Shown here: in pieces, positions 1 to 64,000 of the stretch
Layout of the letters: each line of letters opens with the position of its first letter
How positions within the stretch are numbered: the stretch's first letter is position 1
Assembly: GCA_012845835.1 (NCBI GenBank)
Contig: JABAKD010000010.1
Location: 16,469,355 to 16,533,354 of the forward strand
Reading direction: 5' to 3'
DNA: 64,000 nt
Source of the DNA: Undaria pinnatifida
Lineage: Eukaryota; Sar; Phaeophyceae; Laminariales; Alariaceae
Notes under the pieces: model-generated
Told to the model about the DNA's origin: nothing
What the model saw: only the letters and a program-made list of their open reading frames with translations
Database searches by the model: none
Program-made: the position numbers and the translations under genes

Positions 1-651
1 AAACTTTTTATTTATTTTCTCGCGTAGGCTTCCTCCCCATTCCGCAACAACTTTCCTCGGCGCTTTGTAAAGCCACAGGCGACGTAACCTTGCCTGTTCT
101 TGTCCACACCACACGCGCAGCAGCTGTAGACGACTAGACCAATTAAAAATGAAACAAGAAGGAAAAAGATCGGGCTCCGCGTACACCTGTTTATTTCCGT
201 TCCATCTTCGACCAAAAATTGCGATGTGTGCCCTTCATAGGTTTGTTCACAACAGAAAAATAGCACTCCTGAGCGAAACGCACAGCGAAAAGACCAACAG
301 TTTTCCTGCGCGCCAAGACAAGCAAATTTCTTACACCAAGGCCAGCCGCCACCAATTTGGAGACCGCGGCTTGACACCTTGACTGGCCGCCCCAACACAC
401 CAAAGCTAGGAGAGAAAATTATACGCACCGAGGTGCGCATATGTTGACCCCCAGCACTAGCTAGCACCGAGGGGAGTCACCGGCCTACATCATTCATGAG
501 GACATAAACACCCTGCAGTACCACACAGCTTGCAACGACGAGTGTCCACGAAATCCTCGATCTTACAGCTCACGAGTATTTTTTTCTTTCATAATCAAAA
601 ACCGTGCACAGACTATACGATCATCATATTGAAGTAGCCCCCCTCGCTCGC
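1..651. other. COPA intron 3 sequence, no exon seen
   Basis: The next coatomer alpha exon should follow the DDQ residues that end the exon at 652-768. I looked on the minus strand for the expected WNWQ/GHNHYV type of WD40 continuation and did not find it, so it lies beyond the left edge. The stretch near 510-590 carries a dispersed 'cacagct(g/c)acg' type repeat seen at several other places in the window. Nothing else is recognised. Confidence 0.6.
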
Positions 652-768
652 CTGATCATCGGAGGCCGAGATAATCCACGGGTACTCGTTGTGGAACTGC
701 ACCGTGCGGATGTAGTCCAGGTGGCCCAGGAGGGTAAAGAGACAACGCCGCAGCTTGTAGTCCCACAC
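652..768 (-). CDS. COPA: Coatomer subunit alpha (COPA), coding exon 3, gene incomplete
   Basis: This 117-nt exon encodes 39 residues of the N-terminal WD40 propeller, from [20 protein letters not shown] to [12 protein letters not shown], nearly identical in pattern to coatomer alpha of animals, fungi and plants. Alpha-COP is a scaffold of the COPI coat for Golgi-to-ER and intra-Golgi transport; this part helps bind dilysine cargo tails. The acceptor is an ordinary CAG; the exon starts in phase 0. Conservation stops exactly at DDQ, where the downstream dinucleotide is GC (CAG|GCGAGC), so this looks like a GC-AG intron. The rest of the gene lies to the left of the window. Confidence 0.93.
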
Positions 769-2419
769 CTGTTGCGCATTTCGGGTTTGTGGCACAGGGA
801 GCGAAAAAACAAAAAACAAAACACAAAAAAACACAGCAATGTTCACAAAAAACGAACCTGGTACATGTATACGATACAATCCCACGCCTTGGTGAGAATC
901 TTCGGTTCGCAACAAGAGGAAGAAATAAACGATTGCTGCCACAAATGACCTCAAAAAAAAAAAAAACGAACCTGGCATAGTCTCTCGCAAATTTGCAAAT
1001 ACTGTCAAGTCCGTGATATTTAGATGCGGGGCAGTTGGTGGAGTAACTAGGCACAGCCCGGTAGAAACTACGCACAATCAAGTACCTCGTAGGCACAACC
1101 AGGCCGTTAAATTAGAACACTCGGGTACAAAATAGGCACGACCAGGTAATAAAATACAACCAGGTACTACTAAATAGGCACACAACCAGGCGCAACAAGC
1201 ACAATCGGGTGCAAAATAGTCCTATCACGGACATAGGCACGATCATGTACCAGAAATGGATACCGGCAAGGTAGGCACTGACAGTAAATAAGCACATTCA
1301 GAGCACAACCAGACAGTTAAGAAGCACAATCGGGTGCAATTTAGTCACAATCAGGTCATAAGCACGATCAGGTACCACTAAATGGACACACACAGGTAGA
1401 GTACATGGGTAAACAAGCACAATCGACGCACAGCCAGAGGGTAAATAAATACAATCGGAGGGAAATAGGCCCAACCAGGTCACAACCTTTTCCTGGAAGA
1501 AAATAGGCCCAATCACAGATAAACATACACGTAGGCACAACCAGTCTAAGGGTGAAAACGATAACCAATCACGCGCGGGGGCAACGGGAGAGGCGCGTTC
1601 CCAACGATAATAATGTGTACCGTACAACACGCGCATGACGAAAAAACTCCCGAGAATGAGTTCCCGAGCCCCACTTTCTCTAAAATGAGGAGGGCACGCA
1701 CAACGAAAACGTCCGCTTTGGAAATATCAACACCTCGTACAGATCACGATCTAGATCATCCACATCATAAACATGATCTACAGCAGATTCTGTATCTACC
1801 GTTTAGAGACGTTGTGCAGGATCTGTACACAAAAGTACAGATCCAACACGAGAAACATCTGCTAAATCATAAGAGATCGTACGGCTCCCACCGGGTAGCA
1901 TGAGCTAGACGGTGCAGATCTCCCCTGAAATATCTACTACTGTAGATCATGAAGTAGGGAAAGATCATCGGCGATCTGTCCGACGTCTTTCCATATTTAT
2001 TTCATACACGCATCGCTCGGTGTTCGCTCTCTTCCCGATGCTGAGAAAATCAGCTCGGATATTTGTCCTAAGGGGCGTATCATCTTGCGTGTTTAACGGT
2101 AGTCGTACTCGCGTACAGTGGTACTAACCGCTTTGGGACGTGGAGAGGGGGAAATGTGCCGGACACAAAAGACGATGAAATCATCGGCCGTTCACAGCAG
2201 CCGGGGCTCGTGCGGGTCGGGGAATGGTAACTCTAGTGCCCAAATTACAACAGCAGTGCAAGGAGCTGTACGACACTCGAATAGCACGGCTACTCCTCGC
2301 GCTTCTGTCTGTGTGCAATCACACCAGACGGCTGACAAAACACACTTCCCGAGTTTTCAGCCTTCATATCTGGGTAAAAAAAGGGCCAACTCTGACGTGA
2401 ATATTAATAGTAGTCTTAC
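769..2419 (-). other. COPA intron 2
   Basis: A 1.65 kb intron between two certain COPA exons. It contains A-rich tracts near 800-960, the 1090-1570 minisatellite, and a GATC-rich stretch at about 1720-1980 that reuses words also seen around 8570-9010 (for example gatctgtccgacgtc). No coding signal is seen in it. Confidence 0.8.
1090..1570. repeat. Degenerate minisatellite, about 20-35 bp units
   Basis: Units built from 'ggcacaaccaggta', 'aagcacaatcgggtgcaa' and close variants recur irregularly for about 480 bp inside COPA intron 2. Many units carry the word accaggta, which is over-represented across the whole window. Confidence 0.8.
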
Positions 2420-2510
2420 CTTAATCTTGTAGTCATCACCTCCCGACACGATTAGCGGCTGCGTTTTGTGGAAGTCTACGCCTCGAACGGGCCCGTCGTG
2501 TTCGTCGAAC
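2420..2510 (-). CDS. COPA: Coatomer subunit alpha (COPA), coding exon 2
   Basis: This 91-nt exon supplies one base to complete an Arg codon and then 30 residues, [20 protein letters not shown] followed by [10 protein letters not shown], the second blade region of the alpha-COP WD40 propeller. The acceptor is TGCAG and the donor AAG|GTAAGA, both canonical. It joins exon 1 in phase 2 and exon 3 in phase 0, giving uninterrupted family sequence through all three exons. Confidence 0.95.
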
Positions 2511-3177
2511 CTGCATGAACACCCCCCCACCCCCACCCCACCCACGCCATCGATGCCGTCGTTCCAGGAACACACACAAGGCGGCAGTCACGAAATAAAG
2601 ATAAGCGGTCGTTGCCGTTATCCCCCCCAAAAAAACCAAGGCGGCCTCCGCGACAAAAAAACGGACTTGCAACGGGTGAGCTTCGCATCTACCCCAACAC
2701 CGTCCGTGGCGAAGTTTGCCTCAAGTTCAATTTGAACTCCACGGCTTCATGTTTGAGTCAAAGCACATCCTAAGTTACTTCCCAACCCTCCCCATCCCGG
2801 AGCATGTGCGCCGGGAAATGCCGGCACACATGTGAGCCTCTTGCTGTAACGTCATTAGTTATTTTTTCGTACGAGAAACACATACCACGCTGGACGCAAA
2901 CATATGAACCGTTTGGTTAACAATATGAGTACCCCACGGTCCTTACATTTATGACCATAGCTGCACAGCATTCAGTGACGGATACCGAAATCGTACCGTA
3001 CCGGCAATACCAAAAAAAGGTATGGGCAGACCGAAACTAAAAAAACACTGGTGACGGTATCGGCAGTTTATTGATACCGGGAATACCGGTACCGTTATAC
3101 AGCAGTACCATTGTACCAGGTATTGCGGTATATGCCACCTTTTGTGAAGCAGTATTGTGGTTAACTCTTGTGCTCAC
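2511..3177 (-). other. COPA intron 1
   Basis: Holds an irregular array of 'ataccg'/'ggtaccg' words between about 2975 and 3135, next to the donor of exon 1. No other feature was found. Confidence 0.75.
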
Positions 3178-3314
3178 CGGTCGAGCAGTGTCCCCATGCG
3201 GTAATCCCAGAGCTGGATGATCCCGTTGTGCAAAGACGTCAGGATCCATGGTCGAATAGGGTGGAACGACAGCCCCTTAACCCTGTTGCTCTTGGACTCG
3301 AACTTCGTCAGCAT
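3178..3314 (-). CDS. COPA: Coatomer subunit alpha (COPA), first coding exon
   Basis: The exon opens with [20 protein letters not shown] and continues [20 protein letters not shown], the universal start of alpha-COP, so the ATG at 3314-3312 is the true initiator. It encodes 45 full codons plus two bases and ends at a canonical CG|GTGAGC donor. Alpha-COP is essential and cytosolic, associating with Golgi membranes. Only about 115 of the roughly 1,200 residues expected for the family fall in this window. Confidence 0.96.
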
Positions 3315-4742
3315 CGTGCTATAAAGTAAAGCTAACCTCTAGCGTATTTGACTATGTAACGTGCTATTGATATGTCACACTCCCGTTTTTCCGCTGCGAA
3401 ACAAATACGCTCCCGTTGGTTGCGTACAGCGGAACGTTTAGAACCTCTGCCTGTCCTCCTCGGGCACAAAGCAAGCACAGCAGCAACACAAAGATTATCG
3501 TGCTAGAAAAGGGCGGCTTTTCTCCCCCTCGCTCCGCCCACACCGCTGCCTCCCCTTTCCGTGCACGTGCGATGGCTTCTTGGCCAGAAGGTTTCGCCCC
3601 CTTCCTTCTCCACAAGACAATGAGGTCGCTCCCTCTGAAAGCGATAATATTTTCGCACAGCAGCAGCAGCAGTCTACCTAAACAGCCAGCCAGAAAGCGA
3701 GGCAAGACGGGACACGGAGGAGGGGAAATGAGGATTTGACTTTTGACAAGGCGTGTATTAATAGTTTTTCGTTTACTTCCCTCTCTTACACCCTACTCAA
3801 GCAAAAATGCGCCTGGGAATATATTTACGCGTCGCGTGCCATCGAGCACGATATGTAGGGCCATGTGTGCTAGCCTTCACGTCTGGGGCTGGCAACAGCT
3901 AAACTATCACACCATTGACGTATACACCAGCTGCCGTCTACCAGGTACAGGGGTGGCATTGTGTCGTACCTGCGTGCAGGGTAACCGAGCAAGTGATTAC
4001 ACCAGGTATACTCGTTCGTACGAGTATGCATATATAACACGAAGCTGTCGAAACGATTTTGTGAGACGGGACAAGTTAGGACCAGAGAGAGGACGCAGAA
4101 CAGAGGTGTGGTAAGAAGTAGCTGGTCAGAAGTCGAGTCGTAACAGCAGTCGTCATGGACTATGAAGCTGGATCAGCAGGTTTTAGCAGCGTTTGCAAGT
4201 TCGTGGCGCTGCTGTATTATGGACACAAAATTACAACGTAAGACATCTCCTTCAGTCCCATTTTTGGGCGTGATGTGGGGTTGCGGCGGAATGTCCGAGC
4301 ACATATCAACGTTACGTCGGCAAGGGGAACCAGTACGGGAAACGTGAGGCACACCTCTGACCTCGGAGACAAAGAGGGGAAAATTCAAGCGCACGCACCC
4401 GCAGCCAATTCGTCTGCTCGTATGCACGACACAGAGAGAGGGGTGCCGTGTGGTGTGCCGTACACACCCAGAAATTCCACCTCGCACGAAAGACGAAAAC
4501 ACTGCTAAAGAAATACCATTCTTGGCGGAAACGTAAGAACCCTTTCATTACATAATGTAAATATAAAATAGTTCTTATATTTCCGTTCATATGATGGAAA
4601 AATTACAAAATTAGTGTACAGCCCAGCAGCACCAGCAGCCGAGCACCAAACAACCCCAACCAGAAGCTTTACGGACTGCGAAACAAGGCCGAAGGTGATG
4701 AAACACCGCAGAAGCATCATGTATCTTCGTGGAATAGCGCGG

Positions 4743-4775
<33 letters not shown>

Positions 4776-6041
4776 GCGCGCGGACAATCCTACTCACCGG
4801 AGGAATGCAACTTCTTGGGAAAGATGGAGGCAGTCAACTAAGAACAACCTCGGACGCTCAGACGGCATGATGATGCACACAAGGGGTCAGGGTACGGAGA
4901 AGGCAAGAAGGATGTTTGTTGGCACACACAACGCACTAGCGGAAAAACCACACGCGCAGACGCAGCGCGGGACTTTCTCCCACTCGGCAGAGAAACATAG
5001 GGTCGTAGCACTCGGCAAGCCTAAGTCGCAAAAGGGCAGTATCCGCGTGCGGGTCCCATGGCAGAAGGGGGATATATTCCTGCCCTTGTTCTAAGCCCCT
5101 CGCACAGCCCAGGAGGCGAGCCCGTGTTCCAAAACGCGAGAACAACGTGGAGAGTATTGGGGGGGGAGACGGCGCACAGGCTTGCGTTCTGCGGATACTC
5201 ACCGCAAGGACACGATCCAGAACCCTGCCCTTAGAGCAGACCTCGACGCCCAGATTAGTCCTCGCTCAGCTCTCGGTTGTGCCCTTGAAGCGGACTAAGG
5301 GGATGTTTGATGGATGTCCCCTTATGCGCAACCGCCTTGTTATGGTGTAGTTTGTTCAGCTGTCGTATTGTGATTGGTCAAGCTCATTTCACCTGATCAC
5401 GCAAAAATTCCAAACGAAAAATATCCACCCTGAAAGCAACTGCTGCTGCTGCTGCTGCCGCAGCAACACTCGTAATAATAGCTAGCTGCTGTGTGCTGAT
5501 GTGCAGCTGTGTCACGCGTTGTGCTGAATGCTAAATGTCGTTCTGCTCTGAGTGGTTCTGGTTCTGTTTGTTGTAGTAGTAGGGGCGCTGAAATGTTTAG
5601 ACGCTGTCGTCCGATCGATGTCGTCTGTTGGTTTTGTAACTACAGCGTAACTAACTGCTGCTGCTTCAGCTTAGTCCAGGATGCTGCTTGCTGCTATAAA
5701 TAATAATGCGCGCGAGGCGTGTGATATCTTTTTTCTACTGTACGTAAAATTGCGCGGGTGGCGGGAGGGGGGGGGGGGGAGCATTCGAGCTGCGTACTTG
5801 TGGACATTATCATTATAGATAATCAGCCGCAGATCGCCGTTTGATGCTAAAAACTACGCCGACCAACACCTCCTACCAGGTACGTGTTTTTGGCCAATCG
5901 CGTGTGGCACGCGTGTCGGGGAGCGGGTTGTTGATTGATCAGCGTTATTTTTTTTGTAGTGCTAGACTAATATATTGGCATTTACCACACACACATGCAT
6001 GATGACGGTGTCCTTTCCGCTTTTTTACTGGCCAAAACGTG
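3315..6041. other. Upstream of COPA, no recognised gene
   Basis: This 2.7 kb holds the presumed COPA promoter and 5' leader at its left end, a (TC)n tract at 4749-4775, a short CTG run near 5441-5460 and a poly-G run near 5770. A minus-strand open stretch at 4936-5202 was examined and not recognised. I see no family-level coding signal. Confidence 0.5.
4749..4775. repeat. (TC)n microsatellite
   Basis: About 13 uninterrupted TC units followed directly by a short CG-alternating run. It lies about 1.4 kb upstream of the COPA start codon. Confidence 0.95.
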
Positions 6042-6096
6042 AAAGGAAGTGAGGTGAGCTTAAGCTTTATTTTTCCCCATCCGCCGGAGGATAATA
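6042..6096 (+). repeat. Fragment of the poly-A-tailed short repeat (family P)
   Basis: Carries the 3' end of family P, 'gtgagct(t)aagctttatttttccccatccgccggagg', the same sequence that precedes the A-tails at 16140 and 16362. Only the last 50 or so bases remain and the tail is eroded. Confidence 0.75.
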
Positions 6097-6154
6097 CTTT
6101 CATTAAAAAAATGAAACACGTATCATCATAATAAGCGGCCGGTGATGATGCGTG

Positions 6155-6583
6155 TACGATATGGCTTATGGTCTCCGAGGCGAAATCAGAGATCATGGGC
6201 CTGCAAGCCAAAGGTGGGGGGAAGGTATCGTTCATTCACAATCAATGCAGCCGGCCAGGCATACAAACAAACAATCGAGTTTGTGTACTTGGGCGGGGCT
6301 ATCAACGCAGACAAAGATCTTAGCATTGAAATAACGCGGCGTCTTCAGAGGGCCCGGATGTGCTTTCAGCGGTACAAGATGGAAATCTATGATCACCCGG
6401 GTGTGCGCTCACGGTTGAAGGTGCGGTTGCTGAACGCCGGAGTGGTCGAGACACTACTTTACGGTTGCATGACGTGGAGCCCGAACAAGCCTGACTATGA
6501 CAAGCTACGACGGGTTCACCACTCCATGCTCCTCCGATGCCTCATGCCTCTGATTGCGGAAACGGAAGCGCGACGACCACACC
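6155..6583 (+). mobile_element. 5'-truncated LINE, reverse transcriptase C-terminal part (left half)
   Basis: From about 6236 the reading frame encodes the region behind a non-LTR reverse transcriptase: FVYLGGAINADKDLSIEITR, then RLQRARMCFQRYKMEIYDHP, LYGCMTWSPNKPDYDKLRRV and HHSMLLRCL. This thumb/linker pattern is typical of LINE ORF2. The palm (YADD) part is missing, so the copy is 5'-truncated. A frame change lies between about 6190 and 6260. The reading is interrupted at 6583 by a short insertion and resumes at 6719. I recall similar fragments as common in brown algal genomes, but that is memory, not a search. Confidence 0.85.
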
Positions 6584-6718
6584 CTATCTTTTTTTTTTCC
6601 CTTTTTCTTTTTTTCCTCCGGCGGATGGGGAAAATAAAGCTTTAGCTCACCACACTTCCACGTGTTTTCATACGCGTCGTGTGTTGATTTAACTCAGTTG
6701 CTTTCGCAGCCCAACGCT
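6584..6718 (-). mobile_element. Family P short retroposon inserted in the LINE
   Basis: Read on the minus strand this is a roughly 130-bp family P copy ending in 'ccatccgccggagg' and an A-rich tail (T-rich on plus). It splits the LINE exactly: the LINE reads DDHTL before it and SYTDALPKTASESIEAM after it, and 'ctatc' occurs at both junctions as a likely target-site duplication. The poly-A tail and duplicated target point to retroposition by LINE machinery. No tRNA-like A or B box is evident, so the origin of its head is unknown. Confidence 0.85.
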
Positions 6719-7270
6719 ATCGTACACCGACGCGCTTCCCAAGACAGCTTCCGAGAGCATAGAGGCGATGGTGCGCAAACGGAGGATATTGTTTGCGGGA
6801 TTCGTAGCACGTATGGGGGAGGAGCGTCTGCCACGGAGGGTGATGTTTGGGGAGCTTGTTGGGGGTAAGGGCTACTCAGGGGGGCAAGAGGAGGACTGAT
6901 GGCTCATTTGAAGGAGGATATGTCGGTCTTTGGAATGAAATTCGAAGGGTGGCGAAAGGCTGCTCAGAAGGCCGGCAGATAGTTCGACGAGTAGAAGAGG
7001 AGGGAGCCGAGTTGTTCATGCGGAAATGGCATGAGACGGAGAGACGCAAATCTGCAGAGCAACGCGCAAAGGCTGCGGCAGCGCCATCTTCCGTCGGATC
7101 TCTAAGCGGTCGGGGGGCGGGGCGAGGGGGGGAGGGGGGAGGGGAGGAGGGGGGGAGAGGGGGAGGGGGGGAGGAGGGAGGGGGGAGGGGGGGAGGGGGG
7201 GAGGGGGGAGGGGGGGGGGGAGGGGAGAGGGGGGGCGTCCTGCGCAAGAGACTTAAATCATCATCGTCTT
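6719..7270 (+). mobile_element. LINE right half: C-terminal tail
   Basis: Continues the LINE after the insertion: RKRRILFAGFVARMGEERLP, RRVMFGELVGGKGY, then FMRKWHETERRKSAEQRAKA and AAAPSSVGSL. A frame change occurs near 6870. The coding end runs into a G-rich purine tract at 7100-7240 that reads as Gly/Glu repeats. 3' untranslated sequence probably continues to about 7430. Confidence 0.8.
7100..7240 (+). repeat. Polypurine (GGGGGA)n-like tract
   Basis: About 140 bp of almost pure G with scattered A on the plus strand, formed in the 3' part of the LINE. Such a tract can form triplex or G-quadruplex structures. Similar tracts occur at 62680-62745 and 63740-63900. Confidence 0.9.
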
Positions 7271-7429
7271 GAAATTTGTCGGCCTTTCAATGGCCGTCAC
7301 AAGATAGCGTAAGGCCGCCCTGACTTTTTCGCCTTGCTTCGTTCTCTCCCCAGTGCCGTTGATGATGCACTTGATGTACCCTCTATGAGCCCAATGCCGT
7401 CTTTCGCCAGTTCCTAGGGTCTGCTAGTA

Positions 7430-7620
7430 TAACACTTTTTTTTTTCCTTTCCTTGCTTCCTCTTGTCTTGTCTTTTCTTGCTTTTCTTGTATTTTCTTTT
7501 CTTTCCTTTCCTTTTTCGTTTTTCGCTTTCTTTTCTTTCCTTTCCTTTAGACTAGTCTAGGTCTATATTATTATCTTAGACCAGTCTAGGTCTATATTAT
7601 TATCTTTTCTTTGTTTCTTT
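7430..7620. repeat. Pyrimidine-rich tract with a 30-bp tandem pair
   Basis: A CTTTT/CCTTT-type tract spans about 7432-7550. It is followed by two adjacent copies of a roughly 30-bp unit built around 'agtctaggtctatattatta'. The tract may mark the tail end of the LINE or of another retroposed sequence. Confidence 0.7.
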
Positions 7621-7639
7621 TTTCCAATTGACTTGCTTC

Positions 7640-8052
7640 TGTCGTGCGTATGCGTAGTGATAGGTTCCACGTGCAATATATGCGTGGTAGTCTTTCTTGG
7701 GTGGCAAGCGGTATAGTCGGTTTTTCCAAGCGCGCGAGTAGTGAGACGTATGCACCAGTATAGACCTGGCACATCTTAGGCTGACTCCTGATTTCACTTT
7801 TTATATGTTTCTGGAGGCATGAATTGCGTCAGCTGTGATATATGCGTGTACCACCTTTGGTTTGTTTGTGTTTTTTCCCTTGCGTATTCCTCAGCTCCAG
7901 AGTGACTGGAGCCTGTCCTGTGATCACAGACTTGTTTATGCGAGTTAATGTGAGACCAACAACAACTACTACTATAGTCTAGACTACCACTACTACTACG
8001 ACTACTGCTACCGCTACTACTACTACTACTACTGCTGCTGCTACTACTACAG
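7640..8052 (+). repeat. Dispersed repeat family B with (CTA)n end
   Basis: Contains the family B core 'gactggagcctgtcctgtga' near 7900, followed by 'gcgagttaatgtgaga' and then a CTA/CTG trinucleotide tract (about 7965-8052). The same core occurs at 20460, at 28070 in reverse and at 61840, each time next to a simple repeat. A family that ends in variable microsatellites suggests a SINE-like element with a simple-repeat tail. Confidence 0.7.
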
Positions 8053-9900
8053 TTACTGCATTTACTTTGCTCCTGCCGGTTGCCAGTGCATCGAATGTAC
8101 TGTTGTTGAAGGTATTGTGTTGTGCGCTGTGAGGGGGGAACAAACATCCTTCCGCCGCATTCATTTGTTCATTTCAAGGTTATAATCTTTCGAAGTATTT
8201 TTGAATAACATAATTTTTCTCACCTTTTGTGCTTTTAATTGTAATGCGCGGTAAAACCCAATAGGAAAGCACCACAGGGGCTGAAGGGGGGGCAAGGGGT
8301 AGACACTGGTGATCATGTGCTTGTTCAGAGCGCTATAAAGAGAAGAAGCGTATAGCGTGCTAGGCTAGTTTATTTGGGTGGCATAGACTAATAAGGAAAA
8401 GCGAGAACAATGATAGCAGTAGAGGTAGAGCGTTCACGACTCGACCCAGCTTCGACAAAACGGTTCACACGAGCGCACACTATTAATACTTATAACTCTT
8501 CGTTGCATACATTATTATGCGGAGTACGTGCGAGCAGCACACGCGCCGTTCAATTTTCACACGTCGGGCTGATCAGACCCCTCTTGATCTAGGATTTAGT
8601 TCTGGGTCGCATAAACCCCTGCTGATCTACGCGATCTGCACGGCCTATAGAAGATAATGTTGCCGGGTGGGAGCCGGATGGTGATCTGAACGATCTATGA
8701 TACCTGGTAGCAAATAAATGTTCCTTTAGAGTTGGATGCAGTATGCGACACCTCTCTCATTTGTGGCGGGCTGGAATTCTCATGGAAGGTAGGGTGCGTG
8801 TCCTACTTTCGACACCATTTGCAGCACAAAAGAGGCCATGTTATTATTTTCATCTAAAACTCGAACCTGATTTTTTTAACTGCCAAGTTCTTAAAAGTGC
8901 TTTATGTCGCGTACTGCTGTATACACCACACAGATCCTGCATCATGTCGATATACTTGAAGTATACAATCAATAGAATATCTAGATTGTGATCTGTCCGA
9001 CGTCTGAAATAAACGTAACAAACACCTCGAAAACGTTTGCTTGGATCGGGCACACCAAACCGATCGTTCCATTCGCGGCTGGTACCAAATTAAAAAAAAC
9101 AAGGCATCAACATCCCAGCTGCTACTACTGCTGTTACATACCAGGTACCAGACGTGCCAAGTACTTCGCATTATGCGTGAGGGGAAATCAGAACAACAAC
9201 GTGTTCTATGATAATCGGGCTATCGACATGAGATCAACCCCCTCTGCGATTCTAGCCGTAGACACGAGCAATCCGGGTCACACACAAATACTTCCCTAAA
9301 CCACCGCGAAACGGATGTATGTAGCCAATAGAGTGAACTACCAGGTAAGTTTCGCCTGCCGCGCATTTTTACAAATAGGTCGTCCTGCTGGCCCTGACAA
9401 CATTCAGGCGAGTCACCGGTCCATATCCTTCGCGAGGAACGAGAAATACGGAACTCGCGTGGCCGACATATCACGACGACTTCGCAAAAGTTGAGTATCC
9501 ATCATTCAACCGCGGCCGCACTAGCAGGTGACGTACTTGAAATTTATAACATAGACGACCCGCTCGCCCGAACTAAGCGAGACTTTCGACGAACTGATCT
9601 CCAGCCCTATTGCCTGAAAACGATGTCCGCAATGACAGCGGAAACAGCACCCCACCACATACTAAGCCTTTTTAGCCAAAAGCGCGCCTCGTCAAGACCA
9701 AGGCGACACATACAACTCCTACAAAGCACATTAACCTTGCTATACCCTTCACGAGGTCGTGAACCCCGAATGTAGCTAGTGCAACCGAAGGATCACACGC
9801 AGCTTGCAAAGAGGAGCATCGACAAAACCTCAATCTTGAGTTATATTTTTGTTCGGAATAAAAACTTTTATAAAGTCGCCCGCGTGAGCGCTGCCGGCTT
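8053..9900. other. No recognised gene
   Basis: GATC-rich words between about 8570 and 9010 echo those at 1720-1980 in COPA intron 2. A few 'accaggta' and 'tactgctgta' words occur. No coding family was recognised on either strand. Confidence 0.5.
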
Positions 9901-9929
9901 CCATCGCCCCCCCCCCTCTCCCGTCTTTT

Positions 9930-10070
9930 GCGAATCGCCGAACAGAGCGCTTCGCTTCGCGCTTGGAGCAAGCACTGTCTACCTGGTCGGTGATACCCGA
10001 CCTGTCCCATCCCGGCATTGTATGGATGCAAGGGTTTATGGTCTGACAGACTACGGCCATCATGCATGAC
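9930..10070 (-). repeat. Dispersed repeat family C
   Basis: About 140 bp matching copies at 36365-36500, 44860-45330 (three copies), 59430-59570 and 63385-63510. Recognised by 'catgcatggccgtagtc', 'caatgccgggacgga', a 'caccgaccaggca' block and 'aagcgccgtgaggtgttcgg'. It ends just beyond the GPN2 stop codon. Confidence 0.85.
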
Positions 10071-10095
10071 AGTGACTAGCCCACCCCTCCCCGTC

Positions 10096-10416
10096 CTATA
10101 AACGCCTATCGGCAGAACTATCTCTTCCGGCGGGCAGACCGCTCCTAGGCTCCGCAGCGCTGTTTACAAGGAGATCTGGCGGCACTGCCCCGTACGTTTC
10201 AGGCATGTACCGCTCCTGTACGCTCCCGACTTTCTCGAACATCGGCTCGTGGGTGTCGCTAAAAGCCGTGCGGAAGAGGTTGCTGACGTTTCCCCCCGCC
10301 CCGCCACCGCCTCCCCCGGCAGAACTCCCGCCGCCGATCGCGGTGTCGTGAGCCCCGAGGATGTACCCATTGCACTTGTCGATCTGCGACAAGACGCGGC
10401 CGACAGTTTCCGCGTC
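10096..10416 (-). CDS. GPN2: GPN-loop GTPase 2 (GPN2), exon 6 and stop
   Basis: Encodes the last 106 residues: DAETVGRVLSQIDKCNGYIL, then a Gly/Ser-rich insert, then MFEKVGSVQERYMPETYGAV and a short tail. The IDK-NGY block and the VQE(K/R)Y block are the C-terminal landmarks of GPN2 (human VDKANGYCF and IQEKYL). The acceptor is CGCAG, phase 0, matching exon 5. A decayed copy of this exon start lies 205 bp upstream in the intron, at 10540-10621. Confidence 0.93.
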   Translation of the reverse strand, partial: DAETVGRVLSQIDKCNGYILGAHDTAIGGGSSAGGGGGGAGGNVSNLFRTAFSDTHEPMFEKVGSVQERYMPETYGAVPPDLLVNSAAEPRSGLPAGRDSSADRRL

Positions 10417-10539
10417 CTGCGTGGAAAAAAAACGGGTAAAAAGCGTGCACAAGGAGTAAAGCTAATCCCTTCACAATTCCGCCCATATTTTCAGGGGTGA
10501 ACTACTTGGAATTAGTGTGAGGTAGTGTTCCAGGAGTAA

Positions 10540-10621
10540 GCGTGCGATGTCGTGAGCCTGGAGGATGTACTCGTTGCATTTGTCGATCTCGAGATAAGAC
10601 ACGGCCGACGGTTTCCGCGTC
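10540..10621 (-). pseudogene. Echo of GPN2 exon 6 start
   Basis: Repeats the acceptor and first 80 bases or so of exon 6 (gcag|gacgcggaaac, then the 'gacaaatgcaacgagtacat' block). It differs at many positions and in frame, and lacks the rest of the exon. The flanking 70 bp also repeat, so the unit is a roughly 205-bp tandem duplication spanning the intron-exon boundary. Confidence 0.85.
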
Positions 10622-10844
10622 CTGCCGGAAACAAAAACGAGTATGTCCAAAGCGGGCGCAGTGGGAGCAAGTTTACCCCTATACGGCTGCGATCACTTTT
10701 TTGTGGGAGATCTACACGGAAACACACTATTCGCAAGCAATCGAAGGGTTACAGTCACAGCAGTGTTCGAATACTTGTCATAAAATCATGCATACTACCT
10801 GGAGTAATTTTTCGAAGGTACACGACGCGAAAGCGGACCAGCAC

Positions 10845-11195
10845 CTGAACGTTAAGAGGCAAGAAGGAGACCAGCCCATAGCTATCGACCACATCGCAGA
10901 TCTCCTCCGTCATCTTAGCGAACCGCTTACTAATTCTTCGCCGACCACCGTCGCCCCCACTTCCCCGTCTGTCAGACCCGCCCTCGCCCCCTTCCTTTTC
11001 CCGTGGCTCCCCGTCGCCTTGGCTATCGGGTCGTCCCCGATCCCCTGCCTGATCTTCCCCCTCCTCTTGTTGATCTTCCTCCTCGCCCATGTTTGGCGGC
11101 GCGTCGAGATAAGCTAAGAGCTGGCGCATGTCTTGGCAGTCTGTGAAGAAGTCGAGGTTGAAAGGAAGGGGGCCCATTTGCTCCACTAGGTCCAC
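10845..11195 (-). CDS. GPN2: GPN-loop GTPase 2 (GPN2), exon 5
   Basis: A 117-codon exon. VDLVEQMGPLPFNLDFFTDC (the D completes the N/SKxD guanine-specificity motif that starts in exon 4) and DMRQLLAYLD are followed by a low-complexity insert of about 55 residues rich in E, D, G and R. Family sequence returns with FAKMTEEICDVVDSYGLVSF and LPLNVQ. The insert is not in human GPN2 and probably forms a disordered surface loop. Acceptor AACAG and donor CAG|GTGCTG are canonical; both ends are phase 0. Confidence 0.94.
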
Positions 11196-11214
11196 CTGTT
11201 GGTGGTGTACGTAG

Positions 11215-11370
11215 GAGAGCGGGAGGGGGGGGGAAGTACTCATTTTCTGCTTGCCTCAGTCATTTGACCATTGACCACGCTTGCTTTTCGAGACGGAGGG
11301 AGCACCTTTTCTACTCCTAAAAGAAGCATCTCCAACATATGGGCGCTCGTTACGTTTCTTCCATGCATAA
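11215..11370 (+). repeat. Dispersed repeat family D
   Basis: About 150 bp shared with 46540-46690, 59575-59720 and, in reverse, 61320-61510. Landmarks are 'gtactcatttgttgcttgcc', 'catttgaccattgaccacgc', 'gagacggagcac', 'ttcctactcc' and 'tgggcgct(t/c)gttacg'. Copies start next to a poly-G run. Confidence 0.85.
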
Positions 11371-11439
11371 TATGAAGAAAAACAACTTGTCTTAGGGCCA
11401 GTTTTAACGATTAAAAAAAATCCAATTAGGAAAAGTATA

Positions 11440-12224
11440 CAGGTTGGTTCACGTTAAAACCCCCAAAATTTACTCCCCGGCGAATGTCCACGCCGTTTTT
11501 TCGATTCAAACGGTGAAATTTTGCACACGTCTTCTGTGTGCCATTGCGAAGACCTCACCTGTTGTTCTTTTTTATTTTTATTTTTCGTCAGTTAAGTTTC
11601 TTTTTGAAAATGTGGCCCACCATGGACCAATTTATTTGGTCGAAAAAAAAAAAACGGAGGTCGGGCCTTTGGATGGGCATGTAGAACACGTGTGCAAAAT
11701 TTCAGGGTCTATCTCTCAAAAGCGGCGTGGACATTTGTACTTTTGTGCGTAAAAATGAGTAAGACAGGTTATTCCCTTCCAATTTCTTGGTTCTAGTGTA
11801 TGATCCAGTTTTTTTGCTAGATTCTGCTTAATGTTGAACACAGGCAGACCAGATCTTCGATTTTTTGCGAAAAAATTTGTACCGGCACGCCCTGGAGTAC
11901 CACCAACCGGTTCGTGCAAAATGCAGCACATTTTTTTTCTCGCTTCCGCTTGGAAAATGCCTGTGCAAAATGCGGCACAGTTTTTTTTCTCGCCTCCGCT
12001 TGGAAAAAGCCTGAGTATTATTGAAGAATATGAAGGCCTGTCATTGGTCGATACGAGTCTTGCTCCTAGAGACAGCCCGAGGTCGTTAAAAAAAAAACTG
12101 GCCATGTTGCCCTCTTCCTTTGGTCATGGTGGTCAGTACGATACCAAATATTCACCCTTTGACGGGATATTGCGAGCGGCCTTCGCCGGGGAGATAATTT
12201 GTTTTTCTTACGTGAACCAGCCTG
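11440..12224. mobile_element. Tc1/mariner-like TIR element, non-autonomous
   Basis: The ends are inverted repeats, CAGGTTGGTTCACGT on the left and its near complement on the right, flanked by TA on both sides, the target choice of the Tc1/mariner superfamily. Similarity of the inverted ends continues inward for about 90 bp (a shared 'ctccccggcgaa' block). The interior holds a 50-bp tandem pair at about 11914-12012 and no transposase. It is 785 bp long. Confidence 0.75.
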
Positions 12225-12888
12225 TAATCCAACTTGGATTTAGTTTCTAGAAAAAAACAGATTTGTCTCCTATCGAGGAAAGGGCGCATTGTTCTTCAAA
12301 TATGCAGGAAATTGGAATAACGCAGCAACTCACACAACGCCCTGCCGACGAACACCGACGAGAGTGGACAAGAGCGACGGCTTCTGTCGTCTCGTGCGCG
12401 CCGCCGCCAGCCTCTCCTTTCTTTTGGCGGCCCAGGGCGAGAAGCCGTCACCCTCAGGGTCTCTTGGGTGGGCGCAGGGGGCGTCAAAATGCCGCGCGCA
12501 GAACAGCGACGGCGATGAAGCTATCGGACTCTTAAGCGAATACTCGTGTTTTTGGCTCGTTGGATCGGTTTTCGTGGGGCTTGGGAAAAATTGGGATCGC
12601 GGCCGCTTTGATCTTTTTAGAGTCGCCATCGCCGGGGTGCAATGTTCTATGGGCTGTCGACGTAGGCGTGGCTGCTGCCCTTGTTGCCCTGGTCGCCTCT
12701 CGTTGAGATTCGCGTTTCATCGCCTAGATCGTGGTCATCAACGCGGCCAAAAATCGCCCCAGGCAGCCCCGGGTGTGTTGTCCCACCGCGAACGTACCCC
12801 TTCAAGTTGGGCCAACTCCCAAATTGGATTTGGATTCCCCGCCCAACAAAAAGCATTTCAAGATATTTCAACGTTTTCGTTCAATTCA

Positions 12889-13370
12889 AATTTCAGTTAC
12901 CCCGAAAAATCGGACTACTTAATGATGCTGGGGTGTCTAGACCAATCAACCCCATATTCGACTCGATTTTTTTTCCAAATTGCATTTTTTTTTTAATAAT
13001 CATTAAAAACTGGCTCTTATCGGCGTACCTACTGTTACGTAGGAGGGTCGCAGCAGATGACGCGTGATGCTACGACAGAGGTATACCGTTTTTTGGCGAA
13101 ATCACTTTCTGAATGCTTGGGCTCTCAAATTTCAGTTACCCTGAAAAATCGGACTACTTAATGATGCTCGGGTGTCTAGACCAATCAACCCCATATTCGA
13201 CTTGACATTTTTTCCAAATTGCATTTTTTTTTCTAATAATCATTAAAAACTGGCTCTTATCGGTGTACCTACTGTTACGTAGGAGGGTCGCAGCAGATGA
13301 CGCGTGATGCTACGACAGAGGTATACCGTTTTTTGGCGAAATCACTTTCTGAATGCTCGGGCTCCGCATC
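12889..13370 (+). repeat. Recent 240-bp tandem duplication
   Basis: Two adjacent copies, 12889-13129 and 13130-13370, are nearly identical over about 240 bp; only a handful of differences are seen. This is the freshest tandem duplication in the window. Confidence 0.95.
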
Positions 13371-13413
13371 GTGGTATATTTCGCTATTGTTTTGCGCGGT
13401 TTTCGTTGTACAC

Positions 13414-13502
13414 TTAACCCCTTTGTAGCCCCCAAACCCCTCCCTATGCTAAATCCAAGTCATTTTGTCCCCAAAAAGGGTTTCCAGTTGTAAAGGGGTT
13501 AA
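13414..13502 (+). mobile_element. TTAA-flanked 89-bp MITE, copy 1
   Basis: Ends in TTAACCCCTTT and AAAGGGGTTAA, a perfect terminal inverted repeat starting at TTAA. The same 89-90 bp unit occurs at 18375-18463 (reverse) and 25286-25375. TTAA ends are typical of piggyBac-type targeting, which is an inference because no transposase is present. Confidence 0.88.
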
Positions 13503-13875
13503 CACTTGCCTACAGCAGGCCGTGGGATAGTTCATCGAGTTGCAGTTTTATTAGATTATTTTTCCTTGAGTGAGGGGTAGTATTAAAAAAAAAGCGTTGC
13601 ACCCTCACGAAGCATGCGTCAAATGTGCGCATGTTCGTCAGCAGGTACAGCAAGAGGATGCCTAGTACGAACAAGGGCAATCCGAAAGACAAGCAGATAT
13701 TCGCAGAAATATATAAGAAATCATTTCAGCCGGTATCCTGAAGTTAGCGTTAGAACGCACCCTCTAGATAAGAAACCCAGCCTGAGTCAGTGTTTCTGTT
13801 TTTTTATTGGGTGTCCCGTACTGTATGTACTGCTGTGTGTGTTTCTTTTAATTCTCAGACGGGTAGGTAAAATTC

Positions 13876-14035
13876 ACGTATCTTCTTTTTTTTTTTTATC
13901 CTCCGGCGGATGGCGGAAAAAAAAAGCTCAAGCTCACCACACTTCCACGTATTTTCATACGCGTCATGTGTCGATTTAACTCAGTTGCTTTCGCAACCCA
14001 ACGCTAGCTGGCGCACCCTTCGGATCCCGTATCAT
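13876..14035 (-). mobile_element. Family P poly-A-tailed short repeat
   Basis: A nearly full family P copy on the minus strand. The head 'gatccgaagggtgcgccagc' lies near 14025 and the A-tail (T-run on plus) near 13885. It matches the copies at 15990 and 16205 over about 150 bp. Confidence 0.85.
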
Positions 14036-14564
14036 ATTAATCTCCTTGGGACTTCAGAGGAAGAAAAAGCCAAACGTACGTCATCAGTCGTACAACAACG
14101 GTGACGCGAAGCAGCCCGGGTTGCTGAGGTAGGTGCACTGGAGCTACAATGCCAGAAGTTGCGTCTGTGGGGTGTTTGCGATGTACCAAATTTGGCCGGG
14201 TAGGAATTCGGTAGTAAAACATATAAGAATTAGTATTGAAACCGTCGAAAGTCACAATCCAAGACCAACCCAACTCACCAAAAATCGGCGAAAAGATCGG
14301 TTACGAAACACGTTTTCCTACATTTTGTTTGCTTCTTTAAAACATATTTTTTTCGTGGCTTGGTTGGCCTTGGGTTATGACAGTCGTCGGGTTCAACGTT
14401 TCTTTTTGCATTTTTTCAAACCCAACAGAGGTTGGAAATCGCAAACACCCTTAGGCCAAGTCTTACACATCCGAATCCGTCTAGTAGCAGACGGTTGATA
14501 AGACCACACCGGGCATAATTGTGGTCGCCATGCTTAGGCCCCAACGGGGTCAACCACACGATGC

Positions 14565-14930
14565 TTCCACATCCAACTAAACTTGTCAGGAGACGGTCAG
14601 TCAAGGGGAAAGGTCCAGCGATCAAGGTTGTCAAACCGATCGTTCTACACTCCTAGTAGTTTGCCGTCGGTCAAGGTGAAATATTGGAAAATTGCCGTCG
14701 GTCAAGGGCTGACAGTGCCGTCTCCTGACATTTTTGCTCTGCACTATTTGTAATCTACCCTGTCTAACAAATTTGCCAGGAGACGGGTCAGTCAAGGGCA
14801 AAGGTCCAGCGGTCAAGGGTGTAAAACCGAGTGTTCAATACTAAGACCTAGTAATTTGGCGTCAGTCAAGGGGATTGTTGGAAAATTGCCGTCGGTCAAG
14901 GGCTGAACGCGCTGTCTCCCGACATACTTG
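14565..14930 (+). repeat. Two-copy tandem repeat of about 190 bp
   Basis: The units share 'aggagacggtcagtcaagg', 'aaaggtccagcg', 'gccgtcggtcaagggctga' and 'ctgtctcc(t/c)gacat'. The motif 'gtcggtcaagg' itself recurs within each unit, so the array has a nested structure. Confidence 0.85.
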
Positions 14931-15989
14931 CACCCTACTGTGTCGTGTGCCGATTTAACTCGATAGTATTGTAGGAGTAGTGGCCGACGTCATGTATCAG
15001 ACTGCATGTTGTCGCCCGCGCTGGCGTACAGTACTGCATGAGATGACTGCTGTATCTTGTAGATCCTCTACTTTCACGAGGGGGTTGCTGAAGGAGTGAG
15101 CTACTGAATGATTGGGGGGTGGGTGGCTACACGGGAGAAATACACGAAAATCGCGTATTCGTACAGCAGCCCAATCGTCAATCTATAGCAGCTTAGAGCA
15201 AGCTGTAAGTGGGCAAGAACGTACGACTACAAACTACTAGACAACGGCTGTAGGGAGTAAACGTCGCTAAGCTGACGTTTATCGGCCGTTACCAGCCGAT
15301 TTTTACGACGAATGTCACGCCAACGAAGCGAGCCAAATCACCCTCCCGCGTCCGATGGGGCCCGCCGGAGACACGCCGCTGCACTCGCCGTCGGAGGCTT
15401 CATTTTACACACGAAATACACAATAAAAAATAATACGATAGACGCACGGCATTGGGGACCGCAGCGCTCATGAACAGCGGGAGCATGTGTGAATGGGGGG
15501 GGGGTTGGTTGTAACATATCAATTTTGCGAAAGCGGCAGGCGATATGGGCTGTAAAGGATTGCGAAAACAGCACGGACATTGTGTGTGCTGGATGTCGAT
15601 GTGTGGAGAAGAACGAAGTAATGGGTTGCTGTGAATAACACACAAACAGTGCCTTTAAACTGCTGCTGTACTACAGTTTAGGCCCGTCAACAAAGAAACA
15701 CCTATTTGAAGTGAGCCTCAGATTCTTGTTGTGGCACCACCCTTCAACAAAGTTGAGCAAAGGCTATTATATAGGATTTAGTGTAGCGCTCGCCACTGAG
15801 CACGATGTCTAAGCGCAGTTTTCTTAGCGTCCGCCCAAGTGAGGCTTACTTTCTTATTGTTAATAGGCACTTTCTAGCTGGCGAGTCTGTACTGTAATGT
15901 TAACATTTGAGGCAAAAGAAGCCTGGAGTGTCCCCATAGACTTTTTTACCGTACCGACCCTCTGCTAGGAAACGGTTGTACAACGGCAG

Positions 15990-16155
15990 CTTGCTTACGC
16001 TATACCTACAATGGGACCCGAAGGGTGCGCCAGCTAGCGTTGGGCTGCGAAAGCAGCTGAGTTAAATCGACACACGACGCGTATGAAAATACGTGGAAGT
16101 GTGGTGAGCTAAAGCTTTATTTTTCCCCATCCGCCGGAGGATAAAAAAAAAAACA
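15990..16155 (+). mobile_element. Family P copy with A-tail
   Basis: Full-length copy: 'cgctatacctacaatgggac' head, 'gagttaaatcgacacacgac' body, 'ccatccgccggagg' then an A-tail. A second copy starts 50 bp downstream in the same orientation. Confidence 0.88.
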
Positions 16156-16204
16156 AAAAAAACGGCAGCTTGCGCTGCCGGGGTTGTAACGAAGACCACC
16201 AAAT

Positions 16205-16378
16205 AGGGACAGCTCACGCTATACCTACAATGGGATCCGAAGGATGCGCCAGCTAGCGTTAGGCTGCGGAAGCAACTGAGTTAAATCGACACACGACGCG
16301 TATGAAAATACGTGGAAGTGTGGTGAGCTAAAGCTTTATTTTTCCCCATCCGCCGGAGGTTAAAAAAAAAAAAAAAGT
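16205..16378 (+). mobile_element. Family P copy with A-tail, tandem neighbour
   Basis: Same orientation and structure as 15990-16155, with a 14-A tail. The two copies differ at a few positions (gacccgaaggg against gatccgaagga). The intervening 50 bp repeats 'cggcagcttgc', so the pair may have arisen by tandem duplication of one insertion rather than by two insertions. Confidence 0.88.
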
Positions 16379-16864
16379 CACGTGCGTGCACCCATTGGTT
16401 TTAGGCTACGCTGGGTGCGTCCTGCGATATCTTAACAGCGTAATAACAACTGTCGAACTTCCTATCTTACAAAAGTATTTCAAGTACATCAGCTGTGAGT
16501 CCGATAAACCTTGGGTGCCTGTAGGTCTTTTTATTATCAGAGCGCCCACCACTTCAAAGATGAGAAATACCACCAGGTATACTGCTGTACCCACGCTTCA
16601 ATTCTACTATAATCTGGGAATGGTTGCGAGTGATCGACGTGAAAGCTCATCATGCTGCACATTGTATGTCGGAAGGCAAACATAATCATAACATTGTCGA
16701 TGTATTATCGAAACAACAGCAAAAGGACCCTTAAACGACAAGGGGAGAGGGGTACGAAACTGTTCATCTCACGTATAAAATGGGTGCCGGGGAATTGATA
16801 ATGATTTGTTGTGGGTGGTCCCCCTGGCGACATCCATGGGAGCCACATATCTGCACAGAATAAT

Positions 16865-17045
16865 ACATCTATCGAACTCACAGCTGACGTGTTTAGACAT
16901 TTTTTTTCAAAAAAACATCAAATCTGTAAAAACGAGCAGCCAGTGTATCACGCAGCTTGCAAATAAGAGTATCGACCCCTAAGTTGATCGAAGTCACAGC
17001 TGACGACGCTTTTAAAATAATTTTGCAAAATGGGTGCCGGGGAAT
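16865..17045 (+). repeat. Dispersed 'cacagctgacg' repeat, tandem pair
   Basis: Two units share 'tcgaa(c/g)tcacagctgacg' and an adjacent 'aaaatgggtgccggggaa' word (16786 and 17036). Related words occur at about 540-590, 18060-18135, 18800-18910, 49500-49560 and 57200-57290. It marks an old dispersed family whose limits I cannot fix. Confidence 0.6.
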
Positions 17046-17425
17046 GTGACGTGGCCCGCATGTGGTTCCAGTGTTATATGACGTATGACAAGGGGATACA
17101 CTAAAAACATCCCTACAGTCTAATGTAAACCCCTGTAAAAACTCTTAACCCCATCGCCGCCCCTACAACATTTTACCTACATACTCGGGTATAGGAAGGT
17201 TAACTCCTGTCCATCTTGTTCCCCCCCAAAAAAAACGAAGAAACGAAAGATTGGTCGACCCTAAAACTTTCAACACAAAAATCCCCGGATTCTATACTTT
17301 ATTCTAGATAATAATATAGTGATGGTGAGGGTCAGGTCGACCGTACATATCCACATAAAACAATATTTATCATTTGTGGTATAAATACCAAAAATATTGC
17401 CAACATTTCATCGTGAATACGATGT

Positions 17426-17497
17426 GGACCCATGGCGCAATGGCAACGCGTCAGATTCCAGTCCTGAAGATTGGGAGTTCGAATCTCCCTGGGTTCA
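17426..17497 (+). tRNA. tRNA-Trp (anticodon CCA)
   Basis: A 72-nt cloverleaf. The 5' strand GGACCCA pairs with TGGGTTC (one G-U pair), discriminator A. The D arm is GCGC/ACGC with an AATGG loop. The anticodon loop TTCCAGT places CCA at positions 34-36, and the T arm GGGAG-TTCGAAT-CTCCC is perfect. Length and spacing match plant-type tRNA-Trp. The C at position 39 leaves one mismatch at the base of the anticodon stem. It sits in GPN2 intron 4 on the opposite strand, with no intron of its own, and a T-run follows. Confidence 0.93.
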
Positions 17498-17505
17498 TTT
17501 TTTTT
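17498..17505 (+). terminator. RNA polymerase III terminator of tRNA-Trp
   Basis: Uninterrupted T-run directly after the discriminator base of the tRNA-Trp gene, as expected for pol III termination. Confidence 0.85.
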
Positions 17506-18374
17506 TGCGTCAACTTTTTTTTTAGTCAAAATTATTGTTAATAGTACACCTATAAGTAATAAGAAACAGGCAGGCTGAGAACTAAACTCGGAGACGCAAT
17601 ACTGAATTTAATGTAGAACGCACTATCAAATACTAACTCGAGCCCGAGCCAGAGTTCGTTTTTTTTGCTTAACTTTTTTTTTAATCAAATACAGCAGTTC
17701 ACCTAATTAGATACAGGGCGGGAGGCTGGCTGAGAAATACAGGAAAATAAGAAACTGCGGAGAAGATATACTGAAGTGGGTGTAGAACGCACCCTTCATC
17801 AAATAAGAAATCCAGACGAGCCAGAATTCCTGCTTCTCATCAGGTGTCCTCCACTCTACCCGTCAAGAAACCGATATTTTACTCTTAAGCTACAAGATTC
17901 AAAATTTGAAGGTGTTTTCTACTCAAGCAGTAGAACAGCTATCGAATTTCCTAGTTCCCCTGCATCGTTTTTGGCCAATTTTTCTTGTAGGGCTTCGGAT
18001 GAGAGGGCAGCTTCTGCTGCAGTGTACCTGGTACTCAACCACTTGTCATTTTACGCAAACGGCAAGCAGATTGCAAAGCTGAGTATCGACCGCTCTTTCC
18101 GGTCGAACTCACAGCTCACGTGTAGAGATCTGCTGCAGGTTTTTCAATAACAAAAAATAAAATGGAGATGAAAAACATATAAGCTGTCGGATTGAAAAAA
18201 AATGTCTCAAACGTCAAGAAAATGTTTTAAAATACCTGGTCAATAGGGGGAAAAAAATGCTCCGCAACAGCGTTCCCCCGTTGGAAACGAGCCCATTTAC
18301 GACTACTACTGCTGTACATCACAAGTTATAATACAGCAGCAGTGTCATATGTAGGAGTATTATGAGGCCGTATC

Positions 18375-18463
18375 TTAACCCCCTTACAACTGGAAACCCG
18401 TTTTGGGGACAAATTTACTTGAAGTTAGTATACGGAGGGATTTGGGGGCCCTAAAGGGGTTAA
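18375..18463 (-). mobile_element. TTAA-flanked 89-bp MITE, copy 2
   Basis: Same length as the copy at 13414 and in the opposite orientation, beginning TTAACCCCCTTAC and ending CTAAAGGGGTTAA. The interior blocks 'actggaaacccgttttgggg' and 'acggagggatttgggggc' match. Confidence 0.88.
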
Positions 18464-20359
18464 CACATACCTGGTACTACAGCAATCAGATGGTTGGAAA
18501 TGGAAATGTCAGTTTAACGCGAAGAGCACACACGGCAGTAGTATTAATAGTAGTCTAGACTGCAGCAGCAACCGGGGGGAGCACACAGAAAAGAGGAAAC
18601 GGAGCCACACTCTTAGAAAGGTCGAAACGAATACAAATCAGAGCGTCGCGATTTCTGTGCGAATCGAAAAAATTACGTTTTTTTACAACTTTTTTTTCCC
18701 TTGGTTTTAGTAACCTCCCGGGCACCTATTTGGTTCCTTAAAAAAAATGTGTGGGTCTTCTTTTTTTTTGGGGTTCCTCTGCAGTAACCGTAAATGGCTT
18801 TCGACGAAATCCTCAATCTCACAGCTGCGGAGAATTTTTAGTTTTGAACAAAAAATTGAAAAAAGCTACGAAATCCTCTTGATCTCACAGTTGTACTGCT
18901 GTAGCGTATTCTTATTCTTAATAAAAAACAATAAAAAATGCTAACGCCGTTTGGGGTTCAGGCAGGTTCAGGGGAAAACACGACGACAAAAAGCGGCGAT
19001 TATAGACATACAGCTGATCATCGGCCAACCCAAGAAAATGCAGGCCGCCAAAAATTAGGGGATGCATTCGAACGACATTGCAAGGAGCTGTGCGACATGC
19101 GTGCAGCATCGTACAACTAACTTCACGCTCCAACAAATGCGGTAAATAATAGACGCCTGATAAGACCGCAATTAATTGTCTCGTCTCGTCGATATGCTTG
19201 AGTCCCAACAACAGGGTTTAAACGGGGTTTCAATATTACTGCCGCTCTATGCAGTACATGCTTGCTGAAAAGCGAATTATATTGTATCATTGCCAACCCT
19301 AGTTTGTGGTCACAAGACGTTGCCTCCGCATTAGTACCGGTGCTTACTTCGGCGCAGCATTGAGTACCAGGTGAAAATAGACCTCATATGATCATATGGC
19401 TGGGTGGCATGCGGTGTGGTCGGTTTCAGAAACGTACCAGGTATGTACCAGTATGGGCATGTTACGTACGTATGCTGACTTCTGACTTCACTTTAATACT
19501 TTTTGGCGGATGTAGGACATGCTTTCGGGGACATTCGTTTTTGTTCTGGGTTTTTGATTCAGTTTTCCTGGGGGGATTTTCCTGGTAATTCTCCGCCCGG
19601 TTTCGACGTCGCCCCCGCAGGGTGGGGCACGATGTCCATTCCGCGCGCGCGAGTTGGGTTTCGTACATAGCGCGTTCTGGTACGTTTTTGCGACCGCTTG
19701 GGGTTTTGCTCGCGAGGTTGTTGACTCTTCCGTCTTCGACCCCAGCGCTTTCGCATTTTGTTATTGTTTCAATTTTTCTGCATAGTTCCCGTTTTCCCTT
19801 TTCTCTGCCCCCGTTTCCCTCTCAAATCTGTGGAAGTGATGTCTCTCGCTCCCATCAATCCCGCCATTCGCTGGAGTGTTCTGCACCCTTTTTCCCGTCT
19901 TCCGTTCTTCGTTCGAGGTTTTCTGCTGTAGAATTTTTCCCTGAGGCTTCGTAGCCTCGCAGGGTAGAAGTGTGGGAGTAGGTTGTGAAGAGCCGCATCT
20001 TCGAGTCAGGTTCTAGATCGCGGAAACGGTGCTTCCCCGAATCTATTGCTGCATATACGGCTCATCATGGTGGGCTAGTGTTATGGTATTCCCCTGGGAG
20101 CCTAACAAAGCGTAAGATATGGGATACGGCTGGATGTAAAGGGTTTCAAATGTCTTTGAAGGCATGTGCGTATAGGAAAAAAGGGGTGATGCTTTTGCCT
20201 CGCGGAATTGAACGCTATTCAATTCGTCCGTGGCGTGTGTGGAACTAATACAAGAGCTTATCTAGTACTTGTACAAGTGAATGACCAACGTGGAACCTGC
20301 CTAGTAGAGAAACCCGCAAAGGGTGGCCTGTGTCTGTAACAGCCCCTTAACCTTATTAT

Positions 20360-20660
20360 AATGCTTCAGCTCGTATGATGTATACGTGTACCACTTTTGG
20401 TTTGTTTTATTTTTCCCCTGGGCGGGATATTCTTTCACTCTGCATGTCCAGACTCCAGACTGACTGGAGCCTGTCCTGTGACCACGGGCTTGATCGTGCG
20501 AGTTAATGTGAGATCAACAACTTGGCATGACATAATACGATATGATATGATATGATATGTTATGATATGATATGTTATGATATGATAAGGTATGATATGG
20601 TATGATATGATGTAATACGATATGATATGATATGATATGATATGATATGATATGATCTGC
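20360..20660 (+). repeat. Family B copy ending in (TATGA)n
   Basis: The 'gactggagcctgtcctgtga' core near 20460 is followed by 'gcgagttaatgtgagatcaa', then a pentanucleotide array at about 20527-20655. At 7640-8052 the same core is followed by CTA repeats instead. Confidence 0.8.
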
Positions 20661-20740
20661 GTTTTGTGTCTACCACCACTGCCATCGACGGCAGACGAAC
20701 ACTCACATGTTTGTTAAAACTTAAACTACACTAATAATAG

Positions 20741-22231
20741 TGAGACCGTTGCTGATGGAAAGCCGAGGTTTCGTGAAAAAAAAAACCCGACGATACCAGC
20801 CAAACTTTGCCTACGACGGTTGTCTATGGGCCCATTGTTTTTTTTCTTATAACTTTCCAATTTTCCGGAAAAAATGGATTGCTGGCGGCGATCTCGGGCA
20901 ACATCTGCTTGAGGAATTCTCAAGCTGATCTTGGGGTAGAAGTGGCGAGATTTCGCGTCGTCCTAGCACTTCGCTTGATGCAATCAACGACCGCGTCGTG
21001 AGATCTGAATGTGGCGAGCTACTAATAGTTAGGGCTCCGACCTACCCTTGGTGTCCAGTGCTCACATTACCCCTGGTGACGTATGGCGATCGCCAACCAG
21101 ACTGCTGTTAAAATACATTTTGAAAAAAAACTTCTATTTGACGGCTAGTTTTTGGAAAACAGGGACAAAAAGTCTCGATCGTCTCCCAACGGGCAAAAAG
21201 TACAATTTTGAGAGTGCTTGAGGAAAGACCACAGGAAAACGCGGGCAACCTCTCGCGCCCTAGAGCATGGATCAACATGAAATCTTCGGCGCTGTAACCT
21301 ACACTAACGTGGCTTATCCAGAACGAAGAGGGCTGATCGTGGGCTGTCTCTATATCGAAATCGAAGTTTAATCGCGGTTGTTGTGACAACGCTGACCGAG
21401 GCTTGATAAAAGTTGGCGAATTGGGACGCTTGACAAAAAAAAAAAAGTTCTACCGTTTTTTCCCGCTTCGACGGTACCGCAATTTCTTCAATTAGATAGA
21501 CTTTCGTACCGTCGCTGTGGGCAAAAAACGACCAACAAAAATGTTTCTGGTTCTTTTTCAGTCAAGCGGCCCATTTGATCAATTTTCTTCAAGCCTCGGT
21601 CAACTTTGTCCAACAAGCACCACTGACCTTCGATCTCGAGATAAGAGACAACCTTCGACCACCCCTCTTCGTTCTGGACAAGGTCACATGAGTGCAGGTG
21701 ACAGCGCCTAAGAGTTTACGTTCATCCCTGCTCTAGAACGTGAGAGGTTGCCCGCGTTGTCCTGTGGTATTTCGTCAAATTCCCTAAAAAATCTACGTTT
21801 GGCCCGTTGGGAGAAATATAGAGTTTGTGCCTCTGTTTTCCACACACCAGCCGCCAAACGTATTAACAGAAGCCTGGTCGGCGCCCGCCACACATCACCG
21901 GCCGCAGTGCAAGCACTGTACACCAAGGGTGGGTCGGAGCCCCTAACGAGTTCGCCACGTGCACATCTCACGACGCTGTCGATGATTTCGCCGAACGAAA
22001 TGCGTGGGGCACACGAAAACACGTCACTTCTAGTCCAAGATGTGCTTGAGAATTTCTTGAGCGGACGTTGCCCAAGATCGCCGCCAGAAATCATGTTTCT
22101 TCAGAAAATTTGAAAGTTTAAAAAATAAAATCCAATAATCGGGCCCATAGACAACCTTCCAGGCAGAGTTGGCTGATTTCTTCGATTTCTTTTTACTGAG
22201 CATCGGCTTGCTATTAGCAACGGTCTGAGAT
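20741..22231. repeat. Giant 1.5-kb inverted repeat (fold-back)
   Basis: The two arms, about 20741-21477 and 21506-22231, are reverse complements along their whole length with perhaps 20-25% divergence. Matching landmarks include gagaccgttgct at both outer ends, 'gggcccat', 'ggcgatc', 'cagcgtcgtgagat/cgcgtcgtgagat', 'gctccgac(c/c)(t/c)acccttggtgt' and 'ccagaacgaagag'. They meet at CGACGGTAC/GTACCGTCG around a loop of about 28 nt. No transposase was seen. It lies inside GPN2 intron 4, so the pre-mRNA would contain a long hairpin. It is either a fold-back element or an inverted duplication of a gene fragment. Confidence 0.92.
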
Positions 22232-22429
22232 CGAGGATTTCGTCGAAATTCATCTTTGCACGTTGTGCGCGATATTCAGAATAATATAGCATACGTGCCA
22301 GACATGCTATACTAACTCCTACCTGCTCGTACCAGGTGGTCCAGCAGCAAACCGCGACACTGCTGAAATCGATTTCGTGAGTGCAAATCACGCAAGGGTT
22401 ATTAAATAAAAACCTGACTATAACTAGCG

Positions 22430-22595
22430 GAAAGCGCGAGAACGTTTGAATCGCAAAATTCGATGCACGCATCGACAAGAAACGGGAATGCTGAACCCTA
22501 TGCGCGACAAATATGGAGGCACTTACCGGGGAGGGGGGAGGGGTGATGCCTGTGACCACGGCTTGTCCAGAAGATCGCTGAGGGCAAAACCTCCT
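22430..22595 (+). mobile_element. Truncated tRNA-derived SINE (tail part)
   Basis: Matches the body and tail of the SINEs at 38078 and 58089: 'gcggaaagcgcgag', 'aaccctatgcgcga', then 'cctgtgaccacggcttgtcc' and agaag. The tRNA-like head is missing. It ends about 80 bp from GPN2 exon 4. Confidence 0.8.
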
Positions 22596-22672
22596 GCGAC
22601 ACGAGCTGAGCTGCAAAGTAAACGTGATTCATACCACAAAAAAATGAAAAGAAAGAAAGGATAACAACTGAC

Positions 22673-22760
22673 CTTGGAGAGCACATTGATGTGAGGCAGC
22701 TCCAGCCGTAACATGACCATGAGGGAGAGCAGAGTGGCCGAGATGAACACCGACGGATTT
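22673..22760 (-). CDS. GPN2: GPN-loop GTPase 2 (GPN2), exon 4
   Basis: Contributes one base completing Gly, then NPSVFISATLLSLMVMLRLE and LPHINVLSK. LPHIN(L/V)LSK is the signature before the guanine-recognition Asp, supplied by exon 5 (VD). Acceptor TGCAG, donor AAG|GTCAGT. Phases fit exons 3 and 5. Confidence 0.95.
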
Positions 22761-23675
22761 CTGCAATCATGTATGATAAAATACAATAGCATACGCAAAG
22801 CAAAGAGAAGAAAGCAGTAAGGGTCACACGTCGTGTCGTATATCGCAGAGAAAAAAACGAGAGCAAAGACATGTGCCAGGACGAACATTATTTGCGCGCG
22901 CGTTCTTCATTCACATTTGCGCAGAAAAAATCACACGTCGGGCCGTTTTATACTCAGTACTGTTACTAGTGGTAAGACCGTTGCTTTGTGGCGCTTCGGT
23001 ACAGGTGTTGGTCGAACCGTATACTTTAAAACAACCAAACCAAATAGACTAAACGACGCCGATACAACCACTTGTACAACGTCAGCGTATTTTACTAAAT
23101 GGATATGCTGGTATGTGTGGGCGTTTCGCGGAAATCGAAATTTCCCTTGCGTTTGTTGCTGCCACGTCCTTGTCGCATGAGTGACGGCCCTATCGATTAG
23201 CAACACTGTACAGTAGCCGAAGTTTTCGACATATTCGGGTGGCATTTTTTTGTTTATTGGGATTTATTACAGAAAGCACGGCAGCCTCGACGATGGATAG
23301 GCTGGCGTCTTCGACAGACCGCGAAACATTGCCTATCTCGACTGCAACGTATCCCAGAGGTGCAGCACACAACATAACAAAACAGAACGAGAACCAAACG
23401 TGGCCGGCAAAATAGGGACATATAAAGGAACATCAGAAGCGTACAACTACGCATCAGTCGGGGTTCCTCAATAGTACGGTGCCTTGCCAAGCAACAATAC
23501 CCGCACTAAGCGGGACCTCGCCCCATCCAGGGATGGCGTGATACTCTATAGAGACGAGGTTGCGACACACGACTTTCACAGCACTAAGCCGGGTAAACCG
23601 AACTAACGGCTACCGCATTAAACACGGTACCACGGCTGCCGTACGTATCGAAAGAGGCAACCGTGTAAGAGCTGT

Positions 23676-23756
23676 GACAAGGGTTAGGGTTAGTTTTAGG
23701 GTTCTTTTACTTCTACTTCTACTACTACTACTACCACTACCACCACCACCACCACC

Positions 23757-23806
<50 letters not shown>

Positions 23807-23935
23807 TGCCACGACTACCACTACTACCACTACTACCACTACTACGACTAACCACTGCTACGACTACCACTGCTACGACTAACCACTGCTACGACTACCA
23901 CTGCTACGACTACTACTACTAGTATACAACTACTA
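23676..23935 (+). repeat. Short telomere-like stretch and (CNA)n trinucleotide block
   Basis: Starts with gggttagggttagttttaggg, close to the plant/algal TTTAGGG telomere unit but only a few units long. It then runs through CTA, CCA and CGACCA arrays for about 230 bp. Confidence 0.85.
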
Positions 23936-24539
23936 CTATTCCTACTTGGAACGCACAATGTTCCAGAGCCAAAACAAACTTACGGGAAGCGGAACCCATT
24001 GGTACATTACTACTACGACTGCTGTGCACACAGCAACGCGGGTGCACGAATTTAGAGGATGCCCGGCATCCCGTAGCAGGTGTGGATCGTTTTATCACCA
24101 TGATCCCAATAGCGTGGCTCGACAGTGCCAGCATGCTTACTGGAAGGTAAAGAAAGCTCAGCCTGGCCACGGTGGTACGGCGGTGATACGGCGAAATATA
24201 GGACTACGAATTGGCTGGACTTGATGGCTAGTACTACGACAGTAGCGGTCCATCCATAGTAGTTCTGGCGTGTGCCAGCAGGAAAAACCGGCCCTATAGC
24301 GGCAACCGGCATTACTCCCGTCTGGCGCGTCCGCGGGGTCCTGTGGCAGGCACTGTCCCGCGATATCTTGGCGTTTTAATGTGAGACTGTTGAGCGCGGT
24401 TTTCTTGGTTGTTTTTTACAGGGGTATAGCATGGAACAGGATGGATACAAAATAAGAATTACAGCAGTGTCATACATTTTCCAAGTCATTTCCATGCCAA
24501 ATTTCTCCCCCCCTGAGACCATTTCGACCCCAAAAATTC

Positions 24540-24740
24540 CTTATTGCAGGTATAGCTTGGTCCCGCTGTTGCGCCGGTATGTGCCAGCCGGAAACACCGG
24601 CACTACAGCGGCAACCGGCACTACTCCGCGTGTCTCCACTTCTGGTTGTTCCCATATGTGCCAAGCGATTTCACAGGCGCATTAGCTTACAGCAGGCAAC
24701 CGGCACTACTCAACCGGCACTATAGCGGGACATTACTGCT
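24540..24740 (+). repeat. Dispersed repeat family E
   Basis: Shares about 160 bp with 59270-59430: 'gcggcaaccggcacta', 'actccgc', 'ttcccat(a/c)tgtgc', 'tttcacaggc' and 'caaccggcactatagcgg'. A partial copy starts near 24280. Confidence 0.8.
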
Positions 24741-25285
24741 ATAGTTGGGTGGCTAATTAAGCTAACCAACTCGCTTCAGACTTTCTCGATAGAAAACATA
24801 TTCCGAGCCACAAATACACCATTCGGATATCATGCAAAAACGCAAAACTATTGCAGAAAACTCCGCAAAATAAAAACACAGCAAGGAACCAACCGTAATA
24901 CCCAGGCAGCAAACAACTAGTCGACCACTTGCTAGTATAGTCAGTCAACTCACAGCACTCGCGAAAGCGAGTATCATCGGGCCGGGCCGTCGGCTTACAT
25001 TACTAAGATACAAGTATATGGACACGTGCCACGGACGAGGTGCAGCAACCATTGTTTTTTTTCTGAGGCTCGTAACCTCTCGAGCGTCTATTTGCCTCTG
25101 AGGCCAAAGCTTACTTCGAATCAACCGAAAGTGCAACCCTATGACCTAGGTATACAAAAAAAAAACACATCGCAAAACAAGAATGACATTTCGACGATTT
25201 GGAGTTAAGAACCCTCGTCGTCCAGAAAGTGTTTTTCGCCAAAAAATGGTATAGCTTATTACCTCTACCGTAGCACGCGTCTACA

Positions 25286-25375
25286 TTAACCCCTTTAGAG
25301 CCCCGAAATCCCTCCCTATACTAATGTCAAGAAATGTTGTTCCCCAAAACGGGTTTCCACTTGTAAACGCGTTAA
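25286..25375 (+). mobile_element. TTAA-flanked 90-bp MITE, copy 3
   Basis: Begins TTAACCCCTTTAGAGCCCC and ends GTAAACGCGTTAA. The right end has drifted, but the length and internal blocks match the copies at 13414 and 18375. Confidence 0.85.
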
Positions 25376-25542
25376 GAGCGCAGGAGCTGATATTATAGCA
25401 TAGTATAGAGGTTGAGCGTAAAGCGTAGGGCCAACATTCAATCAGTAGTTCCAGATGCATGCAGTCCCGTATGCACAAACACGGTGATACCGCGGTGATG
25501 AAAAAGCGAGGGGCATCGGGCCGGGTCGGCTCGCTGGCTTAC

Positions 25543-25649
25543 CCGCAGTGGTAGGCGTCGACGAGGTGAACCGCCGCAAGCCTCACGTCTTCCTTCATAA
25601 GCCGCTGCACCACGTTCTGAACACAGGAACAATGCGTGAACAGCTCCAC
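25543..25649 (-). CDS. GPN2: GPN-loop GTPase 2 (GPN2), exon 3
   Basis: Encodes VELFTHCSCVQNVVQRLMKE and DVRLAAVHLVDAYHC plus two bases. The leading V follows the DFPGQ end of exon 2, completing the G3 (DxPGQ) switch region; HLVD(A/S) is a family landmark. Acceptor TTCAG, donor GG|GTAAGC. The intron just upstream (25690-25900) begins with a long CAG/CAA tract. Confidence 0.95.
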
Positions 25650-25689
25650 CTGAACCGTTTCGTTTGCAAGAGCAGCAGTGACAGCAGCA

Positions 25690-25900
25690 ATGGCATCAGC
25701 AACAGTAACAGAAACAGCAGCAGCTACAGCAACAGCAGCAACAGCAGCAACAGCAGCAACAGCCACAATAGCAACAACAGCAACAACAACAACAACAGCA
25801 GCAGTAGCAGCAAGCGGCAACACCACCAGCAGCACCAAGATACAGCAGCAGCAGCAGCGACAGCAGCACTAACAGCAACACCAGCAGCGGCAACAGCAAT
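25690..25900 (+). repeat. CAG/CAA trinucleotide tract
   Basis: About 200 bp of interrupted CAG, CAA and AGC units in GPN2 intron 2. It could encode Gln, Ser or Ala runs in any frame, which makes spurious open frames here. Confidence 0.92.
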
Positions 25901-26690
25901 GTGTGTGTCACGACCATATACAGCAGAACCTACGGCGAACGTAGGGCCATTCCAAGGTATGAAGACCAACGCGTTGAAGTCGATTCCGACTGTGGAGCGC
26001 GTCACAAACGTCTGCGAAGCTACAAACTGCTGTAGCCTCGCTTTGGGAACTTACGAGGGGAGAAATGACGATAAAACGCGTCCATTACAGCATCCGCCAA
26101 TCCTTGGATGGGAGACGAAACATTCGGGGTCCAAGTACAACACGCGCAGAGTCGTATGCCACGGGCGCAGCGTTGTTCTACCTGTGCTGCTACATGCTCA
26201 CACTGCTAGAAAAATCTTGGTAAGGTCAACGCAATCGTTTTATTGGTCACGACCCCGGGGGGCCCAAAAACAGTTCAAGACGACAAATGCAACCCGTGCA
26301 CTGGTATGACACGCCGTGAATACGAGTTAGCTCCGTGTACTTATGGGTGACGTACGCGCGAGAGAGCTTACTGATAGTAGAGTTTACAATAGGGCTGTTC
26401 CAGGCAAATAGTATACTTTCAAGCATGCTGCGAGAGGCAGACCCCGGTTGGACTCCTTGCCTGACCGCTTACGTAGACTAAAAACAGTACAAATACCAAA
26501 AGGAGACCTTGAATCATCCCGAATGACTGGTCCCCCAGCATCTTCGATACCTGGCACACCGTAATACTGCTGGTACTGCCGGGGTTGCTGCCTGCTCTCT
26601 ACTCGGTGCATGAGTATCTCGAAGAAAACATGTGTTCTCGGCAAAGAGGAAAAGGAAGAAGCGGACACGCACGTACGCACACATCCACAC

Positions 26691-26831
26691 CTGCCCGGGG
26701 AAGTCAAAAATGAGGTATTTTTTGTTGAGCCCTTCCAGCCTTTCCATCAACCAGTCCACGTTCTTCTCCAGGTACTCGAGGCAGTAAACCATGCCCCCGT
26801 TCGGACCCAGGTCGAACTCATCCATCACGGT
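26691..26831 (-). CDS. GPN2: GPN-loop GTPase 2 (GPN2), exon 2, with the GPN loop
   Basis: A 47-codon exon: TVMDEFDLGPNGGMVYCLEY, LEKNVDWLMERLEGLNKKYL, IFDFPGQ. It holds the family-defining Gly-Pro-Asn loop that reaches across the dimer interface to the partner's nucleotide, and most of the G3 DxPGQ motif. Acceptor CTCAG, donor CAG|GTGTGG, phase 0 at both ends. Three decayed copies of its acceptor and first half lie upstream in intron 1 (starts at 27083, 27309, 27538). Confidence 0.96.
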
Positions 26832-27019
26832 CTGAGAGGCACAAACGCGCAAACAAGTTTCAGCAACGAGGTTAGCGCAAGTGGCCCAGAGAGCAAACAA
26901 GAGCAACAGCGAGAGCAAACAAGAGCAAGAGCAAGAGCAAGACAATAGCAAGATAAAGAGAAAAACAAGAACAAGAGAGCTGAACGTTCTGGATTCAAAC
27001 AACCCTCTCCTTCTCAACA

Positions 27020-27083
27020 TGACCAACTCCAGGTGGTGAACCATGCCCCCGGTAGAGCCCAGGTCGAACTCGTTCATCACATT
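27020..27083 (-). pseudogene. Echo 1 of GPN2 exon 2
   Basis: Starts after a retained CAG acceptor and reads NVMNEFDLGSTGGMVHHLEL in frame. The catalytic-loop GPN has become GST, and no donor or exon second half is present, so it cannot replace the real exon. Confidence 0.9.
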
Positions 27084-27246
27084 CTGTGACGCAAAACACA
27101 AGCAAGTTGAAGCAAACAAGTTGCAGCAGCGATACGCAAGATGAGTCAAGTAAGAGCCAAGGTTAGAGCAAGAGAGCAAGCAGATGCGTTCGTGGCTCAA
27201 ACAAAAACCCCTCGTCAGAAAGAAGACAAGACAACAAGACATCCCG

Positions 27247-27309
27247 TTCGTGTTCGAGGCAGTACACCTTGCCTCCGTTTAGGCTCGGGTCGAACTCATC
27301 CATTGTGCT
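27247..27309 (-). pseudogene. Echo 2 of GPN2 exon 2
   Basis: Follows a retained TCAG acceptor and reads STMDEFDPSLNGGKVYCLEH in frame. GPN has become SLN. It breaks off after about 63 bases, at the same point as echo 1. Confidence 0.9.
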
Positions 27310-27504
27310 CTGAGGAGCACAAACAAGCCAGCACACAAATTGCAGCGAGATACAAGTTGCACCGATATCAAGCGAGCGCAAGCAAGAGTAGGCAAGAGCA
27401 AGAGCAAGAGAAAGAGCAAGAGCGAGGGCAAGAGCAAGAGCACGAGGGCCGATTCAAGCCGAACCCTCTCCGTCAACAAGAAAAAAGACATACGGCAAGA
27501 CATG

Positions 27505-27538
27505 AGAGCAGGCGTTCTACTAGCTCATCCATGGCACT
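27505..27538 (-). pseudogene. Echo 3 of GPN2 exon 2, short
   Basis: Only the acceptor region (tctcaag) and 'agtgccatggatgagct' remain, about 229 bp upstream of echo 2, in keeping with the unit length. This is the most decayed copy. Confidence 0.75.
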
Positions 27539-28775
27539 CTTGAGAGGCACGAAAAATGTTCAGAATCCCTGCTTACTACCAGGTACACGGTAGTTCTGTC
27601 CTGCTGTACTATTACTAGATGTACACCACAACCCCTGGCTATTTAGCGGTTCGCCCCTTTTCAGTTGTCACCTCTTCTCCGCGCAGGCGCCCGGGTTGCC
27701 AAGAAAACTACGGGCTAAACCTTGCCAGTCTACTGGCTTGGTCACGAATTGGCGCGTGACGCGGCTAGCTGACTCGATGGTTTTGTACGCTCGTCGGCTA
27801 GGGCTTGTTTGCTACGCGTCAGCCCAGGAACCTGTATACTGTAGCACAGTGGTTATGGTGTATCTCTAATACGCCTGTGTGTTGCGTGTGTGTTCTTCGC
27901 TCTTTCTACCCATCGGCATATGGCACGCCCAGCGTCTGTGCCCGTTCTACACCATACCTGGTATCATAGAAAGCTACAGCAGTACAAGCTCTACAAGATG
28001 ACCGCAAACCACGAAACGGAGATATACATCGATACTGGGCGGATACCGTTGCTGTTCTTACATAATCAAGTCCGTGGTCACAGGACAGGCTCCAGTCACT
28101 CTGACCGTAAGGAGATTTGGCCATGCATTTCTGAACGGACGGGACTGGATTCAAGTCAAGTCCTATCCTTGTCAACAAGATGGCAATCAGCAAGGCATAA
28201 CACAAGAGCAGAGAGTACTGGATTCAAACAAATCCCTGGCCTTGCACTTTGTCAACGGGAAGACATGTCATACAGCAAGCAGGCAAGCCGTGAGAGCAGA
28301 GCGCCCTTTCTGGGTTCAAACCTTTAAACCCTGCCCCGTGCCAACGAGACAGACAGAGAGCAACAAGGCCAGACAGGCGAGAGGCATAACTAAGACGCAG
28401 CCGCGGGATGCAAGTTGACTCGAGAGCAAGAGCAAGAGCAAGAGAGCAAGAGGGCAAAGCGTTCTTGGCTCAAACTAACCTTTTCCTTGCTTGTCAACAA
28501 TAAGGCAAGACAGCCAGCAAGACAAGAGAGCATAGCATATTCTGGATTCAAACCAAAGCTTCGCCCTTGTCAGCCAGCAAGAGCCAGCACACACAAACAG
28601 GAAGACATCTCATTCCCTTCAGTTTTCCGACAAGCATAGCAAGTGCACTTCACCGCCAATGCAGATACTACACACCGCAACATACAACAAACGCAGCCAA
28701 TGGAGGAGAGAGCACCCCCATTGCAACCCCACTTGCTCTCGGCGAACTGCATCGAACGCTGGTCTCACAACACAC

Positions 28776-28964
28776 CTCCAAAGAGACAAGCTCCTCAATG
28801 TCAACAGCGGGCGTGTACGGCAGCCCCTCGCCATGGTTGGCCGGGTCGAGGTTGATGACAGCTGCCTCTCGGCCGATCGCCTCCAGGTACTGGAACATGC
28901 CGAAGCAATACGTTGTCTTGCCGGAACCTGGTGGCCCCACCACGATCTGTCCAAAGCGCACCAT
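28776..28964 (-). CDS. GPN2: GPN-loop GTPase 2 (GPN2), exon 1
   Basis: Starts [20 protein letters not shown] and ends [19 protein letters not shown]. The P-loop GPPGSGKTT is at residues 10-18 and the LDPAN motif (G2 region) at 39-43. GPN2 is a dimeric cytosolic GTPase needed, with GPN1 and GPN3, for assembly and nuclear import of RNA polymerase II and III. The six exons join in phase to about 398 residues, longer than human GPN2 (310) mainly through inserts in exons 5 and 6. An in-frame ATG nine codons upstream exists, but MVRFGQ aligns best with family starts. Donor GAG|GTGTGT. Confidence 0.96.
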
Positions 28965-29240
28965 GGGCGTGCAGAGCGAAATGCACACTCTGCAGAGAGC
29001 AGAGCATTGCCGTCGCCAAAATCAAAACCAAAATCAAAGCCAAATGGGGGTTTGCACACAGCCGGCGGAGGCATATCGTTCAGTTTTACTCACCGCATCG
29101 AAGAATCGTATCCAACCCACTTACCAGCTTTTTCAGGTATCCTACGCTCTGAGGCTACCGCTCAACGAGCTCCAGCCTGGCGACTGTAGTAGTACTTGCA
29201 CCATAGCTGGATCTCCCCGGATCACCGACTATCTAATCCA
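28965..29240. promoter_or_regulatory. Divergent intergenic region between GPN2 and the plus-strand gene
   Basis: Only 276 bp separate the GPN2 start codon from the ATG at 29241 on the other strand. Both 5' leaders and any promoter must lie here, so a shared bidirectional promoter is likely. No TATA box is obvious; the sequence has 'caaaatcaaaaccaaaatca' A-rich words at about 29015-29040. Confidence 0.5.
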
Positions 29241-29673
29241 ATGCAGTCGCTCAAAGACCTGCGGAAGGCAAGCGCAGTGAGACAACAGCTCAGTAGAACC
29301 GGAGGGGATGCCGCAGAATCGGAGCTTGCTTCCAGCATCGAACTCGGAGAAGCGTCGGGGCCCCTTGCAGCGACGACGGGCGCTGCCGGTGCTGCAGGGG
29401 CCTCGCGAGTAGGGCGGACGCTGGCACCACTGACATCGACGGGATCCTTTGCTCAGACGAGCAGCCGAGACGACGATCCGACTTCCGATGGTGGTGCGCC
29501 AAGTAACAAGCGGGATGATGCGATACAGGAGACGCGCAGAAGGAGACGGAGGCGAAGACGAGATAGAGAGCAACGCCGTAGCGACGATAGTCATCATGCG
29601 AACGAGGAGGATGGTGCAGCAACTGTGCCGGGCACGTCTAGGACAAGCACGGCGGTGGTGGGGGAAGAAGAAG
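29241..29673 (+). CDS. Candidate first exon of the B9D2-containing gene, disordered
   Basis: Starts MQSLKDLRKASAVRQQLSRT and continues as an Ala/Gly/Ser/Thr-rich region, a stretch of nine Arg (RRRRRRRRR) and an acidic end GEEEG. Not recognised as a family. The frame is open for 181 codons from the ATG to a stop at 29742-29744. I propose a donor at G|GTACCA (29674) because the coding-like composition ends there. The one-base phase then fits an acceptor at 30117. It faces GPN2 head to head. It could also be a short single-exon gene. Confidence 0.45.
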
Positions 29674-29759
29674 GTACCACCATTGCTGTTGTTGTTATCA
29701 CCCCTGCTGGCCAAAGGTGTCAGGAAACGGCACTTATTTTCTAGTCACCCCATTACTTG

Positions 29760-30200
29760 ACAGACAGCAAATTTGCCTTGACAACAAACTACCACTACTG
29801 CTGTGTACCAGGTACTTATTACCAGGTACCTGGTAGGTTTTAGTGTTGAACACTCGACCGTACAATGCTGAACAGCGCACGTGTTCACTTGCTTGCTATG
29901 TCTCCTGACACAGTTGCTGCTGGGGAGGAAAGGTTAGGGCTTCGCGGAGGCGCCAACAAATTTGCCTTGACGTGACACCGAAGTACTACTGCTGTACACC
30001 AAATTACTAATCATACGAGTATCTCTGGTAGGTTTTAGTGTCATTCGGCCTACTCTGTTCGTTGTAAATGATGACTGAGTGGCTCAGTGGTTTATTGTTC
30101 ATAAAGAGGACCTACAGCCCTTGACAGCGCAAGTTTTCCCTTGCTTGACATGTCTCGTGACATATTTGCTGCTCGGGAGGAAGGGTCGGGGTTTCGAGGA
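29760..30200 (+). repeat. Two-copy duplication with an exon edge echo
   Basis: Blocks 'aaatttgccttgac', 'actactgctgt', 'ggtaggttttagtgt', 'acagcgca' and 'tgacatgtctcgtgacatat' recur in the same order about 210-250 bp apart. The second copy runs into the candidate exon at 30118; the first (around 29870-29955) is a decayed echo of it. Confidence 0.75.
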
Positions 30201-30398
30201 GGAGCAGGCTTTAGCGGGAGAAGCGGGGGCGACGAGACTAGTCGTGGGCAGGCAACAGACGAAGAGAAGAGCGCAACCGGCCCTGGGCCTCCTCTTCCTC
30301 TGAGCGCCCGCGGATTGCCTCCTCAAGAAAGGCCGCAAAAGAAACTCACTCCGTTGGAGGCGAGACGGGCACGTATAGAGCAGCAGAAGCGAGAAGAG
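30118..30398 (+). CDS. Candidate exon 2 of the B9D2-containing gene
   Basis: After a CTACAG acceptor the frame reads LDSASFPLLDMSRDIFAARE, EGSGFRGGAGFSGRSGGDET, a Pro-rich stretch, then KKLTPLEARRARIEQQKREE, a basic, probably helical end. It closes at GAG|GTGGGC in phase 0. Not recognised. The ATG within (30150) could alternatively be a start codon. An echo of its edge lies upstream, a pattern seen at certain exons here, which supports its being a real exon. Confidence 0.5.
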
Positions 30399-33126
30399 GT
30401 GGGCTGTCGCGGTCGAAAAAGCGATATCCACACTCCTTACGTACGTACAGTGTTAATAGAAGTACCTGAGAAGCTACCACTATGTCTTTTTCCATTTTTG
30501 CTCTCAAGGAATTAGGTTTTCCCCTAGTCTGATACCAGGTATTATACTTCCTTTCCCGCAGAGCTGTAATGAGGGACAAACGAAAGCAAAATTTGAGTAA
30601 CGTATACGTGGTATCATACAGTGAACCTTGCATGATAGACAGAATCTACGAGACACTGATGACACTGCTCCTTCTGAAGCACACCGCACAATACACAAAT
30701 AGTCCCCGCCAGCCGTGTAGGTACACACTCGCTGAGTGCCCAACCACCCTATGAGTACACGTTTATTGTCTCGGGGGCTGCGGGTATGGCGGCCAAAGAC
30801 GCGATCAGTTCGATTATGCCGTGCAACTTGTTAATAGGTTGGAGTATATAATTGACACAAAATGTACCACTTAATAGCCGAGCAGCCCGCGTTGCTCCAC
30901 ATGGCCAACGGTGTAACAGTACAGGATACCGAATGATAAACAAGGTACTCACGCCTGCTACGATAGGGTTGGCACTTTATGGCTGCAGTTTTGGGGGTCC
31001 CCTCCGATAAGGCGGTCTTGAGAAAGAGCGGTATCCCGATATAAGGCGGTCACGGTCGCGTGGCGCGGCTGGGGAGTTGCACTAAAGTACTCATGGCCTA
31101 GAATGAATGAGGCGGCTTGCCTCTATAAGGCGGTCATATTGCAGATGGCGGCACACCACCGCCTTATTGGGGGGATGTAGAAACCAAAATCTGAAAAACA
31201 GGGATCCTCAACAAAAAAAAGGCTACTTGTACGACAGGTGTAGAACTTTTGGGCTGAAATATTGTCAGAATTTGTAGGGCTCCTCAACTCAAAACCGTCG
31301 GAGAGGTGTAGTTTTATTGTTTTTCGATGCGACTTTTTTTTTGGGTACAACACCTAGCACATGGATGACATTTGTGCGTCGGGTTGCGCTTTCGATTCGC
31401 TCAAAACATTGTAGAGCTCCTCAAGAGATGAGTCTCAGGGGGAAAGAAAAAAAGACGCTGCACGTCTGCCGTGCATAGCATGTGTCTAATAAGAAGCGCA
31501 AGGCTGAGATTAACAGAAAAAAAAAAAACTCCGGGAGCTGTTATGCTTACGTCCGTGTGTGACGTACTCTCTCCCAAATCACAAAAGCTCGGCCTGGGAC
31601 AGCACGTCCGCCGACATTTTTTGTCCGCGCTTATTTTTCCGTATGAACTCGTAAAATGGTTCATTACAGTCGCTGCCGCTAACCCCCGCACCCTTCGTGT
31701 GTGTGGATGTTTGTTTGCTGGTGGTGCGAAAAAACTGAGCGTAGAGTGGGTGCATCTGTCTGCAGACGGATGCAAGGCGCATGCCCAGACGGGTGCAAGG
31801 CGCATGTCTTCCGATAGTCACGGAGCCTTGTATCATAGCTGAGTCCCTATCCACCCCGTGTGTGCACGCATAAGCTGCTACCGCATAACCCCCAACACCT
31901 TCGCGTGTGAATTTCACAAGTGTTTTGTTGCGATGAAAGACTGAGCGTACATCGGGGGCTTTGTTATTAACGAGACGCTGCAGCCGGATGCATCGCGCAT
32001 GCCATCCGATTGTCACGGATCCGTATGTCATAGCTGACTCCCTAGCCGCCCCGTTTGTGCACGTTTTTGCTGCTGCTGCATACCCCCCAACACCTTCGTG
32101 TGTACATTTTCTTTTTCCGTGTTCTCGTGCGGAAAGACTGAGCGTACAGCGGGAGCACATAATAACAACGAGACGCTGTAGACGGGTACATCACGCATGT
32201 CCTCCGATAGTCACGGAGTTGGATATTATAGCTGCGCTCCTGACCATCCCGTTTATTCACGCCTCAGCTGCTACTTTGTAACCCCAACACCTTCGTTATG
32301 TATATTTTCATATTCGTTTGCTTGTGCGGAAAGACTGAACGTACAGTCGGGGCTCTGGAGCGACGAGACTCTGCAGACATGTCTTCCGATAGTCACGGAT
32401 CCATATATCATAGCTCAGTATCTGACCACCCCGTTTATTCACGCTTCAGCTGCTACCGCACAACCCCCAACGCCTTCGTGTTCACATTTTCATCTTTGTT
32501 TGCCGGAGTTGCGAAAAGGCTAAGCGCACAGCCGGAGCGTCTTTGAGTGCCGCGACGCTGCAGACGGATGCGTCGCGCATGCCATCCCATTTTCACGGGC
32601 CCGTGAATCATAGCTGAGTCCCTGACCACCGCCTATGTGCACGCCTATGCTGCTACCGCATAGTCCCCAACACGTTCGTGTGTACATTTTCATATTGTTT
32701 GCGGGTGTTGTGAAACGACTGAGCGCACAGCCGGGGACCTGTTGGTTGCGAGACGCCGCAGCCGGATGCATCGCGCATGTCTTCCGATAGTCACGATGTC
32801 ATGATGCCGTATTTCATAGCTGAGTCCCGAACCACTCCTCGAGCTCACGCTTCCGCACAACCCCCAACACCTCCGTGTGCACGTGGATCCATCTTCATCC
32901 GCTGTTGCTTCAAAACGACTGAGAGTACAGCCGAAGATTCTTTGAGTATTGAGATGCTGCAGCCGAACGCATCGCGAATGTCATTCGATTGCCTCGGGAG
33001 CCGTATACCATGTATAGCTGAATCCCTAACCCCCGCCACCTTCGTGTGTACGTTTTCGTTTGTTTATGCTTGTGCGGAAAGGCTGAGCGTACGGTTGGAA
33101 CATATAAAAACAACGACACGCTACAG
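30399..33126 (+). other. Intron or intergenic, with a 31.0-31.2 kb element and the echo array
   Basis: Between 31005 and 31172 the word 'ataaggcggtc' recurs three times and its complement 'accgccttatt' closes the block, so a small TIR element is possible. From about 31640 the exon-edge array begins. Nothing else is recognised in 30400-31000. Confidence 0.55.
31640..33126 (+). repeat. Seven-copy echo array of the exon starting at 33127
   Basis: Units of about 165-220 bp each contain 'accgcataacccccaacac', 'ttcgtgtgtacattttc', 'actgagcgtacag', then a (c/g)tgcag or ctgtag acceptor, 'acggatgcatcgcgcatg' and 'tcttccgatagtcacgga'. Acceptor-equivalent points are at about 31765, 31984, 32182, 32377, 32564, 32762 and 32963, followed by the true exon at 33127. 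The AG is kept in every copy. Confidence 0.9.
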
Positions 33127-33884
33127 ACAGATGCATCGCACATGTCATCCGATAGCCGCGAAGCCAGGGAAAGACCAGAAACAACGTCCGAAAGGAGAAG
33201 TGACCATCCCGCGCGATCGAGCAAGGCAGGACCTGGCGGTGACGATGGCCGTTCCAGCGGCGGATATTCTGACGGTTCGCGCCGAGAGCCTGGGAGCAAT
33301 CGTACCGCTGCGAGGAAAGGAAACAACGCTCGTCGTGGTAAATCAGATCTCACGAACGAGGACGAGAAAGGGGTGCCCATAGACCTTGGGGGGGAGAACA
33401 AAGAAGGGGCGCGCGACCAGAGCGATGGCGAAAACGCGGAGCAGGACCCGCTTATTCCCGACACGGCTGCTGCAGGCAGAACACCCGGAGGCGATGCAGC
33501 ACCAGAGAGTGCGGGCGCTGACGCTGGGATCGCAAGAGGGGAAAGCGGTGAACCCGCGGGGAACAAGGACGGCGGCCACGAAAGTCCGGCGGAGGGCGGG
33601 TTCAAGGGCATGCGCAGTCGCATGAAAAAAGCTGGACAAGGTCTGATGAACAAGAGCTCGTCATTTCGACGGGCGTCATCTGAGGAGAAACTTCGTGGTG
33701 CACGATCGAAAAACACGGACGATGACCAACCGGAGGGCGGAGGGGGCTACAACATGGAGACCGCGCCGGACACCGCGGGCGTAGTAGACAGTGCCCGCGA
33801 GGCAGGTGGAAGCACCAACAACGTGAATCGAGGCAACAGGGGTGATCTGCCGCCACGGAACCAAGAAGACTCGGACATGGAAAG
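33127..33884 (+). CDS. Candidate exon 3, long disordered Ser/Gly/Asp-rich segment
   Basis: Reads TDASHMSSDSREARERPETT and continues for about 250 codons rich in S, G, D, E, R and A without predicted secondary structure; GFKGMRSRMKKAGQGLMNKS and SSFRRASSEEKLRGARSK form a basic patch near residues 160-200. Composition changes sharply to non-coding after 33884, where AAAG|GTGCGC is a plausible donor (phase 2). If the first Met (33142) were the start, the seven upstream echoes would hold ATGs too; the conserved AG before each copy argues that this is an internal exon. Function unknown. Confidence 0.6.
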
Positions 33885-33897
33885 GTGCGCACTGTAG

Positions 33898-35662
33898 AGG
33901 TGTTGTCGCCGTGGGCACCTTAAAACGCTCTAGGGGGACGACTGCGCCTTTTAATCCTTTGGTGCCTAGGTCTAGCCTAGTCACCGAAAAATTGGCAAGT
34001 GCAGCTATGCCATCCTTCCAGAAAAACCGTGCGACAACAGCCGTACCGTCATGCCGCGCACGTGTCGTACATAAATTTCCTCCCCTTGACACTTTGAAGG
34101 TGGCCCCTATTTCAGCAGCCAGGGCTCCTTCCGTGTGGGCTACGGTGGAGGCCTCATTTTTGGGGCCTCTTTCTGCAGGGTCTTAGGGTTGCTCGCGCGA
34201 GTGACCCCCCCTGCTCCTTTGCGGCCTCGATTTTTTTCTTTTCTTCTTATTTTTGTTTTGGCGATAGGAAACCGCAATGGAATGGTTAGCTACACCGCGC
34301 CAAAACAAAGCGCCTAGATCGTCTTTTTTTTTTTTCATTGAGATACAGAGAAGTCACTCGGGGGAGGGGGCTCAAGCGCAGTATTGAAAAAAAAATGGTG
34401 GTATGATACCATAGCCGTGGTCGTGGGCGATGCTGAAATCGTCACTTCCTTGTTTTTTTTTTTTCCCAAAAGGGGTTACTCCAATTTTCTTACCTAAAGA
34501 GTTCCGAAAAGGGCGACCCTGCTTTTCCTACTGGGTTGTTTTTCAGAGTACTACTGGACTATTTATTGCTTATGTAAGCCTCGCCATACTGTTTGATACC
34601 AATCGCAAATATCCCTCACCGTTTTTACTTTAAAATGCATAACATCAGCCGCCGCCGAGACTTAAAGTCAACTGCCTGACTGAAGGCTTTGTTTCTTTGA
34701 CGGACCAATCCTGTTCCAGCCACGACAGCGTGATGTCTCCGATGATGAGTGAGGCAGAGGAGGAGGACGACCGACCCCAAAATCGCGAACCCCACTTTCT
34801 TACTGTTTTTGTCCCTTACCTATAGCATCACCATACCGCATCTAACCGAGGATATATTCCTATGAAAGCAACATAGAACAAGCCGCCGACGTAAAGTCTG
34901 GGCGTGGGTATAAGGGACTGTTGCAAGGGTGTGAATATAAGGGACATTTCAAGACCGGCCGGAACGGGGCGATATGGGTGAATTCGAAGCACTAAAAATT
35001 GTCAGTATGCATCTGGAGGGGGGACGGTGAATACGTATAACCTCCGGGGTGGCCAGGAGATGCCTGGAGACCATGCCTGTTTTTTTCTTTTCACTTTTCT
35101 CACATTGCTTTTCCATGAGGCGTGTTTTTTCTTTTCGTTTTCGTTAAACTAGAGTCACCAAGACATCTGGCGCAAGCCGATCACCAAGAAGACACCGTCG
35201 GTCGCCTGCTGCTGGTAGTGTTTCCGCACACCCGAGACTTGCTTTCGGGAACACGAAAGGGCGGCAGCAGCTTCCTACAGGACGCCTTGGCCAAGTTTGC
35301 CCTTGGTACTGCCACCGAGAAGATGCTCGATTAGCCGGCGCACCTGGTTTTCATTCGGATTATTGCGACCTTCTCGGGGGCACTCCCAGAAACTGGCATC
35401 TCCAACACAAGACGGGAAGGTCTTCAACCGGTCATTCTTGCGCGGAAGCACTATTTGCTGGTTCGTGGGGTGCCGCGAGAAAGTGTGTGTCTTTGCGTTT
35501 GTGAAAACAAAAAAACGTACTTGAGAGCCAGTGAGATTACCACAAATTCGATGTAAAAAACGGGGTTAGAAAAGCATTTAATCACAAGTTACACAGCGAA
35601 ACCTCCACACTTTCCTTATATTCACACCCAAAATCTGGTTCCCTGATCGCCTTGTTCCACAG
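33898..35662 (+). other. Intron-like sequence with echo and family F repeat
   Basis: Holds family F repeat (about 34130-34320, with gctcgcgcgagtgacc), an echo of the next exon at 34710-34790, and an open stretch at 35153-35336 after a TAG acceptor that reads ESPRHLAQADHQEDTVGRLL and stops. The last was not recognised and is not in phase with the other exons. Confidence 0.5.
34710..34790 (+). pseudogene. Echo of the exon at 35663
   Basis: Repeats the acceptor zone (ctgttccag, cgacag) and the start of the exon: SVMSPMMSEAEEEDDRP against SVMSPMISDAEEEDDHG. It lies about 950 bp upstream and is followed by unrelated sequence. Confidence 0.85.
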
Positions 35663-35831
35663 CGACGGCAGTGTTATGTCTCCCATGATTAGCGATGCGG
35701 AGGAGGAGGATGATCACGGTGGTGGCCATGGGGGTAGCGATGCCGAGCACAAGGGTGGCACGGGGCGGAACAAGAAAAAATGGCGGCGAAAAAAAGGCGC
35801 GGCCGAAGCAACGGCAGACGGCAATACAGAG
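35663..35831 (+). CDS. Candidate exon 4, acidic then basic segment
   Basis: After TTCCACAG one base completes a Ser codon, then DGSVMSPMISDAEEEDDHGG, GHGGSDAEHKGGTGRNKKKW, RRKKGAAEATADGNTE. Alternating acidic and basic clusters suggest a disordered linker. It ends where GAG|GCAAGT would be a GC-type donor in phase 0; no GT donor fits as well. Phase 0 matches the B9D2 exon at 40408, which has no start codon of its own. Confidence 0.55.
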
Positions 35832-36364
35832 GCAAGTCACCCACGGCAATTAACCGGTCGGTTTGTTTTGTGGGAAGCCAAGGTTCGTGCGTATCACACC
35901 AATCTCCTACCACACATGCCTACGTAAGAGGCGTTTTCAAATTACGCACATGTGTATACACCTGAAGATTGTGGACGAAGGACGAGGGAATGCACCCAAA
36001 ATCTCAGTAGCCTTTTTTTTCCATGTTCTTGGCACGCAAGACATATCTCACAAAGCCAGGTGCAATAAGTAGACTCTCCTGTAGACTACCCCTCTGCTTG
36101 TCACCGTTGGATAAACAGCCTTTTCGGGGGGGTACAGCATATCATAACAGTACATGGTGTTGCCGTGTTCATTGAGTTCACCGAGTCGTGCCTAACGAGC
36201 AGGAGGCGACGACGTAAACAGCTCTACTATCCACCGGGGGATTTTGTGGGAGCCACCCCTTGGAATCAATTGCACAAATACGATTTTGGCTCACCTGACA
36301 TTGTGCAGCATAAACGTAGGACCAGATCTACAGTGAGTGGAGGAGGGGGGGTGTACTCGATATT

Positions 36365-36500
36365 CATGCATGGCCGTAGTCCTATGACCATTGTGGTATG
36401 ACCCTCACATTCCTACAATGCCGGGATGGAACGTGTCGGGTTTCACCGACCAGGCAGACATTGCTTGCACCAAGCGCGAAGCGTCGTGAGATGTTCGGCG
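36365..36500 (+). repeat. Dispersed repeat family C
   Basis: Same blocks as at 59430-59570: 'catgcatggccgtagtc', 'caatgccgggatgga', 'caccgaccaggca', 'gcgaagcgtcgtgagatgtt'. Confidence 0.85.
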
Positions 36501-37465
36501 AGTCGCATGAAGGGTGAACTGCATCCTTCCAAGGACCGCTCGTGAGGCGGACTTGCGTATAGATGACAGCTCCAATGGGTTAATTTAATTTCCGGTATGA
36601 CCACTTCCAGACACATCGACGGGAGTTCTATGTAACTGCCTCGAGGGTGCTTCACCATAAATACTACGTGATACTAGCATTCCCCTTGTGGGGAGTGAAA
36701 CTTCTCCCGTTGCCACAAACCCTACGTGATACGTTCGTTCCCCTTGTGCCGAGTAAAGGTTCTCCACCCCGCACAATATGATCTAACTCGACCGCCAGCT
36801 GTGATCGGCAGGCAAAAGCGGACAAAAAAAGCAACGATAATCAACGGCACCCTGGTGGTCTAGCTCATGTAGTGAGCGGCATGTCTTATAGTGTCGTTGC
36901 CAACCGACGCCAACCCAACCTATATATGTATATATAATATGGGCCAGGCCGTAGGAGGGTCACTTTTCGGATTTTTTTGTGCAGTGGCAGCCGGGTCACT
37001 CGCGTGGGTGACCCCCATCTTCTTTTTGGCGCGGTGTTACGCTTTGGGGCTATTGTAAGGGTATTGGGCGGGGACACAGAGTGTCCCCTGCCGGTCTGCC
37101 AATTAAGCAGGCCCTCGGAGAGTACTCACTTTCTTAGCCTTCGCAGAGACGTAGCTTTATTCGATTCCACGAGAGCCCCGGATGGCTTCTGAGATCGGAG
37201 GCACGTGCGTGCCTCTGATCTGTTTCCTGACTATCTCGATCTATTTTCTGACTATCCCGAAGATAAAACGCCAGCCTTATCATACGAAACCAGTCCAAAT
37301 TATCTCAATTGGGATAATTACAGGCCTTTCGAGGCCTTATCTTAACACCATTACAATTTTGCGATATGAACCAGCAACGGAATGGCTAGCCAGTCTGCGC
37401 AACACAAATCACATAAACTGTTTTTCGGTGGGGTACGGAGCCACTCGCGGTACAGAGTTATTGGT

Positions 37466-37555
37466 GCGAGTATGATATGATATGATATGATATGATATGA
37501 TATGGTATGATGTGATATGGTATGATATGATATGGTATGATATGATATGATATTA
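37466..37555 (+). repeat. (TATGA)n microsatellite
   Basis: About 90 bp of gatat/gatatg units with occasional tatgg variants, the same unit as at 20527-20655. Confidence 0.95.
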
Positions 37556-37690
37556 ATTGATAGCTCAAATACAGTAGTGAAAAATGGGGTATATCAAAAC
37601 AGTCGTAACATCCCCCCTACTAATACCGTACCTTAGTCTTGGCTACGGTAGGGGGGGTACCTCCAATTTTCCCTACCGGGTCTGAACCAC

Positions 37691-37819
37691 TCGCACGAGT
37701 GACTATGTACCTCGCACGAGTGACTATGTACCTCGCACGAGTGACTATGTACCTCGCACGAGCGACTGTGTACCTCGCACGAGTGACCATGTACCTCGCA
37801 CGAGTGACTATGTACCTCG
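37691..37819 (+). repeat. 21-bp minisatellite, six copies
   Basis: Unit 'cgcacgagtgactatgtacct', six copies with one or two changes. Each unit contains the CTCGCACGAGTGA-type word that marks family F elsewhere, so the array grew out of a family F end. Confidence 0.95.
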
Positions 37820-38077
37820 CTGACAAAACCACGTCCGGCGATTTTTTTTTCGTGAAGCGTAGCTAACTATCCCTTTTCGTACTAATATCGAGATTGTTTT
37901 GAACATAACAGCAAGAAAGAAAGACTGTGACCGCAAGGAACAGAGGGGTAACTCGCGCGAGTGACACCAAGCCACTGAAACAAAAGTGCCCAAAAGGGGG
38001 TAAAACAACATAACACCCCTACCGTACTTTAGCCTTGGTGTTTCATGGTCGACCACTCATAACCATTCCCCGCTTGT

Positions 38078-38360
38078 CGCCCCGGTGGCGTATCAGGTTA
38101 TCCTCAAGCCTGGTATAGGTCATTTTCGTGAGTTCGAATCCCCCCGAGTGCATGCTCGTATGAGTTCGTGGGGACTTTTTCTTGTGCACAAATTGACTTG
38201 CGGAAAGCGCGAGAGCGTGAGCTAGCAACACTCGATGAAAAATCGACGAGCAGTGGGATTACTCAACCCTATGCGCGATAAAAATTGAAGGCAAGAACCG
38301 GGCGGGAGAAGGGGCGACACCTGTGACCACGGCTTGTCCAGAAGCTGGAAAGCAGAAGTG
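38078..38360 (+). mobile_element. tRNA-derived SINE, full-length
   Basis: The head resembles a tRNA gene: box A TGGCGTATCAGG and box B AGTTCGAATCC at the usual spacing, with cgccccgg at the start. The body holds 'ggggactttttcttgtgcac', 'gcggaaagcgcgagagcgtg', 'aatcgacgagcagtgggatt' and the tail 'cctgtgaccacggcttgtcc'. A second copy at 58089 is almost identical, so the family was recently active. A truncated copy is at 22430. Confidence 0.9.
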
Positions 38361-38689
38361 TAAAAAAACACACACACATTCCCAGCAAAGACCCAGGCTA
38401 GTGCAAGGGTGGGTCACTTTTGGGGCCTTCGTTTGCCTTATTTTTCAGTGGCTCGGTGTCGATTCGCGCAAATAACCCCCCCCTCTGTTCCTTTTTTGCG
38501 GTCTTCAGCGTTCGTGTGGCTAAACTTCGCGATTTGAATCCACTACGGAACGGGGAAAGCTACGCTGCGCCTTAAGAGTAACCCAAGTTTACGTTTTTGT
38601 CCGTGAGGTGCAGAGCCAGTCGTGCGAGTGGTGAAAGCCTCGTAGCGAAAATGGGGACATCCCCCCCCGCTACCTTAGCCTTGTTCGAA

Positions 38690-39125
38690 GAGAAAAAAAA
38701 CAAGAGAAAAAACAAGAGAAATAACAAGATAAATCAAAGGAAAAGGGAAGCCTACATGCACGAAAGTCTCGCAAAATACGAGCAGCAGCAGGAGAAACCA
38801 AAGGAAAAAGGGAAGCCTACGTGCACGAAAGTCTCGCAAAATACGAGCAGCAGCAGGCGAAACCAAACGAAAAAGGGAAGCCTACACGCACGAAAGTCTC
38901 GCGAAATACTCGTCGAGCAACAGCAAGAGAAACCCAAGGAAAAGGGAAGCCTACATGCACGAAAGTCTCGCGAAATACGAGCAGCAGCAAGAGAAATCAA
39001 TGGAAAAGGGAAGCCTACATGCACGAAAGTCTCGCAAAATACGAGCAGCAGCAAAAGAAACCAAAGGAAAAGGGAAGCCTACATGTACGAAAGTCTCCCA
39101 AAATACTCGTCGAGCAGCATCGAAT
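38690..39125 (+). repeat. About 66-bp minisatellite, six copies
   Basis: The 'cctacatgcacgaaagtctc' block recurs at about 38750, 38816, 38880, 38949, 39016 and 39081. Units keep long frames open in several phases, which explains the long reading frame here; the peptide changes character outside the array, so I do not call a gene. Confidence 0.93.
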
Positions 39126-40407
39126 GTCAAAACCCTGAACTACTGCCGCTACTCCCGATTGCATCCAGTACTCTCCCCCAAGCATGCTTGGGCTCTTGTC
39201 GTACATTGCGGAAACGCCCTTTCGGCGTTTTTAGGATGTTTTTCGTTATAGACCTACGTAGGCCGTGGGGGTTTTATCATCCGGTTATCTCCATCAGAAA
39301 ACTGCACCCACGGTTTCGCGGACAAAACCACGTGGCTTCAGTACGGGATGACCGCTGCAGCAGTGACATGTTTAATCTGCTGAGAAAGAACGGTGGGGTG
39401 AGGGCAGCAGGTGGGATAGATCGATGCTAGGCCGAAAGAAGGTGTGTAAAAGGAAGTTAGACTTCGTGCCTAGGTGAAGCGTACATCTCTTCCTTAAAGG
39501 CAGTGTTTTCGTTGTGCCGCTCTGTGTGTTGTCGAGCATAGGCGGAGGTGACACTGGGACACGTGGTGGACAGAAAGATGCGGGAGATGGGCTACATCCG
39601 GAAGCCAGCAGTCGAAAACCTGAAGAACCGACGGGCGTTAAGGGACAGAGTCGCAGCAGAGGGGGCGCCCGAGGTGAGGCATACAGCAGACCAAAAGCCA
39701 CCACGATAGGGGGGGAACCCCGAACTTCATTCCGAGCGTAAAAACACAATTACATACACACCGGTGTAGCAGGTTTTTCGGTCAAAAATAAAAACAACAC
39801 ATACGACAGGTGCTACTACAGAGGAAAAAACATATTTTGACTGAAAAAAAAATCTGGATGACTGGGGGGGGGGGCTCTTGACCCAAAACCGTCAGAAGAT
39901 CATTCTTGATATGCAAGGGTTATACGATTTTTGTTTATTTTTTGTATATGGTAGAGTTGATCGTTCGTCGGGTTGCGCTTTTGTTTTTAGCTCGAAGTCC
40001 CAGTGTTTTTTTGAACAAAACGAAACAGTATACCCCATCAGGTTTGGAGCCTCGGAATTTTGTTGCATTTTCACCTGTATGCACTTTTTGCTTTATCAAG
40101 TGTCGTGCTACAGTAGGTATCAAGAATACATCGAGGCTTTATCGAGGAAAACTGCAGTGGAGCCGTGAAGACAAACAAAATCCCGCAGTCGGGCAAACGG
40201 GGTGCAACATGCCCCCTTCTTACGGTACTGCCCTGGGAGCCCAACAAGGCGTTAGATCCAGGATACGGAAATAATGCACAAGCGTTGCACATGCCTCTAT
40301 TATTGATAGGCGCGATACGACATGTCCGCGCGTGATGGCCCGCCTGGCACGCGTGCAAAGACACCCCATTTCTAATTTGTGCACACCAAAAATCACACCA
40401 CCGCAAG

Positions 40408-40611
40408 GTGCACTTCATTGGGGAACTCTCCGGGGCGGAGGGATTTGGGTCGGGCATTTCGTGTCGGTTCCGCGTGGAGGGAGGTCGGCACTGGACCTGC
40501 CTGGCGGGTCTCGAAGAGGGCCAGACGCACGTGATCCACGCCGACTACGGGGAGACGTTCGCACCCTGGAACCATCCGATCGACCTCCACTACACCACCA
40601 AAAGCATACAG
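40408..40611 (+). CDS. B9D2: B9 domain-containing protein 2 (B9D2), first recognised exon
   Basis: Encodes VHFIGELSGAEGFGSGISCR, FRVEGGRHWTCLAGLEEGQT, HVIHADYGETFAPWNHPIDL, HYTTKSIQ. Human B9D2 has VHVIGQIIGASGF, then EGQTQVDTP and WSHPIDLHFATKGLQ at the same places. B9D2 is part of the B9/MKS complex of the ciliary transition zone. The frame has no ATG between the preceding stop and Val, and AG stands just before GTG, so this exon is spliced to something upstream. Donor CAG|GTAAGC, phase 0. Confidence 0.95.
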
Positions 40612-40689
40612 GTAAGCGCAGTTGGGACTGCGGTTTAAGACATACCTGGCACTTCGTATCAATTTAAAAATAAACAAGTTCTCAAGAGA

Positions 40690-40795
40690 GACCAAACGCA
40701 CGTGATTCTCTCAGCGGGACTGCGGGGAGCCGTCGTTCGCACCCTGGAATCACCCCATAGGCCTCCACTACACCACCAAAAGCATACGGCAGTAG
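40690..40795 (+). pseudogene. Echo of the B9D2 exon 40408-40611 (3' half)
   Basis: Copies the exon's second half: 'gaccaaacgcacgtgat', 'cgttcgcaccctggaa', 'cctccactacaccaccaaaa' and gcatac, now with frame damage and gcatacg|gca where the donor should be. It lies 80 bp downstream of the true exon, as expected for a tandem duplication across the exon-donor boundary. Confidence 0.9.
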
Positions 40796-40917
40796 CAGCG
40801 GGGGGGGGGGGGCACTGTTTCAAGAGAGGGTTGTGCAAGGCGAAGCAAATCACACCTGAAGAATACGATTTTCTCTTGTTCCGGTGTAGGCGACACAGAC
40901 ATAATGATGACCTCTCT

Positions 40918-41020
40918 TAACGCCTTTACGGCTGGAAACCCGTTTTTTCGGGACAGATTACTTAGACCTACGAGTAGTATAGAAGAGATGGGTTTTGTGG
41001 GCTCAAAAAAGGAGTTGAAA
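40918..41020 (-). mobile_element. Degenerate TTAA MITE copy
   Basis: Begins TTAACGCCTTTACGGCTGG and includes 'aaacccgttttt' and a reversed ggagggat-like block, but the right end has decayed. It probably belongs to the 89-bp family at 13414. Confidence 0.55.
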
Positions 41021-41699
41021 CCCGTACTCTCTGAAGTCGATGTATCTTGAATCGAAGCCCCCATTGCTGTAGACACTAACGCGTTCGCTACCGCTGGGTA
41101 TGGTGCACGAGATCGGGAGGAAGGGGGATAACTAGTCGGGGCGTGTGCAGTGCTTGTTGTCAGTGGCAAGGCCAAGACACTCTACATTCCAGGTTGAAGT
41201 AAGTGAATTCGTGGTCCACAAAAAAATGATGATATGTATGATAGGAACATAGCCGTTAGCGCGGGGTCGTGGGCAAAATATATAAAAATCATGCACACAA
41301 ATTTACTTTCAATTTTAACGCGCAGGAAGCACTCGCCATTCGCTCCCTGAGGGCTGCTGTAGGCGCCCGAAAATTCCTTTTGTTGGCATCCGTCACGGTT
41401 GTCTGAGCAGCAGCACGAGGAGGAGGGGGGGGACAGGAGGCCCGAAAAACTGACCAGCAGGGTACATAGGAAGCGCGCAAGAAGAAAAACGCCCGCTGCA
41501 AGACAAAGCGAACCCGACCACGTTACTAACCCTTTATATGTACACCCACCGTTTTAGAGACACGCTGCTTGAAGTTAGTAGGGCGCAAAAAAATCTATAG
41601 TAATATGATTACAGCAGTTACGTGAAGATGGCAGGTCAGGTTTTGCCTACTACACATGATCACCCCTCTCCCGCCGACATTCCACAGCACATTGAACTC

Positions 41700-42537
41700 C
41701 ACTCCATACCCCACACCTCCCCCTTCATGCAGGGCTGGCCTCGATTTTTCTTGCAAGTGTTTTGCCATTCCCTCCCCCCCCCCCCCCCCAACAGGCATCC
41801 CGCTTAATATTGAACCCTACCCCATGCCCTTCGTACAGGGATGGTCTCGACTGATGTTGCAAGTGTAGCAGTTACATGATCACCCTTTCCCCCCCTTACC
41901 GATATCTCGAACCACATTGAACTGCACTCCACACCTGCCCCTTTCATGCAGGACTGGCCTCGATTGCGGTTGCAAGTGTGGCAGTTGGATGACCCCCCCC
42001 CACCCCCCCAGCGATGTCCCGTACCACATTGAACTCCGTTCCCCAACTCCCTGTTCATGCGTGGCTGACCTCGATTGATGTTGCGAGCGTGGCAGTTGCA
42101 TGGTTACCCTTCCCCCTCTACCGATATCCCGAACCACACTGAACTCCACCCCGTTGCGCCTAGATTGATGTTGCAAGTGTGGCAGCTGCCTGATTACCCC
42201 CCTCTTCCATAAACCGCCTTAATGTGTACCCCCCCCCCCGCCACCCCCCACCGACTTCCCGCTCTACAATGAACTCCACATCTCCCTCTTCATGCAAGGC
42301 TGGCCTCGATTGACGTTGCAAGCGTGGAATTTGCGTCATAACCCTTCCCCGTCGACATGCCGCACCGTGTTGAACTCCAGCCCCCCCCTTGTTACAGGGC
42401 TGGCCCCGATTGATGTTGTTAATGTGGAAGTTGGGCTTTGGTCATACGACGACGGCCATGCATGAACTGAGTACACCCCCCGCCCATCGGTATTCCGCAC
42501 CACATTGAACTCCGCCCACACCTCCCTCTTCATCTAG
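41700..42537 (+). repeat. Seven-copy echo array upstream of B9D2 exon 42538
   Basis: Units of about 95-145 bp contain 'ccgcaccacattgaactcc', a pyrimidine-rich stretch, (c/t)atgcag or tacag, then 'ggctggcctcgattgatgtt' and 'gcaagtgtggcagttg'. Exon-equivalent starts are at about 41733, 41839, 41952, 42063, 42150, 42298 and 42398; the true exon starts at 42538. Several echoes keep AG and an in-frame GWPRLMLQVWQL-like peptide; none has the rest of the exon or a donor. Confidence 0.95.
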
Positions 42538-42684
42538 GGTTGGCCTCGATTAATGTTACAAGTGTGGCAGCTAGATGTGCACGGACGCAACGTTCTCCGA
42601 GGATACGGATTCCGCCACCTCCCGTCCACCCCGGGCTTCTCCGAGGTGTCGGTGCCGTGTTGGAGACCCACCGGCACCATGCAG
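42538..42684 (+). CDS. B9D2: B9D2, middle exon
   Basis: Encodes GWPRLMLQVWQLDVHGRNVL, RGYGFRHLPSTPGFSEVSVP, CWRPTGTMQ (49 codons). Human B9D2 has GWPRLHFQVWSQDSFGR, GYGFCHVPSSPGTH and TWRPLGSW. This is the second half of the C2-like B9 fold. Acceptor TCTAG, donor CAG|GTTAGT, phase 0 at both ends. Seven partial copies of its start precede it. Confidence 0.96.
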
Positions 42685-42729
42685 GTTAGTTTGGCTTGTC
42701 AGACGATATGCTTTCAACATACCATTTAC

Positions 42730-42850
42730 ATGTGTTGAAGCTCAAAGCTTAGTGGCTCAGGTTACACCGCATTTTTTCAGGTTTAAGCTGCTTTTGGCTC
42801 AGGTTGCACCGCATTTGACTCAGTTTGCACCACCTTTGGCTCAGGGTGGA
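42730..42850 (+). repeat. 'ggctcaggttacaccgcatt' repeat
   Basis: Three to four units of about 27 bp. The same sequence, including the 'acatgtgttgaa' start, occurs in reverse at 63540-63600, so it is part of a dispersed element and not a local array only. Confidence 0.8.
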
Positions 42851-42884
42851 GGACCGCAGAAGGCCACGACTGATTGTCGCCATT

Positions 42885-43045
42885 AATTGCCACCACCAAC
42901 TGCCACCATCGATTGCCACCACCGATCACCACCACCAATGCGCACCACTAACTGCCGCCACTATATGCCACCCATAACTTCCACCAACAAATTGCCACCA
43001 ATAATGACCACCACTAACTGCCACCATTACCTGCCATCACCACAC
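42885..43045 (+). repeat. 'actgccaccatta' minisatellite
   Basis: About ten degenerate units of 12-18 bp (ccaccaactgccaccat and variants) filling the end of the last B9D2 intron right up to the acceptor. Confidence 0.85.
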
Positions 43046-43049
43046 GTAG

Positions 43050-43235
43050 GAAGAAACGGCGGCCTTCTTTCTCGGGGTGACACCTCGTCTCACAGCAGAA
43101 GACGCGGTCTTCAACAGGGCATGGGATCAGCGCTGTCGGCTGGTGACCCTTCCGGCCGGAACAGTGTGGATACAAGTCAGCGGACTATTCCGTAATTTCC
43201 AAGACCAAGGCGTGGATAGCCTTTCGTTTAACTAG
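43050..43235 (+). CDS. B9D2: B9D2, last exon and stop
   Basis: After a CGTAG acceptor: EETAAFFLGVTPRLTAEDAV, FNRAWDQRCRLVTLPAGTVW, IQVSGLFRNFQDQGVDSLSF N and a TAG at 43233-43235. Human B9D2 ends [29 protein letters not shown] and RNFDRYGVE; the L-RNF--(Y/Q)GV ending is diagnostic. The frame has no ATG, so it is easily missed. The three B9D2 exons give 178 residues, matching the 175 of the human protein without any extension. Confidence 0.96.
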   Translation, partial: EETAAFFLGVTPRLTAEDAVFNRAWDQRCRLVTLPAGTVWIQVSGLFRNFQDQGVDSLSFN

Positions 43236-43244
43236 CACTAGGTT

Positions 43245-43405
43245 TTTTCGGTGTCAATTGGATTGAAACATCGAGCACTAGATTGAAGTATCAATCGTTG
43301 GATCCAAATATCGATCATTGGATTGTAATATCAATCGTTAGACATGCATATCAATAGTTGGATTGAAATATCAACAATTGGTTTGAGGTGTCAACAATGA
43401 CACTA
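43245..43405 (+). repeat. About 24-bp minisatellite in the B9D2 3' region
   Basis: Six or seven degenerate units of the form 'ttggattgaaatatcaatca' starting 10 bp after the stop codon, so probably in the 3' UTR. Confidence 0.85.
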
Positions 43406-44859
43406 CCAATACCAATTTATCGTAGCTTTCTCGAGGCTAGAAAGGGGTTTCGAGCAAATGAGTAGTCGTGTTGGTCCCGGAGACATGACACGGATTCACA
43501 ACCTTTGTTTCGTACGTAAAATACCGAGACATAACGGGTGTAGGTACGATAGAGAGCCCATCACATCAATTAACTGTAGTAGTAGTTTAGCCCAGCAGAT
43601 AGAATTGGACAGGGTACGCCCTAGGGCGTGCATCTGAGAATGTTTGAGCTCGCTTGGATGATGAATGCGAAGGTTGGTCGACAAGCGTAAGGCCACCCGA
43701 GCAAGTAGCCATGTGCCTTGCTCAAAAATGGACTCTAGACGGTTTTTGCCGGTGTACTCTAACGGACAACAAAACACTTGAACACTTCCATGATTGTTTT
43801 CACATCGTGCAACCCAAAAAGTACAACAAGCTAAATGCCGCAAAGAAATAGGCGTTGGTGCTGAACTGCTGAAAGAAAAGGTCCTGAATGCGACTCCCTC
43901 ACCGCTGTTCCCAGGTAATAGATGGGCGCCAACTTGTGTTGCGCCTAAGAACGGCCATACCACATCAATCGCACCGCATACATCCCGTCCGCTCTGTGAA
44001 GTGACGGGGCGTCGGGCCAGGCTAGCACAGCGGTGGGGGACCGCGTGGGGAGGCCTGTGTTGCTGTTCCTTTCTGCTTTTCACCCACGCGCTCTTCTTCT
44101 TCTTCTACTCCTTCTTACCTTTTGCCACGCCCACAAAAACGCCTACCACACCACCATGCCTTCTACTACCTACTATCGGGTGGACACCGCAGCATACGCC
44201 AGAAGTCTTGTCCCCGGCGAGGCTTTGCAAACGCCAACAATCCTTATACCGCGTCGACCGTTGCCTCCACGAACCAACTCTTCCATACATACATGCACTA
44301 CCGGCCCCCTCATACAAAAGGGCTCCACGAGAAAATCAGACTGGTGTTTCCAGGAAAACAAGAAATTCAGTCCCGAACGGTTATACTGCATTTAGTGTAG
44401 AACGCACCCTTTTTCAAGTGAGAAATCTAGCTTGAGACACTGCTAACCACTGTACGAGAGACCAATGCTAGGGTGGAGGGGGCACCCGTCTTTTCACTAC
44501 TGAGCTTACGCGACTCCCGCGACTGGCTCCGTGCGTTTTCCAAAAATGCCTTGAACGTAACTTGTTGGAGCCATCTAGCAGACAACTCCATCATAGCGGT
44601 GCCCATCTCAAAACCAGCCGTAATCGCACAACAGGTGGCCACTCGCGCCAAGTGCGGCTCTGAGCCCCAATGAATAATGATTTCCTATAATCAACCCCCC
44701 ACGGTAGCGTTGGTGTGGATATACCCATTGTAAGGCTGACCCGGGGGACAACGAGCATTACCACATCGCTCCGTTCACGAACCAACCACATCATGCACCC
44801 AATTGTACCCATTGTATCCCCCCGCCTGGATACGGTTCATCCTTCATGCGGCTCGCGTT

Positions 44860-45330
44860 ACATCTAACGACGCTTCGCGCTTGGTGCAGGCAATGTCTGC
44901 ATGATCGGTGAAAATCCGACGAGCTCGGGGACAACGAGCATTACCACATTGCTCCCTTCACGAACCAACCACATCATGCACCCAACTGTACCCATTGTAT
45001 CCCCCCGCCTGGATGCGGTTCATCCTTCATGCGGCTCGCTTTACACCTAATGGCGCTTCGCGCTTGGTGCAGGCAATGTCTGCATGGTCGGTGAAAACCC
45101 GACGAGCTCCGTCCCGGCATTGTAGGGGGTCTATGATCCTAAGGACTACGGCCATACATGATACGACGACCCGCCCCCCCCCCGCCCCCTGTACGGTGCT
45201 TCACGCTTGGTCCGCGAAATGCCTCCCTGATCGGTGAAAACCCGACGCGCTCCGTCCCGGCACCGCAGGAGTGCGAAGGTCTTTGGTCCTAAGGACTGCG
45301 TCCATGCATGATACGATTTCATCCGCCCCC
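44860..45330 (-). repeat. Three tandem or near-tandem family C copies
   Basis: Two copies of about 165 bp (44870-45150, sharing the exact 'ggggacaacgagcattacca' and 'ccccccgcctggat' blocks) and a third at 45200-45330. The first two are much closer to each other than to other family members, indicating local duplication. Confidence 0.85.
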
Positions 45331-46539
45331 GCCTCCACTGGGCTTAGGCCACCCGTGCAATTGGCTCTCTGGACCTCATCACGATTCCATGCAAAAAACG
45401 GAGCGCAAAGTTACTGGGATACGATAGGGGCCAGAGTACTCACCCCAATTTTCCCTATCGGATGTAGGGCGCCCGCACGAGTAGTCCTCTGTGCCTCATG
45501 GGCTGTAGAGTGCGTCACGTCAAAGGCTGCCGCAATGATCGGGGATATAGGGATACTCTAATGGACTTTGGAGCGTCCACCATCTGTCACTGCGGTTTTT
45601 TACTCTGTCTGCCTTGGGTCTAAGCTTCGAACCAACGGAGCGATAAATGAAACACCATGAACCATAACGAGAGTACCACTCAGCGCCGACCACCCTGCAC
45701 CCCCTCGGGGCATCCGCATCACACACGGCGCCGTCTGCAGAAAGAAGAACGGCGGTCATGGCTCGGGTAGTAAATGATGGCGCGGTGGGTGCGTGCGGCA
45801 TTGCTTTGGCCGCGGTTGGTTTCTTGGGTAGTGAGCGCTGGGGCCAGCACGGGCGTAGAAGGGCAATGGGTGCGGCAAGGACATCGGCCGACGGCTCTTC
45901 GGCCGTTTGGGACAATGCAAAAGCGGCGGAAAGGGGTCGGAGCTTCAGTTGTTGTACCCCGATTGCTGTAACAGTTGGTATATCGCGAGCGCATTCCCGA
46001 TCTCGAAGTCTTACTTTTGTGAGCTCTATCGCTTGGTTTTTAACTCTTTCAAGGGGCGTCTTGGCCTAACTACGAGGTGTGGGGTGGATTTATAAGCCTC
46101 GTTTACGTTTGTTTCGATAGCCATACCTTCGATCCTTTTTTCATCCTAGGCGTTGAGTCGACATCCTGTTCTTGTCGTGTGATGTGCATCTACGACTATT
46201 CATGGTGGGCTAATGCTGGTTTTTGCTAAACCGTTCTTCTTTTTTCTTCTCTTTTTTCCTTTCTCAGCCCCTTGTTTTTCCTTTGCCCTTTCTATTTCCA
46301 TTTGGGTACCCTTGGGGGGTATGGAGGCGATGGGGTCAGTACGGACGCCGCCATCATCAGATATAGTATGTAGAGGACAGAGTAGGCAGCAATGCTCCTA
46401 GCCCTAGAGTATTTATAGTTGCATTCGAAACCCAAATGGGTGTGCTGCCCCCAACGCCGGCCGGGTGGCATCATCTGCTATGTTGCTGTGTTTGTTTTTT
46501 TTTAGCGTTGTTTCTAGTTTTTTGCTTGTATTGGGTACA

Positions 46540-46690
46540 GGGGGGGGGCGTACTCATTTGTTGCTTGCCGTAGTCATTTGACCGCGTATCCCTTTCGAGA
46601 CGGAGCACTGTTCCTACTCCTAGTAGAGACAACTCCAACATTTGGGCGCTTGTTACGCTTCTTTTATATACTACATAGAAACTGTTTGCT
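46540..46690 (+). repeat. Dispersed repeat family D
   Basis: Same blocks as at 11215: 'cgtactcatttgttgcttgc', 'catttgacc', 'gagacggagcac', 'ttcctactcc', 'gggcgcttgttacg'. It is followed by 'cgccgtctgtggccacca', which also flanks the reverse copy at 61320. Confidence 0.85.
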
Positions 46691-48084
46691 TATCCTATCC
46701 CCGTCCTGTTTCGCCGTCTGTGGCCACCATCTATCTCCTACGATAGCGATCGTTTTCTCGCTGCTCTCTTATCTACCAAACTCTTCCATGTCACATATAC
46801 GCCTAATTTCCTCATCTCCTATAACACATCCCGTTTCTCCTTGCATATTTTACGCGTCTTCCTACTATGTGAGTTCCACTCTCTATTGTTGTGCCACACG
46901 GGAACATACGTGCATCCACGTCCTCCCCGTCCCGACTATTGGTATATATATTTCTTTCTGGCAGGTCCAAGTGTCCATTGGGTACAACAAGGTGATTGTC
47001 ATATGACTTTTTTTTCTTCACACGGAGAGCACTCCGTTACAACTGTCGTTACAAACAGGGAGTAGGTGATGGACCATGCGGCAATGCTCCTACTCATGCG
47101 GTAGGTTCATTCGGAACCCAGTATGGCTGCTGCCCCCGACACTGGTTAAGTCTTGTCATCTGCTTTGTCGCAGGCTGTGTGTTTTTTTTGCTATGTTTCG
47201 TTTTTGTCTGGCCGTCTTGTTTCAGTCGATGTTTAGACTAGTCTTCCTGAGTTGGTACTTTCTTCCCTCCCCGCCCTGTGTTCCTTTTTCTTTCTTTTTT
47301 CTTGCCAGCTCTTTTCTTTTTCTTCCTTGTTTTTCGCTTTCCTGCTTTCTTTCGTATTCTTATTTTCTTTCTTCCTCGCATGTAGTGGTCTGGTGTGCTG
47401 GCTTGCTTATGTTCCGCCCCCGCATTCATTGCGTTCGGCATTGCATGACCATACCACCTGTTGTATTTGCAATGTCTCTCTATTTTGTAGCTTGTGGCGC
47501 AGAGTTCGTCTCTCTAGGCATCGATGATAGGAGGAGGCATCGGCGCGGACACTGATGATTACCAGTGGGTCATTACGTTGGATGGATATTAGATGGGTGT
47601 AAGTATCAGTTTAATGCGAGGAACACTCACCGCGAGAGTAAACACCATAATTCCACCGCGGCCGTACGAGTAGCTCGTGGCAGCTTTGCCACGAGAGCAC
47701 CGTTGATCCGGCAACCGCACACGAGACCTACCAGGCCCGTGGAAGAGCACTCAAGAGCAGCTGTATGGGCATCACGAGCACTGCGCGCACTTGGTAACAG
47801 CTGCATCATCTGATTCAGTAGTAGTGAGCCGAGGTGGCAGAGAGGATGGGGCAGGGTCGTGGTTCCAAAAGATCCTGCTTTCGGTTGGATTTTGGATTTT
47901 TAGCGTTGGATTCATGAGTACAGCCCCCGTGTTGAACATGGCCTTCCAACTTTTACGCAACTCCTGTTTCATGAGCACCCCAAGAGCGCACTACAGCCAG
48001 CAGCTGAGTGCTTTGCTGCAGCTGGGGCAGGGCATGCGGCTAGGCATAAGAGTCCAACACAACCGCACAGAGAGCGACCGTAAG

Positions 48085-48348
48085 ATGATTGCGTCCCTCT
48101 TTCGCCGTGGAGTGCGCTTTGCGGCTGCTGGTGTGGTCCTGTGCTCCGCAGCCTCAGGCGCTCACGCGTTCAATGTGGCCTTTTTAGCAGGACGAGGTCA
48201 TGTCTTGCGACGCTCGTCGCGAGGGGTCGACGATAGCAGGGTTGTTGCATTTCCAGTACGAGGGCAAGGAGCGGTAGAGATGAGCGCGGAAGGAGGGCCT
48301 GCGTGGCGGTGGGGCCAAGCTACCGCGAGTGCGCTTGCGGCGCTTCAG
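48085..48348 (+). CDS. CtpA: Carboxyl-terminal processing protease (CtpA-like), exon 1: targeting leader
   Basis: Reads MIASLFRRGVRFAAAGVVLC, SAASGAHAFNVAFLAGRGHV, then an Arg/Ser-rich stretch and WRWGQATASALAALQ. The hydrophobic core followed by AHA-F resembles the signal-peptide/transit junction (ASAFAP type) of proteins imported into secondary plastids; the second hydrophobic stretch at the end, continued by exon 2, resembles a thylakoid transfer domain. Donor CAG|GTGTGT, phase 0. The link to the protease exons 8.6 kb away rests on phase, order and targeting logic. The frame is open upstream to 47791, so the start could be earlier. Confidence 0.65.
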
Positions 48349-48999
48349 GTGTGTCCGTGTGTGCATCCTGGAGCTCGTTTACTTGTAATGAGACAAGAGG
48401 AGGGCAGTGCGGCCCGTCTGCCGCTCCTGCGTTGTGCTCTTTGTGGTTCCTTGCTGTGCGGTTCCGTTCTGCTGTTCGTGTATAACCTGCTACCCTATAT
48501 CAGGTATACTACTGCACTACTACTTGTGCGGTAGTTCACCACTCGTGCTGCTCGTGCTATTTGTATATACATCCCGTCTGTCTTGTTGCAGAGTACCAGG
48601 TCCATGTAACAGCTTCCCCTGTGTGAACGCTTGGTTAGAGCTTTACGTTTGCAACACCAACGCTTGTAGTTGCAACACCAACACGGGCATACCATGGGTA
48701 CAACAGCGGGGGCCCGCTGGTAACAAACACCAAGTTGATGTCCAGCCTTAAAGTCTTAGTTTGGGTTCCCTCACGAGCTAAATTTCTTAAATTTACGGTT
48801 TCTTATTTTTCTAGGCTCAAATGCAACCCTTTTCAGCATTTCCTGTTTCTTAGTATGCCCCACGCTCCGGAGCGACCTCATAGCGCGTCTCGGTTGGGCG
48901 TTGACCGTTGCTATTCTTGCCCAGTTTGAGCTGTCTTTCTTATACCCAATTTCTTAATTTCAAGCTAAAACTGAGCCTTGCGGTTTGCTTTTCTGTGTG

Positions 49000-49490
49000 A
49001 CAGCTCGCAGATTTAGACTGTTACGTTATCCTTCGAACTGTCATATTATTATTTGCGGCGCTGGGAGGGGGGCTCCACTGGCGTGGCACGAGAGCCGCGG
49101 CACCGGCGGTGCTTGTCGTCTCCTATCGTACTGCCAGAACCCCGAGAGTCCCCCCCCTCCAGCCGACTGGCTGGAGCTAAAACATATGCAGTCTAGGACG
49201 ACCGAGGCCCCCAATTGGGGGGTCCTACCGGCCGATGGACAAATCGAATCGGATGCAAGGGGGAAGCAATGACGATCACTCTCGAGGCATCAGGCGTCCC
49301 ACGTGCATAGCTCCGCGACTGTAACGGAGCACATGACCGGAACGACACTTCCCTTGCCGATTGATAGGCCTACAACTAGCGTCTAGTCTACTGCTGTGGT
49401 TTCTCCCGCTCACCCTCTCCTTTCTACTTTCGAAGGCGGGTGGAGGGGAGCGGCCACACATTCATGATGTTGGCAACACCGTATATGTAA
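49000..49490. repeat. Composite repeat paired with 51400-52330
   Basis: The left half (about 49015-49210, with 'tatttgcggcgctggg' and 'tcctatcgtactgccagaac') recurs in direct orientation at 52070-52290. The right half (about 49215-49485, with 'gcaatgacgatcactctcga' and 'ggagcggccacacattcatg') recurs inverted at 51735-52010. Mixed direct and inverted terminal sequence is known for DIRS-like elements, so both blocks may be ends of such elements. Confidence 0.85.
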
Positions 49491-49999
49491 ATTATAAAAT
49501 TAAAATACACTCCAGCTGTGAGATCGAATATTTTGTCGAAACTCATCTTTGCAAGCTATATGTATAATTGTGATTTTTTTTTTCCCCTTCCGGCACATCT
49601 CTTTGTGCTCGCACCTTTGCCCGAAACGTCGTGTGGGGTGGGCATAATTTGACCGTCGGGCTCACGTTGCTGGAGCTTTGGGCGCGATCCGTGCAGTGTG
49701 TCGCGCGTGGTAAGCCTTTCGAACTTTTTTGGCCTTGGGCACACTTAAGGCAAATCCCCGGGTTTCCGCAACATTCCCGGGGATTGGGTTTCTGCATCCC
49801 CTATCCCCGTGTACGCACGTAAGATTTGAACGCAAACCGGGTTTTTCTGCTTGTAGAGGGTACACGCACATTTCCCTATTTTTGCACAGAGCACCACGCT
49901 ACGATCCTGCCTACCAGCAGCAGTTCAGCCTCCTAGCAGCAGCAGCCTGCAACTCTATGCGCGTGCGGCTGCTGTTGTTGTAGGTGATTACTTAGATCG

Positions 50000-50650
50000 G
50001 AGCCTGCGATGCTCTACCCGCCTATATTATCTCTCGCTGCTGCTGCTTCTGCTGCTTCTGTCAAGTCACATGCCGGCGTAAAGTGTAAGGATCGTTTGGA
50101 TATCACATTAGTACTCGAACGGTCCTTATATTTATGTTTATGTTGGTGTGTTTCTTATGTGATACCGTACCATACCAAGAGAGCACAACGCTACAACTCT
50201 GCCGCACAGCAGCAGCGGTAGGCAACACCATTTATGTAAGATCGCAGATGACAGACAGCAGACAACATGCGGAGAGCACAGCGCTAGCCTGCGATGCTTT
50301 ACCCGCCGATACGCCACTACCTCTCGCTGCTGCTACGGCTGCTTCTGCTGCTTCTGCTGCTTCTGTCAAGTGACATGCCGGCGTAAAGTGTAAGGATCGT
50401 TTGAATATCACATTAGTACTCAAACGGTCCTTATATTTATGTTCATGTTGGCGTTCTTCTTATATCATACCGTACCATACCAAGAGAGCACAACGCTACA
50501 AACTCTACCCCACAGCAGCAGCGGTAGGCAACACTATTTATGTAAGATCGTATATGGCAGACAGCAGACAACATGTGGAGAGCACAACGCTACAACCCTG
50601 CTGCACAGCAGCAGCGGTAGGTGACACCATTTATGTGCGCTTGGCGTGTC
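50000..50650 (+). repeat. Tandem duplication of about 310 bp
   Basis: 'gatgctctacccgcc', 'gcttctgtcaagt', 'acatgccggcgtaaagtgta', 'aatatcacattagtact' and 'cataccaagagagcacaacg' appear twice in order (about 50010-50240 and 50300-50540). The 'agagcacaacgctacaa' plus CAG-run part recurs a third time near 50580 and in pieces at 49880 and 50880. Confidence 0.9.
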
Positions 50651-51399
50651 CTCGCTACGCTGCGGCGAGTTGCTTGTGTCGGAGCCTGTCATAATTTGTC
50701 ACCCCACCATACTCCACGTTTCTGCTGTGCTGCCGCTCTGGGCGCACGTGTCCATCGATGCGGAAACATAGGGATCTTTGTAATAGTAACACTTCAGATA
50801 CCAACCCATCCTTATACATTTACGTCCACAGAGGCAGTTCTTCAAGGAGTATTTTTTCTGTTTTTTTTTGCGAAGATCGCAGATGGCAGACAGCAGACAA
50901 TGTGCGGAGAGCAAAACGCTACAGGTAGGACCATGTGCGTGCGCGTGCTGTATCCTCTCTTCACGGCAACTAGTTGCTTTTTTTGGTCATAACATATATC
51001 ACGTATTATTGTCCTCTTGCTCCCTCGTTCTCAATACGTGCCGCATCTCACGCCACACGTGCCCCTTCTCGCTTCCTGGCGGTTCCTAATAAGCTGGAGT
51101 ACAAATCATGTGGTGTAAAAGTTCTGTGTGTGATATCAAGTAGTGCTGTGTGTATTTTCTCAAGAACAGATCGATCGTGGGCACGTCTGTATAGAGTGTA
51201 CCCAAAAAGTGCTAGAAGTACTGCTATTGAGTACACCCAAGAAGTACTTTTTTGTGCGGGTGAAATGCGATTTCATTATTTTTCCGGGCAAGTTTTTTTT
51301 GTGTGTATTACAAACAAAAATGGTCATCGCGTCGGGTAGTGATAATAATGTGTCCTTGCGCCACTCCCCTTAGCACTTACTTCCCGGAGGGGGACCTTG

Positions 51400-52330
51400 T
51401 AATATTTATCATTATATTTTGCGTTTGGCTGGTAGCGATTCGGGGTTAGGGGTATGTCAACGGTTTACTATCATTGAGGGGCCCGCTCACCCTCCCCTTT
51501 CTTTTTTCGAAGAAGGGTGGAGGGGAGCGGCCACACATTCATGATGTTGGCAACACCGTATGATATTTATAATTATATTTTGCGGCCCCAATGACAGTAA
51601 ACCGTTGACATACCCCTAACCCCGAATCGCTACCAGCCAAACGCAAAATATCCCCAAATGGTAGTAAACCGTTGACATACCCCTAACCCCGAAGCGCTAC
51701 CAGCCAAACGCAAAATATAATTGTAAATGTTATACGGTGTTGCCAACATCGTGAATGTGTGGCCGCTCGCCTCCACCCACCTTCGGAAGAAGAAAGGGGA
51801 GGGTGAGCGGGAGAAACCACAGCAGTAGACTAGACGCTAGTTGTAGGCCCATCAATCGGCAAGGGAAGTGTCGTTCCGGTCGTGTGCTCCGTTACAGTCG
51901 CCGAGCTGTGCACGTGGGACGCCTGATGCCTCGAGAGTGATCGTCATTGCTTCCCCCTTGCATCCGCTTCGATTTGTCCATCGGCCGGCAGGACTCCCCA
52001 GTATCGTACGTACAAATAATGAATTCCCCTGTTTTGAACAAACTGATACTTCAAAGAAATATATCGCTTTGTTTTGTATTCTTCGAATTGTCATGATATT
52101 AGTATTTGCGGCGCTGGGGGGAGGGTCCGCTGCGTAAACACGAGAGTCGTGGTACCGACCGCTGCTTCTCATCTCCTATGGTACTGCCAGAACCCGAGCG
52201 TCCCCCCCCCCCAGCCAACTGGCCGGGGTTCTACCACACGCGGTCTCGAACAATCCGAGACCCCCATTGGTAGTAAACCAGACCCCCATTGGTAGTAAAC
52301 CGTTGGCAAACCCCAACTTCAAGGTCGCGT
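51400..52330. repeat. Inverted and direct repeat zone next to the DIRS-like core
   Basis: A block 'cgtttggctggtagcgattc' to 'tcaacggtttact' near 51425-51470 is repeated inverted twice in tandem at about 51590-51720. 'ggagcggccacacattcatg' near 51525 faces its inverse near 51760. The zone touches the tyrosine recombinase region at 52330 and is best read as its terminal repeat complex. Confidence 0.8.
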
Positions 52331-53320
52331 GGACACTACGGTCTATGGCCCCATACGATACCTTGGCCTGGCCGCTTCTGCACCATCTTCCCAGTCTCTG
52401 CTAGATTACGAGATACTATACCCGCGTCCTCTAGGCTATTGCGAGTGTATACCTTGGAACACTCTGAGGAGTCCATATATGTTCTCTCTGGATCACGCTT
52501 TGCGACACTTCCCCTCCGGCCGCCAGCTTTGTGGCTGCACCGATACGTAATGAGTGGAGGCCAACTTCGCTGGGAATATCTTGCTTCCACCTGGTGAATT
52601 GCCGCGAGGACCTCCGTGTACCTCCACACACTAACCTCGTTGCCGTACCGATACGACGACAACGGAGCGCTTTCCGGCAATCTCGGATAACCCGACATCA
52701 ACACCACCGCCTGCTCCTAACCCCAGAACGCGCCCCCCAGGCGCTGTCGCGCACGAGACCCGACCCCTTATGGGCTTTGTCACCCTTGTGACCTCGAAAC
52801 GAACCTCGATGCTGGTAGTCTTGTGCCACTGCAACGAGGCCAACCACTTCTTCCCCCGGTGTCACGCTACGTCCTCCCTCGTCAAGCAACGCACGGGGTC
52901 GACCACTCCGGTCGACGAGGCGAAGATTTCGTCCGACCTCGCCATAAAAAAATAACCCAATGCGAGAGACATTCTAAGGACTCGACCGCCTGGGCCAAAC
53001 GACGAGGTCAGCCCCTGTCCTCCCAACAGCGCGTCCCACGAAATCGGGCGGCGAATTATTTTTGGGGTCCATGCGGCCACATGCGACCGTGCAAACCCTT
53101 TCAATGCGAGTTTAATAAGCGGCGGCGATGACGTCGGCGACTCCGTTTGTAAGTTGACGTGGTGGAAGTGCAAACACGGTCGATAAGTTACCCACAATAG
53201 TACCATTACAAGGTTCCTCTTCGGAGGAAGGGTGACGCAAGAGGCTGATGATTTTGCGTTTTGCACCCCCGTGCGTTCGCCTGCACCCAAACGGTAGAGC
53301 ATGCAGATATACCTCAATTT
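52330..53320 (-). mobile_element. DIRS-like retroelement fossil: tyrosine recombinase region
   Basis: On the minus strand this region shows parts of a tyrosine recombinase: KGFARSHVAAWTPKIIRRPI and a LALGYFFMARSDEI block near its beginning, and a VGLHSLRIGAATKLAAGGEV block with the HxLR-G-A-T signature near its end. Together with the RNase H region at 54700-55460 in the same orientation it identifies a DIRS-like (tyrosine recombinase) retrotransposon. The copy is broken in several places and looks old. Confidence 0.85.
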
Positions 53321-54699
53321 GATTGATCCGGGTGTATCGGAAATGAAGGTACTGCTGTGTATGGACGGCCCAGATAAATTATGTCGATGCTGGTTCTGTC
53401 ACAGATGTCCTTCTGTACAACAACTAGCAGTCCACGTACTACTACATGCTGTCTAACCTTGTGTGTATCCAGCAAAAAAGCAATATACCCCCAAGCACAT
53501 CAGGTACATGAAATTTTCTGGGAAAATTGAGCCAAAAATAACTCACAGCAGTCTGCAGCAGCAAGTAGCATTATTCTGCGCGGTTCTGGTGTCTGAGATA
53601 TTCTACAACAAAATAAAATAATGGTGTACTCGTGAGCGTGTAGTTAGGCCCCAAAAATTAACACGGTGATGTCCGTCGGTAGTTCGGCCAAAAAGTTCCT
53701 CCGTGTGGCATTCGCCATTTTTTTTAATTGAAATTTTGCCAGATCTTCTCGGCAAATACGCTGAGCTATGGGTGACTGGCCATGCGCAATAAAGTTTCGG
53801 GTACATTTTTTATGTATGTGCGCTTTGCTTGCTGTCTTGGTGTAAGTAAATACTCGAAGCTGCAGCTGTGTTGGGAGATCCCAAACAAACGATGCGAGTT
53901 TGCGCAACACGTTGCTGCAGCAACGGCGACCTCCGCAGCCAGCACTTGAGCGCCTTCCCCTAAGGTGCCCAGCCAAAGCGCTAGTGTCATCATCACAGCC
54001 AGCTCCCTCCCTCCCATGCTCCCCACGCATAGACGCTCCTCCATGGAACGAGTATGTAGCAAGGAAGATATCCCAAAAATCAAGCAGTCCAACTCCCAGA
54101 ACGACACGAGAGATGGAAGCTTGCTTCCTCATTCGTACATACACAACCTCATGTGAATCGTGCGTAAAAAACAGCGGCGACGCGGGAGAGCTGTAACAGA
54201 CACAACACAAGGCAGAGACAGCTGAGGCAGAGTTCTGCGCAGGGGCCGTCAAGTAGTGCCACACATGGGGACGGGAGTACTATCGTAGGTTTTTTTCTGC
54301 ACGCTGCACTCTGCTCTCTGTGCAGGCTGCCGCAGAGTTTGGGCCAGAGTTGCGAGTGGTCATATGGCATGCAAAAGGTGAAGGTTGATAGGTCTGTGAC
54401 CTGTAAAGCATACTTGAAAAAAATAATGGAAGATGCACCTTGTCCACCTCTATCTAACAAACATCAGCTAGCTGTTGTACAGAAGGACATCTGTGACAGA
54501 ACTAGCAACCAAACGTCAGCTGTGACGCTGTGTGACGTTGAATATTTATGAAAAGCCCAGCAGCAGGCACGGGAGTTTTATGAACCAGTAAAAAGCCCAC
54601 CAGCAGGCACGGAAGTCTTATGAACCACAGGGGAAAATATGAAAGGCCCGCCAGCAGGCAACAAAAACATACGAAAGGCCCGCCAGCAGGCACGGGAGC
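53321..54699 (-). mobile_element. Interior of the DIRS-like fossil, unassigned
   Basis: Lies between the RNase H and recombinase regions. No methyltransferase or other known domain is recognised. A minisatellite has grown at 54548-54702. It may be element sequence, later insertions or both. Confidence 0.4.
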
Positions 54700-54702
54700 C
54701 TA
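54548..54702 (-). repeat. About 40-bp minisatellite, four copies
   Basis: Units built on 'aaaggcccgccagcaggca' and 'cgggagttttatgaac', four copies with moderate divergence. Confidence 0.9.
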
Positions 54703-55460
54703 CCGGCCAGCTGCATGGAATTGGTACTTAGTTCTATCTGCGTCGGAAGCCGCCGCGTCGAAATAATCGACCTCCCCTATTAACCCCCGAAAAGCGGTCC
54801 AAGACCGGTAAGTTCGCTGAGACGACGGCGCAACCGAGAGGCAGACGAGCTGGCTGCCAACACTCCTGAGCATACGACGACGCCCGCTGTCCCCGGTATC
54901 TGTCGGCGCCAAAAAATACATCGGGCCGGGACGCGTGGAGGTTACCGTAGCTAGCCGCCGGCTTCCATCGTGAGATGGCATCAGCGATTGTGTTCTCCAC
55001 ACCAGCGACGTGCAAGGCGTCAAAGCACCAGCCACTTCCTACCTCCAGAAACCTAAAATTCGCGAGCGCCCCCGATCGGGGTTCTCTCCACCCGTTGCAC
55101 GTGGAAGCCCATTCAACGGCGGATGTGTTCCCCCCGCATCAACATGGGATCCTGTGCGTAAATAGGTCGCACGTTCGAATGCGTCACGAATATCAACGCT
55201 GTTGCAACCATGCCCACAAGCTCAAGCACATTGATCGACAGATCGTTCCCATCACGGATCGTCGCTCGCAATCGCGCGCACGTCTTCGTCAAAATCAAAG
55301 CGCCACCACACGCCGAGCCCGGGCTCAGGCCCCAAGAACCCCTTCCCCATGACTTCGCCAGAGGCCTCCGACCAAAAAGTAAACGCGGGGGGTCGCATGT
55401 AACTACGGTACAGCAAGGCCGAGAGGCGACCCGCCGAAGACCCTAGACCTCCTGCCACCA
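54700..55460 (-). mobile_element. DIRS-like retroelement fossil: RNase H region
   Basis: Minus-strand peptides EASGEVMGKGFLGPEPGLGV, RDGNDLSINVLELVGMVATA and HVAGVENTIADAISRW are RNase H landmarks of DIRS-type elements (the N-LE and HV-G--N--AD-ISR motifs). The upstream reverse transcriptase palm was not found. Broken in several places; orientation matches the recombinase region. Confidence 0.85.
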
Positions 55461-56972
55461 AAAGGCGTGGAACTCAGGGCCCCAAAGGATCCGTGGGGAC
55501 GACGTCAAAAAAAGTGTCCACCGCTCTTCTTGATCGTATTGTGTGCCTATGAAAACACAATGTCCACTCACACATACCTGGTACATACAGAAGTGCATAC
55601 ACATATACATACATGCAGAAGCACCGTCTGTGGCTGTCACAAAGGAGAGAGCTCACAGCATGGCTGCTGTTGTACCGTGATTGCCACAAGTACGGAGCCT
55701 GAAGGGTCATGTGTGATGGAGTAGCACAGCAGCAAAGCTAGCACAAATAAGAAACATACCAGTATGGGTTTCTATGGGCTCGGCGTGAAAAGGCAGGCTG
55801 CAGTATGGGCCTTGCTCTGTGGGTCTTGCCCGGTGCGGCTGCCTCCCAGATGCGAGGGGTAGCACAACAGCTCGAGAAATAGTAGCTAGGTGCCAATCTC
55901 CCAGGTAGAGGGACGGAAGGAGGCAGTTTTGTCGGGCGAGGTATGATACGTGGTCAGTGCGAGGTGTGCAACATAAGTCACAGCGCTAGATGCAATAGTT
56001 ACGTATGGTGTCCGATAGACGTGCTGCTGCTGCTGCTGCTGTTACTGTTGCTGCTGGCCGTATGTAGCTGCGTCGTAGCAGAGAGTAGAAGGAGTAAAAA
56101 CAATGGGACGGGCGTTGTACAGCGGGCGGGAGAGCGGAGAGGATAAACAAATGGGAGAGCGGAGCGGGCTATCGAAAAAGAACAGCAAAATGTGGGGTTC
56201 TCCATGCACCTACTCGGCTCAGCGAGGCGGAACGCAACCCTTTGAAAAGGAGAGCCAGCTCAGCGACGTTGAATGCTCAGAGCACCGCTACGGAGCTCGG
56301 CCGGGACCCAGACATGCGTCGTAATGTACCTTAGCCCCCCTTGCTGAACCCGCAGCGGCCAGAAAAAAACTCGGCCGCCGGAGAACAGCATAAAAAAAAG
56401 TGCATATTATACATATACATATTTATACACTAAAAAAACATGTACAGTTGTTGCTTGTATGTGTTTGGCGATGGGCACGTTTAAAGCCATACACTTGAGT
56501 TGTGTGGCGTATAGAATACCATACTATATTCCATGCGGCCAATGTAAGCAAATAGGCCCAGGTGCTATGATTTTGCTTAGAAGAAACAAGCCAAAAAACT
56601 TGATTAAGCATGATTTTTGGGTTGCTTACCACTAGCTACGGAACGATTGGCCGCGAACTCCGTGTCGTGGAGACGTGGAGATATTATATTCGATATTCGC
56701 TTTGTTGACCTTTCCCTCAAATGGATTTTGTGATACCGCTGGTATATTTGGTACAGCATCAGACATTACATCGTTACAAGATCAATGTCTATAGTTCATG
56801 CCAAATGTCGACAGGTCATACCTGGTATTCCTTATCGATAATTCACCCCAGGCACGTGATATCGAGTATCGACACTGTACTTCGTATCGAGTATCGATGG
56901 ATCATATCGAATATCGATACCTCCGCCGCATCCTTCTCCTTGCTTGCTCCGGCTGCCGTTTTGGCCAATCAG

Positions 56973-57166
56973 ATTGTTTCCACCGGGGCGCCTGCCATGG
57001 CGTCGGTGCTCCAAACACAAGCACAAACACATTCGGTGCCCTCCCTAGCAACGGCGCTGGCGGACGCCGGGGGGGGGGAAGGGGGATCCGCCGCTGCTTC
57101 TACCGCGAAGGTGCCAACCGTAGCTCCAACGGGGACGTTTCAAGAAGTATGGAGCTTGAGCGATCA
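56973..57166 (+). CDS. CtpA: CtpA-like protease, exon 2
   Basis: After AATCAG reads IVSTGAPAMASVLQTQAQTH, SVPSLATALADAGGGEGGSA, AASTAKVPTVAPTGTFQEVW, SLSD plus two bases. The APAMAS end of the hydrophobic stretch resembles an AxA lumenal cleavage site, and FQEVW(S/E)L-D is the start of the mature protease in plant and cyanobacterial CtpA. Donor CA|GTGAGT, phase 2. Confidence 0.85.
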
Positions 57167-57617
57167 GTGAGTTGTTTTACTTCCGGAAAATATCACCAGC
57201 CGCAGTATCATGCAGCTTACAAAGGTGACTATCGATCACTCAGCTGGTCTAACACACACAGCTGACGTATTTGAAATAATTTTACGAAAGTATGAACAGT
57301 GGCACCTGTTACCACGTGAGGTGGCTGTGACTTGAGCGACTATAGGGCGTCAACTGGTTATTGCTTTGGCTAGGTAACGTATTTCAGTTACTTCCCTATT
57401 AAATAAACAGTATTAATAGTACGTATTTCTGGGGTTGGCAGTTGGCCGATTATGCTAATGGTCAGTCGCCGACTACGGTAAGGATTATCTGGTCAGGTAC
57501 TAGTAGCACGGCTAGTTCTTTGAGGTAGTTTGTGAATTTGCGCGTTTTCATGAGCGACTGGTGCGTTTGCTCGCTCGTTTGCTCGTTCTTTCGCTCGCTT
57601 TCTCGCAGGCTCGCCTA

Positions 57618-57684
57618 GGCTCGCATCAACAAGCAAGGGTAACAGCTTGGAAATGGTCAAATCGCGTTTCCCCTCGGAAAAAGA
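57618..57684 (+). pseudogene. Echo of CtpA exon 3, copy 1
   Basis: Matches the exon over 'caagggtaac', 'cttggaaatggtcaaatcgc' and 'cctcggaaa' with several changes; it corresponds to GNDWEAVKSRLSSE. A ctcgctcgtttgctcg context precedes it, as at the true exon. Confidence 0.85.
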
Positions 57685-57833
57685 AAATCGGACTCAAGAT
57701 GAAATTCATCAAGCAAGCACTGGCCGATGCTGAAACCGTCATTTTTGTTGGTTGTTGTCTTTGTCGACACTTTTTTCCTCTCAAGTGCTATAACTTATCT
57801 CTGTCGCTCGCTTGACTGCTGACGCACGCCAAG

Positions 57834-57889
57834 ACTCTGTTTCGATCGCACCCAGAAGGGGAAACAACTGGGTGACGAATTGAATCCAG
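57834..57889 (+). pseudogene. Echo of CtpA exon 3, copy 2
   Basis: 'tttcgatcgcacccagaagg', then aacaactgggtgacg, corresponds to the FDRAHKGNDW region. Short and shifted in frame; it runs directly into the hairpin at 57891. Confidence 0.75.
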
Positions 57890-57890
57890 T

Positions 57891-57984
57891 GTTGAACGGA
57901 TCAATACACTGGAAACAAGGCGGCAGGCAGGCCAATCGCATGCCGCTCGCCCGAAGTTGCTTCCAGTGTGTTGATACGTTGAAC
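57891..57984 (+). repeat. 94-nt hairpin
   Basis: The arms gttgaacggatcaatacact ggaa and its complement at 57961-57984 pair with about three mismatches in 24. Inside, aggcggca pairs with tgccgctc, giving a long stem with a small loop. On the sense strand of the CtpA intron it is shaped like a small-RNA precursor, with no proof of expression. Confidence 0.7.
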
Positions 57985-58088
57985 GCTAGACTCACTTTGT
58001 CAACGCCCCAACCAAAAGGACTGGTCGATGCTGGAACTGTTTCCTTTTCAGGTCGTAGCAGAGTCCTATAGCTTTTAAAAGGCTAGAT

Positions 58089-58363
58089 CGCCCCGGTGGC
58101 GTATCAGGTTGTCCTCGAGCCTGGTATAGGTCAGTTTCGTGAGTTCGAATCCCCCCGAGTGCAAACTCGTATAAATTCGTGGGGACTTTTTCTTGTGCAC
58201 AAATTGACTTGCGGAAAGCGCGAGAGCGTGAGTTAGCAACACTCAATGAAAAATCGACGAGCAGTGGGATTGCTGAACCCTACGCGCGATAAAAATTGAA
58301 GGCAAGAACCGGGGGGAAGAAGGGACGACACCTGTGACCACGGCTTGTCCAGAAGCTGGAAAG
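58089..58363 (+). mobile_element. tRNA-derived SINE, full-length
   Basis: Nearly identical to 38078-38360 over the whole length, from cgccccggtggcgtatcagg (box A) through gagttcgaatcc (box B) to 'acggcttgtccagaagctgg'. It is inserted in CtpA intron 2, between exon 3 echoes. Confidence 0.92.
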
Positions 58364-58520
58364 TAGATGTGTGTGAAAAAAAACAAATAAATATATATAT
58401 ATAACCTTTTTCACTTCTGTTAAAATGACCCTACGCTAATTTCAAGTGGTTCATTCCTCAAAAAAAGTTGGTGCTGTTCTGAAGGGGTTGACCTGAACAA
58501 TCCGCTCCTTAGACTTGTGC

Positions 58521-58585
58521 AGGTTTTGTTTCGATCGGACTCGACGCAGGGGTAACAATTGGGAAGCGATCAAGTCGCGACTTTG
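58521..58585 (+). pseudogene. Echo of CtpA exon 3, copy 3
   Basis: A gcag acceptor-like end is followed by 'gttttgtttcgatcggactc', then 'ggggtaacaattgggaagcg' and atcaagtcgcgact, close to the true exon (FDRA-KGNDWEAVKSRL). It is the best preserved echo of this exon but breaks off after about 65 bases. Confidence 0.88.
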
Positions 58586-59024
58586 TTCGAGTCATCACGC
58601 TATTAGTAGGGGTGCAGCAGATTCTAAAAAGTTTCTGAGCTCCTAACCAATAGCTTACTCGAAACATGACTTCGAAGGCATTCATCCGATTGCGCAACCC
58701 GACCAACAGTTCTGTTCGCTACCGTAGTCCTAAAACAAATATGCTCGTACGATTATCACACTAATCGATAATTCCACATTGTCAACCGATCAGAAAAAAA
58801 CGTTTGGTCCACAACGTTCGATTCCTGCCGTCGGATGTCTCCATCGCAAGTCGCTTCGGGTGTATTAAAAAGACTTCGGACACAAACTTCATCACCCTGC
58901 CACCCCCTAACCACGCGCTCGCCGATGATGCTGAAACCGTCGTTTTTTCGTCGCCACTTTTTTTCCGTCTCTTAAAGTCGTCAAAGAGTTAAGCTTATCC
59001 CGCTCCCTTGCTCGCTCGCTTGCC

Positions 59025-59052
59025 CGCCCGCCCGCCCGCCCGCCCGCCCGCT
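59025..59052 (+). repeat. (CCCG)n run before CtpA exon 3
   Basis: Seven CCCG units, just 22 bp before the acceptor of exon 3, in place of a normal polypyrimidine tract. Confidence 0.9.
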
Positions 59053-59073
59053 TGCTCGCTGATTCGGAGGTAG

Positions 59074-59214
59074 ATTTTACTTCGATCGCGCCCACAAGGG
59101 TAACGACTGGGAAGCGGTCAAATCGCGACTCTCCTCGGAAATTGCTTCCGGTAAGAAGAGCGAAAACGCGGCGACGAAGGAGATGCTGAAGCTCCTTAAG
59201 GACAAGTACACGCG
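59074..59214 (+). CDS. CtpA: CtpA-like protease, exon 3
   Basis: One base completes Gln, then FYFDRAHKGNDWEAVKSRLS, SEIASGKKSENAATKEMLKL, LKDKYT and two bases of Arg. This is the N-terminal helical region of S41 peptidases (YFLDRTFNG-DW---R and EML--L-D-YTR in cyanobacterial CtpA). Acceptor GGTAG, donor CG|GTGAGA, phase 2 at the end. Confidence 0.95.
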
Positions 59215-59269
59215 GTGAGAGAAAGGGTGTACAGGAGTAGGGACCCCCCTGTAGAAATGCCGTAGCTGT

Positions 59270-59720
59270 AGCGGCAACCGGCACTATAGCGGCACTATGG
59301 CGGTAGCCGGCACTACTCCGCATATTGCCATTACAAGTTCTTCCCATCTGTGCTAATCGGTTTCACAGGCACCAGCGGGCAACCGACACTACACAACCGG
59401 CACTATAGAGGAACCTTTACTGCAATCATATCATGCATGGCCGTAGTCGTTAGGGCGGTAGGCCCTCACAACAATGCCGGGACGGAGCACGTCCGGTTTT
59501 CACCGACCAGGCAGGCATTACTTGCACCAAGAGCGAAGCGCCGTGAGGTGTTCGGCGAATCGCAAGAGGGGGCGGGCGTACTCATTTGTTGCTTGCCTTA
59601 ATCGTTTGACCATTGACCACGCATCCCTTTCTAGACGGAGCACCGTTCCTACTCCAAATAGAGACACGTCCGATATTTTTGGCGCTCAATACGTTTTTCA
59701 TATATTTACGTTAAAAGTTG
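59270..59720 (+). repeat. Families E, C and D side by side
   Basis: Family E at 59270-59430, family C at 59430-59570, family D at 59575-59720, directly adjoining. C and D also adjoin or lie close elsewhere, so they may be parts of one larger element. Confidence 0.75.
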
Positions 59721-60149
59721 TACTTATAAGGGTAAGGTTTACTTATATGGGCAAACAGGTTTACGCATATGGAGGGAAGTAGCCATACTCTGACACGGGG
59801 GGGGGGGGGCATGCTGTTAGAAAATGGCCTTGGCATGGGCACGGATCTGTTCTTGCCCACGCTTGTTATTTTTCGTAAATGTAGACAACAGGAAGTTTGA
59901 TGTGCGCCTCGCAAATGCACCGGGTTACCAGGTCACGTGCATGGCCCACAGCTGTCTCATTTTTTGTTTCAAACATGTGGATGGAAAAAAGAGAGGGCGT
60001 TGATTGTGAGCCTAGGTGGCGTCCATGGCCCACGGCTTTTTCCGGCGTGGGGGGGGCGTGTCCGTGTTTGTGGAAGGGAATGCGGTGGGTGAGGCCAGCA
60101 AGTTGGGCTGTGAGTTGACGATCCACAAGTCACCGAGAGCAAAGCACCA

Positions 60150-60305
60150 TCACACAATCGCAGCGTGACCATCACAGCACATAATCACGGCGGGACATAG
60201 TCACAGCGGGACGCAGTCACAAAGAAATAAAACCACAGCGGGACACAATTACAGCATAACCACCGCAGAACAGAATCACAACGGGAAATAATCACAGCGA
60301 TATAG
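60150..60305 (-). repeat. About 17-bp 'cacagcgggacataatca' minisatellite
   Basis: Eight or nine degenerate units in CtpA intron 3. Confidence 0.85.
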
Positions 60306-60550
60306 CCGTACGGTACACCTCCAGAACGCCTCCTCGGTTGTGCTCCTCTCTGTGTGCGCGTGCGAACATAAACTAAGGGGTCCAGTCTTGCCACTGCCGT
60401 CTCCATTCGCGCTCCGTACTTCGAGCACTAGTGCAGCAACACAAGCCTAGCGAAAAAATCACCCACCGACCCTCCCTCCCTCGCCGCCCCTTCTATCTTT
60501 CGTCTCTTCTCTCTTCCTATCGCTCGATTCCCCTGCGTTCGTGGGCGTAG

Positions 60551-60638
60551 GTTGATAGGACCCGAGGTCTACGATATGTTGTCCAAGTACGACCTCATAG
60601 GTGTGGGGGTTATGCTTTCACCCAACCCTCTCGGGCAG
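60551..60638 (+). CDS. CtpA: CtpA-like protease, exon 4
   Basis: One base completes Arg, then LIGPEVYDMLSKYDLIGVGV, MLSPNPLGQ. It opens the PDZ domain: the GVG(V/L)M(L/I) carboxylate-binding loop is intact. In family members TRFLDPEQF---TKYDLTGVGL stands here. Acceptor GCGTAG, donor CAG|GTAGGT, phase 0. It has no start codon and is short, so it is easy to miss. Confidence 0.94.
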
Positions 60639-60650
60639 GTAGGTGTTGCA

Positions 60651-60770
60651 GGGTAGGGTAGGGTAGGGTAGAGTACGATAGGGTCGGGTAGGGTCGGGTC
60701 GGGTCGGGTCGGGTCGGGTCGGGTCGGGTCGGGTCGGGTCGGGTCGGGTCGGGTCGGGTCGGGTAGGGTG
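60651..60770 (+). repeat. (GGGTC)n / (GGGTA)n array
   Basis: About 24 pentamer units, starting 12 bp after the exon 4 donor. Regular GGG spacing makes an intronic G-quadruplex likely in DNA and pre-mRNA. GGGTA units resemble telomere-type repeats but the GGGTC core does not. Confidence 0.95.
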
Positions 60771-61112
60771 GAGTAGGGTACGGTAGGGCAGGGTACGGTA
60801 TGGTATAGTGTAGTGTGGTGTGGTGCGTTGTGTTGTGTTGTGTTGTGGTGTGGTGTGGTGTAGTGTGGTGTGGTATAGTATGACCCGGTGCGGCATTGTA
60901 TCGTATTCATTGTGTTGAGTTGTATTGTATAGTGTCGCTTTTAGGCAAGTCCTCTCCACTGCTCTTCACCAAATGTGAACCCTGTGCTATCATTAGGGCT
61001 AAAACCATAAGCCCACGTCCTTCTACTAACGTGCTACCTACCGCCTTTTCGCGCTATTCCCGCTGCTGCACGTTTCCGCTAATGCGCTTGCTTTATATTT
61101 TTGCTGCTGCAG

Positions 61113-61256
61113 CTCGTCGTCGCCTCCCCGCCTAAGGCCGACAGCCAGGCGGACAAATTGGGCGTGAAGAAAGGCGACCTTATTTTGTCGATCAACGGTC
61201 TTGATGCGGTGAAGATGGACTCTTTTGAGGTTACCGACTACCTCGCCAAGTACCAG
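61113..61256 (+). CDS. CtpA: CtpA-like protease, exon 5 (PDZ domain)
   Basis: 48 codons: LVVASPPKADSQADKLGVKK, GDLILSINGLDAVKMDSFEV, TDYLAKYQ. A-KLGV--GD-IL-I-G is the hallmark of the PDZ domain in S41 proteases, which recognises the C-terminus of the substrate. Acceptor CTGCAG; donor CAG|GTTCGT is somewhat weak. Phase 0 at both ends. Confidence 0.96.
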
Positions 61257-62553
61257 GTTCGTACGATCTGTATTTAGTTTGTTTCGCTACCCCCCTTGCT
61301 GGCTTGCTATCCTAGGACATAAATGGTGGCCACAGACGGCCAAACAGGAATGAAATAAAATAAGCCAAAACACTTCTGGAATATATGGAAGAAACGAAAC
61401 GGGCTCCCAAAATGTTGGGCGTGTCTCTAGTAGGAGTAGGAACGGTGCTCCGTGTCTAAGGGCATGCGTGGTCAATGGTGTAATGAAATGGCAAGCAACA
61501 ATGAGTACCCCCCCCCCCCGCCGACTTGCTGGCGAGTCTGCGTATTCGTGCGTGTTCTGCTCTGTATTGTCGTCGTTTTTGTCTCCTCTAACTTGGTTGT
61601 CTCATGTTATTGTTTTCCTCTTGGTTTGTCGTCCCTTTGGTTTCTGGTGCAAATTGTACAACGTGTCATAATGCAACGTATCATACGGATATGATACCAG
61701 GTACGCACGTACGCTGATTTCTGTTTGCGCTTTTATTTCTTTTCTGAAGCGTACGATTTGCTTGAATCATTTTGTTCGTATTATTTCGTTTTTTTTCTGT
61801 TTTTTCCTGCGAGGTAATGTTCTACTCCAGAGTGGTTGATTGAAGCCTGTCCTGTGACCATGGCCTAGATCATGGCGACGTAAAAAAGTAGTGTGAGGGC
61901 AACAATAACGATAACAACAGCAGCAGCAACACACGGGCTAGACCAATGCCAGAAGCGTATAAGATGACACAAGTACATGGAATACTTTATACCAGTGAGT
62001 CATCCCTCTATAGTGCGGTAGGGGTTGCAGTTTATGGGCCAAAAAAAGGTATACCTTCTGACCGGTTGAGCTCCTCAAGCGTTGAACTATCGGTTAGTAT
62101 GACATTTTTTACGACTATTTTTGTTTTAGGACTAGGGCATACTAATAACAAGTGTTGGTCGGGTTGGGCTAACGAATGTCTTCGAAGTAATGTTTCGGGG
62201 AGATAGTGAGATATTGAGCTCCTCGTGTTGGGAGCTCGGAAACTTCTTAGAATCTGCTGCGCGCCTGGCGTGGGATGACTCCAGTACTCGGTGTGATATC
62301 CTCTCTATTAATAGCAGTAAACGACTTGCCCTATCTGATGCTTTGATTTCTTAATAATTTTCTCCTCGTTCTTTGCTGAGACCGGTCACCGGTTAACCTC
62401 GCCAAGGACCGCTTAGGTGCGTGTAGACGGGCTATACCAAACAATCTCAAGAGACTTACAATATGATACCAGTATATGGAACACTTGAAAGTACCTGTTG
62501 CCGTCGCATGGATGCATTCTCTCTCCGCGATTGTACGCACATCTACACTTTAG
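61257..62553 (+). other. CtpA intron 5
   Basis: Holds a reverse family D copy (61320-61510) and a family B copy (about 61700-61930, core 'gaagcctgtcctgtgacca') followed by CAG-rich sequence. Nothing else was recognised. Confidence 0.8.
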
Positions 62554-62667
62554 GGCAAGACGGTGACCTTCGAGATTCGGGGGCCCGAAGACGGGTCGGA
62601 CACAAGGAAGGTCGAGCTCGACAGAACTTTCCCGGCCACGGAGAACGCTGTGCTCTACGGGATCAAG
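62554..62667 (+). CDS. CtpA: CtpA-like protease, exon 6
   Basis: 38 codons: GKTVTFEIRGPEDGSDTRKV, ELDRTFPATENAVLYGIK, the segment between the PDZ domain and the protease core (family G--V-L-I-R---). Acceptor CTTTAG. The frame and similarity end at AAG|GCAAGA, a GC donor with otherwise ideal flanks; no GT fits nearby. Phase 0. Confidence 0.93.
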
Positions 62668-63117
62668 GCAAGATGCGAGGGGCTGGGGGGGGCTGGGGGA
62701 GAAGGAGGAAGGGCGGGGGGGGGGAGGGGCGAGGGGGAAGGGCGTTCCGCATTGTATGGTCGGTGGTACACGAATATTTTCGCCCCGTCAGATTGCAGTA
62801 TTTCTATTTGTTTCGCTCGCACTAGCTTCAAAGTTGAGAGAGTTCCCCCTTGTGGCGGTCAACCGTTGCCCCGACACAGGATAAGCCTTTTCCCCCCGGG
62901 CATATAGCTCAGTTGATATCTCCTTCCCCCCCCCCCCCGGCCCGCTGTCCCCGCCCCGTCCCCGTCCCCTCCCCCTACTTACGCAAACTGTCTGGTATTA
63001 TTCCCACAAAAAACTGCGCGCATTCCGCGAGCTAACCCCCCACCCCCCGCAATGTACCCTCGCCTCCCCGCCCAATGCCGTCCACCCAAAACCAAAACGT
63101 GCAAACTCCGAATCCAG
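62668..63117 (+). other. CtpA intron 6, GC-AG type
   Basis: Begins GCAAGA and contains a G-rich run (62680-62745) and C-rich runs (62880-62970), which are complementary in composition and could pair. The 3' end is TCCAG. Confidence 0.75.
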
Positions 63118-63324
63118 GACCAAGGAAAGCACAAGATAGGTTACGCCCGGCTGCGCGACTTCAATTCCGTAGTGGCGAAGAACCTTCGGGAGGCCCTTGT
63201 AGAGATGAAGGGGCAAGGGGCGGACGAGTTTGTGCTCGACTTGAGGGGGAACGGTGGCGGTGCTTTCCAGAGCGCGCTTGGCGTCGCCGGCTTATTTATG
63301 GACGCGCAGCCCATCACCTACGTC
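63118..63324 (+). CDS. CtpA: CtpA-like protease, exon 7 (start of catalytic core), gene incomplete
   Basis: 69 codons: DQGKHKIGYARLRDFNSVVA, KNLREALVEMKGQGADEFVL, DLRGNGGGAFQSALGVAGLF, MDAQPITYV. IGY-RL--F, then (V)LDLR-N-GG(G) is the conserved core of peptidase family S41A. The Ser and Lys of the catalytic dyad lie further on, beyond the right edge. The plastid enzyme cuts the C-terminal extension of the photosystem II D1 precursor in the thylakoid lumen. The exons here give about 384 residues including the leader. Donor GTC|GTGAGT. Confidence 0.96.
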
Positions 63325-63384
63325 GTGAGTTGGGGGAGGGGTGGAGGAGGGGGAGGATGGGGGAGGTGTGTGTGGGGTACTGAT

Positions 63385-63510
63385 TTTCGACATGGCCGCA
63401 GTCGTAAGATCATAGACTCTTGCATGCCTTCCATTCCGGGTTTTTATCAACCACTCAGATATTGCTTGTACCAGGCAGGACGCGCCGTGAGGTATGCGAG
63501 GGGTTGGGAC
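63385..63510 (+). repeat. Dispersed repeat family C
   Basis: 'acatggccgcagtcgtaaga', then 'ccattccgggtttttatcaa' and 'gcttgtaccaggcaggacgc' follow the family C order with notable divergence. Confidence 0.75.
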
Positions 63511-63539
63511 CGGGGGAGAGTATACGTTACACAAATAAA

Positions 63540-63600
63540 TGCGGGGCAACCTGAGCCAAATGCGGTGTAATCTGAGCCAATGGCATTTCAACACATGTAG
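63540..63600 (-). repeat. Reverse copy of the 42730-42850 repeat
   Basis: Read on the minus strand, 'acatgtgttgaaatgccatt' is followed by 'ggctcagattacaccgcatt' and 'tggctcaggttgccccgc', as at 42726-42815. Confidence 0.8.
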
Positions 63601-63659
63601 AAAGTCTGTTATGGGGTAATGCCTGACAGTGGGGGGTGGGGGGGAGCGATGCTCGTCTT

Positions 63660-63735
63660 GAGAAGTAATGGTGGAGTCGCTGTTCAGAGCGCGCTTGACG
63701 TAACTGGCCTGTTTATGGACGCCTAACACCTCACT
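63660..63735 (+). pseudogene. Echo of CtpA exon 7 end
   Basis: 'ggtggagtcgctgttcagag', 'cgcgcttgacgtaactggcc' and 'tgtttatggacgcc' copy the last third of exon 7 (GG-AFQSALGVAGLFMDA). The donor equivalent reads 'catcgtgactagg', so GTGAGT has become GTGACT. It lies about 400 bp downstream of the true exon end, with a G-run after it as after the true donor. Confidence 0.9.
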
Positions 63736-63739
63736 TCCA

Positions 63740-63900
63740 TCGTGACTAGGCGGGGGGGGGGGGGGGGGGGGGGTGTGTGTACGGGGGGGGGGCAGGGCGG
63801 AGAGAGAAGGGGCGGAGGAAGGGGAGCGGAGGGCGGGGAGCGGAAGGGGTGGGTGGGGGAATCGGGGGGTGAGGGGAGGGGGGGGAGTAGCTTCTCAGGT
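63740..63900 (+). repeat. G-rich tract
   Basis: Long G-runs (one of about 20) interrupted by A and short TG units. It follows the exon 7 echo and is probably an expanded copy of the G-rich start of intron 7. Confidence 0.9.
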
Positions 63901-64000
63901 GAGAAGAGGTCAAGATATACCCGTGACGACGTTGCCGTCCCCGCACCCACCCACAAACACGCCAACATCTTGCGCCCCCCCCAATTTCCCAATCCTGACC

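Follow-up and report, generated by a model that had tools for sequence, protein, structure and literature searches.

Why do so many exon edges in the 64,000-nucleotide stretch of Undaria pinnatifida DNA analysed here (the window) have decayed copies of themselves lying in the adjoining intron? The origin of intron sequence has long been debated, and in most introns decay has erased the answer. At an exon edge one copy stays recognisable, so that such echoes allow earlier duplications in introns to be dated and oriented.

The spliced genes show the window to be eukaryotic. For the edge test we modelled GPN2, an unnamed gene X, B9D2 and CtpA, and the exons were placed by tblastn with human GPN2 and B9D2, by Pfam, by PDB matches (CtpA) and by eye. 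A fifth gene, coatomer alpha, was recognised through WD40 Pfam models and named by a PDB search. The genes are:

~28.97 to 10.1 kb, minus strand: GPN2, six exons
29.24-35.83 kb, plus strand: gene X, with the end of exon D uncertain
plus strand: B9D2, three exons, first exon not found
plus strand: CtpA, exons 2-7 (exon 1 and the beginning of exon 2 unplaced); the gene leaves the window
within 1-10 kb, minus strand: coatomer alpha, 5' part

Joined without the echoes, GPN2, gene X, B9D2 and CtpA exons 2-7 are open in frame, and none of these four models needs an extra intron. Gene X gave no Pfam match. Further Pfam scans covered 44-54 kb on the plus strand, 46-56 kb on the minus strand and both strands of 1-10 kb, and the sole match, to the WD40 models, came from the minus strand of 1-10 kb; two other Pfam scans, that of gene X included, yielded no gene match, one weak match staying below its cut-off. 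The plus strand at 10-28, 38-39 and 43.5-44 kb and the minus strand at 22-28, 38-46 and 56-64 kb lay outside the Pfam scans. Searched for DNA of the same or a related species, assembled genome contigs and viral contigs gave no relative with B9D2 as the query. Viral contigs gave none with GPN2 either, whose exon 1 led to two loci that matched just over a short P-loop stretch, and repeat-derived patterns from the window were absent from the viral contigs in exact scans.

At each of 33 boundaries (16 acceptors and 17 donors) a 100-nt probe, 75 nt of exon and 25 nt of intron, was aligned in both orientations to 1.5 kb on each side, with distal 1.5-kb segments as the control. Nine boundaries gave a strong nearby direct copy, always on the intron side, with scores of 32-64.5, while the best distal segment usually scored 13-17 and once 26. 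The copies lie upstream at 7 of the 16 acceptors and downstream at 2 of the 17 donors. Counting every copy within 2 kb whose score exceeds the 98th percentile of the distal ones, we obtain the following edges and echoes:

26691..26831, minus strand: GPN2 exon 2, with three copies of its acceptor edge upstream
27026..27333, minus strand: GPN2 exon 2 echoes, two of them clear (27105-27026 and 27333-27254)
27553-27524, minus strand: third GPN2 exon 2 echo, weak
10097..10416, minus strand: GPN2 exon 6, acceptor edge echoed, two copies (one weak)
10544..10721, minus strand: GPN2 exon 6 acceptor echo, frameshifted
30118..30398, plus strand: gene X exon B, one acceptor copy
29839..29953, plus strand: gene X exon B acceptor echo
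33127..33884, plus strand: gene X exon C
31667..33126, plus strand: gene X exon C array, seven acceptor-edge copies, unit ~198 bp
35663..35831, plus strand: gene X exon D, one acceptor copy; its donor is GC and its end uncertain
34712..34770, plus strand: gene X exon D acceptor echo
40408..40611, plus strand: B9D2 exon 2, donor edge echoed downstream, one copy
40680..40803, plus strand: B9D2 donor echo, frameshifted
42538..42684, plus strand: B9D2 exon 3, acceptor edge echoed
41661..42537, plus strand: B9D2 array, seven acceptor-edge copies, unit ~110 bp (period ~111)
59074..59214, plus strand: CtpA exon 3, acceptor edge echoed, four copies (one weak)
57634..58589, plus strand: CtpA exon 3 echoes (57634-57680, 57809-57872, 58521-58589; weak fourth 57906-57963)
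63118..63324, plus strand: CtpA exon 7, donor edge echoed downstream, one copy
63631..63764, plus strand: CtpA exon 7 donor echo, with stops and a frameshift

These are the same nine edges that the initial annotation had named, no other being strong, so that its observation is confirmed, and its copy numbers agree with ours to within one weak copy at GPN2 exon 6 (two here against its one) and one at CtpA exon 3 (four here against its three or more). It had also assigned echoes to all multi-exon genes whose exons are completely present. This holds only loosely, because the first exons of B9D2 and CtpA are missing, CtpA leaves the window, it is uncertain where gene X ends, and an echo is found at none of the five placed boundaries (2 acceptors, 3 donors) of coatomer alpha, a gene lying partly in the window. 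Four weak scores that exceed all of their own distal segments were left uncounted, two on the intron side (CtpA exon 4 donor, 18.0; CtpA exon 5 donor, 16.0) and two on the exon side (GPN2 exon 6, 16.5; CtpA exon 2 donor, 14.5). At the GPN2 exon 1 donor the boundary probe found no copy.

The geometry is that expected if only the copy continuous with the exon stays functional: acceptor copies lie upstream and donor copies downstream, and the 33 boundaries showed neither a strong copy on the exon side (best score 16.5) nor an inverted one (best score 15), in agreement with the earlier remark that no internal duplication of a functional exon is seen. Coding sequence is present in the copies, and one could take them for the remains of whole-exon duplications, that is, of former alternative exons; we find this barely credible, since a copy has one exon edge and ends well inside the exon, the far edges having been checked with the 33 boundary probes. 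Indeed, a duplicated alternative exon has both splice sites copied, and no exon here had both of its tested boundaries matched. Within this window the echoes do not behave as introner elements (near-identical introns dispersed over many genes) either: against distal segments the nine edge probes reach no more than 14-26. That a pattern-seeking reader flagged the window invites the suspicion of chance or of an assembly artefact. Both are highly improbable, as the scores stand far above those of distal segments, and exonic columns differ between exon and copy by 13-36%, unlike a mis-assembly.

The copies themselves are dead, as expected beside a constrained exon: they show the codon pattern of such a pair, and several contain frameshifts or stops. 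In 24 of the 27 copies, three weak ones being left out, exon and copy differ at 56, 67 and 101 sites in codon positions 1, 2 and 3 (401, 396 and 393 sites compared), counts that are not independent because array copies share history. The third position thus holds 45% of the differences, against ~44% estimated for a copy that evolves neutrally next to an exon changing at one tenth of the rate at positions 1 and 2. The gene X exon D echo differs in a coding-like manner (0, 1 and 8 differences by codon position), which among 24 comparisons we do not take as significant. Of the eight alignments having both kinds of column, six show greater similarity in the exonic than in the intronic part, with exonic and intronic identities of 76 and 66% at GPN2 exon 2, 87 and 65% at GPN2 exon 6, 78 and 72% at gene X exon B, 86.5 and 60.6% at the B9D2 donor, 77.5 and 74.1% at B9D2 exon 3, and 64.3 and 63.9% at CtpA exon 3, a near tie. 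Intronic columns are more alike in the other two, gene X exon D (ten intronic columns) and CtpA exon 7 (a G-run); the gene X exon C alignment has no exonic columns.

Could the echoes instead be in use, as alternative or decoy acceptors under selection? All seven copies in the gene X exon C array retain the AG, all seven B9D2 copies retain TGAAC within 60 bases upstream, and the coding-like differences of the gene X exon D echo point the same way. However, only four of the seven B9D2 copies keep the AG, and the stops, the frameshifts and a pooled codon pattern like that of dead copies speak against use, which we therefore regard as very unlikely.

Local tandem duplications abound throughout the window. 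Among pairs within 1.5 kb, 59 are direct and 3 inverted, and the direct pairs fall into 25 clusters, 9 at echoed edges and 16 elsewhere, in agreement with the high local rate of short duplication proposed earlier. Tiled probes, for which a match had to reach 28 and stand at least 4 above 24 distal scores and coatomer exons were counted as noncoding, found a direct local copy for 72 of 581 far noncoding probes, 96 of 574 near ones, 15 of 75 edge probes and 4 of 48 exon-interior probes. Inverted local copies were found for 4.5-4.7% of the noncoding probes and for none at edges or in exons. Nine young duplications were picked by hand. In seven of them the units, 22-239 bp long, adjoin head to tail and share 0-2 bp of homology at the junction, the right side of the junctions being judged by eye, and the other two have non-adjacent copies. 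The old echoes are too decayed for such a reading of junction homology.

The initial annotation had gone further and proposed that exon edges are where introns grow, in an outward direction. As a general rule this is too broad and finds no support, since 8 of 15 introns have no echo footprint and the introns also hold dispersed repeats and duplications far from exons. Hand-set footprints account for 3,967 of the 30,377 bases in these 15 introns, or 21% with the 11.5-kb GPN2 intron left out; CtpA intron 7, gene X intron D and the coatomer introns are outside this count.

Do exon edges then carry more copies than the background supplies? We slid the whole boundary set along the window and recounted intron-side matches. 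For the 33 boundaries, nine matches compare with a mean of 3.1, and 0 of 200 shifts reach nine at threshold 28 and 1 of 200 at threshold 24. With coatomer alpha added (38 boundaries) 3.5 are expected, and the observed number is reached by 3 of 1017 shifts at threshold 28, by 15 of 1017 at 24 and by none at 32. The excess belongs to one class of edge: acceptors are above background, with 7 of 18 matched where 1.64 would be expected (seven is attained in 0 of 1017 shifts at threshold 28 and in 1 of 1017 at 24), and donors are at background, with 2 of 20 against 1.85. On the exon side there are 0 matches against 3.5 expected, and 41 of 1017 shifts are as low. All these probabilities are post hoc, the pattern having been picked by a reader from one striking window.

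Part of the excess must be discounted, because a dead copy diverges more slowly from a constrained exon than two dead copies do from each other. In simulation an echo beside a constrained exon stays visible 1.47-fold longer, and this gain raises the expected count to ~4.6 of 33. The binomial probability, again post hoc and for the 33 boundaries, is then 0.03 for at least nine matches and 0.004 for at least seven acceptors; with the 9% background outside echo regions and the coatomer boundaries included, it is 0.006 overall and 0.0006 for acceptors. Age fits the same bias. The best identity is at least 89% in nine of the 16 other duplication clusters and in none of the nine edge clusters, hence the edge copies are the older ones. 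At high scores there is no excess of young duplications at edges (1 match observed against 0.78 expected at scores of at least 55, 0 against 0.54 at 65 or more), and the edge excess sits at scores of 28-65. Old edges without a high-score excess are in line with the detection bias. Still, a gain of ~1.5-fold leaves part of the acceptor excess over. The neutral reading given earlier thus stands for the dead copies and their geometry, but the acceptor excess is not predicted by neutrality alone; it is a small-sample loose end. The initial annotation had missed this point.

As one candidate source we considered a polypyrimidine hotspot and rejected it: acceptor-like decoys had an upstream copy in 0 of 66 cases at threshold 28 and in 1 of 66 at threshold 24. 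At threshold 28, 3% of the decoys had a downstream copy, and 132 random points had one upstream in 6.1% and downstream in 4.5% of cases; decoys and random points were both taken outside echo regions.

A mechanistic bias of duplication toward acceptors, coupled for instance to transcription or splicing, could account for the remainder, for example if a transcribed gene forms a structure prone to breakage at its 3' splice site, or if a splicing intermediate is copied. The counts of acceptors and donors favour it, as do the acceptor-like sites outside echoes, where sequence alone shows no hotspot. On the other hand, the numbers are small (Fisher test, 7 of 16 acceptors against 2 of 17 donors, 0.057) and come from one window noticed as striking, and neither of the two coatomer alpha acceptors is echoed. 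Moreover, the aligned units extend 95-246 bases into the intron at GPN2 exon 2, GPN2 exon 6 and gene X exon B, which does not suit a copying process halted by a branch point close to the acceptor. We therefore think such a bias unlikely. Its stronger form, in which short tandem duplication in this lineage would be targeted to the 3' splice sites of active genes, introns would lengthen acceptor-end first and the acceptor copies would record this growth, seems to us equally doubtful.

Neutral tandem duplication combined with slower decay beside exons probably explains most of the pattern. The genome would often keep short head-to-tail tandem duplications, of tens to a few hundred base pairs, across much of its noncoding sequence. 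Where a duplication spans a splice site, the gene would survive only if the copy adjoining the rest of the exon is used, and the other copy, stranded in the intron, would decay as a pseudo-exon edge. As the exonic half is compared with constrained sequence, old duplications should remain visible for longer at exon edges than elsewhere. The duplications may arise where staggered breaks are filled in and their ends joined, an origin suggested by the near-zero junction homology of the young ones, which resemble the small tandem duplications attributed, in outline, to fill-in and end joining in PMC8355091.

Short tandem or paired duplications are described for primates as well (PMC2654908). As outlined in these two reports, they share with ours the short head-to-tail form and the standing of a general mutation class; several units here, unlike theirs, exceed 100 bp, and a link to exon edges does not appear in those outlines. 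The closest case is the potato RdRp gene, in which, according to the summary of Ma, Lan and Niu (2016, PMC4974935), a tandem duplication across an intron-exon boundary gave a new intron. There, as at the seven acceptors here, the end of an intron and the start of the next exon stand in tandem. The potato event is, in that summary, recent and created an intron, whereas the upstream copies here are dead, diverged, spread over several genes and up to seven in number. In the AGGT model, as sketched in PMC3443670, short tandem duplication of an exon segment containing AGGT yields a new intron. It likewise involves short intragenic duplication touching splice signals, but here an existing intron is lengthened. 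The splice sites are not two copies of an exonic AGGT segment, because in the alignments each echo reproduces an acceptor or donor already present, along with some intron sequence, and the exons join in frame without them. Intronic minisatellites resemble two of the nine edges, which are multi-copy arrays with periods of ~198 and ~111; unlike minisatellites, the last unit enters the exon, and at each of the remaining seven edges the copies number between one and four. Searching the open-access literature by titles and abstract openings, with subscription papers mostly outside its reach, we found no genome-wide description of exon-edge echoes. At least one published case, the potato gene as summarised, has the same geometry, which the initial annotation had not noted.

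The acceptor excess is worth a genome-wide count. A bias toward acceptors that is true genome-wide would suggest that some mutational process is tied to splicing or transcription; should the bias fail, the echoes would still provide a simple clock of neutral intron growth. Either outcome could be obtained from any annotated genome through self-alignment.

The 5' part of a further gene, the coatomer subunit alpha gene, which the initial annotation did not list, was found in the window, and repeat families are dispersed through it, their copies being 90-95% alike and some of them inverted. A tRNA is predicted within the long intron 4 of the GPN2 gene.

652-3314, minus strand: coatomer subunit alpha gene, 5' part, three exons
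38077-38374 and 58088-58385: dispersed repeat copies
6593, 13887, 16035 and 16254: dispersed repeat copies
17425-17498, plus strand: predicted tRNA-Trp (cca)

At the coatomer alpha exon edges placed within the window, we found no echoes, that is, decayed tandem copies of an exon edge in the neighbouring intron. Three of the 20 donors placed in the window, two of the three less certain, start with GC instead of GT; this share is above the usual one of roughly 1%.

62668: GC donor of CtpA exon 6
651: GC donor of coatomer alpha exon 3, less certain
35832: GC donor of exon D of the unnamed gene X, less certain

Between exon D and its echo (34722-34770), 0, 1 and 8 differences fall at codon positions 1, 2 and 3, as if the echo had still been coding after the duplication. 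In the B9D2 array (41661-42537), AG is retained in four of the seven copies of the acceptor edge, and TGAAC, lying at most 60 bases upstream of the copied intron/exon junction, in all seven; this motif may be a branch point.
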